Below are positions 1 through 39,836 of a DNA stretch of 39,836 nt, in pieces. Both the position numbers and the translations under genes were made by a program. Position 1 is the stretch's first letter; every line of letters begins with the position of its first letter. The notes under the pieces were generated by a model. It had not been told where the DNA came from and made no database searches. It was given only the letters and a program-made list of their open reading frames with translations. Origin of the DNA: a virus; IMG/VR virus record IMGVR_UViG_3300045125_000173, positions 1 through 39,836 of that record; one strand, given 5' to 3'.

Positions 1-204
1 CTACTCAGAATCTTTTCTCTTTCGCTTTCGCTTGGGTTTAGACTTGTCATTTTTTGGATTCTCCTTTTGCCAAAAAACCATTTCATTAAGTTCATCATCC
101 CAAGCACATTCAACTAAGTCTTGTGCTGCAAGTTTGGCTAATCCAACATTATGAATCCAAATTGTTGCTTCATCAAAAATTTGCTGATTTTTTTGTTCAT
201 TCAA
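1..204 (-). CDS. Small basic-tailed hypothetical protein
   Basis: A 67-residue protein with an acidic and hydrophobic first half (about residues 8-45) and a strongly basic C-terminus (KPKRKRKRK, residues 56-64) that could contact nucleic acid. Its ATG overlaps the TGA of the upstream gene (ATGA), so the two are probably co-translated. It is the last gene of the 1.1 kb operon inside the window and its stop codon is at the window edge. I recognise no family. Confidence 0.65.
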   Translation of the reverse strand: MNEQKNQQIFDEATIWIHNVGLAKLAAQDLVECAWDDELNEMVFWQKENPKNDKSKPKRKRKRKDSE

Positions 205-401
205 GAGGAGTGGTTATTATCATCAAAACCAAGACAAACACTTTTGACCAAGCCAATCATTTGATCTAGACTGATATAATCATTCAGATTATCGTCTTGA
301 GCATTTTCACTAATACTCTGTGCCGCTGCTTCTCTCATTTGAGAAACATACCCACTAACATCAACAATAGCATAAACTTGATCGTCCATACTTTTCTCCA
401 A
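201..401 (-). CDS. Hypothetical acidic protein, 66 aa
   Basis: Opens with MEKSMDDQVYAIVDVSGYVSQM and is rich in D, N and S. The stop overlaps the ATG of the next gene downstream, and the start abuts the stop of the upstream gene, which is typical of this tight operon. No catalytic motif or membrane segment is visible. Function unknown. Confidence 0.65.
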   Translation of the reverse strand: MEKSMDDQVYAIVDVSGYVSQMREAAAQSISENAQDDNLNDYISLDQMIGLVKSVCLGFDDNNHSS

Positions 402-671
402 TTATTTGATAAACTTAGATACACCACCAGAACTAATCGAATCGTCTTTAATGCGGTCAATCGTATCCTGCAAAGTCAACTGTCCTCTTGGTAGCCATTT
501 TACATCACTGTCTAGTGCTGTCAATATCTGAGGTATCCAATGCTGATAAGCATCAGCATATTGATCTGGAAAATAAGTTTTTAGAATTCGCTCAATATGA
601 AACATGGTATTACAGATTGAGTCTCTGTAATCCATTAGGGTATTAAGTTGATCTTTTTGTTCTTGGTTCAT
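402..671 (-). CDS. Hypothetical protein, 89 aa
   Basis: A mostly helical, soluble-looking protein beginning MNQEQKDQLNTLMDYRDSI. It is followed without a gap by the 66-aa gene and preceded closely by the zinc-ribbon gene, in one operon driven from the promoter near 1.13 kb. No recognisable motif. Function unknown. Confidence 0.65.
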   Translation of the reverse strand: MNQEQKDQLNTLMDYRDSICNTMFHIERILKTYFPDQYADAYQHWIPQILTALDSDVKWLPRGQLTLQDTIDRIKDDSISSGGVSKFIK

Positions 672-683
672 TAAACAAGTTCT

Positions 684-1096
684 CTAACAGATTCTTGGTT
701 GTCTTTCCTTTTTGAGTTTCAGAATCTTATGCTTAATTTTCCATACTCCGGTTTCTGGATTTTGATAATCTGGCCCCATATAAATATGAGCAAAACCAGC
801 GTTCTTATCAAGACCCCAAGCATGAATACCCTTGCTATCAACCTTTTCAACAACAAATTTTCCTCTATAACCCATAGGAATTAGTTCGCCATTGTGAAGA
901 AAATATGGGCCTCCACCAACTTTAATCTTATCTCCCTTTGGAGTTCCTTCCAATTAAAATCTTTTACAACTTTGAGAGTTCGCTTTTCTTTATTAGTAAT
1001 CTTGAAAGAAAAAACATGGTTGCAATTCTTGCAAACGTAGGCTCGCGGCCCAACCATATTGGAACAATTAGGACAAGTTTTCTTACCTTTTGGCAT
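684..1096 (-). CDS. Zinc-ribbon protein, frameshifted
   Basis: The N-terminus has a clear zinc ribbon (CPNCSNMVG, then CKNCNHVF; Cys-x2-Cys, about 10 residues, Cys-x2-Cys). The frame is lost near residue 50 (around 950). A second frame continues as GTPKGDKIKVGGGPYFLHNG down to 684 with no proper start codon of its own. I read this as one protein of about 135 residues split by one indel, not two genes. A Shine-Dalgarno site (AGGAGACTAACG) precedes the ATG, and a sigma70-like promoter lies about 30 bp upstream. The ribbon suggests nucleic-acid or protein binding; the C-terminal domain is unknown. Confidence 0.6.
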
Positions 1097-1126
1097 CGTT
1101 AGTCTCCTGTGTTGATTGATAACCTA

Positions 1127-1154
1127 AGTATATCACAGTTATCGGCGTTGTCAA
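1127..1154 (-). promoter_or_regulatory. sigma70-like promoter, GCCGATA class
   Basis: On the minus strand: TTGACA (1149-1154), a 16-bp spacer containing GCCGATA, and TATACT (1127-1132). It stands about 30 bp before the zinc-ribbon gene and is the first of the repeated promoter family of this window. Confidence 0.75.
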
Positions 1155-1173
1155 GCGGGTTTCTTTAGTCCAT

Positions 1174-1371
1174 CTATGATTGATAGTTTGCCGGGAGAAT
1201 AGTGACAAAAATAACTTGAATGAATCTTTCTTTTGTAAGATTATCTTCTTCAATTTCCACATAAACATTAATTCTATAACGATTTTCCCACACATTAATA
1301 ATTTTAGTCATAAAATGATATTTAGGTTTTTCAACTTGTTTAAATAGCAAACTTTCGATTTCAAGATCCAT
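1174..1371 (-). CDS. Hypothetical protein, 65 aa
   Basis: Begins MDLEIESLLFKQVEKPKYHF and reads as a small beta-rich protein. The start is supported by AGGAGTCTGCTA just upstream. It overlaps the end of the upstream frameshifted gene by about 10 bp. It lies at the end of the operon that starts at the 1.8 kb promoter. Function unknown. Confidence 0.6.
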   Translation of the reverse strand: MDLEIESLLFKQVEKPKYHFMTKIINVWENRYRINVYVEIEEDNLTKERFIQVIFVTILPANYQS

Positions 1372-1563
1372 TAGCAGACTCCTGTTTGTATGTGTCTATT
1401 TCAAAACTAACTTTTCCATCTGGCATTTCGATGAAATCTATTGGATAATATTCCAATGTTTCGAAATCAAAACACTTACTTCTTCTTGCCAATGAAAAGA
1501 GCCTAAATTTTTTATATCATTGGCTCGTTGATGAAGAAAATTATATAAATCAAGCCAGTTCAT
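1361..1563 (-). CDS. Hypothetical protein, frameshifted
   Basis: The start frame reads MNWLDLYNFLHQRANDIKNL and stops early. A second frame resumes near 1460 as FDFETLEYYPIDFIEMPDGK and runs to a TGA at 1361. Joining them by one indel gives about 66 residues. The ATG overlaps the stop of the zinc-ribbon gene upstream (ATGA). Function unknown. Confidence 0.5.
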
Positions 1564-1779
1564 CTTGCTCTCCTGTTAGCCCTATCAAGTTTACGAATAG
1601 TTTCTGTAGCATTTGCTGGAACTAGCACAAGACTAGGAGCAGTTTTATGTGCCCCAATCCATAAATCCCACGGCACGATTTTCCACACTACAATTCTTGC
1701 AGATAATCTTACGACCAGTTTCCACAAGAAATTCATATCGATCAAAATCAATATCGCTGTCGCAATAAATACAGTTCAT
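1560..1779 (-). CDS. Small zinc-finger protein, frameshifted
   Basis: Reads MNCIYCDSDIDFDRYEF with CIYC, then CKNC, a Cys-x2-Cys pair set typical of small phage zinc ribbons. The frame breaks in a G-run near 1660, where TGGGGCAC appears to have lost a base. The second frame ends HKTAPSLVLVPANATETIRK and so on to 1560. The start has a perfect GGAGG site. The TATAAT promoter is 20 bp upstream. Confidence 0.6.
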
Positions 1780-1799
1780 TGGTATCCTCCGTTAGTCGG

Positions 1800-1827
1800 A
1801 TTATACCACAACCATCGGCATTGTCAA
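1800..1827 (-). promoter_or_regulatory. sigma70 consensus promoter, GCCGAT class
   Basis: TTGACA (1822-1827), a 16-bp spacer with GCCGAT, and a perfect TATAAT (1800-1805). The TAA stop of the deaminase gene lies inside the -10 box. Drives the small zinc-finger gene at 1779. Confidence 0.8.
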
Positions 1828-2259
1828 CTCGTTCGCTGTAGTCAAAATTCCAAAGTTATCACTAAAATTACCACAGTCCATACTATAATAAATATCAGTT
1901 AATCCAACACTATATAAAAGTTTGCTACAATTTTCACAAGGTTTACTTCCTAAAATTAATCCTTTTCTATTAATCCGCATAACAACAATTGACCAACTAG
2001 GATCAATGGTATTATAGCGATCCAGCAATTTAGAAACAAGATGACTTTCAGCATGATAGAATGGGAATTCTTTATATTTGGGTAAATTAAAATCTTCTCC
2101 TATACGATAAGCACCAGTGTGTGTTTTAATCGGATTATTTTGGGTGAAACAAATTAGTTTAGTCCCGTCAAAAGCAGCCGCATAATGATAGCATCTAATT
2201 AGTCTGGTCGGATTCCAATTGCTGTATGCTCGTCGTATTGTTTTGTTGATTATCTTCAT
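1801..2259 (-). CDS. Cytidine/deoxycytidylate deaminase-like protein
   Basis: 152 residues with the zinc-deaminase signature: HAE at about residue 71 (FYHAESH), with His as zinc ligand and Glu as proton shuttle, and PCENC at about residue 108 supplying the two Cys ligands. Phage members usually turn dCMP into dUMP, which would feed the ThyX encoded nearby at 4.3 kb. That substrate is inferred, and a broader CMP/dCMP or nucleoside deaminase is possible. Its stop codon lies inside the -10 box of the next promoter. Confidence 0.75.
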   Translation of the reverse strand: MKIINKTIRRAYSNWNPTRLIRCYHYAAAFDGTKLICFTQNNPIKTHTGAYRIGEDFNLPKYKEFPFYHAESHLVSKLLDRYNTIDPSWSIVVMRINRKGLILGSKPCENCSKLLYSVGLTDIYYSMDCGNFSDNFGILTTANELTMPMVVV

Positions 2260-2391
2260 TTAGTTTTGCTAATACTGGTGGCCCACAGTTTGTATCATAT
2301 ATTTCCCAAACACTATTATCTGTTAATGGAATTTTTTTGGTTCTTTTGATCTTGGATTGTTTGTTAATGGTATTCTTTGTGGTTCTTTCAT
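2195..2391 (-). CDS. Hypothetical protein, frameshifted
   Basis: Begins MKEPQRIPLTNNPRSKEPKK and shifts frame in an A-run near 2330. It continues KIPLTDNSVWEIYDTNCGPP and ends at 2195, overlapping the start of the deaminase gene by about 65 bp. Short and hydrophilic, with an RIPLT/KIPLT repeat. Function unknown. Confidence 0.45.
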
Positions 2392-2400
2392 AAAATGTCC

Positions 2401-2550
2401 TTATTTATTTGCTAGCATATATAATCCAACATTAGCGAAAGCATAACCAATATAAGTTATAAGCATACCAATATTTTTATGTACAATATATTGTTCTAGT
2501 GCAACATACAGATAAACGCATCCAGTAAAAGCAATCAACCATGCACTCAT
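2401..2550 (-). CDS. Small membrane protein, 49 aa
   Basis: MSAWLIAFTGCVYLYVALEQ followed by a second hydrophobic stretch (IGMLITYIGYAFANVGLYML): two probable transmembrane helices with a short basic loop between them. The ATG overlaps the TGA of the UvdE gene (ATGA), so it is translationally coupled to it. Function unknown. Confidence 0.65.
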   Translation of the reverse strand: MSAWLIAFTGCVYLYVALEQYIVHKNIGMLITYIGYAFANVGLYMLANK

Positions 2551-3464
2551 GCCATTACTCCTTTACAAATTTCAGCGTGATGCTCTATAGCATAGTCTTT
2601 CATTTTAAGTTCCATGTCAACATCAAATTCTAATCCATAGTTATCAAATGGATTTTCAGCATAATCGGCATGAGCCCTTGGATTATTTCCGGGTTTACTT
2701 TCGCTGTAATGAAATAATGGACGGTATTCTCCCCATGTAAGATAACAAGATTCTAATGCTTCTTGTTCTGTCATATCACAAGGATTACATTTGTGATGCA
2801 AATAATCGAAGGTGATGGGAATATTTGTGGACGGATTAAAGTGTTCAATAAGTTCTCTTACACTCCAGCAATTAACTTTGTCATCATTTTCAATAACCAA
2901 TCTGCTCCTACAATTAGGATCAAGACGATTAAAATTTTGAATAAAACGATCAATGATTTCAGAATGTGTTCCATTTTTGTTATGTACATGAAGGTTCATG
3001 GGGGCGTTATAATTTGCAGGCAGTCCTATCCGATCAAAAAACCAACTATAAAAATTTAGTTCAATAATAGTTTTATTAACAGCCTTGTCGTTCATTGAAG
3101 CGAGAACATTAAATTCGCTTGGATGACAAGTAACACGAACATTCGTGTTCTTGATAGACGATGCGATATTATCGAATTCTCTATTGATAGCGTCATAATT
3201 AGGTAAATCTTCCAACTTGACATTTGCTTCATCATAGGTAATCAATGGAAAAATATCGCTACTAACACGATAAACATAATTATTTTCAGCACAGAATTGA
3301 ATGGTCTTATCAGTGACCATAAGATTGTTTTGTATTCTGTGTCCAAGAGTAGATAATGCTTCCTCTCTAGGTAATGTATTAAAACGCTTGTAGGTCATAG
3401 TCTGATGACTAAAACCCTGCTCTTTAAGTTTGAGACTGATGCAGCAAAGACCGTACCTGTTCAT
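2547..3464 (-). CDS. uvsE: UV damage endonuclease (UvdE/UvsE family)
   Basis: 305 residues from the ATG at 3464. It starts MNRYGLCCISL, the usual start of this TIM-barrel family (R-x-G-Y/L-C). Family signatures are visible: HPSEF with the surrounding VTCHPSEFNVLASM, NLHVHNKNG, LVIENDDK, and ITFDYLHHKC, which provide the His, Glu and Asp metal ligands. These enzymes nick DNA 5' to UV photoproducts. The start is chosen because AAGGAGATTCC precedes it and the promoter at 3482-3509 would lie inside any longer reading. It heads an operon with the small membrane protein and the deaminase. Confidence 0.88.
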   Translation of the reverse strand: MNRYGLCCISLKLKEQGFSHQTMTYKRFNTLPREEALSTLGHRIQNNLMVTDKTIQFCAENNYVYRVSSDIFPLITYDEANVKLEDLPNYDAINREFDNIASSIKNTNVRVTCHPSEFNVLASMNDKAVNKTIIELNFYSWFFDRIGLPANYNAPMNLHVHNKNGTHSEIIDRFIQNFNRLDPNCRSRLVIENDDKVNCWSVRELIEHFNPSTNIPITFDYLHHKCNPCDMTEQEALESCYLTWGEYRPLFHYSESKPGNNPRAHADYAENPFDNYGLEFDVDMELKMKDYAIEHHAEICKGVMA

Positions 3465-3481
3465 GGAATCTCCTTGGTCAC

Positions 3482-3509
3482 AGTATATCAGATTATCGGT
3501 CAAAGTCAA
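3482..3509 (-). promoter_or_regulatory. sigma70-like promoter, CCGATA class
   Basis: TTGACT (3504-3509), a 16-bp spacer containing CCGATAA, and TATACT (3482-3487), about 20 bp before the UvdE start. The TGA of the gene upstream is inside the -35 box. Confidence 0.75.
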
Positions 3510-3709
3510 GCCGCTTCTTGAGGAATTTCTTCAATGCTGTAAATCTTCACTATATGATATTGCTGCTCAAGTTGCTTCTGAAAAACCATCTTAGCATCAA
3601 ATTCACATAAAGCCATTATCATTTCGCTCATAAAAATGGTTTGTTTTTTGTAATCATTCCTATCATAAATCAATGCTGTAATATTAAATGTTTTAATTTT
3701 TCCACCCAA
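3506..3709 (-). CDS. Hypothetical protein, 67 aa
   Basis: Contains KIKTFNITALIYDRNDYKKQ and ends HIVKIYSIEEIPQEAA. The only start codon clear of the ThyX frame's bulk is TTG at 3709, slightly overlapping the end of thyX. An ATT or a lost ATG is also possible, so the start is uncertain. Its stop lies in the -35 hexamer of the UvdE promoter. Function unknown. Confidence 0.5.
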   Translation of the reverse strand: MGGKIKTFNITALIYDRNDYKKQTIFMSEMIMALCEFDAKMVFQKQLEQQYHIVKIYSIEEIPQEAA

Positions 3710-4331
3710 GAGCCTCTCCAATAATAGGAAATTGTTGAATAAAAATATTTTTACAATCATTAGCGATATTCATATGTTCTTTTTGAGTGCCATTAGATGA
3801 TCGTAGTTCTATATAGTGAGTCCATGACCGAATTGATCCACTCATATAAAGTCTAGTTGGAGTTGCTAGTGGCAATACAAATCTGGCACACTCTTTTGCA
3901 ATACCGTCCTTAATCATACCATCATAGATAGCCTTTGCTTTAGCAAAATGTTCTCTAAGTTTACTATTCCATCTGTAAATTATTTCGGTGTCAATATCAT
4001 CAATACTATTTTGTCTATTTTTATCATCTTGTCTGCGTAACTCAAATAATGGTATTTCTTCTGCTAAAAGATTTGTATCAGCATATCTTTGACTAAATTC
4101 TTGAAAAGTAAAACTACGATGACGCAAAATCTGTGCGGCTAATCCTCTTGTTGTATTGATCTCAAGAGTCATATAAGCCATTTCAAATATAGACCAATGT
4201 TTATGATCTATACAATACTTGAGTAATTTACTTATATTATCGTTATCTTGATTTTTGGGATTACTGACCCTGGCACAATAAGCAATTTGTTTTTCTGCGT
4301 CTGGAGTAACACTAATAAGTTTAACATTCAT
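3693..4331 (-). CDS. thyX: Flavin-dependent thymidylate synthase ThyX
   Basis: Makes dTMP from dUMP with FAD, NADPH and methylene-tetrahydrofolate. The ThyX signature is plain: RHRSFTFQEFSQRY (RHR-x-x-S/T-x4-S-x-R-Y). Upstream are HKHWSIFEMAYMTLE (substrate region) and, near the end, GSIRSWTHYIELR, which supplies conserved Arg and His. About 212 residues from the ATG at 4331, normal for the family; an extension to 4370 is open but lacks a better ribosome site. The downstream deaminase and UvdE make this a nucleotide and repair cluster. Confidence 0.92.
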   Translation of the reverse strand: MNVKLISVTPDAEKQIAYCARVSNPKNQDNDNISKLLKYCIDHKHWSIFEMAYMTLEINTTRGLAAQILRHRSFTFQEFSQRYADTNLLAEEIPLFELRRQDDKNRQNSIDDIDTEIIYRWNSKLREHFAKAKAIYDGMIKDGIAKECARFVLPLATPTRLYMSGSIRSWTHYIELRSSNGTQKEHMNIANDCKNIFIQQFPIIGEALGWKN

Positions 4332-4353
4332 TTGTATTGATCGTTCCACCATT

Positions 4354-4485
4354 TTACGGTGCGATTCCATATGGGTTGAAAAAATATGATGCTATTACGC
4401 TAGATACGCCACCAATAATACCATTAGCAACCGCAACAGGAACAACAACACAAGTATAAAGTATATTTTTCTTTTTAGTAGTCAC
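4354..4485 (-). CDS. Small membrane protein, 43 aa
   Basis: GTG start directly after the TAA of the upstream gene (TAAGTG). Sequence MTTKKKNILYTCVVVPVAVA and on: a basic N-terminus and then one Val/Ala/Ile-rich transmembrane segment. It overlaps the region upstream of thyX. A helper or superinfection role is possible, but nothing in the sequence shows it. Confidence 0.5.
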   Translation of the reverse strand: MTTKKKNILYTCVVVPVAVANGIIGGVSSVIASYFFNPYGIAP

Positions 4486-4716
4486 TTAATCCTGCTTTTT
4501 AATTTGTAAATTTTCTTGGTGTTGTTTTTGATGTTCGAGCCATTTATTATCTGTTATATGATTGTATATGGCAAATGCTAACTTACTCACACTTTTTGCT
4601 ACGCCACTAGCATCTGGATCATCTAATTTAGCCCAATAATATTGATTGTCCTCTTTATCTTTAATTGTTTCATAGCCTTTAGATTTTGCCCAAGATCGTA
4701 CTTCTGTCCAAAGCAT
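4486..4716 (-). CDS. Hypothetical protein, WAK-x-x-GY family, 76 aa
   Basis: Begins MLWTEVRSWAKSKGYETIKD and has KSVSKLAFAIYNHITDNKW in the second half. It resembles the product at 20100-20330 (VNKWAKNLGYTVKV...ARLIRNI), so this is a small paralogous phage family. A good AGGAG site precedes the ATG and the 4.74 kb promoter is 22 bp upstream. Function unknown. Confidence 0.65.
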   Translation of the reverse strand: MLWTEVRSWAKSKGYETIKDKEDNQYYWAKLDDPDASGVAKSVSKLAFAIYNHITDNKWLEHQKQHQENLQIKKQD

Positions 4717-4737
4717 AAGTTAGTCTCCTAACAACTC

Positions 4738-4765
4738 ATATTACCAGATTTTGCAGGTTTGTCAA
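4738..4765 (-). promoter_or_regulatory. sigma70-like promoter
   Basis: TTGACA (4760-4765), a 16-bp spacer and TAATAT (4738-4743), leading into the 76-aa gene. The spacer lacks the GCCGATA box. The stop codon of the preceding gene is within TTGACA. Confidence 0.65.
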
Positions 4766-5001
4766 CGTACTTCCTTTGTATCAATATCATATTCATCAAG
4801 TGGTCGATCATAATGCTTCCATGCTTTATCATGTTTAAATGCTACAATTTTCATTCTTTGCTCTGTAATTTGATCCATCTGATATCTTATGAGATCAAAC
4901 ATTTCTATCAATAGTTTTGCCACATCATCATCTGTGCATTTTTTAACTATTTCTGAAAATCTATCCAAACACTCGTATTTTAGTGGTATTTTATCTTTCA
5001 T
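4762..5001 (-). CDS. Hypothetical protein, 79 aa
   Basis: Starts MKDKIPLKYECLDRFSEIVK; helical and charged, with IEMFDLIRYQMDQITEQRMK in the middle. The ATG overlaps the stop of the upstream gene (ATGA). Its stop overlaps the -35 box of the next promoter. Function unknown. Confidence 0.65.
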   Translation of the reverse strand: MKDKIPLKYECLDRFSEIVKKCTDDDVAKLLIEMFDLIRYQMDQITEQRMKIVAFKHDKAWKHYDRPLDEYDIDTKEVR

Positions 5002-5186
5002 TTTTGAAGATATTCTTCACCGGAATACTTTAGTTTTGCTTGAAATCCAGCGGCGTATCCTTGCATATATAGTTTTTTCATAACTTTAATAGAGTCTTCA
5101 TTCTCTTTTATATAATATAAATTATTATAAACCCATTCGTTATAACTCTTTTCTTCATCACAAAGATCATCCGAGTTTTCGTTCAT
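4998..5186 (-). CDS. Hypothetical protein, 62 aa
   Basis: Acidic N-terminus (MNENSDDLCDEEKSYNEW), then KVMKKLYMQGYAAGFQAKLK. The helical YMQGYAAGFQ pattern recurs in small phage proteins. It overlaps the end of the zincin-like gene upstream by 20 bp and the next gene by 4 bp. Function unknown. Confidence 0.6.
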   Translation of the reverse strand: MNENSDDLCDEEKSYNEWVYNNLYYIKENEDSIKVMKKLYMQGYAAGFQAKLKYSGEEYLQK

Positions 5187-5754
5187 GTTTTCTGTATTTC
5201 TTATAAATATTTAGTATGCCACTAATTAGATTTGGTTTTAAATTATTTCGTATAAATTCGTCATCATTATCTGTAATATATGCTTGCAGTTCATCGTTCA
5301 AAACACTTTTATCATAACCCTTTTTTATGATATATTTTGATACTTTACTAAAATCTTTATTATGGGTTTTAATAAAACTATCTATTTCTATTCTATATCT
5401 TTTATCATATCCATACATAGCATGAGATAATTCATGTCTCAATGTGCTATTATTTTGAGCCCCTATTAAGTAGAAATTATCATTTCTATATTTAAGTAAA
5501 GAGAGTAATTCTTTCTCTTGTGGTGTTAGCGGATCGAAAAGTCCTTGTTTAAAAGGAACTAATACAGAACTTGGAAAATTAAAACCTATCCATAGATCGC
5601 TATATAAATCAGCCCCATATTGTAAACTATAATAGTTTTTTATATCTCCGAGAGTAAATATCTTATTACGATATTTTTTACTAGGACTCTCATAAAATTC
5701 TTGGAAACGAATAAAAGTTTCACCTAACTCTTTTGAGAGTCCGCACTTATCCAT
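5167..5754 (-). CDS. Putative zinc metallopeptidase (HExxH protein)
   Basis: 195 residues with a zincin motif RHELSHAMYG at about residue 107 (HExxH: two His ligands plus catalytic Glu). A downstream LNDELQAY (about residue 153) could supply the third ligand. No signal peptide, so it would act in the cytoplasm if active. I cannot assign a peptidase clan. The N-terminal half (FTLGDIKNYYSLQYGADLYS) matches nothing I know. Proteolysis is inferred from the motif only. Confidence 0.6.
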   Translation of the reverse strand: MDKCGLSKELGETFIRFQEFYESPSKKYRNKIFTLGDIKNYYSLQYGADLYSDLWIGFNFPSSVLVPFKQGLFDPLTPQEKELLSLLKYRNDNFYLIGAQNNSTLRHELSHAMYGYDKRYRIEIDSFIKTHNKDFSKVSKYIIKKGYDKSVLNDELQAYITDNDDEFIRNNLKPNLISGILNIYKKYRKHERKLG

Positions 5755-5788
5755 ACGCTATTATATGGTTGTTTTTTAGTTTAAGCAT

Positions 5789-6073
5789 TTATCGATACAC
5801 TACAACTGGTTGTAAAACCCATTGAGTAAAAGGTCTGGTCATTACAGTTTGAGTTCTACAAAATAACCTGTGTTGTTCAACAATTACATTTTGCTGAACC
5901 ACATAAGGAACCCATTGATAAACAACCACTGGTTGAGGCTGGGCGATATAAACCATTTCGGTTTGTGGTGCTGGCTGAACTATCTCTCTATATGCTACCC
6001 ACTCTTGTGCATACGCTAATGATGAAACACCCATAATACATAACATTACAAAGCATCTTGCTAAGTTTTTCAT
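5789..6073 (-). CDS. Secreted QPVVVY-rich protein
   Basis: 94 residues with a textbook signal peptide: MKNLARCFVML, a hydrophobic core, and a likely cleavage after AYA (residue 22). The mature part repeats a W-x(0-1)-Y/P and QPVVVYQW/QPVVVYR theme with many Val, Tyr and Gln and just one Cys. It stands alone between the zincin gene and a damaged stretch and differs in composition from its neighbours, which suggests acquisition from a host. It would be exported to the envelope. Function unknown. Confidence 0.65.
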   Translation of the reverse strand: MKNLARCFVMLCIMGVSSLAYAQEWVAYREIVQPAPQTEMVYIAQPQPVVVYQWVPYVVQQNVIVEQHRLFCRTQTVMTRPFTQWVLQPVVVYR

Positions 6074-6082
6074 ATTATCTCC

Positions 6083-6279
6083 TTATTTATTAACTTTTAT
6101 CTTTTCACACCATTCTGGAAAATCGTTTACTCGTAAATTTCCAAGCAAGCATGGATGGTTGTGTTGCTAGATTTCTTATAGCATAACATTTGTAGCCGTC
6201 TGAGTCACTAGCCACAGTCTATAATATCGTACTCTGTTACACTGTGCAACATTTGAATCAGTTGTTCAATTTTATTCAT
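6083..6279 (-). CDS. Hypothetical protein, multiply frameshifted
   Basis: Three frames join into one product: MNKIEQLIQMLHSVTEYDII, then SDSDGYKCYAIRNLA, then HNHPCLLGNLRVNDFPEWCE, ending at 6083. At least two indels are needed, so this is either decayed or badly sequenced. About 65 residues when repaired. Function unknown. Confidence 0.4.
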
Positions 6280-6614
6280 TCTACATCATAAAGTTCTGGA
6301 AAAAGGTCTAAATATATAAATCAGCAAATGGTTGCTTGAATACGCATCATTAATTTCTAGTCCAAAAATAGGACTATCATCGTCATTGCTTTACCATTAT
6401 ATACCATTATTTATTGGTTCCACAACATATCTTGCATGTATCTGGTATATTATTTCACCAAGATAATAACTCGCCAGCAAAATCATACGTTCGTTTGTAG
6501 ATTTTTATCATCAGTATAGTATTTTATAATACAGTGGTTCTCATACTCCATATACAAGTATGATCCAACACTATCAATAATGAGGATATTTACGATATAC
6601 CTGTCTTTATTCAT
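6276..6614 (-). CDS. Hypothetical protein, multiply frameshifted
   Basis: Starts MNKDRYIVNILIIDSVGSYL and continues in other frames: ERMILLASYYLGEIIYQIHA, SPIFGLEINDAYSSNHLLIY, and PFPELYDVE just before the TGA at 6276. Three or four indels break it, the densest damage in the window. About 110 residues when repaired. Function unknown. Confidence 0.35.
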
Positions 6615-6666
6615 TGGGCCAATCTTTTTCTAATTTATCTAGTGTAGAGTCTAACAGTGCCATCAT
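6607..6666 (-). CDS. Possible microprotein, 19 aa
   Basis: MMALLDSTLDKLEKDWPNE, with its ATG overlapping the stop of the upstream gene and its stop next to the following ATG. The tight fit favours translation, but it is too short to judge further; it may be the remnant of a longer frameshifted gene. Confidence 0.3.
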   Translation of the reverse strand: MMALLDSTLDKLEKDWPNE

Positions 6667-7101
6667 CATAAAAAGCAATCATGCGTCTCCACCAGAAGTT
6701 CTTTATACTTTTTCGGGCCAGACTGAGTGTAACACACATTCATTATAGTCTGACCATAACGAAGTTCAAACTCATTTTCATAATAGACTCTATCAGCACG
6801 ATTAAGAAATTGTTCAAAGTCATAGATATTCATCGCCCTCAAGAGGGTCTTTGTCATAGCAAAAATTGAACGGCCCCAAAACTTTTTTTCTTTGTTGTTT
6901 GATAAGTTTAACACATCAGAAAAACAGTTTTCACAAATATCAATATTATATTGATAGCCATCATGGATACTACCATATCCCACGTAGCAGCTTAATTCGG
7001 CCCATGCTGGCCCTATATTCATTAGCAGTTGATGATTTTCCGCAAACATCACAATTTACATCATCGACAACTTTTACTGTTTTTGTTGTGTAAGTTTTCA
7101 T
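6666..7101 (-). CDS. Zinc-binding hypothetical protein, frameshifted
   Basis: N-terminal frame MKTYTTKTVKVVDDVNCDVC with CDVCGK, then after one indel near 7020 the frame GPAWAELSCYVGYGSIHDGY with ICENC. The two Cys-x2-Cys pairs form one zinc site, a layout I know from conserved phage proteins (CDVCGK ... YGSxHDG ... DICExC). The tail (FEQFLNRADRVYYENEFELR and on) may include a further frame error. Function unknown. Confidence 0.5.
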
Positions 7102-7538
7102 TTATTTCTACAACTATCACAAAGAGTAGTAATCCATCCACCCTTATTGGGTTTGCCGGAATTACCACAAACTTCACAAACTTTATAAGAGTATTCTTCG
7201 ATGCCATACCAATAACACCCTCTACGTAATTATCACCACCTACTAAAGTATACTCTTAATCCACCGTATTTTCCTTTACTTGATCAAATTTAACCGGAAT
7301 ATAATCCAGATCGGGTTGATCATTAGATTTGTTTATTCTCTGTTCTAATACGAATTCTATCTGATATATTTTTCATTGCTGAAATATACGCCTAGCAAAC
7401 AGATGCTAATAGTTCATACCAACCATTATTGCACTCTATGCTACGAAACTCATACTACGATTCCATAGGGGATTTATTCCTATTGGAAAATAGGTTAGGA
7501 TACTTTGCGTAAAGTTTATCTTGAAGTTCTTGATCCAT
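7098..7538 (-). CDS. Conserved phage protein (KLYxKYPxLF family), badly frameshifted
   Basis: Starts MDQELQDKLYAKYPNLF, then in other frames ECNNGWYELLASVC, VKFDQVKE, KYGGLRVYFSGGDNYVEGVI and YSYKVCEVCGNSGKPNKGGW with a final TLCDSC. The order matches a well-known phage family of unknown function with a C-terminal zinc site. At least four indels or stops break it. The stop overlaps the next ATG (ATGA). Confidence 0.5.
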
Positions 7539-7721
7539 TATCTGCTCTTATATTTTTTCTGCTTTTCAAGCACAGAAAGAATACTGAGATACTTTTCAGC
7601 ATCTTCTTTGGGTGCTAAATTCGGTCACAATAGCCTGACCATCACTCTTGGGCAGATTGACGGGTTGACCATTACGCACCACAATGAACTTACTATTCTT
7701 CTGAACGACTCCAAGACTCAT
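7538..7721 (-). CDS. Hypothetical protein, frameshifted
   Basis: MSLGVVQKNSKFIVVRNGQP, then after one indel near 7610 APKEDAEKYLSILSVLEKQK to the stop at 7538. About 60 residues. GAGGAAATA precedes the ATG, and the promoter at 7760-7787 is 40 bp upstream. Function unknown. Confidence 0.5.
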
Positions 7722-7759
7722 TATTTCCTCACTGTAAAAAAGAAAAGACCCACACTCGT

Positions 7760-7787
7760 ATTATACAAGACTATCGGCATTTGTCAA
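7760..7787 (-). promoter_or_regulatory. sigma70 consensus promoter, GCCGATA class
   Basis: TTGACA (7782-7787), a 16-bp spacer with GCCGATA, and TATAAT (7760-7765). The TAA of the 145-aa gene upstream falls inside the -10 box. Confidence 0.8.
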
Positions 7788-8198
7788 ATGTCGCTCGACC
7801 ATTTTTCCGTTTCGCACAACATAGATATGAACTCCAGTATATGATGATCGAATATATTCTCGACCACCATCAATCATATTACCATTGTCAAAACTCTTAT
7901 AGTCATGGTGAGATTGAGAGTATTGAAGATTACCATCATCATCTTCTACCATGCCAAATGATAATTTTTCTATTTCATCAGCATTAAAAATAACATATGA
8001 TCCATCTTCATAGTTAATGCCGATACCAAAATATCTGTTACCAAACTCTGGATGAGAAGTTTCTCTATAGAAAATATCCACAGGACGATCACTCATCCTA
8101 AAATCTGTGGTACAAACATAGTTGATTGGAACTCCATCTTTTTCAGAATAAAGTTCGCAAACCTTGTCAGTTTTAGTAATTGGAAAATGTTTAATCAT
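7761..8198 (-). CDS. Hypothetical protein, 145 aa
   Basis: Intact reading MIKHFPITKTDKVCELYSEK to GVHIYVVRNGKMVERHLTNA. It looks soluble and beta-rich, with YFGIGINYEDGSYVIFNADE at its centre. The ATG overlaps the stop of the upstream gene. The 3' end carries the next promoter. No family recognised. Confidence 0.7.
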   Translation of the reverse strand: MIKHFPITKTDKVCELYSEKDGVPINYVCTTDFRMSDRPVDIFYRETSHPEFGNRYFGIGINYEDGSYVIFNADEIEKLSFGMVEDDDGNLQYSQSHHDYKSFDNGNMIDGGREYIRSSYTGVHIYVVRNGKMVERHLTNADSLV

Positions 8199-8408
8199 GT
8201 TTGATTTCCGATATATTCATCAATATCTGGCTCAAAAATCTTCTGTTTCTCCAAGAATCATAGCAGCACAATATAGAATGTGTTGTCGTGGATCATTTCC
8301 ATCCTGTACAAATTCTTGATAACTAATTTGTTCACTATCACTATCAAAAATATATCTGGCACACTCCATAGCAGCATCAACATAAGACAGTTCGGTTTGA
8401 GTTTTCAT
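8195..8408 (-). CDS. Hypothetical protein (YVDAAMECARYIF), frameshifted
   Basis: MKTQTELSYVDAAMECARYI with QHILYCAAMILGE, then a one-base shift near 8240 to KIFEPDIDEYIGNQT. About 70 residues, probably helical. The start overlaps the stop of the upstream gene (TTAATG) and the stop overlaps the next ATG. Function unknown. Confidence 0.5.
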
Positions 8409-8793
8409 TAAAGATTCTCCACGTTCTTTTCAATAATGTTAGCAATAGTATTAAACTTACGTCCAATATCATTTAAATCTGCTAGACAAAAAAATCATTA
8501 CCAGTATCAAAATCTCCTAAAGTTTGAACACCGGCCCATTGTCTAACAACTTTTGGCAATCCTTGAGATTGATTACCAAAATAGACAAAATTAGCCTCAA
8601 ACCCATCCACGCTTCTAGTTTCTAGAGATTTCTTATGATTCTTTTTCATTGATTCATTATATAGTTCACAAAGAACACCAAGACAACAGTGTTGTTCTTG
8701 TCCCTTTTATTATATTGCTTGAGCCAAGATTTACCCTGCTTATATTTGCCGCTACGCAGAGCCTTAACCCACTTTTAGCAACTTCTTTTTCAT
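8408..8793 (-). CDS. Conserved phage protein (KWVxALRSGKY...CCLGVLC), frameshifted
   Basis: Pieces in order across frames: KKWVKALRSGKYKQGKSWL, HCCLGVLCELYNES, then MKKNHKKSLETRSVDGFEAN, LPKVVRQWAGVQTLGDFDTG, and LADLNDIGRKFNTIANIIE. This is the well-known phage and bacterial family with the K-W-x-A-L-R-S-G-K-Y ... CCLGVLC ... W-A-G ... L-A-x-L-N-D order, of unknown function. About 130 residues; at least three indels, one in a seven-T run. Confidence 0.6.
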
Positions 8794-9123
8794 CCGAATT
8801 GTGTCCACTTTCTTTCAGAGATAATATCCTTAAACTTTTCCCCAGCAGGAGTTAGTTGAACCATACCATCCACCAAAAGATACAACCATCCTTATCGCCC
8901 GGATTATCATATCTGTCACCACCTTCTTCATCATAGTGGTCAAAATAAAGAGTCAAACCTGTTTTCTTATTGAAAGAATTTTTAAGAGCAACTACAAGAT
9001 TTTCATAATCTTGAAAAATATCTTCACAATTTGATCTTCACTAAGTTCAAGTCTCATAACAGGCTTAGACTTATCTTCCTCCAACAGAAACGTACAGTTC
9101 GTCTTTAATTCGATTAGGATCAT
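8790..9123 (-). CDS. Hypothetical protein, frameshifted
   Basis: Starts MILIELKTNCTFLLEEDKSK, then after shifts DYENLVVALKNSFNKKTGLT with LYFDHYDEEGGDRYDNPGDK, and LVDGMVQLTPAGEKFKDIIS. About 110 residues when repaired, with at least three indels. The ATG overlaps the stop of the upstream gene. Function unknown. Confidence 0.4.
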
Positions 9124-9272
9124 CCCCAAGTTAACCATTGACCAATAGTTCCCCAACCAACATTATCAAAATACTTAGCCTTCTCAATAGCATTAATTTC
9201 GTCAGGACAGATTTTCTTCAAGTCCTTATATTCGATAACAAAACTTCCAACAGCAAAACTACCCATACCCAT
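9120..9272 (-). CDS. Hypothetical protein, 50 aa
   Basis: MGMGSFAVGSFVIEYKDLKK to NVGWGTIGQWLTWG. The ATG follows a GAGAATTA site and overlaps the end of the upstream gene in another frame. A longer open frame to 9407 is a shadow of that upstream gene. Function unknown. Confidence 0.5.
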   Translation of the reverse strand: MGMGSFAVGSFVIEYKDLKKICPDEINAIEKAKYFDNVGWGTIGQWLTWG

Positions 9273-9459
9273 AATTAATTCTCCACAAAAGAGTTGTCGA
9301 AACTTTGAAAAGACCATCGACATCGCTCTCAGAATAAGGCCACTTTTTAGTGAGCCCAAAAAGTTCTTGAGTCTTAATAGTGGAATGAAGAAGTTCCAAA
9401 GCATCAAGAATCATATTCATATCGTGCTTTTCAATGTAGTAGTTCATACTTTCTCTCAA
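9259..9459 (-). CDS. Hypothetical protein (MILDALELL family), 66 aa
   Basis: MRESMNYYIEKHDMNMILDA with LELLHSTIKTQELFGLTKKW. The ILxALE core recurs in the products at 25571-25747 and 33692-33900, so it is a paralogous group. The last 15 residues may reflect a frame error, because the other frame continues more naturally. The promoter at 9473-9500 lies just upstream, leaving a very short leader. Function unknown. Confidence 0.55.
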   Translation of the reverse strand: MRESMNYYIEKHDMNMILDALELLHSTIKTQELFGLTKKWPYSESDVDGLFKVSTTLLWRINYGYG

Positions 9460-9472
9460 AGTGTGATAGCCA

Positions 9473-9500
9473 AGTATACCACACTATCGTCAGTTGTCAA
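9473..9500 (-). promoter_or_regulatory. sigma70-like promoter, CGATA class
   Basis: TTGACA (9495-9500), a 16-bp spacer with GACGATA, and TATACT (9473-9478) with TGG before it (extended -10). Drives the 66-aa gene at 9459. Confidence 0.75.
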
Positions 9501-9515
9501 CACCAACTTTAGAAA

Positions 9516-10060
9516 TTATTTGGTGCTTCGTGGATGACCCTTGGGAAGAAGATCATTGTCCTGTTTATAGTTTGGATTTGATGGGCGACCATTTCTTAAC
9601 AAATATAAAAATGCGTTAACTCTTGCTATTGCCCATCCATCTCTACTCATTTTAGGGTGATGACTTGTGCTAAATGCTCCTGCTCCCCTTCTATAAACAG
9701 CCTTTAACATACCAAGAGTAGCCTTGCTGCCTTTATCTTTTTATTATGTTCAGCGACCAATGCTTGTAATCTTTTAATTATTGATTCATCAAGACTAATT
9801 TTACCCTTGTCATCTTTTGCACTATCTGGTTTGTTTTTCTTTGATCCTTTTTTCTGATCTTTTTTGGGGGCCGGAGTTTTTCGTGGATCATTTGGCCCAG
9901 GTTTACCATATTGGAGTGCTTCTGTATTTTCACCTTTACCATACTTACAATGCTGGCGACAACTAAAGCCGGGAACTTGATTTTTCCCACAATTACAATA
10001 ACTCATATCTTTAGCCGATATGTATTGTTGTATTGCTTCTAGATATTTGTTGGTTCTCAT
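9516..10060 (-). CDS. DUF5824/DUF5872-type phage protein, frameshifted
   Basis: The first frame (10060-9704) has a Cys-rich start (CNCGKNQVPGFSCRQHC), a Lys/Pro-rich linker (about residues 50-85) and a helix. After one indel near 9715 the frame GMLKAVYRRGAGAFSTSHHP with RDGWAIARVNAFLYLLRNGR and QDNDLLPKGHP follows. That C-terminal block is a widespread domain in phage and giant-virus proteins, and it normally follows such a linker, so I join the two. Function unknown; possibly a minor virion component (inference). Confidence 0.65.
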
Positions 10061-10088
10061 AAATAGTCTCCAATTTATGATACACCAC

Positions 10089-10487
10089 TCAGAGTTGTAT
10101 GAAAACTATACCTTTTCTTTTATTGACCGGAATAAACTCATCATATCTAATTACATTTCTAACAACCCACCCATATTTAGGTTTATCATTCCAGTCACAA
10201 AATTCATCACCTTCTTCTACCAAATGTCTTTTATAATCCCTTATCCAAGAATCTTTATCATAATATTGAAAACAATGACTAAAAGTTATCGTACCAATAA
10301 TCCTACTCTTAAATCGACCATATTTCCCCGGAGTCTCAATAAGAGCAAGAGGAACATCCTCATACTTTCTAGGCGGAGGATATGATCGTGTCTCTACGGT
10401 TTTACTGCCCCATATTAAAAGGCGTGACCAAGGAATCTGTATGTTTAAACCAGTCAATCTAAATACCCTCCAACCAATAGTATTCAT
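10089..10487 (-). CDS. ASCH/PUA-like domain protein
   Basis: 132 residues with the ASCH hallmark near the N-terminus (IPWSRLLIWGSKTVETRSYP), then LALIETPGK, IIGTITFSHCFQYYD and YGWVVRNVIRYDEF. ASCH domains bind RNA or modified nucleotides and are common in phages. The ATG overlaps the upstream gene in another frame by about 30 bp. The exact ligand is unknown. Confidence 0.7.
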   Translation of the reverse strand: MNTIGWRVFRLTGLNIQIPWSRLLIWGSKTVETRSYPPPRKYEDVPLALIETPGKYGRFKSRIIGTITFSHCFQYYDKDSWIRDYKRHLVEEGDEFCDWNDKPKYGWVVRNVIRYDEFIPVNKRKGIVFIQL

Positions 10488-10680
10488 AAACTTCTTGCCA
10501 TGAGGGAAAAGTGTAAAAGGGTTCTCCCTCGTTCACACAATTTCCCAAACTATCATAAATATCGTAAAAATCCACTTTACGATTATCGTAATCTGTCATG
10601 CTATCATAGCAGGCAAAAACTCTATAAAATCCATAGTCTACAGAACTATCGTATACATACTTGGCAACCAATTCGTTCAT
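10459..10680 (-). CDS. Hypothetical aromatic-rich acidic protein, 73 aa
   Basis: MNELVAKYVYDSSVDYGFYR with many Tyr and Asp, ending TFPSWQEVYEYYWLEGI. The ATG overlaps the stop of the upstream 51-aa gene (ATGA). Function unknown. Confidence 0.65.
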   Translation of the reverse strand: MNELVAKYVYDSSVDYGFYRVFACYDSMTDYDNRKVDFYDIYDSLGNCVNEGEPFYTFPSWQEVYEYYWLEGI

Positions 10681-10832
10681 TTTACAACCTCAACAGAAAG
10701 AATATGACAATTATTAGGATACGCATCCTCACACTGTTCAATAGCGTGTTCTTTATCGTCTGCCATGCAAAAGAAAGAATAGACTTCATGGTGGTTTTTA
10801 GGCCAATAATATTTTACGATATACTGTTTCAT
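10677..10832 (-). CDS. Hypothetical protein, 51 aa
   Basis: MKQYIVKYYWPKNHHEVYSF then DDKEHAIEQCEDAYPNNCHI. The fold (strand, aromatic turn, helix with HAIEQC) resembles small phage proteins that modify or bind other proteins, but nothing proves this. A strong GGAGG site precedes the ATG, and the promoter at 10853-10880 drives it. Confidence 0.65.
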   Translation of the reverse strand: MKQYIVKYYWPKNHHEVYSFFCMADDKEHAIEQCEDAYPNNCHILSVEVVK

Positions 10833-10852
10833 ATTGCCTCCGTAGTAGTGCT

Positions 10853-10880
10853 AGTATACCACTCTTATCGGCGTTGTCAA
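10853..10880 (-). promoter_or_regulatory. sigma70-like promoter, GCCGATA class
   Basis: TTGACA (10875-10880), 16 bp with GCCGATA, and TATACT (10853-10858) preceded by TGG (extended -10). The stop codon of the upstream gene lies in the -35 box. Confidence 0.8.
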
Positions 10881-11074
10881 CCGTTTTCTTTAGACAAACT
10901 ATCTAGCAATTGTGGTAATGATTCTAACTGATCTTTTTCCATTCTTATTTCAGTAAAATCATCACTCCAACTATGAATTCTAACTAGATAAGGAAGTTTT
11001 TTAACATTAGGACTATAGTGTATTTCTACAAAATAATCCCCATAATCAAATTCATACAGTTTGGTTGCTGTCAT
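10877..11074 (-). CDS. Hypothetical protein, 65 aa
   Basis: MTATKLYEFDYGDYFVEIHY, ending MEKDQLESLPQLLDSLSKEN. The layout (beta strands, then a helix with a Leu/Glu pattern) mirrors the products at 11052, 20881 and 21656. It overlaps the upstream gene by about 20 bp; a start at 11089 is also possible. Function unknown. Confidence 0.55.
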   Translation of the reverse strand: MTATKLYEFDYGDYFVEIHYSPNVKKLPYLVRIHSWSDDFTEIRMEKDQLESLPQLLDSLSKENG

Positions 11075-11282
11075 CTTTATCAAGCACAAAGTAAATAAAA
11101 TCGGCTATCGCCTTTAGTTCCTCACGATTCATAGGAGCAAAAGCAAAACTGCTACTAAGAACAACATCATAAGGATAATCTTTTAGTATTTCAGTATCAT
11201 CTTTGCGGGGCCATTCTCTACAAATATGAAACACACTATGTTTTGTGTGGGTTGTGCTTAGTTGTCTCATTAGTATATCCAT
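11052..11282 (-). CDS. Hypothetical protein (REELKAIADFIY family), 76 aa
   Basis: MDILMRQLSTTHTKHSVFHI, then a C-terminal helix MNREELKAIADFIYFVLDKD. The products at 20881 (NKEELKGLADFLY) and 21656 (SKEELLDLADFIK) share that helix after a beta region, so at least three paralogues exist here. Function unknown. Confidence 0.65.
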   Translation of the reverse strand: MDILMRQLSTTHTKHSVFHICREWPRKDDTEILKDYPYDVVLSSSFAFAPMNREELKAIADFIYFVLDKDDSNQTV

Positions 11283-11485
11283 TCATTTAAATTAATAATT
11301 TCATACCAAAAATAAATTTCCCCAGTTGGAATATACATATATGCCTTTTCATCCTTATTGTAAGGATGAGTTATTTCTGTAATAGAATTTTTAGCCTCTT
11401 CTAGAGAAGAAAATGTATCAATCCAATCTTCACTACCTCTAATTGGATAATAAATATCGCCCATCGTCAATAAATAAAGTTTCAC
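11270..11485 (-). CDS. Hypothetical protein, 71 aa
   Basis: GTG start overlapping the stop of the upstream gene (CCGTGA); an upstream in-frame ATG at 11506 is an alternative. Reads MKLYLLTMGDIYYPIRGSED with IDTFSSLEEAKNSITEI. Function unknown. Confidence 0.55.
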   Translation of the reverse strand: MKLYLLTMGDIYYPIRGSEDWIDTFSSLEEAKNSITEITHPYNKDEKAYMYIPTGEIYFWYEIINLNEWIY

Positions 11486-11922
11486 GGTATTGGTCTTATC
11501 TCCCATCCTAGTTTAGTAATATCTTCTCTTACTTCATCAGTCACATATCCTTCATTACCCCCACAATAAAAGTTTATGTAATCACCTTTCTCAAGAATAT
11601 TGGCAATTATGCCACCAGATGTTCGCCAAGTGTAACTACATTCCTTATTGTCTTTTATAAAATCATTATTACAAAGAGCCGCATATAAATCCATACAGTA
11701 TTGTTCTGACGCTATACACTTGCTATGAATATAATCACTAGTTCGTAGTTCGTATTCTAAATCTGGTAAATCGGTTGTAGGTATAGAGTCTTTCATTTTG
11801 CCGTTTTCCCAAAACTTTTGATATGTTTCATAAACTTCTTGGCTCATATTTCCAGATTCCAAGTTTTTCTTGTCACAATTTTGATGAAAACTATATCGGT
11901 CTGGACTAGTTCGGTATTTCAT
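11482..11922 (-). CDS. Conserved phage hypothetical protein, 146 aa
   Basis: Contains DLEYELRTSDYIHSKC, LYAALCNNDF, YTWRTSGGIIANI and GYVTDEVREDITKLGW in the order of a conserved phage family of unknown function that I recognise from these blocks. Intact. The stop overlaps the GTG of the next gene and the start overlaps the stop of the gene before it. Confidence 0.7.
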   Translation of the reverse strand: MKYRTSPDRYSFHQNCDKKNLESGNMSQEVYETYQKFWENGKMKDSIPTTDLPDLEYELRTSDYIHSKCIASEQYCMDLYAALCNNDFIKDNKECSYTWRTSGGIIANILEKGDYINFYCGGNEGYVTDEVREDITKLGWEIRPIP

Positions 11923-12125
11923 TTCTTAGTCTTTTTTCGTGGTTTAGGCTTTGGTTTTTCATACTTGACACAGAATACATCTATTTCCTCAATGGTAGCA
12001 TTACGCCAGTAATTATCATACGATATCAAATATGATTCTGCTACTTCTCTTGAAATGCAAATCATTTCTAATTCTTCTCTAATACTACCAGCACCATGCT
12101 CAGAAAATATACCGTAAACTTTCAT
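11919..12125 (-). CDS. Hypothetical protein with basic tail, 68 aa
   Basis: MKVYGIFSEHGAGSIREELE and on, ending KYEKPKPKPRKKTKK. The basic Pro/Lys tail could bind nucleic acid. Overlaps its neighbours on both sides by 4 bp. Function unknown. Confidence 0.6.
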   Translation of the reverse strand: MKVYGIFSEHGAGSIREELEMICISREVAESYLISYDNYWRNATIEEIDVFCVKYEKPKPKPRKKTKK

Positions 12126-12703
12126 TTGTTTTCCTTGATTAAATTAAATTTCGCTGAATAACTTGCTATTTCGCTCCACTCACCGTCTTTATAATTATAA
12201 TGCTTATAGTGAACTGCAATAGGTTCGTCACTTTTGAATATCAAATTTGCTACTCTAAATTCACTCCATTTTTCTTCATCATTTTCTCCGTTTTCAAGAT
12301 TACCAATATCTACTAATTGGGCTGAACCGTATTTTGTATTTAAATTTCCGCTCATTACTGGCATAAAATATCCCTTTCGACCAGTTGGTTGTATTATACC
12401 ACCAGTTTGAGGTTCTTCAAGTACCCACAAATTATCTTCATAGAAATATCTGGTCAATTGTATAGTATGAACTGGTACAACCTCTGTTCGTCCCAAAATA
12501 TGAATACTTTGAACATTACCAATAACAGATGATGAAACATAATGTAATGGCTCTTTATGTTCGATCTTTGGTGTTTTTTTATCTTTTAGATAATTATATA
12601 GATTATACCTTTGTGTAACAAAGATTATAGGTGAAACTAAAATTAATATAACAACAATAGTTATAAGAAAGTCTGTTATGGTAAATTTATTATTCATAAT
12701 CAA
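12122..12703 (-). CDS. Single-pass membrane protein, 193 aa
   Basis: A short polar N-terminus, then a strong transmembrane helix (about residues 10-30, FLITIVVILILVSPIIFV), then a soluble domain of about 160 residues, probably outside the cytoplasm given the single N-terminal anchor. No catalytic motif seen. Ends FNLIKENK. It overlaps the 86-aa gene upstream by about 14 bp. Function unknown. Confidence 0.65.
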   Translation of the reverse strand: MIMNNKFTITDFLITIVVILILVSPIIFVTQRYNLYNYLKDKKTPKIEHKEPLHYVSSSVIGNVQSIHILGRTEVVPVHTIQLTRYFYEDNLWVLEEPQTGGIIQPTGRKGYFMPVMSGNLNTKYGSAQLVDIGNLENGENDEEKWSEFRVANLIFKSDEPIAVHYKHYNYKDGEWSEIASYSAKFNLIKENK

Positions 12704-12950
12704 AGCACTCTACTTTTTTAACAGTACGATTTTTACGAACATACTCATCAGTATCTTTGGTCATTTTAACATACTTTTCGGCTTCATCAAATGAATCAAA
12801 CTTTAATACCGTTTTTAGTGGAGGAAAATCTAATGGCCCCATATATTTATATGAAAAAAGATAGTGCCAGAAGAAATACCCTTTCTTTCTTATCTGATAC
12901 CATTCCCTACCATTACCATTAACAAATTTACAAATTTTATACTTAGTCAT
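12690..12950 (-). CDS. Hypothetical protein, 86 aa
   Basis: MTKYKICKFVNGNGREWYQI with a W/Y-rich middle and FDSFDEAEKYVKMTKD. This order (a beta strand with N-G-N, an aromatic turn, then a helix with F-D-x-x-D-E-A) is seen in small phage proteins of unknown function. Intact. Confidence 0.6.
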   Translation of the reverse strand: MTKYKICKFVNGNGREWYQIRKKGYFFWHYLFSYKYMGPLDFPPLKTVLKFDSFDEAEKYVKMTKDTDEYVRKNRTVKKVECFDYE

Positions 12951-13453
12951 GATATACTAATTCCTCTTAACCATTTTAATACATTCATAGGATGATGATC
13001 TTTAAACTGAGGAGTTGAACTAATATATCCAGCAGCAAACTGTATAGTCATATTTAGATTATCTATAACTTTTTCTAGATCTTTTATTCGTTCTTTATTT
13101 GATCTATCAATATTATATGCTGTATCAAGTTGAATATTTTTATCTTTGACTTGATTTTGTAGTGGTACGATAGTATCGTTCCACAATTGGTCTATCTCTT
13201 TCTTTGTATCTTCTTTAAAGTTTGCCAATCTTTTTTCTAATTTTTGAATTTCCCTGTTCTTTTCAGAGACAGCATACTTTACCTTTTGTTCGATGAGAGT
13301 CTTTTGATCCATCATTCTATTAGGATCATAAACTGTAGACGTACATTTATTATACTCTTCTTTTTCTTCTTTTAAATTGATAATAATAGCAGATAATCTC
13401 ATGTTCTCTGCAAGTAATTGATCATAAGTTAATATGTTATTACATTCGCTCAT
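12947..13453 (-). CDS. Coiled-coil protein, 168 aa
   Basis: Long heptad-like Leu/Ile and Glu/Lys segments from about residue 10 to 145 (NREIQKLEKRLANFKEDTKK, ERIKDLEKVIDNLNM). Ends with a short globular part, HHPMNVLKWLRGISIS. Likely an elongated structural or scaffold-type protein; its partner is unknown. The start overlaps the upstream gene's stop region. Confidence 0.65.
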   Translation of the reverse strand: MSECNNILTYDQLLAENMRLSAIIINLKEEKEEYNKCTSTVYDPNRMMDQKTLIEQKVKYAVSEKNREIQKLEKRLANFKEDTKKEIDQLWNDTIVPLQNQVKDKNIQLDTAYNIDRSNKERIKDLEKVIDNLNMTIQFAAGYISSTPQFKDHHPMNVLKWLRGISIS

Positions 13454-13745
13454 TTAACATCCTTTTCAACTTTTTAATAGCCATAGTTCTACTATCTTTC
13501 ATTAGTTCATCAATAAGAACATCAACCCTTTCATCCAGTGTCAATTCTGCTGGTTTGGGTGAAACAGGTGGGTTTATTAAGTCCTCTAAATATCTCTTGT
13601 CTTAAATCAGTTACTATACCATTATCATACAAACCTATGTTATACATTTGTGCTGAAAAACTCCGACCATTTGCTATAAAATATTTAGTCTTAAAAATAA
13701 ATCATGTTCACTATCTGTTGTATGTTTATCGGTTTTATGAACCAT
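13440..13745 (-). CDS. Hypothetical protein, frameshifted
   Basis: MVHKTDKHTTDSEHDLF, then frame 2 KYFIANGRSFSAQMYNIGLY with DNGIVTDLRQEIFRGL, then frame 3 SPKPAELTLDERVDVLIDEL and on to 13440. Two indels; about 100 residues when repaired. The C-terminal helix runs into the start of the coiled-coil gene. Function unknown. Confidence 0.4.
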
Positions 13746-14088
13746 AATAACTTATCAAAGATGGTAATTTCATTATTAAGATTAAGAGTTAGAGTATCGC
13801 TTTTAGCATCATGCTTATCATATGCTAGGGCTGATTAACAAAGTCAGATTTTTTATAGCGGTTCAATGTGATAAAACTATCAGCATGTTGTTCATGGCTA
13901 AATTTGATGTATGGATCATAATAATAGTGATGATCATAATCTAACAAATTCGTTGGTCCATATGTTTGAAATGATTGTATAGAGTAGGTACGATCATTAA
14001 TAACCCAGTGATACTTTATATCATAAAAGTTACCGCCCGGTTTCTGAGCAAAAGTTAAACAATATGGTACTATGTCTTTAAGTTTCAT
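13745..14088 (-). CDS. Hypothetical protein, probably frameshifted at its end
   Basis: Starts MKLKDIVPYCLTFAQKPGGN with DYDHHYYYDPYIKFSHEQHA. The first frame stops at 13825, but one base restored in the CCC run gives LAYDKHDAKSDTLTLNLNNE and on to about 13745. About 110 residues if joined, 87 if not. Function unknown. Confidence 0.45.
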
Positions 14089-14313
14089 CCTAATTCCTTT
14101 AGTTGTTCTTTATTTAATGGGACTAATTCTATTCGTTCTAGTTCCCAAATATCATTCATATAAGTTTTTAAACACTTTACTATCTTTTGGTGGATTATTA
14201 CCATAGTATTTACAGGAACACGCAGAGCATTTCCAAATATACAATTCATAGTATGCTACAGGAGAAGATAACGCAAAGGATATCAATAAAACTATTAGAG
14301 ATTTAATAACCAT
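14085..14313 (-). CDS. Exported or membrane protein, frameshifted
   Basis: MVIKSLIVLLISFALSSPVA is a signal peptide or membrane anchor. It is followed by CSACSC, NPPKDSKVFKNLY and, after one indel near 14155, NDIWELERIELVPLNKEQLK. About 75 residues. The stop overlaps the next ATG. Function unknown. Confidence 0.5.
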
Positions 14314-14322
14314 GATAACGCT

Positions 14323-14532
14323 CTATTTCTTCAAGTGAAATTGTTTTTCTGCATCTAAAACTCTATTAATATCCACCGCATTTTGATAGCCTTGTAGTGG
14401 ATTGTTATATTTTCCCCAACCATTCCTAGTATATAATTCCTGCATACTTTCATCAAGATCATCACTCATTTCTTGATAAGTTTTAGGAAACATCCAATCA
14501 AATAAACTTGTAAAACCTTTTAGGAGGTTCAT
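14323..14532 (-). CDS. Hypothetical protein, 69 aa
   Basis: MNLLKGFTSLFDWMFPKTYQ; amphipathic, ending VLDAEKQFHLKK. It overlaps the upstream membrane-protein gene by 35 bp in another frame, so one of the two ends may be shifted. Function unknown. Confidence 0.5.
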   Translation of the reverse strand: MNLLKGFTSLFDWMFPKTYQEMSDDLDESMQELYTRNGWGKYNNPLQGYQNAVDINRVLDAEKQFHLKK

Positions 14533-14692
14533 GATTCATTCTCTCAAAAAAGTTTTCATTTGCCATAAATCCTAGTATAAATCCCATAGAAAACATTCCT
14601 AGTAGTGGATCATTCCACCATAAGCAAGAACCTATAAAAATAGCAGCAAAACTATATACTACTATTAGTTTTTGAGTTTGTGTTTTAGTCAT
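14498..14692 (-). CDS. Small membrane protein, 64 aa
   Basis: Two hydrophobic stretches (LIVVYSFAAIFIGSCLWW, then LLGMFSMGFILGFMA) suggest a two-pass inner-membrane protein with a charged C-terminus. It lies in the operon between a coiled-coil protein and a soluble one. Function unknown. Confidence 0.6.
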   Translation of the reverse strand: MTKTQTQKLIVVYSFAAIFIGSCLWWNDPLLGMFSMGFILGFMANENFFERMNHEPPKRFYKFI

Positions 14693-14932
14693 TTACCACC
14701 AGATATAAGGTTCATAAGGACAGTCTCGTTCATGGTTAGGCCAATATTCATTATCATCTTTCGGTGGAATATATTTTGGATAGTTCATTATATCAACTCT
14801 TTTGGAAAGTTCTTTAATCTGTTGCTCAAGATTAAGAATCATTTGTTTCATAACTGCTAATGATTGATGAACACTATCAGTTTTTTGATTTTCGTTTTGT
14901 AGATTTTTTCTTTTAACTGATTTCTTTTTCAT
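14693..14932 (-). CDS. Basic coiled-coil protein, 79 aa (paralogue of 16366-16596)
   Basis: Three parts: a Lys-rich start (MKKKSVKRKN), a coiled coil (MKQMILNLEQQIKELSKRV), and an aromatic tail YPKYIPPKDDNEYWPN. The product at 16366 has the same order: KKKKSKKKPVK, VVKELIKKVE, YYPKDTEPKKYWP. Duplicated small protein, function unknown. Confidence 0.6.
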   Translation of the reverse strand: MKKKSVKRKNLQNENQKTDSVHQSLAVMKQMILNLEQQIKELSKRVDIMNYPKYIPPKDDNEYWPNHERDCPYEPYIWW

Positions 14933-15156
14933 TTGTATATGCTTTCATAATATCAAGAAATTGATCTATACTTTCTTGTGTAGTATCTTTTCTATCACCA
15001 ATGTCTATGAACAACCATCCGTTCCATCCTGACCAGATATATAATTTGGTGGGTGAAGTCTCAGAGATTTTAAATAAAACGCCCACCGTATTCAACAATA
15101 GCGGATATGAGGATATTACCGTCTGTTCGTGATCGTCTTTCACTAATAATTTTCAT
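14913..15156 (-). CDS. Hypothetical protein, start uncertain
   Basis: The main frame (14913-15143, GTG start) reads KDDHEQTVISSYPLLLNTVG with LYIWSGWNGWLFIDIGD. An ATG at 15156, overlapping the upstream stop, is out of frame by one indel (MKIIS...). The operon pattern favours that ATG. About 77-80 residues. Function unknown. Confidence 0.5.
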
Positions 15157-15366
15157 TGTAATCCTAACTCTTGATCCCACTCATTTAACTTGTCTAACGC
15201 TTGATTTCTTTGATAATTCAAGCCCGCCACAAATCCACACTGGAAATAATAAAAATCATTAGGATTTCCTTCATGGTCGCCTTCAAGCCATATTTCCTTG
15301 GCTAATTCTTTGGCTCGACTATAACCAGATTGAACAATTTCTTTTTTGTTTTTGTTGCCAGTTCAT
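15153..15366 (-). CDS. Hypothetical protein, frameshifted
   Basis: MNWQQKQK then, after an A-run indel, KEIVQSGYSRAKELAKEIWL with GNPNDFYYFQCGFVAGLNYQ. About 70 residues; the FYYFQCGFVAGLNYQRN block looks like a small helical phage family. The stop overlaps the next ATG. Function unknown. Confidence 0.5.
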
Positions 15367-15381
15367 TTAATTGTCCATATT

Positions 15382-15468
15382 CTATCTATAAAGTTTAAAA
15401 ATTGCATAAAGACAATAAAATATAGTAAATAATACTCCCAACGTGGAATAGTTATCATCGTATTCCAT
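15382..15468 (-). CDS. Membrane microprotein, 28 aa
   Basis: MEYDDNYSTLGVLFTIFYCL and on: an acidic N-terminus, then one transmembrane helix and a basic end (KLYR). The start overlaps the stop of the upstream gene, which supports translation. Confidence 0.45.
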   Translation of the reverse strand: MEYDDNYSTLGVLFTIFYCLYAIFKLYR

Positions 15469-15658
15469 TATATCTATGATCGTAAATATGCGGATTATTT
15501 TCTATAATATTTAACCAATTATTCTCAACTTGTAGTTGGTCACAAACAAAACTATAAAAGGACAAGCCCTCATACTCATTTTCTGGATATGATCCATTTT
15601 GCTTATCGTACTTTGTAACGAATTGTTCTAGAATATTTAAAAATTGTTGATTATTCAT
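15455..15658 (-). CDS. Hypothetical protein, 67 aa
   Basis: MNNQQFLNILEQFVTKYDKQ, ending YDHRYNGIR; soluble, aromatic-rich (YEGLSFYSFVCDQL). It overlaps both neighbours by a few bases. Function unknown. Confidence 0.6.
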   Translation of the reverse strand: MNNQQFLNILEQFVTKYDKQNGSYPENEYEGLSFYSFVCDQLQVENNWLNIIENNPHIYDHRYNGIR

Positions 15659-15862
15659 CTGTTGTCTCTGGACGTAAAACTTTTAGTTCTAGTGCTGATG
15701 TTAATAGCAAATGTTTATTAGTTATATTACTGTCTTTTTCCAATTTATAATTTTTTGTTCAACTCTATGATAACTTTCGGCACTTAATTTATCCACAGTA
15801 GAAAACACTAACACATCATCTGGTTTTAAACTCATCACAGAGATTTGTGGCAAATCATTCAT
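15651..15862 (-). CDS. Hypothetical protein, frameshifted
   Basis: MNDLPQISVMSLKPDDVLVF (a small beta start with LKPDDVLV, as in families that bind or sequester partners), then after an A-run indel KLEKDSNITNKHLLLTSALE and on. About 70 residues. Function unknown. Confidence 0.45.
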
Positions 15863-16082
15863 TTATAGTGTTCCTTTAAGTCTATTTTGCAACTCCGCTA
15901 TCACATCCATATTATATTTACTACCATCAATTTTACCACAAATATATGCTGTTTTAGCCATTTTTCTATAATTTCCCAATGATCCACAGCATCATTTGGA
16001 GGATCAACTATAACTTCACGATAAATGCGTTCTAGTCTTTTGTTGTATCCTTCTTTTCATTCATCCAATCTTCAAAATTCAT
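15863..16082 (-). CDS. Hypothetical protein, frameshifted
   Basis: MNFEDWMNEK, then EGYNKRLERIYREVIVDPPN with DAVDHWEIIEK, then MAKTAYICGKIDGSKYNMDV and on. Two or three indels; about 72 residues. The stop TAA is followed at once by the next ATG. Function unknown. Confidence 0.45.
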
Positions 16083-16369
16083 TTTATGTTACTCCCAATC
16101 CAACCCGGACTATCATCAATCCATATATCAACCGCTATATTTTGTCGTTTGATAAAATCTTCTTTTGGTTCATCGTAAGAAAAATATGTTTCTATACCTT
16201 CTGGTAAAGAGTTCATAAGTTCCTGACGATGCTCTAAAATATTTCTTCGTGCCGTAACACAAATTATATCATGCCCGTGATCCTTTGCAAGTTGAATCAC
16301 TTTACTCCAAAATAGGGGGTCGGCAGTATATGTATCATCGTAATCTATGGCTATGGTGAGTTTATTCAC
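16079..16369 (-). CDS. HAD-superfamily hydrolase-like protein
   Basis: 96 residues. Motif I is IAIDYDDTYTADP (D-x-D-x-T with Tyr between: catalytic Asp nucleophile), motif II VTAR (Thr/Ser phosphate contact), and a late IDDSPGWIG (Asp pair for Mg). This short cap-less form is typical of phage HAD phosphatases, whose substrates are usually unknown. The ATG overlaps the upstream stop. Confidence 0.75.
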   Translation of the reverse strand: MNKLTIAIDYDDTYTADPLFWSKVIQLAKDHGHDIICVTARRNILEHRQELMNSLPEGIETYFSYDEPKEDFIKRQNIAVDIWIDDSPGWIGSNIK

Positions 16370-16596
16370 TGTAACCCTTTATCTATAGCATCCCAAGTTA
16401 CATCTTTATATTTTGGATAGTCTACAGGCCAGTATTTTTTGGGTTCAGTGTCTTTTGGATAATATGGTTGAGAATACTGTAGTCCCTCAACCTTTTTAAT
16501 GAGTTCTTTAACAACCCCTTCAAGATTAAGTAAACTCTCTAATACAACATCAATCTTTTGCTTAACTGGTTTCTTTTTACTCTTTTTCTTTTTCAT
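16366..16596 (-). CDS. Basic coiled-coil protein, 76 aa (paralogue of 14693-14932)
   Basis: MKKKKSKKKPVKQK, a coiled coil (LLNLEGVVKELIKKVEGL) and a YYPKDTEPKKYWPVDYPKY tail. Same architecture as the 79-aa product 1.5 kb downstream. Function unknown; the basic head suggests nucleic-acid contact. Confidence 0.6.
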   Translation of the reverse strand: MKKKKSKKKPVKQKIDVVLESLLNLEGVVKELIKKVEGLQYSQPYYPKDTEPKKYWPVDYPKYKDVTWDAIDKGLQ

Positions 16597-16608
16597 TTTA
16601 TAGAGTCC

Positions 16609-16857
16609 TTATTCATCACGGCCCTCGTCGTATCCATCATCATAACCATAAAGATAACCTATATCAAATCCCTCATGCCAACATTGTTTCATTAGTTCTA
16701 ATGCCTTTGAATTATTCAGTAAAAGTTCTTGGTCATCATGTACACTAGGAATTATTTTTTCTTTAAGTCTTTCAATAAAATATTCAAAACTATGAGGATT
16801 GAGTTTAGGAGGGTCAAAAGACGTATCATTTATAATACATTTTATACTAGAACGCAT
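16609..16857 (-). CDS. Hypothetical protein, 82 aa
   Basis: MRSSIKCIINDTSFDPPKLN; the end is a Gly/Asp/Tyr repeat (GFDIGYLYGYDDGYDEGRDE). It overlaps the upstream gene's end by about 10 bp. Function unknown. Confidence 0.6.
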   Translation of the reverse strand: MRSSIKCIINDTSFDPPKLNPHSFEYFIERLKEKIIPSVHDDQELLLNNSKALELMKQCWHEGFDIGYLYGYDDGYDEGRDE

Positions 16858-17026
16858 CTTTTACATTCTCCTTATAAAATATAACTACATGACTTCCATA
16901 ATCTGTAGTTACCATTATTTTTCGCTCATCATACTCCACGCCATGTTCATAGCACAAATCTTCTGCTTCTCGTAATAGTTGTTTTAAAGACAGGTCAGAA
17001 GCATATAGTTCTTTTTCTTTATTCAT
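16847..17026 (-). CDS. Hypothetical protein, 59 aa
   Basis: MNKEKELYASDLSLKQLLRE with HVVIFYKENVKDAF; a helix and then beta strands. The ATG overlaps the stop of the upstream gene and AAAAAATGAATAAAG gives a weak ribosome site. Function unknown. Confidence 0.6.
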   Translation of the reverse strand: MNKEKELYASDLSLKQLLREAEDLCYEHGVEYDERKIMVTTDYGSHVVIFYKENVKDAF

Positions 17027-17309
17027 TTTTTAAAAAGCCTTCGTTTATCCTAACTCTTATACCATCACTATGAAATATGCTAAAGTCAGTTTGATATAAT
17101 GGTAGGTTAACTCCTATAACTTTTCTACTTTTGTGACATCTCAACAAACAAATATCTGCTCCTTCTCCTTTTATCCATTCACTATAAGTAGCAGCAGCAC
17201 TATCCAACAATAATTCCACTCTATCAGATTCTTTGTCTATCCATAAACAAGCACACGCTTTATATTTTTTGCTTTCTTCTACAAAAGCATCCCAGTCAAA
17301 ATTTTCCAT
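17019..17309 (-). CDS. Hypothetical protein, 96 aa
   Basis: MENFDWDAFVEESKKYKACA with ELLLDSAAATYSEWIKGEGA and KVIGVNLPLY. Strand-helix-strand pattern, intact, no catalytic motif recognised. Followed closely by the 59-aa gene. Function unknown. Confidence 0.6.
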   Translation of the reverse strand: MENFDWDAFVEESKKYKACACLWIDKESDRVELLLDSAAATYSEWIKGEGADICLLRCHKSRKVIGVNLPLYQTDFSIFHSDGIRVRINEGFLKNE

Positions 17310-17401
17310 AGTCTTTTCCTTTGTATTGAAAACACCCCAATTATCTGACGTTGAATCTCTAAATACGAGAAACAGCGGTCAAGGATGTTACCTCCCGGCG
17401 A

Positions 17402-17656
17402 TCAACCCGGTGGTGAGTGTCGATTCACTTCTTCTCCAGTATTATAGTCGATCACAGGTTTTTTACAAGCCTTCATCATTCTTTCAAGATTCCACTTCAA
17501 GCCCTCTAAGTCATCAGATATTGGATGTGCCAAACTTTCAGATATATTAACAATGTCTCCATTATCATCATAATATACCTCATGAATACCATAACTAATA
17601 TCAGTATCTCCAAGAGGAATTTTAGTCACAGTTTTTACAACACGATAGTTCCACAT
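17402..17656 (-). CDS. MWNYRVV-family phage protein, 84 aa
   Basis: Starts MWNYRVVKTVTKIPLGDTDI with YGIHEVYYDDNGDIVNISES and DLEGLKWNLERMMKACKKPV, a common phage family of unknown function recognised by W-N-Y-R-V and Y-x-I-H-E-V-Y-Y-D. A close paralogue lies at 20327-20564. The ATG adjoins the upstream gene's stop. Confidence 0.75.
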   Translation of the reverse strand: MWNYRVVKTVTKIPLGDTDISYGIHEVYYDDNGDIVNISESLAHPISDDLEGLKWNLERMMKACKKPVIDYNTGEEVNRHSPPG

Positions 17657-17869
17657 TTATTCTATCTCCGTAATATTCAAATACAATTCAGTTGTGAGAA
17701 TCTCTATAGATAAGACTTCTTCTATAGAAAAATTATCTTTAAGATATTGTGAAAACTCCGTAATATCCCCGACATGAGTTGGCGACCCAATATCGTTAGA
17801 TTTTTTCCAGAAACTTAGTTGTTTTTCTAGAAATTCTATAACTTTAAGTTGTTTAGGGGTGGGTTTCAA
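17657..17869 (-). CDS. Hypothetical protein, 70 aa
   Basis: MKPTPKQLKVIEFLEKQLSF; two helices, ending LTTELYLNITEIE. Overlaps the upstream gene by about 17 bp. Function unknown. Confidence 0.6.
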   Translation of the reverse strand: MKPTPKQLKVIEFLEKQLSFWKKSNDIGSPTHVGDITEFSQYLKDNFSIEEVLSIEILTTELYLNITEIE

Positions 17870-18098
17870 TTGTAGACGCCCTTGATTGTTGTGAACTAAA
17901 AACTAGATACAAATTTGCTAGATCATCAAGAGAATAACCTTTATTATGTGGTATTCCCCACTGTTCCTTATCTTTCATGTTTTTGTGCATGAGGTACAGG
18001 GAGTCGAGGATTATTTCATAAAAATACTTTTTAAGATTCTCTTGATCCACAGATATAGATTTAAGTGCGGACTGAATTTTATCGTGATTTATAGTCAT
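17853..18098 (-). CDS. Hypothetical protein, 81 aa
   Basis: Start chosen at 18098 (MTINHDKIQSALKSISVDQE), just after the TAA of the upstream gene; a longer frame to 18122 would overlap that gene. Helical, with HNKGYSLDDLANLYLVFSSQ. Function unknown. Confidence 0.6.
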   Translation of the reverse strand: MTINHDKIQSALKSISVDQENLKKYFYEIILDSLYLMHKNMKDKEQWGIPHNKGYSLDDLANLYLVFSSQQSRASTIETHP

Positions 18099-18099
18099 A

Positions 18100-18594
18100 T
18101 TATTTATCCAAAACTTTCTCAATATAATCTAATACTTTTTGAATCTGCTCTACTGAATAAGGAAATCCATAATAATCAGTTTTATCATCCTCAACCTCAA
18201 ATTGATAAACAACTAATGCCTCACTAATGAGAAGCAGATCATTTCTTTCAATATCAAGTTTCATTTTTTTTGGTAACTTTTTTGGTTCTACAGTAGATTT
18301 ATTTTTGTCAGTTATTTCTGGTAATTCCAAAGTATCAACCTGTGCTGATCTAATAGCATCTAACATTGATTGAATCTGATGTTCTTGTTTATAAAGAGGC
18401 ATAATATCACCACCAGCACAATCTTCACGATGGGTAACTGCTTGGTTGTATGATATGAATACTCTATAAGAGTCGGGTTGCATAACAGCCCATGCTATTG
18501 GTTCTTGTTTATTCATAATAGAATCTATATTATCGTTAAAGTTTTGTAGCCTCTTTACCAACTCTTGTCCTACATTCAGTTTATCGGTACTCAT
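18100..18594 (-). CDS. Hypothetical protein with PIAWAV...MPLY domain, 164 aa
   Basis: Residues 31-70 (PIAWAVMQPDSYRVFISYNQ to GDIMPLYKQ) match a small domain often found in phage proteins (P-V/I-A-W ... P-L-Y). The rest is a hydrophilic linker and a C-terminal helical part (SVEQIQKVLDYIEKVLDK). First gene after the promoter at 18604-18631, so it heads a long operon. Function unknown. Confidence 0.65.
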   Translation of the reverse strand: MSTDKLNVGQELVKRLQNFNDNIDSIMNKQEPIAWAVMQPDSYRVFISYNQAVTHREDCAGGDIMPLYKQEHQIQSMLDAIRSAQVDTLELPEITDKNKSTVEPKKLPKKMKLDIERNDLLLISEALVVYQFEVEDDKTDYYGFPYSVEQIQKVLDYIEKVLDK

Positions 18595-18603
18595 GGTAAG
18601 TGT

Positions 18604-18631
18604 AGTTTAACAGAAATTTTTACTTTGTCAA
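18604..18631 (-). promoter_or_regulatory. sigma70-like promoter
   Basis: TTGACA (18626-18631), a 16-bp AT-rich spacer without the GCCGATA box, and TAAACT (18604-18609). It appears to serve the long gene string from 18.6 kb down to about 10.9 kb, as I see no other promoter of this class between. The upstream gene's TGA is within the -35. Confidence 0.7.
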
Positions 18632-18816
18632 GTGGATGGTTCGCCGCTACCGATTCTATAAATCATCATTTCTATTTGATCAGTATTTTGCTCTATAACC
18701 ATTTGTCGTGGAGTTTTATTATCAAAAGCCGGATTAGGAGCATCCAACCAAGAATCAATAAATTCTTCTCTCACTATCTGTTTTAGTCTTTCTTTAAGTT
18801 CGTCGGTAGTTTTCAT
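18628..18816 (-). CDS. Xre/MbcA/ParS-antitoxin C-domain-like protein, 62 aa
   Basis: Residues 18-45 (FIDSWLDAPNPAFDNKTPRQ, then MVIEQNTDQIEMMIYRI) match the DUF2384 C-terminal domain of MbcA/ParS/Xre antitoxins (W-L-x-x-P-N-P-x-F/L-x-x-x-x-P). That domain normally binds a RES-type toxin. Here the DNA-binding N-terminal domain is absent and no toxin gene is adjacent. It might be an anti-toxin-antitoxin factor (inference). Confidence 0.6.
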   Translation of the reverse strand: MKTTDELKERLKQIVREEFIDSWLDAPNPAFDNKTPRQMVIEQNTDQIEMMIYRIGSGEPST

Positions 18817-19112
18817 CGTATCCCTTTATCATAACAAAATTTACAAAAGTTTCTATAGAAATAAGAATCTACTGTTCTATAACAATTATTACATCTAAGT
18901 TCAAGATGAGTTGTTATTTTAACTTTAGTGTTTATATTATCATTGTGTATTTTAAGAAAATATTCCGCAGTTTCTTTGTCTATACATCCATCTGGAATAA
19001 TATAGTCAATCTCACTAATTCTTGTAGTATCTCCGATCTTGTTTATATATTTAATAGGTTTAATTGGGACAATAATTCTGCACCAACAACTTTCACCAGT
19101 ATTACATAGTTT
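18813..19112 (-). CDS. Zinc-ribbon protein without a visible start codon
   Basis: An open frame of about 98 codons reading CNTGESCWCRIIVPIKPIKY, GDTTRISEIDYIIPDGCIDK and, at the end, CNNCYR...CKFCYDKGIR, a Cys-x2-Cys pair. No ATG, GTG or TTG opens it; a two-base loss at CTATGTAATAC could have removed an ATG. The stop overlaps the next ATG. Function unknown. Confidence 0.45.
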   Translation of the reverse strand, partial: KLCNTGESCWCRIIVPIKPIKYINKIGDTTRISEIDYIIPDGCIDKETAEYFLKIHNDNINTKVKITTHLELRCNNCYRTVDSYFYRNFCKFCYDKGIR

Positions 19113-19394
19113 CTAGTTTCCACGGCACAGTTAAACTGTGAGCATGGGCAGATTCGTAGTTTTCAAAACTTTGTTCAGCCATTTGACACCACAATATTAA
19201 CACCATCAATAACATATACGTATCAATACTATCGCCGGGGTATTGACTGCTAGGTATAGGTTTATTTACTACCTTGTAGTCATAAGTAAACAACTATCCA
19301 ATGGTACATTATAAAACTGGTTTAAATATCTCATAATGGCTTCTGTAATATCATCTGTTGATAGATAAAATTTCGTGTTATTTTGTATTTTCAT
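19102..19394 (-). CDS. Hypothetical protein, frameshifted
   Basis: The upstream frame starts at 19394 (MKIQNNTKFYLSTDDITEAI, MRYLNQFYNVPLDS) and stops near 19268; the second frame (19293-19102) reads FTYDYKVVNKPIPSSQYPGD and on. They overlap at the indel, so I join them. The tail LLMVLILWCQMAEQSFENYE may itself be out of frame. Confidence 0.4.
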
Positions 19395-19561
19395 TTGGGT
19401 TTTTCCATTAATTGAACAATATTTCCATCTTTAAACTTTTATCTCATAAAATTCTTTTCCAGGGACTATTAAATCCTGTATCTATAACACGATATATTCC
19501 AATAATCGGACAAGTTTTTTTTGCCCAATCGTCCCATTAGATAGTTAATTAGTTGATTCAT
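19391..19561 (-). CDS. Hypothetical protein, frameshifted
   Basis: MNQLINYLM, then WDDWAKK, TCPIIGIYRVIDTGFNSPWK, then EFYEIK and FKDGNIVQLMEKPK. Indels in an eight-A run and two other places. About 60 residues, beta-rich. The start overlaps the upstream gene's end. Function unknown. Confidence 0.4.
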
Positions 19562-19845
19562 TTAGTAGTCTCTCACGAAAATCAAGCAATTGATCTAAGT
19601 GTGCTTTCGCCCTTTCTACATTTTCTTTTTGGTATACGATTTTATCATCTATATCTTCTACTGTTGCTAGTCTAATTTCTTTACAGTCTCTTAACCCATA
19701 ATACCAATCTGGTTCTGAACTCCAAAAACTTGTTCCATAGTAAGGATCATGCTCTGCCTCAAAAATATGTATGGCTTTACCATTGTGGTTTATTAGTAGA
19801 AACTATATCGCCCTTTTTCCAGTTTGGTTTATTGTTTGTTTCCAT
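19545..19845 (-). CDS. Hypothetical protein, frameshifted
   Basis: METNNKPNWKKGDIVST then, after one indel near 19795, INHNGKAIHIFEAEHDPYYG with PDWYYGLRDCKEIRLATVED and a C-terminal helix (ENVERAKAHLDQLLDFRERL). About 100 residues. Function unknown. Confidence 0.5.
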
Positions 19846-20098
19846 AATGCACTATTGGTAGTTTGCTAGATTCTACCAGTTGTTCTAAAGTTTGTAAAGA
19901 CTCTGTATTTAAACTTCGTAAATAAGTATCAAAATTGTTCCAATCCTTTTTATCTATCAATAACCAGTATTCTCGCTCAGAATATCCTAACGAATCATTA
20001 CTGTGACATTCTACTCGTCCAGCCGCCCAATGATCGCCGTTTGTTTTTATCCATTCGTTATTCATTATAACTTCTTGAACAAGATAGTAGTTCCACAT
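19829..20098 (-). CDS. MWNY-type phage protein, 89 aa
   Basis: MWNYYLVQEVIMNNEWIKTN with HWAAGRVECHSNDSLGYSER. Its MWNY start and position suggest a distant relation to the MWNYRVV proteins. The start at 20098 directly follows the upstream TAA; the longer open frame to 20140 is discarded. Confidence 0.6.
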   Translation of the reverse strand: MWNYYLVQEVIMNNEWIKTNGDHWAAGRVECHSNDSLGYSEREYWLLIDKKDWNNFDTYLRSLNTESLQTLEQLVESSKLPIVHYGNKQ

Positions 20099-20099
20099 A

Positions 20100-20330
20100 T
20101 TAATCAACCTCATAAGCCATAAAAGCATCCCATGAGCCAATCATTTGATTAATCTTCTGTTGATTTCCAACTGGACTAATTTCTTCCTCAATATTTCTTA
20201 TCAGTCGGGCTAAATTACGAGTTTTATTAGTAACTCCATCCTTACTGTATTTATAACCATTACTATATACCTTAACGGTATAACCAAGGTTTTTGGCCCA
20301 TTTGTTCACGCTCTTGAAAGAATATCTCAA
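20100..20330 (-). CDS. Hypothetical protein, WAK-x-x-GY family, 76 aa
   Basis: MRYSFKSVNKWAKNLGYTVK with GYKYSKDGVTNKTRNLARLI; paralogue of the 76-aa product at 4486. TTG start overlapping the TGA of the upstream gene. Function unknown. Confidence 0.6.
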   Translation of the reverse strand: MRYSFKSVNKWAKNLGYTVKVYSNGYKYSKDGVTNKTRNLARLIRNIEEEISPVGNQQKINQMIGSWDAFMAYEVD

Positions 20331-20564
20331 AGTTCTTCCCCAGTATGATAATCAATAACAGGCCAATCACAAGCCGTCATCATTTTTAGAAAGAACGCCC
20401 ATTAAACTATCCATATTATCAGAGATAGGATAAGTTGGTCGCTCAGAAATGTTCACAATATCCCCATTCTCATCAGTAAAAACTGAATGAATCCCATAAC
20501 TAATATCAGTTTCCCCAAGAGGAATTTTAGTTACATATTTAACAACTCTATAGCCCCAACTCAT
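20327..20564 (-). CDS. MWNYRVV-family phage protein, frameshifted
   Basis: MSWGYRVVKYVTKIPLGETD with YGIHSVFTDENGDIVNISER, then after an indel near 20385 MMTACDWPVIDYHTGEEL. Close paralogue of 17402-17656, which shows where the reading should continue. AGGAAAAGAA precedes the ATG. Confidence 0.65.
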
Positions 20565-20701
20565 TTCTTTTCCTTTCATTAAATATTATTCGGTTTTATC
20601 TGTATCTTATCACTAGGACTAACAGCGTATGCAACTTAATCATGCCTTATTAATTTGCTAATAACAGACCGGACAACCGAAACCGGTATTATTCATTTCT
20701 T

Positions 20702-20879
20702 TTACCCAACAGTCTCATCTACATTATAAGCATGAGAAATCTTTAAAACTTCCCACGATTCCATATATTTAGTAGTCTCGTCTGGATATTGTGGCATTAG
20801 TTTAGAACATTGTTCAATTGCTTCCTCTTTTAGAAGAACAATCTCTCATTGTAACTTCAATAGTAATATAATGATACAT
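20702..20879 (-). CDS. Hypothetical protein, frameshifted
   Basis: MYHYITIEVTM then IVLLKEEAIEQCSKLMPQYP with ETTKYMESWEVLKISHAYNV. About 60 residues; the EEAIEQC helix echoes the 51-aa product at 10677 (HAIEQC). Between 20580 and 20701 I see only a fragment (MNNTGFGCPVCY) and no clear gene. Confidence 0.4.
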
Positions 20880-20880
20880 A

Positions 20881-21105
20881 TTATTTTCCTGTGATAGTAT
20901 AAAGAAAATCGGCCAAACCCTTTAGTTCTTCCTTATTACAAGTATAGCCCACGCAAGTATCATTTCTGTCATTATAAATACTAACGTGCATCCTATCGTG
21001 ACTCCAATGATTTATCCGAATATCAATCATTTCGTCTTTATGAACAAATAATATTGAAGCGCCTGAGTATTCATACCATTCTTTCCACAGTTCCACTTGG
21101 CCCAT
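20881..21105 (-). CDS. Hypothetical protein (KEELKGLADFLY family), 74 aa
   Basis: MGQVELWKEWYEYSGASILF with IDIRINHWSHDRMHVSIYND and a final helix NKEELKGLADFLYTITGK. Paralogue of 11052 and 21656. Overlaps the upstream gene by about 35 bp. Function unknown. Confidence 0.6.
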   Translation of the reverse strand: MGQVELWKEWYEYSGASILFVHKDEMIDIRINHWSHDRMHVSIYNDRNDTCVGYTCNKEELKGLADFLYTITGK

Positions 21106-21256
21106 TAATAATCTCTAAAATCGCCCTCATACTCATACCAACATCATAAAGTAATTCCTCTACTGCTGATTGATCGTAACTAAGATCAAATTTAATAGTC
21201 ATATCTTTAACTTCTTGAGCAATAGTTTTAATATCTTCTATATCTTCGTTAGTCAT
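21071..21256 (-). CDS. Hypothetical protein, 61 aa
   Basis: MTNEDIEDIKTIAQEVKDMT; helical. The ATG at 21256 overlaps the TGA of the upstream gene (ATGA), so I prefer it to the in-frame start at 21271. Function unknown. Confidence 0.6.
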   Translation of the reverse strand: MTNEDIEDIKTIAQEVKDMTIKFDLSYDQSAVEELLYDVGMSMRAILEIINGPSGTVERMV

Positions 21257-21570
21257 TTCTTTTCTCCCCAACTATCAATAGTAACTGGTTGACCATTTTC
21301 ATCTAACTTAAGAATCGCTCTAGCATAAGTCCATGCTTTAGGATCAGTATGATGATTGTGATTATTGTCTGATAGATTATTTTCGGCCATCCAATTCTTA
21401 TATGCTGTATGAGCATCACTACTACTTTTAAATCGCTCAATCAGAGTAAACTTACTATGTAACGATACTAGATAGGGATTATCACTATCATACATTTCTC
21501 GTCTAATAATGTCAGTCCCATAAACCAATTCGTTACCTTGGGGCTTGCCGTATTTTTCAGTATATGTCAT
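21253..21570 (-). CDS. Hypothetical protein, 105 aa
   Basis: MTYTEKYGKPQGNELVYGTD with SSSDAHTAYKNWMAENNLSD, a His/Asn-rich loop (DNNHNHHTDPKAW) and ARAILKLDENGQPVTI. Intact. Overlaps its neighbours by 4 bp on each side. Function unknown. Confidence 0.65.
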   Translation of the reverse strand: MTYTEKYGKPQGNELVYGTDIIRREMYDSDNPYLVSLHSKFTLIERFKSSSDAHTAYKNWMAENNLSDNNHNHHTDPKAWTYARAILKLDENGQPVTIDSWGEKK

Positions 21571-21656
21571 TTCATATCCATTTTGTTTACATTATATTCC
21601 ACAAACTTATACATGAGTATCGTTAAGATTATAACTAGTAAGTAATCCTGCCACAT
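21567..21656 (-). CDS. Membrane microprotein, 29 aa
   Basis: MWQDYLLVIILTILMYKFVE and on: one transmembrane helix with a short charged end. Start and stop both overlap neighbours (TGATG, ATGA), which supports translation. Confidence 0.5.
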   Translation of the reverse strand: MWQDYLLVIILTILMYKFVEYNVNKMDMK

Positions 21657-21842
21657 CAATTATTCTCCACAAACTCTTTAATGAAATCGGCTAAATCCAA
21701 TAGTTCTTCCTTACTCATAACAGGAAAAGTAAATTGGCTACTAATAATCATCTGATAGGATAGTTTTTCGTCTAGTGACCAACCAAATCGGTCTTTATAT
21801 ATGAACCTTAAAGTCCATGCCACTAAAATAGTCTTGTTTCAT
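21656..21842 (-). CDS. Hypothetical protein (SKEELLDLADFIK family), frameshifted
   Basis: MKQDYFSGMDFKV then, after one indel near 21800, IYKDRFGWSLDEKLSYQMII and a final helix MSKEELLDLADFIKEFVENN. About 61 residues; paralogue of 11052 and 20881. First gene after the promoter at 21865-21892. Confidence 0.55.
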
Positions 21843-21864
21843 TTGGATTCTCTACTGACTTAGA

Positions 21865-21892
21865 AGTATACCATGACATCGGCGTTTGTCAA
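21865..21892 (-). promoter_or_regulatory. sigma70-like promoter, GCCGAT class
   Basis: TTGACA (21887-21892), 16 bp with GCCGAT, and TATACT (21865-21870) preceded by TGG (extended -10). Heads the operon that runs left toward 18.8 kb. Confidence 0.8.
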
Positions 21893-22011
21893 CATCAACC
21901 TTGAGAAAATATACTAAATATAGTGTATTTATTAGAGTTGAGAGTGTGGTCAGACATTCTTAATACTACAATATATTAACTATCAAACGCCCAGATAATT
22001 GTCAACTGACC

Positions 22012-22040
22012 TTGACGTTATTTGGGTTGTTTGTTTTAAT
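22012..22040 (+). promoter_or_regulatory. Possible plus-strand promoter for HNH gene
   Basis: TTGACG, a 17-bp spacer and TTTAAT, ending 9 bp before the HNH start codon. The leader would be only a few bases, so this is tentative. Confidence 0.3.
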
Positions 22041-22049
22041 GGACTAATT

Positions 22050-22715
22050 ATGAATACTAAAGTTTGTACAAATTGTTTGGTTGACTTTCCTGCCAGTATT
22101 GAATATTTCTATAAAAAGTTGATGGTAAATATGGATTAACAACCAAATGTAAAAATTGTACTAAAAAATCTGTTAAGTATTGTTATAGCAAATATCAAAA
22201 TCAACGATTAGATCAGAAGAAACAATACTACGAAAATAATCGTGAAATTATCAATAGAAAAAATCATCAATATCAATCCAATAATAAAGACCAAATTTCT
22301 AAACAACGCAAACAATATAGAAAAATAAATTCATCAAAAATTAAAAATACAAATAAAATATGGAACAAAATAATAAGCATAAACTTAGAGAATATTATAG
22401 ATTAAAATCCCTTAATGATACAAACTATAGATTAGCCAGAAATCTACGATCAAGAATTAAATCCACAATCAAAGGACATATCAAAAGTAAGAAGTCACTA
22501 GAACTATTAGGATGCTCATTAGAACAAGTTAAACTTCATATAGAGTCGCAGTTTAAAGAGGAATGAGTTGGGATAACTGGTCTTTAAAGGGTTGGCATAT
22601 TGACCATATTCGCCCAATATCTTCATTTGATCTTTCCGATCCTGCTCAACAAAAAGAGTGTTTTCATTACTCTAATCTTCAACCATTATGGGCCATAGAT
22701 AATCTAAAAGGGTGA
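22050..22715 (+). CDS. HNH homing endonuclease, frameshifted
   Basis: Starts MNTKVCTNCLVDFPASIEYF with a zinc ribbon (CTNC ... CKNC), a long basic linker, RLARNLRSRIKSTIKGHIK, and the nuclease motif GWHIDHIRPISSFDLSDPAQ then NLQPLWAIDNLKG (HNH with HIDHI). About 220 residues. Three single-base losses in homopolymers (a five-A run near 22110, AA near 22365, GG near 22562) break it. It is on the opposite strand to its neighbours, as expected for an inserted free-standing mobile endonuclease. Confidence 0.75.
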
Positions 22716-22782
22716 TTCGTGGGAATCTAACCCAAAATAAGGGTATTTGTTTCATTTAATGTTGATTTCTTGCCCATTACTA

Positions 22783-22956
22783 CTAATCAATAGTCTGATT
22801 ATATGTTTTTAGAGGCTTTAATTCTCTCAATCTGTTATAGATAATGGTCAAATTAATTCGGTCAACACTCAATTTTTCGTGTAGAGTCTGATTAATAATT
22901 GTCTTTAAAATCGAAATTTCTTTATCGGTCAACAATACATTCCTATACATTTTCAT
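22783..22956 (-). CDS. Hypothetical protein, 57 aa
   Basis: MKMYRNVLLTDKEISILKTI with SVDRINLTIIYNRLREL; helical, perhaps a small helix-turn-helix (LTDKEISILKTIINQTL is LuxR-like in spacing), but too short to call. The promoter at 22995-23023 drives it. Confidence 0.55.
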   Translation of the reverse strand: MKMYRNVLLTDKEISILKTIINQTLHEKLSVDRINLTIIYNRLRELKPLKTYNQTID

Positions 22957-22994
22957 CTATACCTATTAAGAAAATACATCTACTACTAGTACCC

Positions 22995-23023
22995 AGTATA
23001 CCAGAGGAGTCAAGGGTTGTCAA
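22995..23023 (-). promoter_or_regulatory. sigma70-like promoter
   Basis: TTGACA (23018-23023), a 17-bp spacer without the GCCGATA box, and TATACT (22995-23000) with TGG before it. Upstream of the 57-aa gene. Confidence 0.7.
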
Positions 23024-23227
23024 TACCCTTTATCGGCCATTTCCTATAGTGGCCTTTAGCCTATTTTACATACGGGCCAATTTAATAAGTAAAATTCGCC
23101 GAATTTAGCGAACAAATATAGCATAATCCAGAAGCAAACCGTGACGAATATGTTTTCTTAGGATTGCTACTGGTGGTTTTCGTATGGTTCATAGTGGAAA
23201 TAATAGAAAAAATTGATATAAAAATAT
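23024..23227. other. Unassigned interval
   Basis: About 200 bp between the promoter and the methyltransferase stop. The plus strand has a hydrophobic reading (EYVFLGLLLVVFVWFIVEII) without a start codon. I see no gene I can support on either strand. Confidence 0.4.
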
Positions 23228-23839
23228 CTAAAAGGTTCCATCCTTCACAGTTTTATGAACAAAACAATCATCAACCTCTAATGTTTTATCAAAAATATAA
23301 TCTTTTGATTCTAGTAGATTTCGAACCAAGTTTCTCTTAGTTTCCTCATGATTGTGTTCATATGTTATGCAGCCAAAAGTATATTTGTCAAATGGAAAAA
23401 CGGACAATATTTCATACTCACTTCCCTCAGTATCCAAAGACAGATATTGTATCTTACTAGGCATATTGTGTTTGACGAGATAGTGTTCTAGTGGATAGGC
23501 CATAACCATAATCTTATTTGCTTTTTGAACTGTGGGATTATCTTTACAATTATTTATATGATCGCTTACTCCTCCCCAGTCTCCAGCACAAGTAAACTCT
23601 ACTTCTTTTTGTTCTTTGTATACGCAACCAACTTCCACGGTGGTATTAGTTCTATCTGAATAATTTTTAGGAAAAGGATCAATACCCAAACCTTTCCATC
23701 CCATAGCATCTAGAACACTAGTATTGCTTAATGCTGTTCCATCATTAAATCCCACATCCACAAATGTGCCATTCTGAAAGTAAGATAATACCCACAAGTC
23801 TTGCTTAAACTGAGAGTATGCTATTAGTGGTCTGCTCAT
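23228..23839 (-). CDS. FkbM-family methyltransferase
   Basis: 203 residues. SAM-binding motif I is GTFVDVGFNDGTALSNT (residues 24-40), followed by GLGIDPFP (motif II acidic residue), and YLSLDTEGSEYEIL, which is the FkbM hallmark D-T/V-E-G-x-E. FkbM enzymes O-methylate sugars or other small groups. In a phage this could modify capsule, LPS or another surface glycan, but the target is unknown. It is followed by nothing recognisable and preceded by three membrane proteins in the same operon. Confidence 0.85.
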   Translation of the reverse strand: MSRPLIAYSQFKQDLWVLSYFQNGTFVDVGFNDGTALSNTSVLDAMGWKGLGIDPFPKNYSDRTNTTVEVGCVYKEQKEVEFTCAGDWGGVSDHINNCKDNPTVQKANKIMVMAYPLEHYLVKHNMPSKIQYLSLDTEGSEYEILSVFPFDKYTFGCITYEHNHEETKRNLVRNLLESKDYIFDKTLEVDDCFVHKTVKDGTF

Positions 23840-23994
23840 TTGTGTTCCGATGAATATTCTACTTTAACAGGAGCATGATTCAGTTGATCCGCATAGTATC
23901 TAATAAAATAGTGACTAAAAATCATCAAACATAGTGTGCAACACCCAACAATTATCAGACTAGTTATAAACGGCTTGTGGTATTCATACTTCAT
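23836..23994 (-). CDS. Small membrane protein, 52 aa
   Basis: MKYEYHKPFITSLIIVGCCT with one transmembrane helix, then a polar tail (YYADQLNHAPVKVEYS). The stop overlaps the ATG of the methyltransferase gene (ATGA), so the two are coupled. Function unknown. Confidence 0.6.
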   Translation of the reverse strand: MKYEYHKPFITSLIIVGCCTLCLMIFSHYFIRYYADQLNHAPVKVEYSSEHK

Positions 23995-24109
23995 CGTTAT
24001 CAATCTCTCCGTATTCTTGTACTAAAAAAACATATGTGCTCATATAAAATACTATGCAACAAAATATAATTAAAAATCCATAATCTTTAAAATATCCCAA
24101 TTCACTCAT
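23984..24109 (-). CDS. Small membrane protein, 41 aa
   Basis: MSELGYFKDYGFLIIFCCIV: one transmembrane helix and an acidic tail (EYGEIDNDEV). Overlaps both neighbouring small genes. Function unknown. Confidence 0.55.
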   Translation of the reverse strand: MSELGYFKDYGFLIIFCCIVFYMSTYVFLVQEYGEIDNDEV

Positions 24110-24200
24110 GATGGTTAAAATATTTCCAAGCGTATGCTAGTGTTTCAATAGTTCCTGTTATTATTGCTAATCCTAATATTATGAAAATTATTGTTTGCAT
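24102..24200 (-). CDS. Membrane microprotein, 32 aa
   Basis: MQTIIFIILGLAIITGTIET, a single hydrophobic helix, then a short charged end. The start is 4 bp after the repeated TCAGTCA leader element. Function unknown. Confidence 0.55.
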   Translation of the reverse strand: MQTIIFIILGLAIITGTIETLAYAWKYFNHHE

Positions 24201-24204
24201 AAAA

Positions 24205-24251
24205 TTGACTGACTGTGGGCATCATGGCGAACAGATAGGTTTAGCAAAAAC
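24205..24251 (-). promoter_or_regulatory. GGATT/TAGTCAGCG leader element, copy a (degenerate)
   Basis: Minus-strand end ACAGTCAGTCAA against the consensus TAGTCAGCGAAA, with TTTTGCTAAACC at its upstream end. Its hairpin is weak. It lies directly before the 32-aa membrane protein. Confidence 0.4.
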
Positions 24252-24290
24252 AAAAGGGTTCCACATATACTAGACTAATGAACATAACGG

Positions 24291-24467
24291 TCAAGTTGGT
24301 TTGTATTCTATCTTAAGAATATGAGATGTGCTGTCGCTAGTTATTTTTTGTAGTTTAATAACTAACATCATCTCGCTGTTGGTTTCAGATTCTTTTTGAA
24401 TCATATCTTGAATCTGTTGCAACAATCTGTTTCCATCAATAGGTTCTCTCAAAGAATATGCTATCAT
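24291..24467 (-). CDS. Hypothetical protein, 58 aa
   Basis: MIAYSLREPIDGNRLLQQIQ with MMLVIKLQKITSDS; helix then strand. The start is 8 bp after the repeated leader element (copy b). Function unknown. Confidence 0.55.
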   Translation of the reverse strand: MIAYSLREPIDGNRLLQQIQDMIQKESETNSEMMLVIKLQKITSDSTSHILKIEYKPT

Positions 24468-24475
24468 GCTAAAAC

Positions 24476-24521
24476 TCGCTGACTACATCCAAAAATCCGA
24501 ATAGATTATATTAGGTGAGAC
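24476..24521 (-). promoter_or_regulatory. GGATT/TAGTCAGCG leader element, copy b
   Basis: TAGTCAGCGAG box next to the 58-aa gene, with CGGATT only 10 bp before it (15-17 bp in other copies) and a diverged CACCTAAT upstream end. Confidence 0.55.
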
Positions 24522-24617
24522 AATATGATGATAAAGTCCAACACACTTTACCAACCAATACTGTTTCAAAAAATATGACTATCTACTCATAGTAGACAAG
24601 AGAGAGTGGTGTGCAAG
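24522..24617. other. Unassigned interval between two leader elements
   Basis: Short AT-rich gap. The minus strand reads SYFLKQYWLVKCVGLYHHIV after an in-frame TAG that follows ATGAGTAGA. It may be a broken microprotein; I cannot support a gene. Confidence 0.3.
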
Positions 24618-24682
24618 TTTCGCTGACTATGAAAATTCGCTGACTACCACCAACAAACCGATCCGATAGGATGGGCTAAGAC
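24618..24682 (-). promoter_or_regulatory. GGATT/TAGTCAGCG leader element, copy c (double box)
   Basis: Starts directly after the stop codon of the 65-aa membrane protein. It has the ATCC-TATC-GGAT hairpin, then TAGTCAGCGAA twice in tandem (24618-24630 and 24636-24647). The only copy with a duplicated box. Confidence 0.6.
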
Positions 24683-24879
24683 TAATCGTCTAGTATAACA
24701 ATACTAGTTTCTTCTTCTGGTTCCAAATATATTGGAATTTTATTTGTGGTATTTGTGGATTTAGCGGGAGGTTTCTTGATAGTTTTATTTTCATCAAAAA
24801 CTATTGACACAACAACACAAACCATGCCCACAACAGAAAACAACGCTATGAGAAATATTACTATTGAACCAGCATCCAT
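24682..24879 (-). CDS. Single-pass membrane protein, 65 aa
   Basis: N-terminal transmembrane helix (GSIVIFLIALFSVVGMVCVV, about residues 4-25), then a Lys/Thr/Pro linker and an acidic end (EPEEETSIVILDD). Function unknown. Confidence 0.6.
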   Translation of the reverse strand: MDAGSIVIFLIALFSVVGMVCVVVSIVFDENKTIKKPPAKSTNTTNKIPIYLEPEEETSIVILDD

Positions 24880-24948
24880 TGGTCTGTTATAACCTTGTGA
24901 CTAGTACCCTAATGTTTTAAAAATTTGGCCTCATAAACGAATCATGGA

Positions 24949-25021
24949 AGCGTGAGAAGGGAATCGAACCCTCAACATTCAGGTTGGAAACCTGATACTC
25001 TGCCAGTTGAGTTACTCACGC
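24949..25021 (-). tRNA. tRNA-Gly(TCC)
   Basis: 73 nt. Acceptor GCGTGAG/CTCACGC; anticodon stem TCAGG/CCTGA around loop TTTCCAA, so the anticodon is TCC; T-arm with GTTCGATTC. The 3' CCA is not encoded. The first bases overlap the stop codon of the gene upstream (GCGTGAGTAA). Confidence 0.92.
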
Positions 25022-25227
25022 AAAAGTTGTTCCAATAAGTTGTCTCTTTGTGAAGAAATATATTCTTCATTTGTAATATAGTTATATTCCATAGTATTCT
25101 TGTTCTTATCGAGTTGACATTGCTGTTGTGTTGTGGTATAGTCGAGTTTGTTAAAGAAATGTTCTTCAAGATTAACGTTGGGCAAACCTACTATCACAGC
25201 AACACTTATAGTGCTTTCAATAAACAT
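25012..25227 (-). CDS. Hypothetical exported-looking protein, 71 aa
   Basis: MFIESTISVAVIVGLPNVNL with a short hydrophobic start, then a polar Gln/Asn-rich body. The last codons (LLRE, stop) lie inside the 5' acceptor strand of the tRNA-Gly gene. Maturation of the tRNA would cut this message at its stop codon. Function unknown. Confidence 0.55.
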   Translation of the reverse strand: MFIESTISVAVIVGLPNVNLEEHFFNKLDYTTTQQQCQLDKNKNTMEYNYITNEEYISSQRDNLLEQLLRE

Positions 25228-25238
25228 AACCTATTGAG

Positions 25239-25334
25239 TTAGTCCAGTATAAAAGCCATAAGCAACGCCAAAGCAAATACAAAAAGCAAAAATAAAACAC
25301 CTCGCTTGGAAAAGGTAAAATCTCGCTCTGACAC
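25239..25334 (-). CDS. Membrane microprotein, 31 aa
   Basis: GTG start, MSERDFTFSKRGVLFLLFVF and on: a polar start then one strong transmembrane helix. A longer TTG-started frame to 25433 runs through the upstream gene and is rejected. A TTGCGT-N17-TACAAT promoter lies just upstream. Confidence 0.45.
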   Translation of the reverse strand: MSERDFTFSKRGVLFLLFVFALALLMAFILD

Positions 25335-25344
25335 TAACACTATT

Positions 25345-25373
25345 GTAACACAAACGCTCACTGAACGCAAACC
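25345..25373 (-). promoter_or_regulatory. Possible sigma70 promoter
   Basis: Minus-strand TTGCGT, a 17-bp spacer and TACAAT, shortly before the 31-aa membrane protein. It does not belong to the GCCGATA class and its -35 is weak. Confidence 0.35.
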
Positions 25374-25581
25374 CTTGGTAGCAAATAACTTACAAGCGTA
25401 AGCGACCTTTTGGAAAAATCTCGTGCTTGACAATATGGGCAGAATACATTATAAGTTATACAGCCGGGCAGATATAATACTCTTAGTGCTGTAATATCCT
25501 CTATAACTTCCTAGTTGACAACTTTCCACCACCTTGTACAATACTATGAGAAGTCTCCCAACAAGATTTCTCAGGATTCAT
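25358..25581 (-). CDS. Cys-containing hypothetical protein, frameshifted
   Basis: Frame 1 is MNPEKSCWETSHSIVQGGGK, ending at 25503 or so; frame 2 continues EVIEDITALRVLYLPGCITY with CPYCQARDFSKRSL. One indel joins them to about 72 residues. CPYC suggests a metal or redox site. The ATG overlaps the upstream gene's stop. Function unknown. Confidence 0.5.
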
Positions 25582-25747
25582 TTGGAATAGTTGTGGAATT
25601 TTTCAGATCATTAATAAGAATACTAATATAGGAACTCTGGGCCTGCTCGCTAGGATTATATTGCTTATAAAACTCTAGAGCATTAAGAATAATATCCATA
25701 TCAACAACTGGAAATCTATAACTATCATATTCAGGATCGTATTTCAT
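25571..25747 (-). CDS. Hypothetical protein (DIILNALEFYK family), 58 aa
   Basis: MKYDPEYDSYRFPVVDMDII with LNALEFYKQYNPSEQAQSSY. Related by the M/D-x-ILxALExY core to the products at 33692 and 9259. Function unknown. Confidence 0.6.
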   Translation of the reverse strand: MKYDPEYDSYRFPVVDMDIILNALEFYKQYNPSEQAQSSYISILINDLKNSTTIPNES

Positions 25748-25898
25748 TAAAGTCCCTCACATAGATTATATTTTCTGGGCCAAAATCACCAAAAAATTCA
25801 GGATCATTATAAAGCATATGATTTAGATAGTTAGAAATATCCTCATTACTATTTCCACAATCCTTATCATCAATACCAAGTTCAATCTGTACTTTCAC
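25731..25898 (-). CDS. Hypothetical acidic protein, 55 aa
   Basis: GTG start inside the end of the upstream gene: MKVQIELGIDDKDCGNSNED with NDPEFFGDFGPENIIYVRDF. The order (acidic stretch, N-x-P-E-F-F-G-x-F-G) is coherent and the overlaps fit the operon. Function unknown. Confidence 0.5.
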   Translation of the reverse strand: MKVQIELGIDDKDCGNSNEDISNYLNHMLYNDPEFFGDFGPENIIYVRDFNEIRS

Positions 25899-26067
25899 AA
25901 GTTTCACTCTTTTGCTCCATGATTAGTTGATTCATATAGTAACCAGCAACACTTTGCCACTCTTTACATTCAACCATATATCTTTCTTCCCCAGTAATAC
26001 TATACCAGTTCAGACTATGAGAGCAGCAATCTAACGCATGATTAATAGCACTGATAATCTCTTCCAC
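25882..26067 (-). CDS. Hypothetical protein, 61 aa
   Basis: MEEIISAINHALDCCSHSLN with EERYMVECKEWQSVAGYYMN; helical, three Cys. The ATG follows AAGGAGATAAATAGTGG. Function unknown. Confidence 0.6.
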   Translation of the reverse strand: MEEIISAINHALDCCSHSLNWYSITGEERYMVECKEWQSVAGYYMNQLIMEQKSETCESTD

Positions 26068-26070
26068 TAT

Positions 26071-26133
26071 TTATCTCCTTGATACTACGAGTGCAAATAA
26101 AACAAATAGAACATATTCTGTTATTTCGTACAT
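26071..26133 (-). CDS. Membrane microprotein, 20 aa
   Basis: MYEITEYVLFVLFALVVSRR: one hydrophobic helix capped by Arg-Arg. The start overlaps the stop of the 50-aa gene. Its own end supplies the AAGGAGATAA ribosome site of the next gene. Confidence 0.4.
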   Translation of the reverse strand: MYEITEYVLFVLFALVVSRR

Positions 26134-26134
26134 A

Positions 26135-26287
26135 TTAACTTTCCTCTGCATCATCAATATACCACTGATATAATGTGGTGTTGGCCATAATCTCTAAATC
26201 ATTACTCAGACTATCAATAGCCCAATCTGCTTCCTGACTATTAACATCAGATATTTCAGGAAAATCAAAAACCACATAAACTTTCAT
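26135..26287 (-). CDS. Hypothetical acidic protein, 50 aa
   Basis: MKVYVVFDFPEISDVNSQEA with DWAIDSLSNDLEIMANTTLY; beta start then an acidic helix. The start is 12 bp after leader element copy d, with an AAAGGG ribosome site between. Function unknown. Confidence 0.6.
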   Translation of the reverse strand: MKVYVVFDFPEISDVNSQEADWAIDSLSNDLEIMANTTLYQWYIDDAEES

Positions 26288-26299
26288 AAGAGCCCTTTC

Positions 26300-26347
26300 T
26301 TTCGCTGACTATCGCCAAGACCGCAAATCCGGTGGATTAGGTAAGAC
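26300..26347 (-). promoter_or_regulatory. GGATT/TAGTCAGCG leader element, copy d
   Basis: AATCC-ACC-GGATT hairpin, 16 bp, then TAGTCAGCGAAA, followed by AAAGGG and the ATG of the 50-aa gene. No TTGACA-type promoter is nearby. Confidence 0.6.
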
Positions 26348-26519
26348 GGTTAAACAAGTACATCATTATTATTTGATTTTATAGAAAAGATTTCCTCTAA
26401 TCCTTTCATCTAATATTAGTCGTAACCTCTTGAGAATAAACGACTTACGCCTCCATTGTATCGTCTAGAGGCTGGAGTAGCAAGCAACTTTTTTGAGATT
26501 CTTTGACAAAGTTACCATA
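26348..26519. other. Unassigned interval
   Basis: About 170 bp. The minus strand has a TTGCTA-N17-TACAAT promoter-like string (about 26455-26485), an AGTCGT/ACGACT hairpin below it, and a 19-codon ORF (MKGLEEIFSIKSNNNDVLV, about 26360-26420). It could be a small RNA leader; I cannot support a gene. Confidence 0.3.
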
Positions 26520-26563
26520 CTGCCATTTTGACAGGTGCCGCGGCCCGGCTGCCATTTTGGCAG
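26520..26563. repeat. Phased double palindrome, copy 1
   Basis: Palindromes start at 26520 (one mismatch, TTTTGACAG) and 26549, 29 bp apart, around a GCCGCGGCCCGG spacer. Left-most copy of the set; a second long hairpin lies just upstream on the minus strand. Confidence 0.85.
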
Positions 26564-26576
26564 GGCGAGTTAGGGC

Positions 26577-26608
26577 CGCCGTAGGTTATTCCCTCGTTCC
26601 CTACGGCG
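26577..26608 (-). terminator. Long GC hairpin after HNH gene
   Basis: A perfect 9-bp stem (CGCCGTAGG/CCTACGGCG) with a 14-nt loop, between the stop of the HNH gene and palindrome copy 1. No U-run follows, so a terminator or an RNA-stabilising structure are both possible. Confidence 0.45.
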
Positions 26609-26639
26609 ACCCATCACCCACCACGCCACGAAAGGAAGA

Positions 26640-27155
26640 CTAGTTATTATTTGCGATACATTTACAATATTCAATAAATGTTTTTTGGTCTAATGCCATT
26701 TTCATTCTATTTATATCTTTATGAACAAACTGGAATATTATTTTTTGTATAGTTTCTATTAGAGTCTATTCTATCTACAGATGCTGTCCATTCTCTTTCT
26801 AGTAAAAACTCATCAGACGTTTTAGGTAAAGTAATAGGAAGTCCAGAAAGTTTACATTTAAAATCTTGTTTAACTAAAATATGATCTAAATCTTTTGGTT
26901 TAATATGAATAGCAAAACTTCTCGCTCTAGCATTTAGAACCATAGCCGTCCAATACATTCTCATAATATATTTGGACACAAACTCTGATTCTTTAGATAA
27001 ACAACCGCAGGACTTTTTCTACCACTATTAACTAATGTTTTTTTACAACGTATAATATTACCACAACTACATTGACATAATACTGCTATATATCTATCTA
27101 TTTTACCATCTTCTTTTATGATAGTTAAACACGAGTCTTTTTTGTAGCGTGGCAT
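26640..27155 (-). CDS. HNH homing endonuclease, frameshifted
   Basis: N-terminal region MPRYKKDSCLTIIKEDGKID with CQCSCGN...RKSCGCL (the C-x-CG ... SCGCL block that often precedes HNH domains), then FKCKLSGLPITLP, WTASVDRIDSNRNYTKNN and, after a second indel, QFVHKDINRMKMALDQ. Two extra C bases (near 27015 and 26731) break the frame. About 170 residues. Free-standing mobile endonuclease inserted downstream of the DUF932 gene. Confidence 0.72.
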
Positions 27156-27225
27156 ATATACTATAGTGATCTAGTTATTGTTGACCCATATAATATATAC
27201 ACCACACCACAAAAAATCTGCGTTT

Positions 27226-28170
27226 TTATACCGCACTCGCCATAGTCATAGCGGTCTCAAAAGCCTTATTATTTTCATTGGCATTTTGTCCGAACCACAA
27301 AGAATCAAGACGATTATCAGTAGTACGACCCTTAGCATAGTTAAGATACTCATTAAAACCCATATAAGCGGCCCAATATGTTCCACGAACATTAGCAGCA
27401 CTCTGCTTCGGGCCTTCGATACGGGCGAGAATATCGTCCATAATATTACGGGTACGAGTCTTGATATCCTCGTCCGCACCCTTAATATTCAGCACAACCT
27501 TCACATACTTCTCAATATCCTTCTGGCTGAAACTCTTGCTAGCAAGGAACCGATACTGTTCCGCAGTAGCCTCAAAACCAGCATTAATATTGTCCATAAT
27601 ATCACGAACTTGTTCCAGATTCTTCTGGCTGGAGCGAGTGTGACGAATACGAATCAACTTACTATCATTATGCTTGTGAGCATACGACAGCGTATTGACA
27701 CACACAACACGAATCGGCGTATAGCCAACGCGAATAGCGGTTGTGCCATCATGACTATTACTCAGCAGAATAAACTTCGACACTTCATCACCCGGAACAA
27801 TCTCGCTATTATCGCGGTTGAGTTGAGCCAGCACCCAAACCTTTTGGCCAAGATGGAGCGATCCGGCAGTATGGATCGAACACTCATTAGCGTCGAGGAA
27901 AGGCTGGAACCAATCAAACGCATCACGATTCTGGAGCGGCGTATAACGCGGCCCGACAACACCAAGGATGCTACCATCGCTCTTGCGATAGGTTGCACGA
28001 TGATTGACCGGAACGCCGTCAACGGTCTGCAAATCCTTCAGACCAACTTCCCAATCCAGACCAGCAGCGACGATAGCATCATTCACATTGATACCCTCGT
28101 CAACGCTATTGCCAAGGCCATGCCAAGGCGTCTCACCAACAAACATCATCTTTTCAACAGCAGCGGGCAT
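27226..28170 (-). CDS. DUF932 / phage-plasmid TIGR03299-like protein
   Basis: 314 residues starting MPAAVEKMMFVGETPWHGLG, the standard opening of this family (F-x-G-x-T-P-W-H-G-L-G). Continues SDGSILGVVGPRYTPLQNRD, VCVNTL and a helical C-terminus. The family is common on phages and plasmids, often near recombination and replication genes; its activity is unknown. Start chosen at 28170 with GGAGTTTGATT before it. Single-gene unit with its own promoter and higher GC than the left half. Confidence 0.85.
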   Translation of the reverse strand: MPAAVEKMMFVGETPWHGLGNSVDEGINVNDAIVAAGLDWEVGLKDLQTVDGVPVNHRATYRKSDGSILGVVGPRYTPLQNRDAFDWFQPFLDANECSIHTAGSLHLGQKVWVLAQLNRDNSEIVPGDEVSKFILLSNSHDGTTAIRVGYTPIRVVCVNTLSYAHKHNDSKLIRIRHTRSSQKNLEQVRDIMDNINAGFEATAEQYRFLASKSFSQKDIEKYVKVVLNIKGADEDIKTRTRNIMDDILARIEGPKQSAANVRGTYWAAYMGFNEYLNYAKGRTTDNRLDSLWFGQNANENNKAFETAMTMASAV

Positions 28171-28213
28171 AATCAAACTCCTTCGTGGTTAGGTTCTTCG
28201 TTCCGATACGCTG

Positions 28214-28241
28214 ATTCTACAATATGTATTCGGCTTGTCAA
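28214..28241 (-). promoter_or_regulatory. sigma70-like promoter, GCCGA class
   Basis: TTGACA (28236-28241), a 16-bp spacer with GCCGAATA, and TAGAAT (28214-28219). It starts 24 bp after palindrome copy 2 and drives DUF932. Confidence 0.8.
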
Positions 28242-28265
28242 GCGTAGGAAATGAGAAAATCTTTT

Positions 28266-28309
28266 CTGCCATTTTGGCAGGCGGGCCGCGGATGCTGCCG
28301 TTTTGGCAG
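28266..28309. repeat. Phased double palindrome, copy 2
   Basis: CTGCCATTTTGGCAG at 28266 and CTGCCGTTTTGGCAG at 28295 with GCGGGCCGCGG between. The phosphoribosyltransferase stop codon touches its edge; the DUF932 promoter begins 24 bp beyond. Confidence 0.92.
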
Positions 28310-28809
28310 TCATCCAATATTTAGTAGCGGAATCCCAAGATCACGCTTGCAGAGTTTACTGCCATCCTCATCGTTACGATAAGCACATTCGTTAGGCAGA
28401 TAGCAATACACGCCATTACAGTGAGAACGCGGATACTCATCCTTTAGTACCTTTTTAATATGTCTAACGGTCGAGCCAGAACAGATTAAATCGTCTAATA
28501 TAATATATCGAAAAGGGGCCACTCCTCGGTACGAAACTCTGAATAGCATCGTTCCCCCTTTCTTACCACAATAATATTCTTATTGAGTAACTCTGCGATT
28601 TGTGGAACCACCATTAATCCACTTACACCACAGCAGGCGATACTATCAAAACTATCAGAGATTTTTCTTAGATCACAAACAGCCTTTATAATAATCTTAT
28701 TACGAGTCTTATGATTCAAAACATGACAAGTGTGGCTAGCACCCTGAATATACTTTCCCTCAGATGTTTTACGAACATCCTCAATCGGCTGGTTTAGTAC
28801 ATTAGTCAT
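28310..28809 (-). CDS. Phosphoribosyltransferase-fold protein, frameshifted
   Basis: The first frame has FDSIACCGVSGLMVVPQIAE (hydrophobic strand and substrate loop) and NIIVVRKGERCYS. The second frame has FRYIILDDLICSGSTVRHIK, the 13-residue PRPP-binding motif (hydrophobics, DD, then GST). One indel near 28550 joins them to about 165 residues. Type I phosphoribosyltransferases use PRPP in nucleotide salvage or synthesis; which base it uses is not shown. Confidence 0.72.
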
Positions 28810-28813
28810 AAAA

Positions 28814-28902
28814 ATGGACGGAGTGATTCGAACACTCTAAGAAAGGATAGATAAGGCGTTATGCCTAGATATAGAATACTTGTCCCACCAAGTTGCATCC
28901 AT
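28814..28902 (-). tRNA. tRNA-like gene, irregular (type unassigned)
   Basis: A canonical T-arm (GAGTG-TTCGAAT-CACTC) and a 7-bp acceptor (ATGGATG/CGTCCAT) bracket 89 nt. The middle does not fold normally. ACTTG-GTGGGA-CAAGT looks like a Pro anticodon arm with a 6-nt loop but sits where the D-arm should be, and AGGC-ATAAC-GCCT resembles a long variable arm. It may be a decayed or mis-sequenced tRNA. Confidence 0.4.
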
Positions 28903-28915
28903 TAGACGAGAAAGA

Positions 28916-29083
28916 TCAGTCGTTATCTAGTTCATCCACTACATCATGATAGTAGTGTTCGTATTCTCTTTCATCCTCAAAATCATCATAATCTGGTTCG
29001 TCAGAATAGTCGGCATAATCATAGAGTTCTTCACTATCTTCCACAATACGATCATAGTCAAACTCATATTCATCATCGTACAT
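28916..29083 (-). CDS. Highly acidic protein, 55 aa
   Basis: MYDDEYEFDYDRIVEDSEEL and on; more than half Asp, Glu or Tyr. Such DNA-like acidic proteins in phages often mimic DNA to block nucleases or repressors (family knowledge); here that is only a possibility. A similar acidic product is at 37673. AAAAGGAGAAAACGG precedes the ATG. Confidence 0.6.
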   Translation of the reverse strand: MYDDEYEFDYDRIVEDSEELYDYADYSDEPDYDDFEDEREYEHYYHDVVDELDND

Positions 29084-29104
29084 AGCCGTTTTCTCCTTTT
29101 CTCT

Positions 29105-29132
29105 ATCTTACACCAAACCAACGAACTGTCAA
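29105..29132 (-). promoter_or_regulatory. sigma70-like promoter
   Basis: TTGACA (29127-29132), 16 bp, then TAAGAT (29105-29110). The -35 begins just one base beyond the 3' end of tRNA-Lys; drives the acidic protein. Confidence 0.7.
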
Positions 29133-29133
29133 G

Positions 29134-29206
29134 TGGACCCCCTGGGACTCGAACCCAGAACCTACGGCTTAAAAGGCCGCTACTCTACCGATTGAGTTAG
29201 AGATCC
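29134..29206 (-). tRNA. tRNA-Lys(TTT)
   Basis: 73 nt; acceptor GGATCTC/GGGGTCC with G-T pairs; anticodon loop CTTTTAA (TTT); T-arm CTGGG-TTCGAGT-CCCAG. No encoded CCA. Its own promoter is at 29215-29242. Confidence 0.92.
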
Positions 29207-29214
29207 ATATCAGC

Positions 29215-29242
29215 AGTATACAGTGTGTTATCGGTTTGTCAA
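29215..29242 (-). promoter_or_regulatory. sigma70-like promoter, CCGATA class
   Basis: TTGACA (29237-29242), 16 bp with CCGATAA, and TATACT (29215-29220), between tRNA-Tyr and tRNA-Lys. Confidence 0.78.
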
Positions 29243-29256
29243 CTCCAAAACTTTAG

Positions 29257-29336
29257 TGGTGGGTGAGGGACTCGAACCCCCGAAGTCGAAACACCTGATC
29301 TACAGTCAGGCCCAGTTGCCGCTTTGGTAACCCACC
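29257..29336 (-). tRNA. tRNA-Tyr(GTA)
   Basis: 80 nt with the longer variable arm of bacterial tRNA-Tyr; acceptor GGTGGGT/ACCCACC; anticodon loop CTGTAGA (GTA). Leader element e ends 1 bp before its 5' end. Confidence 0.92.
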
Positions 29337-29337
29337 A

Positions 29338-29386
29338 TTTTCGCTGACTACAACCACCCTAACCGAATCCGTAGGATTAGCTGAAA
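29338..29386 (-). promoter_or_regulatory. GGATT/TAGTCAGCG leader element, copy e
   Basis: AATCC-TAC-GGATT hairpin, 17 bp, then TAGTCAGCGAAAA, filling exactly the gap between the 3' end of tRNA-Ser and the 5' end of tRNA-Tyr. This copy precedes a tRNA and not an ORF, so the element is not coding. Confidence 0.65.
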
Positions 29387-29473
29387 CGGAATCTGAGGGA
29401 TTCGAACCCACGGAGGATTTTAACCCTCGGCGGTTTAGTAAACCGCTGCCTTAAACCGCTCGGCCAAGATTCC
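29387..29473 (-). tRNA. tRNA-Ser with anticodon ACT
   Basis: 87 nt; acceptor GGAATCT/AGATTCC; D-arm TGGCCGAGCGG; anticodon arm GCGGT-TTACTAA-ACCGC, which places ACT at positions 34-36; long variable arm. Structure is that of a bacterial serine tRNA, but A34 is unusual (GCT is normal). Confidence 0.88.
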
Positions 29474-29548
29474 TAAAGCATCATTTTTGTTTGACCAGAA
29501 CAATGCTAAACTGGTATTCGTAACTCAATCGTCAGCCTCCGTACTCTG

Positions 29549-29576
29549 ATTATACCCATCCTATCTGGTTTGTCAA
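29549..29576 (-). promoter_or_regulatory. sigma70 consensus promoter
   Basis: TTGACA (29571-29576), 16 bp with CCAGATA, and TATAAT (29549-29554). Drives tRNA-Ser and probably tRNA-Tyr. Confidence 0.8.
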
Positions 29577-29637
29577 TGGCTATATATTCTCGATTTATGG
29601 TTCGAATTTGGTGTATATTATTGTGGAGGTTCGAATT

Positions 29638-30210
29638 ATGAAAATAAAAGATCAAATTTTAGAACTCAGAGATTTAGGTTATTCTTATAGACAAATAGAA
29701 CAAAAATTAAATTGCTCTAAAGGTACAATATCTTATCATTGCGGCGATGGACAAAGAAATAAAACTGCAAATAGAAGAACTAAAAATAGATCACAACAGC
29801 ACCCACTTATTAGAAAAATAGAAAACTTTAACTTAAAACATCGTAAAATACAAATCAATTCTATTCAACAAAAAACTTTTAATAGAACTTTAAGATTAAA
29901 AATAGAAAAATTTTCTATGAATAAATCAGGAGTATATAATAATATGTCATTTACAATAGAAGAATTTTTAGAAAAAGTTGGAGATAAGCCAGTATGTGCT
30001 TTAACTGGCAAGTCTATAGATTTGATGAATTCTAGAAGCTATCATTTAGATCATATAGTTCCTAGATCTAAAGGAGGATCAAACAGTTTAGATAATTGTC
30101 AATTGCTTTGTAGAGAAGCCAATCAAGCTAAACACGACCTATCTTTGGATGAATTTATTCAATTATGTAGAGATGTAGTAGATTATATAGATAATAAAAA
30201 TAAGCTGTGA
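29638..30210 (+). CDS. HNH homing endonuclease
   Basis: 190 residues, intact, opposite strand to neighbours. N-terminus is a helix-turn-helix (ILELRDLGYSYRQIEQKLNC, SKGTISYHC). The C-terminus is a full HNH: VCALTGKSIDLMNSRSYHLD, HIVPRSKGGSNSLDN, CQLLCREANQAKHDLS. GGAGG stands before the ATG at 29638. It sits inside the tRNA cluster, and its last six bases overlap the 3' end of tRNA-Asn on the other strand. Free-standing mobile element. Confidence 0.85.
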   Translation: MKIKDQILELRDLGYSYRQIEQKLNCSKGTISYHCGDGQRNKTANRRTKNRSQQHPLIRKIENFNLKHRKIQINSIQQKTFNRTLRLKIEKFSMNKSGVYNNMSFTIEEFLEKVGDKPVCALTGKSIDLMNSRSYHLDHIVPRSKGGSNSLDNCQLLCREANQAKHDLSLDEFIQLCRDVVDYIDNKNKL

Positions 30211-30276
30211 GGGTCAGAGTCGAACTGACATCGGCAAAATTAACAGTTTTGAGCATTACCATTATGCTACCTCACA
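30205..30276 (-). tRNA. tRNA-Asn(GTT)
   Basis: 72 nt; acceptor TGTGAGG/CCTCACA; anticodon loop CTGTTAA (GTT); T-arm GTCAG-TTCGACT-CTGAC; discriminator G. Its 3' end overlaps the end of the plus-strand HNH gene. Confidence 0.92.
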
Positions 30277-30280
30277 ATAA

Positions 30281-30353
30281 ATGCCCAGGCAGGATTTAAA
30301 CCTGCAACCTAGGGAACCAAAATCCCTTGCTCTATCAGTTAAGCTACTGGGCA
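30281..30353 (-). tRNA. tRNA-Gln(TTG)
   Basis: 73 nt; acceptor TGCCCAG/CTGGGCA; anticodon loop TTTTGGT (TTG). Discriminator base T instead of the usual G for Gln, which is worth noting. Four bases separate it from tRNA-Asn. Confidence 0.9.
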
Positions 30354-30354
30354 G

Positions 30355-30427
30355 AGCCGGTAGTAGGAGTTGCACCCACGACATTCAAATTACAAATTTG
30401 ACACTCTGCTAACTGAGTTATACCGGC
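30355..30427 (-). tRNA. tRNA-Thr(TGT)
   Basis: 73 nt; acceptor GCCGGTA/TACCGGC; anticodon loop TTTGTAA (TGT). One base separates it from tRNA-Gln, so the three are processed from one transcript. Confidence 0.92.
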
Positions 30428-30532
30428 AAAGGGGATAGTTTTTATTTAACGATAGAATACCCCCATAAACTATCTACAAGGCTCGCTATTTCTAACGAAC
30501 CAAGATCGCCCTATCCACATGGGTAGACACGA
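30428..30532. other. Interval upstream of tRNA-Thr
   Basis: About 100 bp with a hairpin GATAGTTT...AAACTATC (8 bp, 25-nt loop). It may act as a terminator after the 69-aa gene. No gene seen. Confidence 0.35.
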
Positions 30533-30742
30533 CTATATATCATACTCGTTACGCCATTGGTTGTCAATAGCCTTACGAGTACGCTTACGCTTAGGTCTGT
30601 TATCCATAGTAGTATCACGATACTCTTTATGACCCGTAGATACTTCCCAAGGCTTTTTGACCTTGAGTTTAATAGCCTTGCCGTACTTGCGGCGTGGTCG
30701 CGTATCGTCGTTGTTGGGGAGCGTAATCATACCATTGTCCAT
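30533..30742 (-). CDS. Basic hypothetical protein, 69 aa
   Basis: MDNGMITLPNNDDTRPRRKY with KAIKLKVKKPWEVSTGHKEY and PKRKRTRKAIDNQWRNEYDI. Strongly basic, so probably nucleic-acid binding. It overlaps the upstream membrane-protein gene by 74 bp; a start at MITLP is possible. A promoter lies at 30797-30824. Confidence 0.6.
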   Translation of the reverse strand: MDNGMITLPNNDDTRPRRKYGKAIKLKVKKPWEVSTGHKEYRDTTMDNRPKRKRTRKAIDNQWRNEYDI

Positions 30743-30917
30743 TATCGTGTCGGTAAAAAACTTTATCTACATTAGGATCATAAGCCATTAAGCAGTATTG
30801 TATTGGATACACAGGTTTTGTCAACTGTGGGATTTTAATATCACCCTTTTGATAATCCTTAAAACCAGTATATGCCAAACCCAATACCGCTACTAGAACT
30901 CCTAGCCATTGTATCAT
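30669..30917 (-). CDS. Single-pass membrane protein, 82 aa
   Basis: MIQWLGVLVAVLGLAYTGFK: an N-terminal transmembrane helix, then a soluble domain DIKIPQLTKPVYPIQYCLMA with DKVFYRHDNGQWYDYAPQ. Start chosen at 30917 with AAGGAGTAGAGGC before it. Function unknown. Confidence 0.6.
   Translation of the reverse strand: MIQWLGVLVAVLGLAYTGFKDYQKGDIKIPQLTKPVYPIQYCLMAYDPNVDKVFYRHDNGQWYDYAPQQRRYATTPQVRQGY
30797..30824 (-). promoter_or_regulatory. sigma70-like promoter inside a gene
   Basis: TTGACA (30819-30824), 16 bp, and TACAAT (30797-30802), inside the 82-aa gene and about 55 bp before the basic protein. Confidence 0.6.
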
Positions 30918-30979
30918 GCCTCTACTCCTTGTCAACCCTCTCATAGACCATTTATCGACCAACCGCCACCAAAACTTTA

Positions 30980-31023
30980 ATGCCATTTTGGCAGTCGGGG
31001 CGGGCGGGCTGCCATTATGGCAT
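30980..31023. repeat. Phased double palindrome, copy 3
   Basis: Palindromes start at 30980 and 31009 (29 bp). Spacer TCGGGGCGGGCGGG is the most diverged of the set. The stop codon of the 78-aa gene lies inside the distal palindrome. Confidence 0.85.
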
Positions 31024-31251
31024 ACCCCTTTCCTGAGCCCTAATCATTACCTTTGGCGTTTTAATAACCTGAGTTAAACTATCAGCATTTTTATAGTCAC
31101 GAAATCCACGCTCATCAACATAGAAATACTCATCAAAAATATCAAACTCATTAGTATCATTGAATACGGCAACGGCCGCATCTATGGGACTACTCTCAGG
31201 AATACTAACAATCTTTTCAACCGTATTACTCTTTACATACCATTTACTCAT
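31015..31251 (-). CDS. Hypothetical protein, 78 aa
   Basis: MSKWYVKSNTVEKIVSIPES with PIDAAVAVFNDTNEFDIFDE and FYVDERGFRDYKNA, a pattern of small phage proteins where a strand is followed by a SPxxAA helix. Its TAA is within palindrome copy 3. Function unknown. Confidence 0.65.
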   Translation of the reverse strand: MSKWYVKSNTVEKIVSIPESSPIDAAVAVFNDTNEFDIFDEYFYVDERGFRDYKNADSLTQVIKTPKVMIRAQERGMP

Positions 31252-31418
31252 GATTTCATCTCCGTTCCGAGATACTTCATATCCTCATCACAATCTGCAC
31301 AAACCGGAGTACCAGTATCCTGATACCACCACGGCGTTACATTGATTTCATCCTCACAAGAAACGCAACGCCAAACATGGCGGATTTTAGTATCATCAAT
31401 AACTTGCCAGATTTCCAT
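31248..31418 (-). CDS. Zinc-ribbon protein, 56 aa
   Basis: MEIWQVIDDTKIRHVWRCVS; CVSC and CADC give a four-Cys zinc site with PWWYQDTGTP between, as in small phage zinc ribbons. The ATG overlaps nothing upstream but follows TAGGAGTTATC. The stop overlaps the next ATG. Confidence 0.65.
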   Translation of the reverse strand: MEIWQVIDDTKIRHVWRCVSCEDEINVTPWWYQDTGTPVCADCDEDMKYLGTEMKS

Positions 31419-31426
31419 GATAACTC

Positions 31427-32131
31427 CTAGTGAGCAGGAAACAACACGTTAGCCAAACCGCGAACACACAAGTCGCATGATATACTATCTTTCGTGCCGG
31501 TGCAAGTGATTTCCGACCGACCACGACGGATTTCCGGACACGTTACAAACTTACTGCCGTTCAATACAACAAGTTTCGGCAGACTAGACCGCCAAGCATC
31601 AGCCTTTTTCTTGCTACGCGGACGCTTGGGAGCAATCTTCTCGTCGCTATCACACCATGCGAATAACTTGAAACCTTGTGCAAGAGCCTCTCCCATGTCG
31701 TTATCATCATGCACACTAGCATAGACGGCCATATACTTATCTAGACTAACAAGCCGACTATCATAGATATGAGTGTAAAACCACATATCGGGCAGACTAT
31801 CACCATCAGCAAGAATACTCTCACATGCCCACGTTACATTGGCGACATACTCTAGGTCAAGTTCACCGTTGAGAAACCAATCGCCACGCTCGTGCCAGCG
31901 AATAGACTTTTTACGACGCTTGGCATCCAGAATCATAGCACGAATCTTATTCTTCTCGGTCACAAGATTCTGCATACCAGCGGGGCGAACATTAGGATAA
32001 ATCTTTTCGGTTTCCTCAGCATAGCAGCCATTACCGAGATAATCGCAATCGGGCGGGCAAGTGTTTCCAACCGGACGCGAAACCACAATGCAACCCTTAC
32101 CCAACTTATCGTTACCATCTGCTGTTTTCAT
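31427..32131 (-). CDS. GP88-family phage protein
   Basis: 234 residues. Opening MKTADGNDKLGKGCIVVSRP, then GNTCPPDCDYLGNGCYAEET (Cys-rich block), and IRWHERGDWFLNGELDLEYV, match the 'gene product 88' family of phage proteins (C-x3-C...CYA, and R-x-H-x-x-G-D). A later CPEIRRGRSEITC and CDLCVRG hold more Cys, so a metal site is likely. Activity unknown. Drives from its own promoter at 32154. Confidence 0.75.
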   Translation of the reverse strand: MKTADGNDKLGKGCIVVSRPVGNTCPPDCDYLGNGCYAEETEKIYPNVRPAGMQNLVTEKNKIRAMILDAKRRKKSIRWHERGDWFLNGELDLEYVANVTWACESILADGDSLPDMWFYTHIYDSRLVSLDKYMAVYASVHDDNDMGEALAQGFKLFAWCDSDEKIAPKRPRSKKKADAWRSSLPKLVVLNGSKFVTCPEIRRGRSEITCTGTKDSISCDLCVRGLANVLFPAH

Positions 32132-32153
32132 GATTATCTCCTCGTGTCTACTG

Positions 32154-32181
32154 ATTCTACAATCTAGAATCGGCTTGTCAA
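32154..32181 (-). promoter_or_regulatory. sigma70-like promoter, GCCGAT class
   Basis: TTGACA (32176-32181), 16 bp with GCCGATT, and TAGAAT (32154-32159), 25 bp after palindrome copy 4; drives GP88. Confidence 0.8.
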
Positions 32182-32206
32182 GCGAAAAAACTTGAAGAAA
32201 AATCAG

Positions 32207-32250
32207 CTGCCATTTTGGCAGAGCGGCCGCGGAGCCTGCCGTTTTGGCAG
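32207..32250. repeat. Phased double palindrome, copy 4
   Basis: Palindromes at 32207 and 32236 with AGCGGCCGCGGAGC between. It lies 18 bp after the 3' end of tRNA-Arg, so in this unit it follows a tRNA and not an ORF. Confidence 0.92.
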
Positions 32251-32268
32251 GGACTCCGTCCTATAAAA

Positions 32269-32341
32269 TACTGCCGGTAGGATTTGCACCCACGTAAATC
32301 AACTTAGAAGGTTGATGCCTAATCTGCTCGGCCACGGCAGC
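32269..32341 (-). tRNA. tRNA-Arg(TCT)
   Basis: 73 nt; acceptor GCTGCCG/CGGCAGT; anticodon loop CTTCTAA (TCT); T-arm GTGGG-TGCAAAT-CCTAC. Reads AGA, common in AT-rich genes. Confidence 0.92.
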
Positions 32342-32407
32342 ATAATACCGATAGCCGCTAGTGTAGCCACCAGCGGTCTATCGGATATTATAGTAGTTAT
32401 GCTACTC

Positions 32408-32662
32408 TCAGGCAACAGCCTCAACTTCCTTGCTAACCTTGCCATTGTGAGCATCGCCAGCAGCCTTGGCAGTCACGCCAGTGACCCTAGCACGCCAGAC
32501 CTTATAACCCTGCTCGCTAAAAGCCTTGACTTCGCCAGCCTTGACATTCGCATGAACGTCACTCGGCAGAGCGTCGGTCAGACAGGTAGAAATCGAATCC
32601 ACCACAACCTCACGGTCAAGATCATCGGCAACAATATCAACAACAAAAGAAAACTTCTTCAT
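32408..32662 (-). CDS. Hypothetical protein, 84 aa
   Basis: MKKFSFVVDIVADDLDREVV with CLTDALPSDVHANVKAGEVK and GYKVWRARVTGVTAK; alternating strands and helix. Start at 32662 with GGAGAGGTTTACC. tRNA-Arg follows in the same unit. Function unknown. Confidence 0.65.
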   Translation of the reverse strand: MKKFSFVVDIVADDLDREVVVDSISTCLTDALPSDVHANVKAGEVKAFSEQGYKVWRARVTGVTAKAAGDAHNGKVSKEVEAVA

Positions 32663-32706
32663 GGTAAACCTCTCCAAGTTAGTGTTAGTCAAACCGAACA
32701 AAACCA

Positions 32707-32735
32707 ATCTTATCACGCCAATCATCACTTGTCAA
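32707..32735 (-). promoter_or_regulatory. sigma70-like promoter
   Basis: TTGACA (32730-32735), 17 bp, and TAAGAT (32707-32712), before the 84-aa gene. Confidence 0.6.
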
Positions 32736-32795
32736 GAGCCAATCCGAACTTTTGTTGTTTCGTGATCGGTTGGCATCTTGTCGTGCGATGCTATC

Positions 32796-32823
32796 ATTCT
32801 ACCATACAGTATCGGCAAGTCAA
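32796..32823 (-). promoter_or_regulatory. sigma70-like promoter, GCCGATA class
   Basis: TTGACT (32818-32823), 16 bp with GCCGATA, and TAGAAT (32796-32801), 25 bp after palindrome copy 5. It makes a tandem with the promoter at 32707. Confidence 0.72.
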
Positions 32824-32847
32824 CAGCATCTCGTGAATCTTTTTTGG

Positions 32848-32891
32848 ATGCCATTTTGGCAGGCGGGCCGCGGCATCTGCCACTTTGGCAG
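32848..32891. repeat. Phased double palindrome, copy 5
   Basis: Palindromes at 32848 and 32877 (CTGCCACTTTGGCAG) with GCGGGCCGCGGCAT between. It starts at the base after the stop codon of the L7/L12-like gene. Confidence 0.92.
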
Positions 32892-33266
32892 TCATGAGAG
32901 ATAACCCTCACAACCCAAAGAGGTCAGATCACGCAGCAGATTCTCAGCCGCTTCGGGAGTTTTAGCGGTCAGAGAAATGGTGTTTCCGCCACCACGCCAG
33001 AATCCGCTCTCGTCGTAGCGTCCCACCATACCATCCGTCCAATCCTTTGCTTCCTTCAATCCCCATCCGGTGTGCTGTCGAACAGCCTTGATGCAAGGGA
33101 TGCGATTGTCCAGATTCATGCCATTCGTGATGGTCACCATTCGACGCTGGTTCACGCCCAACGCCACCTCAAAAGCACTCACGATCTTATCGTGGATTGT
33201 ATCGTACGACTCCAACTTCGACATAATCCACATAGCCTCTCGAACCGTCAGTTCCAGATTGATCAT
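32892..33266 (-). CDS. L7/L12 C-domain-like protein
   Basis: 124 residues from the ATG at 33266 (AAGGATTTGAAA before it). Residues 58-80 (IPCIKAVRQHTGWGLKEAKD) match the ribosomal L7/L12 C-terminal domain core (K-I-x-V-I-K-x-V-R-x-x-T-G-L-G-L-K-E-A-K), and the end LLRDLTSLGCEGYLS matches its last helix and strand. The N-terminal half (LTVREAMWIMSKLESYDTIH) differs from L7/L12. It may bind translation factors or just reuse the fold. Confidence 0.72.
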   Translation of the reverse strand: MINLELTVREAMWIMSKLESYDTIHDKIVSAFEVALGVNQRRMVTITNGMNLDNRIPCIKAVRQHTGWGLKEAKDWTDGMVGRYDESGFWRGGGNTISLTAKTPEAAENLLRDLTSLGCEGYLS

Positions 33267-33268
33267 TT

Positions 33269-33688
33269 TCAAATCCTTTCTTCCAAAACGTAAACTTGTT
33301 TGCCGCCAGTAATCAGAGTAGCATACTCGCTACCGTCCCAAACGAACTCGTTGCTATCGCTTTCTCGTCGCCAATGTGGATCGCGTATTGGATTGTAATA
33401 CAACTTCTCAAGATTGTCAACAGGCAAAATCGGATGATATTCTTTTCGTAACATTACCTCTTCACATCTAATCCACCCGCTCACATCATGCACACCGGCT
33501 TCAAACACTTGCTTGGCCTTATTCGGCCGGTTCCACAGTTTACAACCCCGCATTTCCAACTGGTATTCGGCAGGATCATAATAGTAGACATCAACAGTCT
33601 TAGAACCCTGCTTCACTTTCACTTGCCAGTGCATATAATGCTCGCCACTGCTCAAATGAAATCGCACTTCGCCATGCAGTTTTTTCAT
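33269..33688 (-). CDS. Hypothetical protein, 139 aa
   Basis: MKKLHGEVRFHLSSGEHYMH with WQVKVKQGSKTVDVYYYDPA, RGCKLWNRPNKAKQVFEAGV and SGWIRCEEVML; beta-rich. Its stop is three bases before the next gene. Function unknown. Confidence 0.65.
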   Translation of the reverse strand: MKKLHGEVRFHLSSGEHYMHWQVKVKQGSKTVDVYYYDPAEYQLEMRGCKLWNRPNKAKQVFEAGVHDVSGWIRCEEVMLRKEYHPILPVDNLEKLYYNPIRDPHWRRESDSNEFVWDGSEYATLITGGKQVYVLEERI

Positions 33689-33691
33689 TAT

Positions 33692-33900
33692 TCAATCCTT
33701 AATCCCACTCATATCTTTAGGGTGCCAAGCATTTTCCATACTTTGACAAAGACCCTCAACATATTCAATATAATCGTGCATACCCGAACGTGTCTAAATG
33801 GAACCATATTTTCTGCATAATATTCAAGAGCAGAAAGAATAGTTTCCATATCTTTATCACCAATCGCCCAATCGGTAGTATGGTTATTTGTGTATTCCAT
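33692..33900 (-). CDS. Hypothetical protein (ETILSALEYYA family), frameshifted
   Basis: MEYTNNHTTDWAIGDKDMET with ILSALEYYAENMVPFRHVR, then after one indel near 33785 MHDYIEYVEGLCQSMENAWH. About 70 residues; related to 25571 and 9259. The 33907 promoter is just upstream. Confidence 0.55.
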
Positions 33901-33906
33901 GTTTCT

Positions 33907-33935
33907 AGTATACCTTATCGACCAATCGTTGTCAA
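33907..33935 (-). promoter_or_regulatory. sigma70-like promoter, CGATA class
   Basis: TTGACA (33930-33935), 17 bp with TCGATAAGG, and TATACT (33907-33912). The stop of the 23-aa ORF lies in the -35. Confidence 0.72.
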
Positions 33936-34003
33936 GAGTTTAAAAAATACCCACACTGGCCTACGTCCAGTAGCGTTTTAGACTTCCACCGCTTATAGGG
34001 CAT
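33932..34003 (-). CDS. Possible microprotein, 23 aa
   Basis: MPYKRWKSKTLLDVGQCGYF and on. The ATG is 2 bp after leader element f and the stop is inside the next -35, which fits the local pattern, but there is no ribosome site between them. Confidence 0.35.
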   Translation of the reverse strand: MPYKRWKSKTLLDVGQCGYFLNS

Positions 34004-34005
34004 AT

Positions 34006-34054
34006 TTTCGCTGACTACATCCACTCAATCCAAATCCGAAGGATTAGCAAAAAC
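34006..34054 (-). promoter_or_regulatory. GGATT/TAGTCAGCG leader element, copy f
   Basis: AATCC-TTC-GGATT hairpin, 17 bp, then TAGTCAGCGAAAA, 2 bp before the 23-aa ORF. The end of the 34-aa ORF overlaps it. Confidence 0.6.
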
Positions 34055-34129
34055 AAAGTTGGCTTCCGCCATACTCGACCAGCATTTCAGATAGCCTCTT
34101 TTGATATCATTGTGGCTATCCCCATCCAT
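34025..34129 (-). CDS. Possible microprotein, 34 aa
   Basis: MDGDSHNDIKRGYLKCWSSM to VFANPSDLD. Ribosome site AGGAAAC before the ATG. Its end runs through the hairpin of element f; as other copies of that element are non-coding, the overlap is odd. The promoter at 34139-34166 leaves almost no leader. Confidence 0.4.
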   Translation of the reverse strand: MDGDSHNDIKRGYLKCWSSMAEANFVFANPSDLD

Positions 34130-34138
34130 TGTTTCCTA

Positions 34139-34166
34139 AGCATACCATTAGTATCGGCACTGTCAA
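34139..34166 (-). promoter_or_regulatory. sigma70-like promoter, GCCGATA class
   Basis: TTGACA (34161-34166), 16 bp with GCCGATA, and TATGCT (34139-34144), 24 bp after palindrome copy 6. Confidence 0.75.
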
Positions 34167-34190
34167 TACCATTCTATAAGAAAAATATTT

Positions 34191-34234
34191 TTGCCATTTT
34201 GGCAGTTTGGCCGCGGCTCCTGCCGTTTTGGCAG
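34191..34234. repeat. Phased double palindrome, copy 6
   Basis: Palindromes at 34191 and 34220 with TTTGGCCGCGGCTC between; it touches the stop codon of the 55-aa gene. On the minus strand the hairpins are followed by AAAAATATTTTTC, the most terminator-like tail in the set. Confidence 0.92.
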
Positions 34235-34402
34235 CTATGAGTTTTTATGTACTAGATCAATATATTTGTTAACTAGTTCGCTTACCGCAATCTCATGATT
34301 AGTAGTTAACTCTTTAACCTTATCCACATTATGCTTATTAACAGCACTCATGCGAGAGTTAAAAAAGTTGATAATATAAATCATGGCCTCGTCTTTAGTC
34401 AT
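34235..34402 (-). CDS. Hypothetical protein, 55 aa
   Basis: MTKDEAMIYIINFFNSRMSA; helical, ending SELVNKYIDLVHKNS. Start at 34402 overlaps the stop of the upstream gene (ATGACTAA) with AAAGGATTATC before it. Function unknown. Confidence 0.6.
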   Translation of the reverse strand: MTKDEAMIYIINFFNSRMSAVNKHNVDKVKELTTNHEIAVSELVNKYIDLVHKNS

Positions 34403-34650
34403 GATGGATAATCCTTTGATAATCGGTTTCTGGCCGTTGTGGTTTAGGTTGTCCCTCATATGGCATCCACCACGGAGCATCCATACGATCTACAATACCG
34501 GGTGATTCCTCACAAATAAGAATATGTTCACTCACAGGATCATCACGATGAATCTCATATCTACCTTGCCACACTCCAATATCTGGCCAAAGTAATAAAC
34601 CTTCTGGCCGTTGATAGGGCGACGATATCCAAAAAACTAAGCCATTCCAT
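34395..34650 (-). CDS. Hypothetical Trp/Pro-rich protein, frameshifted
   Basis: MEWLSF, then after an indel in a six-T run WISSPYQRPEGLLLWPDIGV with WQGRYEIHRDDPVSEHILIC and DAPWWMPYEGQPKPQRP. About 85 residues, rich in Trp and Pro. Overlaps the next gene by 8 bp. Function unknown. Confidence 0.5.
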
Positions 34651-34775
34651 TATTTCTTCTCCTTACATTCATTCTCTCTAACTCGATTATCACCAGAGTC
34701 AGATCGTGCAGGACACCGCCGATCATGAAAATCGTTCAACCATCGACCACATTTCTTGCACTTCATACTTTGCAT
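34650..34775 (-). CDS. Small zinc-finger protein, 41 aa, perhaps leaderless
   Basis: MQSMKCKKCGRWLNDFHDRR with CKKC and later Cys. The first ATG overlaps the -10 TATAAT of the only promoter, and the second ATG (34766) lies at about the expected transcription start. So translation must start leaderless at 34766 or from another promoter. Function unknown. Confidence 0.5.
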   Translation of the reverse strand: MQSMKCKKCGRWLNDFHDRRCPARSDSGDNRVRENECKEKK

Positions 34776-34801
34776 TATACCATTCTTTATCGGCAAGTCA
34801 A
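34774..34801 (-). promoter_or_regulatory. sigma70 promoter, GCCGATA class
   Basis: TTGACT (34796-34801), 16 bp with GCCGATAA, and TATAAT (34774-34779), directly overlapping the start of the zinc-finger gene. Confidence 0.75.
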
Positions 34802-35061
34802 TAAGAAAAATCCAGCGGAATCATTTTCGCCCCGATTCCTATAACCCATACGATTGCCCCTTGTCAGGATCGGATGGAAACCGTTCACGGAAACCTCCCT
34901 AGAATCGGCATTGCTAGCACATAGACTCGATTCATCTGGCTCTTGGAAGCGATTACTGGTTGTATTGGCGAGGGCCACAATAGGGCGGAACGTATTCACA
35001 TTCTTAAACAAACCCTATTCACATTTTTTCCGGCATGTACACCGATGGTCCTCGTATTGGA
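34802..35061. other. Unassigned interval downstream of the tRNA-like RNA
   Basis: About 260 bp of higher GC. The minus strand has an open frame from a TTG at 35011 (FRPIVALANTTSNRFQEPDE and on) without a ribosome site, and the plus strand has another from 34854. Both look chance-level. It could be part of a longer non-coding transcript started at 35219. Confidence 0.35.
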
Positions 35062-35194
35062 GCGTGGAGAGGGAATCGCACCCCCTTATATTGGTATACT
35101 ATCCTAACGTATAACCCCGTTAGGCAACCTCAAGGCGATTTCTTCCTAAAGGTTTATCGTACAGGTTATCCCAATCTAGTCGCTAGACCCACGC
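35062..35194 (-). ncRNA. tRNA-like RNA, 133 nt, irregular
   Basis: The 3' part has a good T-arm (GGGGG-TGCGATT-CCCTC) followed by TCCACGC, which pairs with GCGTGGG at 35188-35194 over 7 bp. The 5' end lies about 25 bp after a strong promoter -10. Between them are CCTAACG...CGTTAGG (7 bp) and TCTAG-CGA-CTAGA hairpins in place of normal D and anticodon arms. Too long for a tRNA, and no tmRNA signature is seen. Confidence 0.4.
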
Positions 35195-35218
35195 AAGTTT
35201 GTTTTGTCTTACTCAATC

Positions 35219-35246
35219 ATTCTACAATGTAGTATCGGCTTGTCAA
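35219..35246 (-). promoter_or_regulatory. sigma70-like promoter, GCCGATA class
   Basis: TTGACA (35241-35246), 16 bp with GCCGATA, and TAGAAT (35219-35224), 24 bp after palindrome copy 7. The next thing downstream is the tRNA-like RNA, not an ORF. Confidence 0.8.
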
Positions 35247-35270
35247 TAGGCTTTCTTGAAAAAATATTGT

Positions 35271-35314
35271 GTGCCATTTTGGCAGATTTCGCGGCCCCGC
35301 TGCCACTTTGGCAG
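35271..35314. repeat. Phased double palindrome, copy 7
   Basis: Palindromes at 35271 and 35300 (CTGCCACTTTGGCAG) with ATTTCGCGGCCCCG between, the inverted spacer form. 14 bp after the Api92 stop. The minus strand continues ACAATATTTTTTC. Confidence 0.92.
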
Positions 35315-35328
35315 ATTCGGGGTTTGTT

Positions 35329-35813
35329 TTATGCTTCTACTTCCTCATCCTCAGCAAAAAAGTCACTCAAACCAAAATCATTCCAAATAGCAACTGGAAT
35401 CATATCCTTACTTTTATATTCAATATAGTTATCAGCACCATTATCATAAATACCACAAAAGCACATACCCGGCTCAAAATAGGACGCTTTCACATTGTAT
35501 CCCAAGTCTACCAGTTCGTTATACAAACCCACCGGAGGAGCCCAAGCACTATCAAACGTAGCACTAATCTGATTACCAACTCGCGTGGCCTTCAGCCCAT
35601 ATCGTTCCTCATTATCAGTACCAATATCGGCCCCAATATCCCACTTTGTTCCCCAGTTATTCACACAAAATCCCACCATCCATCACCAATATCTTCCGGC
35701 ACTGGAATAAACTCACTACAAGTTTTACCAGCATTATAAGCCTTCTCAAAACGATCCACCATAGCGGGGTCAGAATGTTCAACGGTCAGATTGTTCAAGC
35801 ACCAGTTAGGCAT
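35329..35813 (-). CDS. Api92/DUF1281 ferredoxin-like-fold phage protein, frameshifted
   Basis: The N-terminal frame MPNWCLNNLTVEHSDPAMVD with CSEFIPVPEDIGDG breaks at a four-T run near 35660. The second frame continues NNWGTKWDIGADIGTDNEER, ATFDSAWAPPVGLYNELVDL and SYFEPGMCFCGIY. MPNWC-x-N, NNWGTKWD, F-x-T/S-A-W-x-P-P and Y-x-E-P-G are the family hallmarks. About 160 residues, normal when repaired. Common in phages and mobile elements; role unknown. Confidence 0.78.
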
Positions 35814-35832
35814 TGTGTTCTCCTTTGTGTCG

Positions 35833-35860
35833 ATTCTATACTATTCTTATCGGTTGTCAA
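35833..35860 (-). promoter_or_regulatory. sigma70-like promoter, CCGATA class
   Basis: TTGACA (35855-35860), 16 bp with CCGATAA, and TAGAAT (35833-35838), 20 bp before the Api92 start. The upstream gene's TGA is in the -35. Confidence 0.78.
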
Positions 35861-36321
35861 GCGGCCAAAGCCTTACCAAAAATCTTTTTATTCACATACA
35901 AACCCTTATGAGTATACTTAGAACCAGTGTATTTGGCAACAGTACGACTATCCATGATCCTACTAGTCACACCCTCCGGAGAAATAAAGACTAATACCAG
36001 TTTGTGGAAGTTGGCGGGGCAAACATGGTGGAAATGGTAAGAATATCCATTAGCAGACTTTCGAGCCAGAGCAGACTTGACCTCAATCTTTTTACCATTC
36101 ACAATCATATCAAAACTAACACTACCACCAAAATATGCAACCTTTTTACCATTCTTACGATAATAGTCCCTAACCATTCGCTCGACTACTCCACCACGAT
36201 AGTTCCTACTCATCTTGCTAAGACGATAGGCAATCAGGCTCTTTTTGGCAGAAAATAGGCTCTTGTTGTGAAAGCCACGAACCTCATTGAGAGCCTTATC
36301 TAAACTTTGTGTGGTGAACAT
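35857..36321 (-). CDS. PD-(D/E)XK-like nuclease
   Basis: 154 residues. Core GKKVAYFGGSVSFDMIVNGK then KIEVKSALARK: an Asp in SFD and E-V-K three strands later give the D...(E)xK signature of the restriction-nuclease fold, as in Holliday-junction resolvases and phage endonucleases. N-terminal NYRGGVVERMVRDYYRKNGK is the usual lead helix with Glu. The gene could cut host or branched DNA; the exact role is open. Promoter at 36328 overlaps the downstream side of tRNA-Glu. Confidence 0.68.
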   Translation of the reverse strand: MFTTQSLDKALNEVRGFHNKSLFSAKKSLIAYRLSKMSRNYRGGVVERMVRDYYRKNGKKVAYFGGSVSFDMIVNGKKIEVKSALARKSANGYSYHFHHVCPANFHKLVLVFISPEGVTSRIMDSRTVAKYTGSKYTHKGLYVNKKIFGKALAA

Positions 36322-36327
36322 AACCCT

Positions 36328-36355
36328 ATCCTACTGCTCCAAAAATAGTTGTCAA
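36328..36355 (-). promoter_or_regulatory. sigma70-like promoter
   Basis: TTGACA (36350-36355), 16 bp, and TAGGAT (36328-36333), 13 bp after the 3' end of tRNA-Glu. No GCCGATA box. Drives the nuclease gene. Confidence 0.6.
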
Positions 36356-36367
36356 TACCAAAAACAG

Positions 36368-36439
36368 TAGCCCCGTGGAGAATCGAACTCCAGTCTCTAG
36401 GATGAAAGCCTAGTATACTAACCACTATACGACGGGGCC
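36368..36439 (-). tRNA. tRNA-Glu(TTC)
   Basis: 72 nt; acceptor GGCCCCG/CGGGGCT; D-arm TCGTATAGTGG; anticodon stem CTAGG/CCTAG around CTTTCAT (TTC). Transcribed after the 51-aa gene. Confidence 0.92.
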
Positions 36440-36441
36440 GA

Positions 36442-36597
36442 CTAACCTACCATTCTCTCGATCCAAATATAACTACCATACTTTTCCTGAGCACGACGCA
36501 TAGCATCTGTTGCACTCAGAGCAACAATATAACCAACAAAACGATTATTCTGAAAAACTCTCCAAGAATAACCAGCGTAGCAGTTTGTAGTAATCAT
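36442..36597 (-). CDS. Hypothetical protein (NRFVGYIVALS family), 51 aa
   Basis: MITTNCYAGYSWRVFQNNRF with GYIVALSATDAMRRAQEKYG and SYIWIERM. Strand, turn, then an A-rich helix followed by a strand, a small phage family known to me by V-x-A-L-S-x-x-x-A-M-x-x-A. tRNA-Glu follows 3 bp after the stop. Confidence 0.68.
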   Translation of the reverse strand: MITTNCYAGYSWRVFQNNRFVGYIVALSATDAMRRAQEKYGSYIWIERMVG

Positions 36598-36603
36598 ACG
36601 CTT

Positions 36604-36631
36604 ATTGTATCGGCATTGAACGGCTTGTCAA
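36604..36631 (-). promoter_or_regulatory. sigma70-like promoter, GCCGATA class
   Basis: TTGACA (36626-36631), 16 bp, and TACAAT (36604-36609). The GCCGATA box lies next to the -10 here and not by the -35. It starts 23 bp after palindrome copy 8. Confidence 0.72.
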
Positions 36632-36654
36632 GTGAAAAAATCCACAAAAAATAA

Positions 36655-36698
36655 CTGCCATATTGGCAGAAATCGCGGCCGGCCTGCCATTTTGGCAG
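36655..36698. repeat. Phased double palindrome, copy 8
   Basis: Palindromes at 36655 (CTGCCATATTGGCAG) and 36684 with AAATCGCGGCCGGC between. 17 bp after the stop of the membrane protein gene; the minus strand continues TTATTTTTTGTGG. Confidence 0.92.
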
Positions 36699-36715
36699 AG
36701 CCTTAGCACAACCCC

Positions 36716-37120
36716 TCAAAAGAGGAGGCTGGCCAAGCCGGTCTTGAATGCAACCCCACCCAAGAGGGGACGTCGCACGTTGCGAGTCCGTTCCGCATAG
36801 AAGTTGCGAATCTTACCATCGGGAGTCTGAGCGGTCACAAGGTGACGGCTACGCTGAAAGTCAGGATCGTTCCGACGATAACGGCTAGAACTATTCAGTC
36901 GAGCAATGTAATCGTCAGAAAAACGATGAACTTCCAAAACCTTAGCCATGAATCGCTCAGGCATTCCCGTAACGGGCTGAACGTACTCAAAGTTATAAAC
37001 TCCACCAATCCTAGCATTCGTCAGACTATCACGAAGCCCACGATACAGATGGAAGACACAAAGAGCAATCATACCAGCAGCAACACCACAACCAATCGCA
37101 ATCATCGTCATATCGTTCAT
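36716..37120 (-). CDS. Conserved phage membrane protein, 134 aa
   Basis: MNDMTMIAIGCGVAAGMIAL (one transmembrane helix, residues 5-25), then RIGGVYNFEYVQPVTGMPER, FMAKVLEV, IARLNSSSRYRRNDPDFQRS and NFYAERTRNVRRPLLGGVAF. The second part matches a conserved phage family (Y-N-F-E-Y-x-Q-P ... S-R-Y-R ... N-F-Y-A-E-R). Start at 37120 follows AAAGGGTTCTT. Function unknown. Confidence 0.68.
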   Translation of the reverse strand: MNDMTMIAIGCGVAAGMIALCVFHLYRGLRDSLTNARIGGVYNFEYVQPVTGMPERFMAKVLEVHRFSDDYIARLNSSSRYRRNDPDFQRSRHLVTAQTPDGKIRNFYAERTRNVRRPLLGGVAFKTGLASLLF

Positions 37121-37160
37121 AAGAACCCTTTCGTTTAGAAATCCTTCACTCAATAAAACT

Positions 37161-37188
37161 AGCATACCACAAGAAAAAACTTTGTCAA
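37161..37188 (-). promoter_or_regulatory. sigma70-like promoter
   Basis: TTGACA (37183-37188), 16-bp AT-rich spacer, and TATGCT (37161-37166), before the 134-aa gene. The DUF7249 stop is in the -35. Confidence 0.65.
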
Positions 37189-37544
37189 GTCTCAACAGTA
37201 GATGGAATCACACTCTCCATGAGATTCTTAGCAATCTCTCCAAAGTTGACAGCACAAACACTAGCGTTCAGCAGATCGGCCCAAACCGTGCCATTCGCGT
37301 TAGCGTCACTCAGAATCCGTTCCATTCCAGCGTTGTAACTGTCGCGGAGTTTATCTGTCAAGAGATAAATAGCATCATCGGCCTTGGTCATGCCTAACCC
37401 GCCGAGAGCAGGCTCTTCGGCTTGATGATTATAAATCTCTTCTGCAAGTTTACGCCAGTAAGATGCGGACGATTCATTGTTGTCGATCCACAACTGAACA
37501 GCCCACGTTTCGTAGTTAGAGTAACCGTTGTAACTCATCGTCAT
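37185..37544 (-). CDS. DUF7249-like phage protein, 119 aa
   Basis: MTMSYNGYSNYETWAVQLWI with DNNESSASYWRKLAEEI and a middle helix. NGYSNYETW-x-V-x-L-W-I-D-N is the family hallmark, widespread in phages and their hosts' prophages, function unknown. Starts with an AGAGGAAA site. Its stop codon lies in the TTGACA of the next promoter. Confidence 0.75.
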   Translation of the reverse strand: MTMSYNGYSNYETWAVQLWIDNNESSASYWRKLAEEIYNHQAEEPALGGLGMTKADDAIYLLTDKLRDSYNAGMERILSDANANGTVWADLLNASVCAVNFGEIAKNLMESVIPSTVET

Positions 37545-37566
37545 TTTCCTCTGGGGTGATGCTTCA

Positions 37567-37594
37567 AGGATACCATAAGTATCGGCACTGTCAA
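37567..37594 (-). promoter_or_regulatory. sigma70-like promoter, GCCGATA class
   Basis: TTGACA (37589-37594), 16 bp with GCCGATA, and TATCCT (37567-37572), 21 bp after palindrome copy 9. Drives DUF7249. Confidence 0.75.
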
Positions 37595-37615
37595 GAAAAA
37601 GTTAAAAAATATTTC

Positions 37616-37659
37616 CTGCCATTTTGGCAGAAATCGCGGCCCCGCTGCCATTTTGGCAG
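37616..37659. repeat. Phased double palindrome, copy 9
   Basis: Two perfect CTGCCATTTTGGCAG copies at 37616 and 37645 with AAATCGCGGCCCCG between. 13 bp after the acidic gene's stop; the minus strand continues GGAAATATTTTTTAAC. Confidence 0.93.
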
Positions 37660-37672
37660 ATCGGGGTTCTTT

Positions 37673-37939
37673 TCAGTAGTCCTCGTTGTAGTCTCCGTAG
37701 TATCCGTAATCCTCGTCGGTTCCCCAACCCGCAGAGGCTAGGCCGCTCTCATGATCCCCATCCATACTATCATCATAATCTTCCCCATCGTGAAAATCGT
37801 CGAAGTCATCATAGTTGACATCATCAACTTCATGCGACTCATCATCAACCCACGGCCAAATGCTACGTTCTGCCGCATCATCAAAAGAATCGTAACTCAT
37901 CGTGTTCTCCTCATCGTAAAGGGGATTGGGGTGACTCAT
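37673..37939 (-). CDS. Highly acidic protein, 88 aa
   Basis: MSHPNPLYDEENTMSYDSFD and on, dominated by Asp, Glu, Tyr and Gly (DDVNYDDFDDFHDGEDYDDS). Two possible starts, each with its own GGAG-like site (37939 and 37900). Like the 55-aa protein at 28916 it could be a DNA mimic (inference). Function unknown. Confidence 0.62.
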   Translation of the reverse strand: MSHPNPLYDEENTMSYDSFDDAAERSIWPWVDDESHEVDDVNYDDFDDFHDGEDYDDSMDGDHESGLASAGWGTDEDYGYYGDYNEDY

Positions 37940-37960
37940 GACTTGTCCTTTCTACACTAA

Positions 37961-38125
37961 TCAAAACACTTCGTCAAGGGGAGCAAACTCATCAACAATG
38001 CCGACCACATCGGCCCAGTCCCAAAAATCGGTCAGGTTTTGAGGGTCGTCAATCGGCTCGACCATACGCTCGTCAACAAGTTGATTCAGAATCGCGTTGA
38101 TCGTATCCGTATCTTCGAGAATCAT
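37961..38125 (-). CDS. Hypothetical acidic protein, 54 aa
   Basis: MILEDTDTINAILNQLVDER with PIDDPQNLTDFWDWADVVGI. Start at 38125 with CGGAGATTGAAA. A longer open frame to 38311 would run through palindrome copy 10 and the promoter and is rejected. Function unknown. Confidence 0.62.
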   Translation of the reverse strand: MILEDTDTINAILNQLVDERMVEPIDDPQNLTDFWDWADVVGIVDEFAPLDEVF

Positions 38126-38153
38126 TTTCAATCTCCGTTGGGGTGATACGCTG

Positions 38154-38181
38154 ATTCTACAGTAAGATATCGGCTTGTCAA
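38154..38181 (-). promoter_or_regulatory. sigma70-like promoter, GCCGATA class
   Basis: TTGACA (38176-38181), 16 bp with GCCGATA, and TAGAAT (38154-38159). It begins 50 bp after palindrome copy 10, about twice the usual gap. Confidence 0.78.
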
Positions 38182-38231
38182 GAATAAAAATATAGTCAAA
38201 AAAAAGATTTTGTGGCACGCCGTTTGCTAAT

Positions 38232-38274
38232 CTGCCATTTTGGCAGGCGGCCCGCGAAACTGCCATTTTGGCAG
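38232..38274. repeat. Phased double palindrome, copy 10
   Basis: Two perfect copies at 38232 and 38260, the only pair 28 bp apart, with GCGGCCCGCGAAA between. 9 bp after the stop of the 24-aa membrane protein. Confidence 0.92.
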
Positions 38275-38283
38275 CCCCTTCTT

Positions 38284-38358
38284 TCAGGCGATAAGATAGG
38301 TAATATAACAACCAAGAATAAAAGAAAAAGTCAGTAGAATATAATCGGCTTTATTCAT
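38284..38358 (-). CDS. Membrane microprotein, 24 aa
   Basis: MNKADYILLTFSFILGCYIT and on, a single hydrophobic helix. Its ATG overlaps the stop of the 36-aa membrane protein. Function unknown. Confidence 0.5.
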   Translation of the reverse strand: MNKADYILLTFSFILGCYITYLIA

Positions 38359-38461
38359 CACGCTTCCTTATTGGAAAAAGTATTTCGCAAACACTATAAG
38401 AGCAAACACTACCAACAATAATACCCGCAAAGAATAATCCCCAGTTGATATATTCGGCCAT
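38351..38461 (-). CDS. Small membrane protein, 36 aa
   Basis: MAEYINWGLFFAGIIVGSVC and on: one transmembrane helix and a charged end (FPIRKRDE). AAGGGGCTAGGG precedes the ATG. Function unknown. Confidence 0.55.
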   Translation of the reverse strand: MAEYINWGLFFAGIIVGSVCSYSVCEILFPIRKRDE

Positions 38462-38476
38462 CCCTAGCCCCTTCCT

Positions 38477-38563
38477 TTATTCTAAAGACAACAACCACGC
38501 CACACTCAAAATCATACCACCAGCAATCCACACTGTCAAGACCAATCCAACTAACATTTCCAT
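38477..38563 (-). CDS. Membrane microprotein, 28 aa
   Basis: MEMLVGLVLTVWIAGGMILS and on, one transmembrane helix. GAGGCAGA precedes the ATG, which is 11 bp after leader element g. Function unknown. Confidence 0.5.
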   Translation of the reverse strand: MEMLVGLVLTVWIAGGMILSVAWLLSLE

Positions 38564-38574
38564 TCTGCCTCACT

Positions 38575-38623
38575 TTTCGCTGACTATAGCCCACCTTGCC
38601 AATCCGATAGGATCGGATAAGAC
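38575..38623 (-). promoter_or_regulatory. GGATT/TAGTCAGCG leader element, copy g
   Basis: GATCC-TATC-GGATT hairpin, 16 bp, then TAGTCAGCGAAAA. It starts 2 bp after the upstream stop codon and ends 11 bp before the 28-aa gene. Confidence 0.65.
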
Positions 38624-38625
38624 AA

Positions 38626-38814
38626 TCACTTGGCGTGAATGAAAACATTTTTACTAGCGGTCTGATTTGTAACAGTTACAATCCAGTTTTTCCCGCTACC
38701 ATCCTCACGAAGAATACCATTTATAATACCAACGTGAACATTACCCTTCGGATCCACAACCGTACCATACTTACCAGACCGCATAGCGGCCATAATCTTA
38801 TCTAGACTATTCAT
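38626..38814 (-). CDS. Hypothetical protein, 62 aa
   Basis: MNSLDKIMAAMRSGKYGTVV with DPKGNVHVGIINGILREDGS and NWIVTVTNQ; a small beta-barrel-like pattern. Start at 38814 with a GGGGG site, overlapping the upstream stop region. Function unknown. Confidence 0.62.
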   Translation of the reverse strand: MNSLDKIMAAMRSGKYGTVVDPKGNVHVGIINGILREDGSGKNWIVTVTNQTASKNVFIHAK

Positions 38815-39028
38815 CACGACACCCCCATCCAAGCGGCCTTTTCCAACAATAATCATAGAACATATCGTTCAGCACGTTACGATAGTTGAGATCGGTCAAT
38901 CTCTTACACTGTAAGATTTCGCCACACTCGGCGTATACCTTACCATCGGCAAGTTGAATCAGCCTAACATTGTGGCTTTCGCTTCCCCAAATCTGAACCA
39001 ACTCATTTTTGATCTTCTGGTCAATCAT
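38807..39028 (-). CDS. Hypothetical protein, 73 aa
   Basis: MIDQKIKNELVQIWGSESHN with VRLIQLADGKVYAECGEILQ and FYDYCWKRPLGWGC. Beta hairpin, then a Cys/Trp-rich end. The ATG follows GAGGAGAAAGAG. Function unknown. Confidence 0.65.
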   Translation of the reverse strand: MIDQKIKNELVQIWGSESHNVRLIQLADGKVYAECGEILQCKRLTDLNYRNVLNDMFYDYCWKRPLGWGCRDE

Positions 39029-39058
39029 TCTCTTTCTCCTCTTACTAGGTATATCGGT

Positions 39059-39086
39059 ATTCTACAGGCCGAACCTTGAATGTCAA
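39059..39086 (-). promoter_or_regulatory. sigma70-like promoter
   Basis: TTGACA (39081-39086), 16 bp without the usual GCCGATA (TTCGGCC instead), and TAGAAT (39059-39064). 52 bp after palindrome copy 11. Confidence 0.7.
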
Positions 39087-39138
39087 CATAAAAAAATCAG
39101 TCGAAAAAAATATTTTGTTTGGTACAAGATTTGCTGAT

Positions 39139-39202
39139 CTGCCATTTTGGCAGGCCGCGCGCGATTTCTGCCATTTTGGCAGTCGAGCTGCCAACTTGAC
39201 AG
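39139..39202. repeat. Phased palindromes, copy 11 (triple)
   Basis: Perfect palindromes at 39139 and 39168 (29 bp) plus a third, weaker one at 39188 (CTGCCAACTTGACAG), 20 bp further on. Spacer GCCGCGCGCGATTT. 19 bp after the stop of the 106-aa gene. Confidence 0.9.
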
Positions 39203-39221
39203 AACCCCTATTGTGGGTGGG

Positions 39222-39542
39222 TCACCCCTCCCAAGCAAAGGGGCTAATCTCCTCCCCCATAGTGAGGGTAGCCTCGTACTGACTCCGCAAAGCCTCTACT
39301 CTCTCACGACTACCCGGCTTGCCCACCTTGACAATCATGGTATCATCACCCCCACTCATGCGGGGATCAACCTTTTCGGTCACAACCTTGACGCTATTCC
39401 GCATAGCAGACCGATTGAACTTCAAAACCTTTTCGCTGCGAATCGTGCCGCCGTCAGCGGTAGTCTTATCGCAAGGGATCGCCAGACCCACGAAGCACAG
39501 ATACGCTTGACGCTTAGCATTCTCGATGATAGGGAAACTCAT
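39222..39542 (-). CDS. Hypothetical protein, 106 aa
   Basis: MSFPIIENAKRQAYLCFVGL with PCDKTTADGGTIRSEKVLKF and PRMSGGDDTMIVKVGKPGSR. Start chosen at 39542, where AAGGAAAAGAATC precedes the ATG. Higher GC than the left half. Function unknown. Confidence 0.65.
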   Translation of the reverse strand: MSFPIIENAKRQAYLCFVGLAIPCDKTTADGGTIRSEKVLKFNRSAMRNSVKVVTEKVDPRMSGGDDTMIVKVGKPGSRERVEALRSQYEATLTMGEEISPFAWEG

Positions 39543-39836
39543 GATTCTTTTCCTTGTGGTGAAGATAAAACGTAGACTACCAAACTCCTCTACGCTGCAC
39601 AATCCCCTCAAACGGGGGATGGCTGCTCGGTTGACCAATCCTTTGCAATCTTCAAGGTAAATCGACTTGTGAACCGGGCTTGATCCCTCGACCCATTCGC
39701 CGGAACGGGTCTTATAGGCGTCATCCTCAAAATACTTGATCGTGACCAGCGTACCGCGAGCGTATGCTGCAACCTTGACGATCTCGCCAGCATACCGCTT
39801 GCCATTGTTCTTCATGCACTCCGAAACCGAAACCAA
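39543..39836 (-). CDS. Hypothetical protein, partial at window edge
   Basis: An open frame entering from the right edge: VSVSECMKNNGKRYAGEIVK, VAAYARGTLVTIKYFEDDAY and EDCKGLVNRAAIPRLRGL. Beta-rich. It has no stop before the ATG of the 106-aa gene, while the alternative frame stops at 39608, so a frame error near its end is likely. The 5' end is outside the window. Confidence 0.45.

Follow-up and report, generated by a model that had tools for sequence, protein, structure and literature searches.

Double palindromes ahead of early promoters in large uncultured phages: a putative operator in two sequence types

Introduction

The right third of a 39,836-nucleotide stretch of viral DNA (IMG/VR record IMGVR_UViG_3300045125_000173, the whole of which is called the window) is punctuated by palindromes that come in evenly phased pairs, and the question is what such pairs do between genes. 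A first-pass annotation, made from the letters alone, had left two readings standing, namely intrinsic terminators of the gene behind or operators for a dimeric protein, and had added that a combined stop-and-restart module would be new.

Anatomy of the elements

The eleven double palindromes described earlier are indeed present: the 22 palindromes pair up at a pitch of 29 bp in ten cases and 28 bp in one (38232), and every match lies at 26520 or further right, in keeping with the claim that none occurs left of 26.5 kb. When up to three mismatches are allowed, CTGCCATTTTGGCAG finds 38 matches in the window (both strands counted), against 0.78 expected and a maximum of 4 in dinucleotide shuffles; exact 15-mers make up 10 of the 22 palindromes, and the other copies are off by one or two bases. 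The copies are listed below, P1 and P2 being the two palindromes of an element; distances run from the promoter-proximal palindrome to TTGAC in the minus-strand reading.

26520..26563, minus strand: double palindrome (P1 26549-26563, P2 26520-26534), pitch 29, no consensus -35 visible downstream
ahead of the 26520 copy, minus strand: separate inverted repeat CCGCCGTAGG..CCTACGGCGG, in minus-strand reading
28266..28309, minus strand: double palindrome, pitch 29, TTGACA 24 nt on
30980..31023, minus strand: double palindrome, pitch 29, the upstream gene's stop codon TAA within P1, downstream promoter degenerate
32207..32250, minus strand: double palindrome, pitch 29, right behind a tRNA-Arg gene, TTGACA 25 nt on
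32848..32891, minus strand: double palindrome, pitch 29, TTGACT 24 nt on
34191..34234, minus strand: double palindrome, pitch 29, TTGACA 24 nt on
35271..35314, minus strand: double palindrome, pitch 29, TTGACA 24 nt on
36655..36698, minus strand: double palindrome, pitch 29, TTGACA 23 nt on
37616..37659, minus strand: double palindrome, pitch 29, TTGACA 21 nt on
38232..38274, minus strand: double palindrome, pitch 28, TTGACA 50 nt on
39139..39182, minus strand: double palindrome, pitch 29, TTGACA 52 nt on

The conserved GC spacer that had been reported holds for its GC-rich middle but not as one fixed sequence: the spacer is 14 nt long, and across 172 distinct copies columns 19-26 are nearly all G/C, the exact dyad itself being C/G. 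The end coordinate of the series, 39202, is that of a degenerate third palindrome at 39188-39202.

Distribution among phages and genomes

The double palindromes are neither a product of chance nor confined to this window. The type A element, the form seen here, occurs about 190 times in IMG/VR phages, whereas 85,000 bacterial and archaeal genomes hold only 3 copies, and the check that had been proposed in relatives gave a pitch of 29 bp for 174 of 181 IMG/VR copies, so the spacing is not random. Palindrome pairs of other sequence are not in excess at pitch 29. The carriers form a group of large uncultured phages in which the elements precede many early-gene promoters, at about one per kb, within a single cluster of 10-20 kb whose gene order is largely syntenic (about 35 contigs), and in many of these phages they occupy the same orthologous junctions. 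A BLAST search of cultured phages returned no match to the double palindrome, and the terminase ORF of one such phage has only weak cultured-phage relatives, at 24-27% identity; a search with gp23 gave no match in these phages, nor in the control genomes. A full-text literature search, with the original papers on promoter early stem-loops (PeSLs) outside its reach, found no earlier description of the element.

Spacing to the promoter

Promoters of the following form lie downstream of the elements in the window.

28214..28241, minus strand: TTGACA-N16-TAGAAT, DUF932 gene
32154..32181, minus strand: TTGACA-N16-TAGAAT with GCCGAT box
32796..32823, minus strand: TTGACT-N16-TAGAAT with GCCGAT box
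34139..34166, minus strand: TTGACA-N16-TATGCT with GCCGAT box
35219..35246, minus strand: TTGACA-N16-TAGAAT with GCCGAT box
36604..36631, minus strand: TTGACA-N16-TACAAT
37567..37594, minus strand: TTGACA-N16-TATCCT with GCCGAT box
38154..38181, minus strand: TTGACA-N16-TAGAAT with GCCGAT box
39059..39086, minus strand: TTGACA-N16-TAGAAT

The regular distance to the -35 noted earlier thus stands for seven copies (21-25 nt) and, in a longer form, for two (50 and 52 nt), but not for those at 30980 and 26520, which have no clear promoter; that some copies, the one at 26520 among them, lack a recognisable promoter counts against a promoter-linked operator. Among relatives TTGAC lies 22-25 nt from the element at 60 of 86 box-bearing promoters, and the distance is quantised, falling at 22-25 nt or, where an extra motif intervenes, at about 53 and about 80 nt. 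In the class of about 53 nt the TGCC of the extra motif sits +28 to +30 relative to the TGCC of P2, an offset by which the extra motif fills the place that P2 holds in the 24-nt class. Single palindromes that seemed to lie 22 nt before TTGAC proved to be artefacts, with TTGAC inside a mutated P2. The tract between element and -35 is rich in A/T (mean AT 0.72), and a TAGAAT -10 is commoner at linked promoters (59/86 versus 21/65, p = 1.5e-5).

A second element type at the same junctions

Relatives carry at orthologous junctions a second element, type B, in which longer and different palindromes (TAAGNNCTT-type half-sites) surround a similar GC core. Its palindrome 2 ends about 25 nt before the -35, the distance from arm 2 to TTGAC being 51-52 nt in 48 of 78 cases. 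Two junctions read directly have type B upstream of the same genes as type A, and this reading is preferred to a pooled test of A and B before the same orthologues (p ~1e-15), because that test counts non-independent pairs and takes the region of one genome, which has elements at both contig ends, too widely.

Each phage keeps to one type. Among the loci that carry at least two elements, 259 in all, 99 are all type A, 160 are all type B and none is mixed, and whole-genome sets hold either 8-17 elements of type A and none of type B or 10-16 of type B and none of type A; rare A|core|B hybrid elements occur in one lineage. The tree of gene 9 nevertheless interleaves the types, with at least 8 changes between A and B, which indicates that genes are exchanged among the phages.

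One type per genome is what would be expected of mobile or selfish palindromic repeats (REPIN/MITE-like) spreading within each genome, and the elements do resemble the REPIN/BIME repeats of bacteria in being inverted pairs with many intergenic copies and a genome-specific sequence. They differ in their fixed promoter distance, which types A and B share, each stopping about 25 nt short of the -35, in their restriction to the one cluster and in their presence at shared junctions in many phages; moreover, a RAYT/Y1 transposase (PF01797) was found in 0 of 13 records, where the positive control was detected. Mobility was already disfavoured and is highly improbable.

The elements also bring to mind the PeSLs of T4-like phages, which are composite promoter-terminator motifs (Arbiol 2010; Comeau 2014, in PMC4503421), so that, as far as that source describes them, a combined stop-and-restart module has a precedent. 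The likeness lies in a unit of palindrome and early promoter that recurs between small early genes, and cassettes whose main role is to supply homology for gene shuffling between phages would agree with the interleaved types. On the same partial account of PeSLs, the present elements depart from them in having no general U-tail, a gene order that is syntenic and not shuffled, and two sequence types of one architecture. Since synteny is largely kept and the type of an element is not carried along with the gene, a primary role in shuffling is decidedly improbable.

Possible termination of the gene behind

Position speaks for a terminator. The elements lie 3′ of genes, and the claim that they come just behind a stop codon or the 3′ end of a tRNA is often true, P1 following it by 0-20 nt and directly adjoining the stop codon in several window copies; such terminator-like placement counts against the operator reading. 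Over all copies the distance from the upstream gene end is broad, anywhere from inside the gene to 369 nt, and the fixed distance is that to the promoter. Folding also counts against an operator: each palindrome of type A is able to fold into a 6-bp hairpin, so that an element could act as tandem short hairpins in an intrinsic, perhaps bidirectional, terminator; the palindromes fold well as RNA on both strands (MFE mean z ~-2.9), and the commonest change in P1, from A:T to A:C (22 cases), still leaves a G-U pair when the opposite strand is read.

Against this, the T-rich tails that had been noted are present in some copies but not general, with at least 5 T in the 8 nt after P2 in only 14 of 65, and the stem sequence is near-invariant, with hairpin pairs of other sequence not in excess at this pitch. 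It was argued at first that type B half-sites were unable to fold, a point then dropped, as the full dyads can form hairpins, and for that reason covariation was tested in type B: the variable positions of its dyad 2 do not pair, scoring below shuffled columns (0.22 versus 0.37; 0.19 versus 0.27). Intrinsic termination as the general function is therefore not upheld, given the few U-tails, the broad upstream distance and the quantised distance to the -35, and we regard it as improbable.

Termination could also be brought about by protein. In Cluster A mycobacteriophages, elongation-blocking operators known as stoperators have a genome-specific consensus that differs between related phages along with a matching recogniser (PMC6550527). 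By analogy, bound dimers might halt polymerase arriving from the gene before, leaving every gene to be transcribed from its own promoter alone, and the placement of elements at gene boundaries, often immediately behind a stop codon or the 3′ end of a tRNA and about one per kb, suits such a roadblock or insulator. It would not, however, require a quantised -35 distance; a separate hairpin precedes many elements; and at locus L094 the upstream gene is apparently divergent, so that the element, still 23 nt ahead of TTGAC, seems to follow no gene 3′ end. A roadblock is on balance unlikely, though termination by a bound protein could still give the element a combined stop and start role.

The comparison with the stoperators of L5 and Bxb1 is instructive in both directions. 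Many short sites per genome, one consensus in each and a link to early transcription are common to the two systems; stoperators, in contrast, are asymmetric 13-bp sites that are mostly not promoter-associated and are bound by the known immunity repressor of temperate phages, whereas here double palindromes are mostly linked to promoters at fixed spacing and no repressor gene was found in the genomes screened, some of which are incomplete.

A probable promoter-linked operator

It is fairly probable, judging from sequence, that the double palindrome is a promoter-linked DNA operator, and the best explanation of the whole is that this operator is read by a putative type-specific DNA-binding regulator. 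The operator half of the first-pass annotation is supported by the fixed pitch in relatives, the fixed -35 spacing, the want of other-sequence pairs in excess, the second type at the same positions, the single type in each phage and the lack of dyad covariation. Each element would serve the next promoter downstream. Two protein dimers, one per palindrome, would flank the GC-rich core and occupy positions from about -60 to -103 relative to the transcription start; immediately next to them, on the promoter side, come an A/T-rich stretch resembling an RNA-polymerase UP element and then TTGACA-N16-TAGAAT with its GCCGAT box. Position and A/T tract recall sigma-70 upstream activator sites and UP elements; the two palindromes with a GC core and the type switch between related phages do not, and the activator here is putative.

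The effect is most likely to be control of the promoter from upstream, by activation or by insulation from read-through, rather than classical repression, which is less likely since the site at no point extends into the -35/-10 region; activation specifically is possible but rather doubtful. The recogniser would presumably act in trans and be either phage-encoded or tied to a particular host. Reciprocal best hits among seven genomes, four of type A and three of type B and not all complete, yielded no type-specific DNA-binding protein, and that no recogniser gene was found counts against the operator reading. A gene for an HTH/AT-hook protein (alignment A1) is the first beside the operator cluster in most genomes; the protein has a predicted three-helix HTH, for which a fold search gave no significant match, and it was rejected as the type determinant since it is present in both types with a conserved recognition helix.

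More tentatively, and with about as much room for doubt as for belief or slightly more, it can be envisioned that in these large lytic phages some ten to twenty early promoters all carry the same operator code, drawn from two or more interchangeable ones. The code, anchored at -60 around a conserved GC core, would change as a whole set at once while genes recombine freely, because a putative type-specific regulator, phage-encoded or host-specific, reads it. Such an arrangement, if true, would amount to a system of regulatory incompatibility separate from lysogenic immunity: operator sets that switch specificity together are known from the immunity of temperate phages, and here they would occur in big, apparently lytic, uncultured ones. 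The element set would then offer a handle on how gene-exchanging phages keep their regulation coherent, and its sequence a bait for isolating the regulator.

The S motif

A further motif, S, accompanies two copies in the window.

38213..38228: S motif, TGGCACGCCGTTTGCT in plus-strand reading, between palindrome and promoter
39118..39135: S motif, TTTGGTACAAGATTTGCT in plus-strand reading

In the form TTTGGCACNNNATTTGC it fits the sigma-54 consensus well. An antisense sigma-54 promoter was considered and is disfavoured: in the same place the motif is found in either orientation, and it accompanies both element types; for this reason it is more likely to be a putative protein site than a sigma-54 promoter.

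Type A elements in the window and in related phages

The first-pass annotation described eleven phased double palindromes, and a pattern scan of both strands of the window, a viral record of 39,836 bases, bears this out: eleven lie at 26520-39182 and none to the left of 26520, with a pitch of 29 bp in ten and 28 bp in one. Each such element, here called type A, has a copy of CTGCCANNNTGGCAG at either end of a 14-nt spacer whose middle is GC only, and the window holds 38 palindrome matches where shuffled sequence gives 0.78. The GC content is ~30–37% in the left two thirds and 41–46% in the right third; promoters with a GCCGAT box between the -35 and -10 are spread across the whole window, both where a double palindrome is present and where it is absent.

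The fixed pitch recurs in related phages. In IMG/VR, a scan for paired TGCCANNNTGGCA sequences separated by a gap of 15-17 yielded 96 stretches; of the 181 distinct copies in them, 174 have the 29-bp pitch (189 of 197 when variants were allowed). Bacterial and archaeal genomes, 257 Gb in all, gave only 3 matches to the same pattern, and neither megablast of the region nor blastn of one 44-bp element found a match in 50,697 phage records. Long contigs (122–224 kb) carry 7 to 12 copies each, the listed positions forming one cluster, and pieces of two of these contigs outside the cluster contained no copy, nor even a single palindrome. A terminase ORF of one such phage reached a best identity of 24–27% in a search for cultured relatives; judging by sequence, these phages are without close cultured relatives.

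A core variant of type A, with T/A steps instead of G/C only (e.g., CCTACCGG, GGTAGCG), occurs in three contigs:
L004: 3300035670_000546
L023: 3300036770_006768
L040: 3300034073_003542

The annotation had left open whether the repeats are intrinsic terminators or operators. As RNA the type A elements fold readily, with a mean z of about -2.9, so that folding by itself is not decisive. TGCC-type palindrome pairs number 219, and pairs of other sequence are no commoner at 29 bp than the background (34 against about 34); by these counts, the element is not a generic hairpin. The terminator reading loses ground because a T-rich tail follows only 14 of 65 copies, while the operator reading is supported by the fixed distance to the promoter.

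Linkage to the downstream promoter

Of the 197 copies, oriented by the A-rich loop, 144 have TTGAC no more than 110 nt downstream and only 28 have it at the mirror position. The 20–25 bp first noted as the usual distance to the next -35 holds more widely, since it is 22–25 nt in 60 of the 86 promoters with a GCCGAT box. Two further classes, at ~53 nt and near 80 nt, both contain the motif AGCAAATNNTGTGCCA, whose TGCC is offset by +28 to +30 from the TGCC of the promoter-proximal palindrome; the motif thus stands where, in the 24-nt class, this palindrome does. Between the element and the -35, A/T makes up 72% of the sequence, which, from examples such as ACAAAGATTTTCTT, resembles an UP element.

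Distances from the end of the previous gene are broad, ranging from inside the gene up to 369 nt, and separate CCCCC..GGGGG hairpins lie upstream of the element in many cases. At L094, a related locus, the element stands 23 nt before TTGAC and the preceding gene appears to run the opposite way. This case, the broad upstream distance and the fixed promoter distance together indicate that the element belongs to the promoter after it. The -10 sequence TAGAAT, which is weaker than TATAAT, is commoner at element-bearing promoters (59 of 86 versus 21 of 65 without an element, p = 1.5e-5).

A second element at the same junctions

Two genes that lie downstream of elements were used to fetch orthologues regardless of element presence. 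In many of the resulting 160 loci, CTGCCA palindromes are absent and another element, type B, stands at the same junction. Its order is palindrome 1, a GC-only core of ~15 bp, palindrome 2, an A/T tract and TTGAC, and the consensus of 78 promoter-linked copies reads yTAAAtCCTTgcc.c.aAAGgACTTAGGGCAA-ggcCGGCcGGCCggG-cTcG.CGTAAGTcCTTATctc.CAACgACTTACGaCAA. Arm 2 lies 51–52 nt from TTGAC in 48 of the 78, which puts the end of palindrome 2 ~25 nt upstream of the -35, just as in type A. In whole genomes, about 10 to 28 type B copies form a cluster with a spacing of roughly 1 kb. At the two most variable dyad positions the halves pair below shuffled columns (0.22 versus 0.37 and 0.19 versus 0.27, in a test that took in some copies not oriented by promoter), and this low pairing speaks for half-sites in duplex DNA and against an RNA or cruciform stem.

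The S motif, TTTGGCACNNNATTTGC / GCAAATNNTGTGCCAAA, a very close match to the sigma-54 -24/-12 consensus, separates operator and promoter, in both orientations and with both operator types, at:
Window 38213-38228
Window 39118-39135
Many related loci, e.g., L022, L011, L294, L201

One type per phage

Among 259 loci with at least two elements, none combines the types: 99 contain type A alone and 160 type B alone. Because the loci overlap and some contigs are nearly identical, the counts are not independent, which leaves the absence of mixing unaffected. Four type A genomes contain 8–17 type A and 0 type B elements each, and three type B genomes 10–16 type B and 0 type A. For gene 9 (window 31427-32131), the DNA tree requires at least 8 type changes and includes two sister pairs of opposite type with support of 99. 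Together with the absence of mixing, these changes indicate that genes move between A and B phages while each operator set is uniform, a pattern that a type-specific, trans-acting recogniser would explain.

Hybrid elements, in which the GC core is flanked by a type A palindrome and a type B dyad, occur in one lineage and are possible intermediates of a type switch:
L117, 9431
L117, 11603
L118, 9716

The gene beside the operator cluster and screens for a recogniser

The gene adjoining the operator cluster, present in 18 of 22 genomes and in both types, encodes a protein of ~62–77 aa with a predicted three-helix HTH fold and an AT-hook-like tail. It lies immediately before the cluster in:
Loci L112-L129
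Genomes G001-G007 and G027-G040

Its recognition helix is conserved. Since the protein is also common to both types, it is probably not the type determinant; it may instead act on shared promoter parts (the box and the A/T tract), and is thus a candidate regulator of these parts of early promoters. Reciprocal-best-hit and family screens between types, in which some genomes were incomplete, returned no type-specific DNA-binding protein, and the recogniser is possibly a host protein.

An intergenic block that includes a GC stretch, AAACTGGCCAATT...GGTGG...TTTTGGACCACC, is conserved in both types just after the HTH gene:
L115, L125, L128, L294

Mechanism and known systems

Sequence comparison establishes the anatomy and spacing of the element, the exclusivity of the types and the position at orthologous junctions. 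Protein dimers would bind the element, the recogniser would act in trans, and the downstream promoter would be regulated by activation, insulation/roadblock or repression. Action from upstream is favoured because the element never overlaps the -35 or -10.

In its presumed working the element comes closest to the operator sets of Cluster A mycobacteriophages, which are specific to each genome (PMC6550527). Unlike those operators, the elements described here are symmetric doubles and promoter-linked, with no repressor found in the type screens, and they are not members of that class. For a palindrome–promoter unit, the nearest precedent is the PeSL motifs of T4-like phages, as cited in PMC4503421; neither general terminator tails nor shuffling is seen here. 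REPIN-like mobility is disfavoured, as no Y1 transposase was found in 13 records. Among the papers that could be searched, none describes the double-palindrome element.

Neighbouring genes

Two genes of the window deserve mention:
28310-28809 (minus): phosphoribosyltransferase-like gene, in two frames here and in a single open frame in relatives (e.g., L090); the split is either a real break or a sequencing error
32892-33272 (minus): small protein conserved in the operator cluster, whose relatives are weakly similar to the C-terminal domain of ribosomal protein L7/L12
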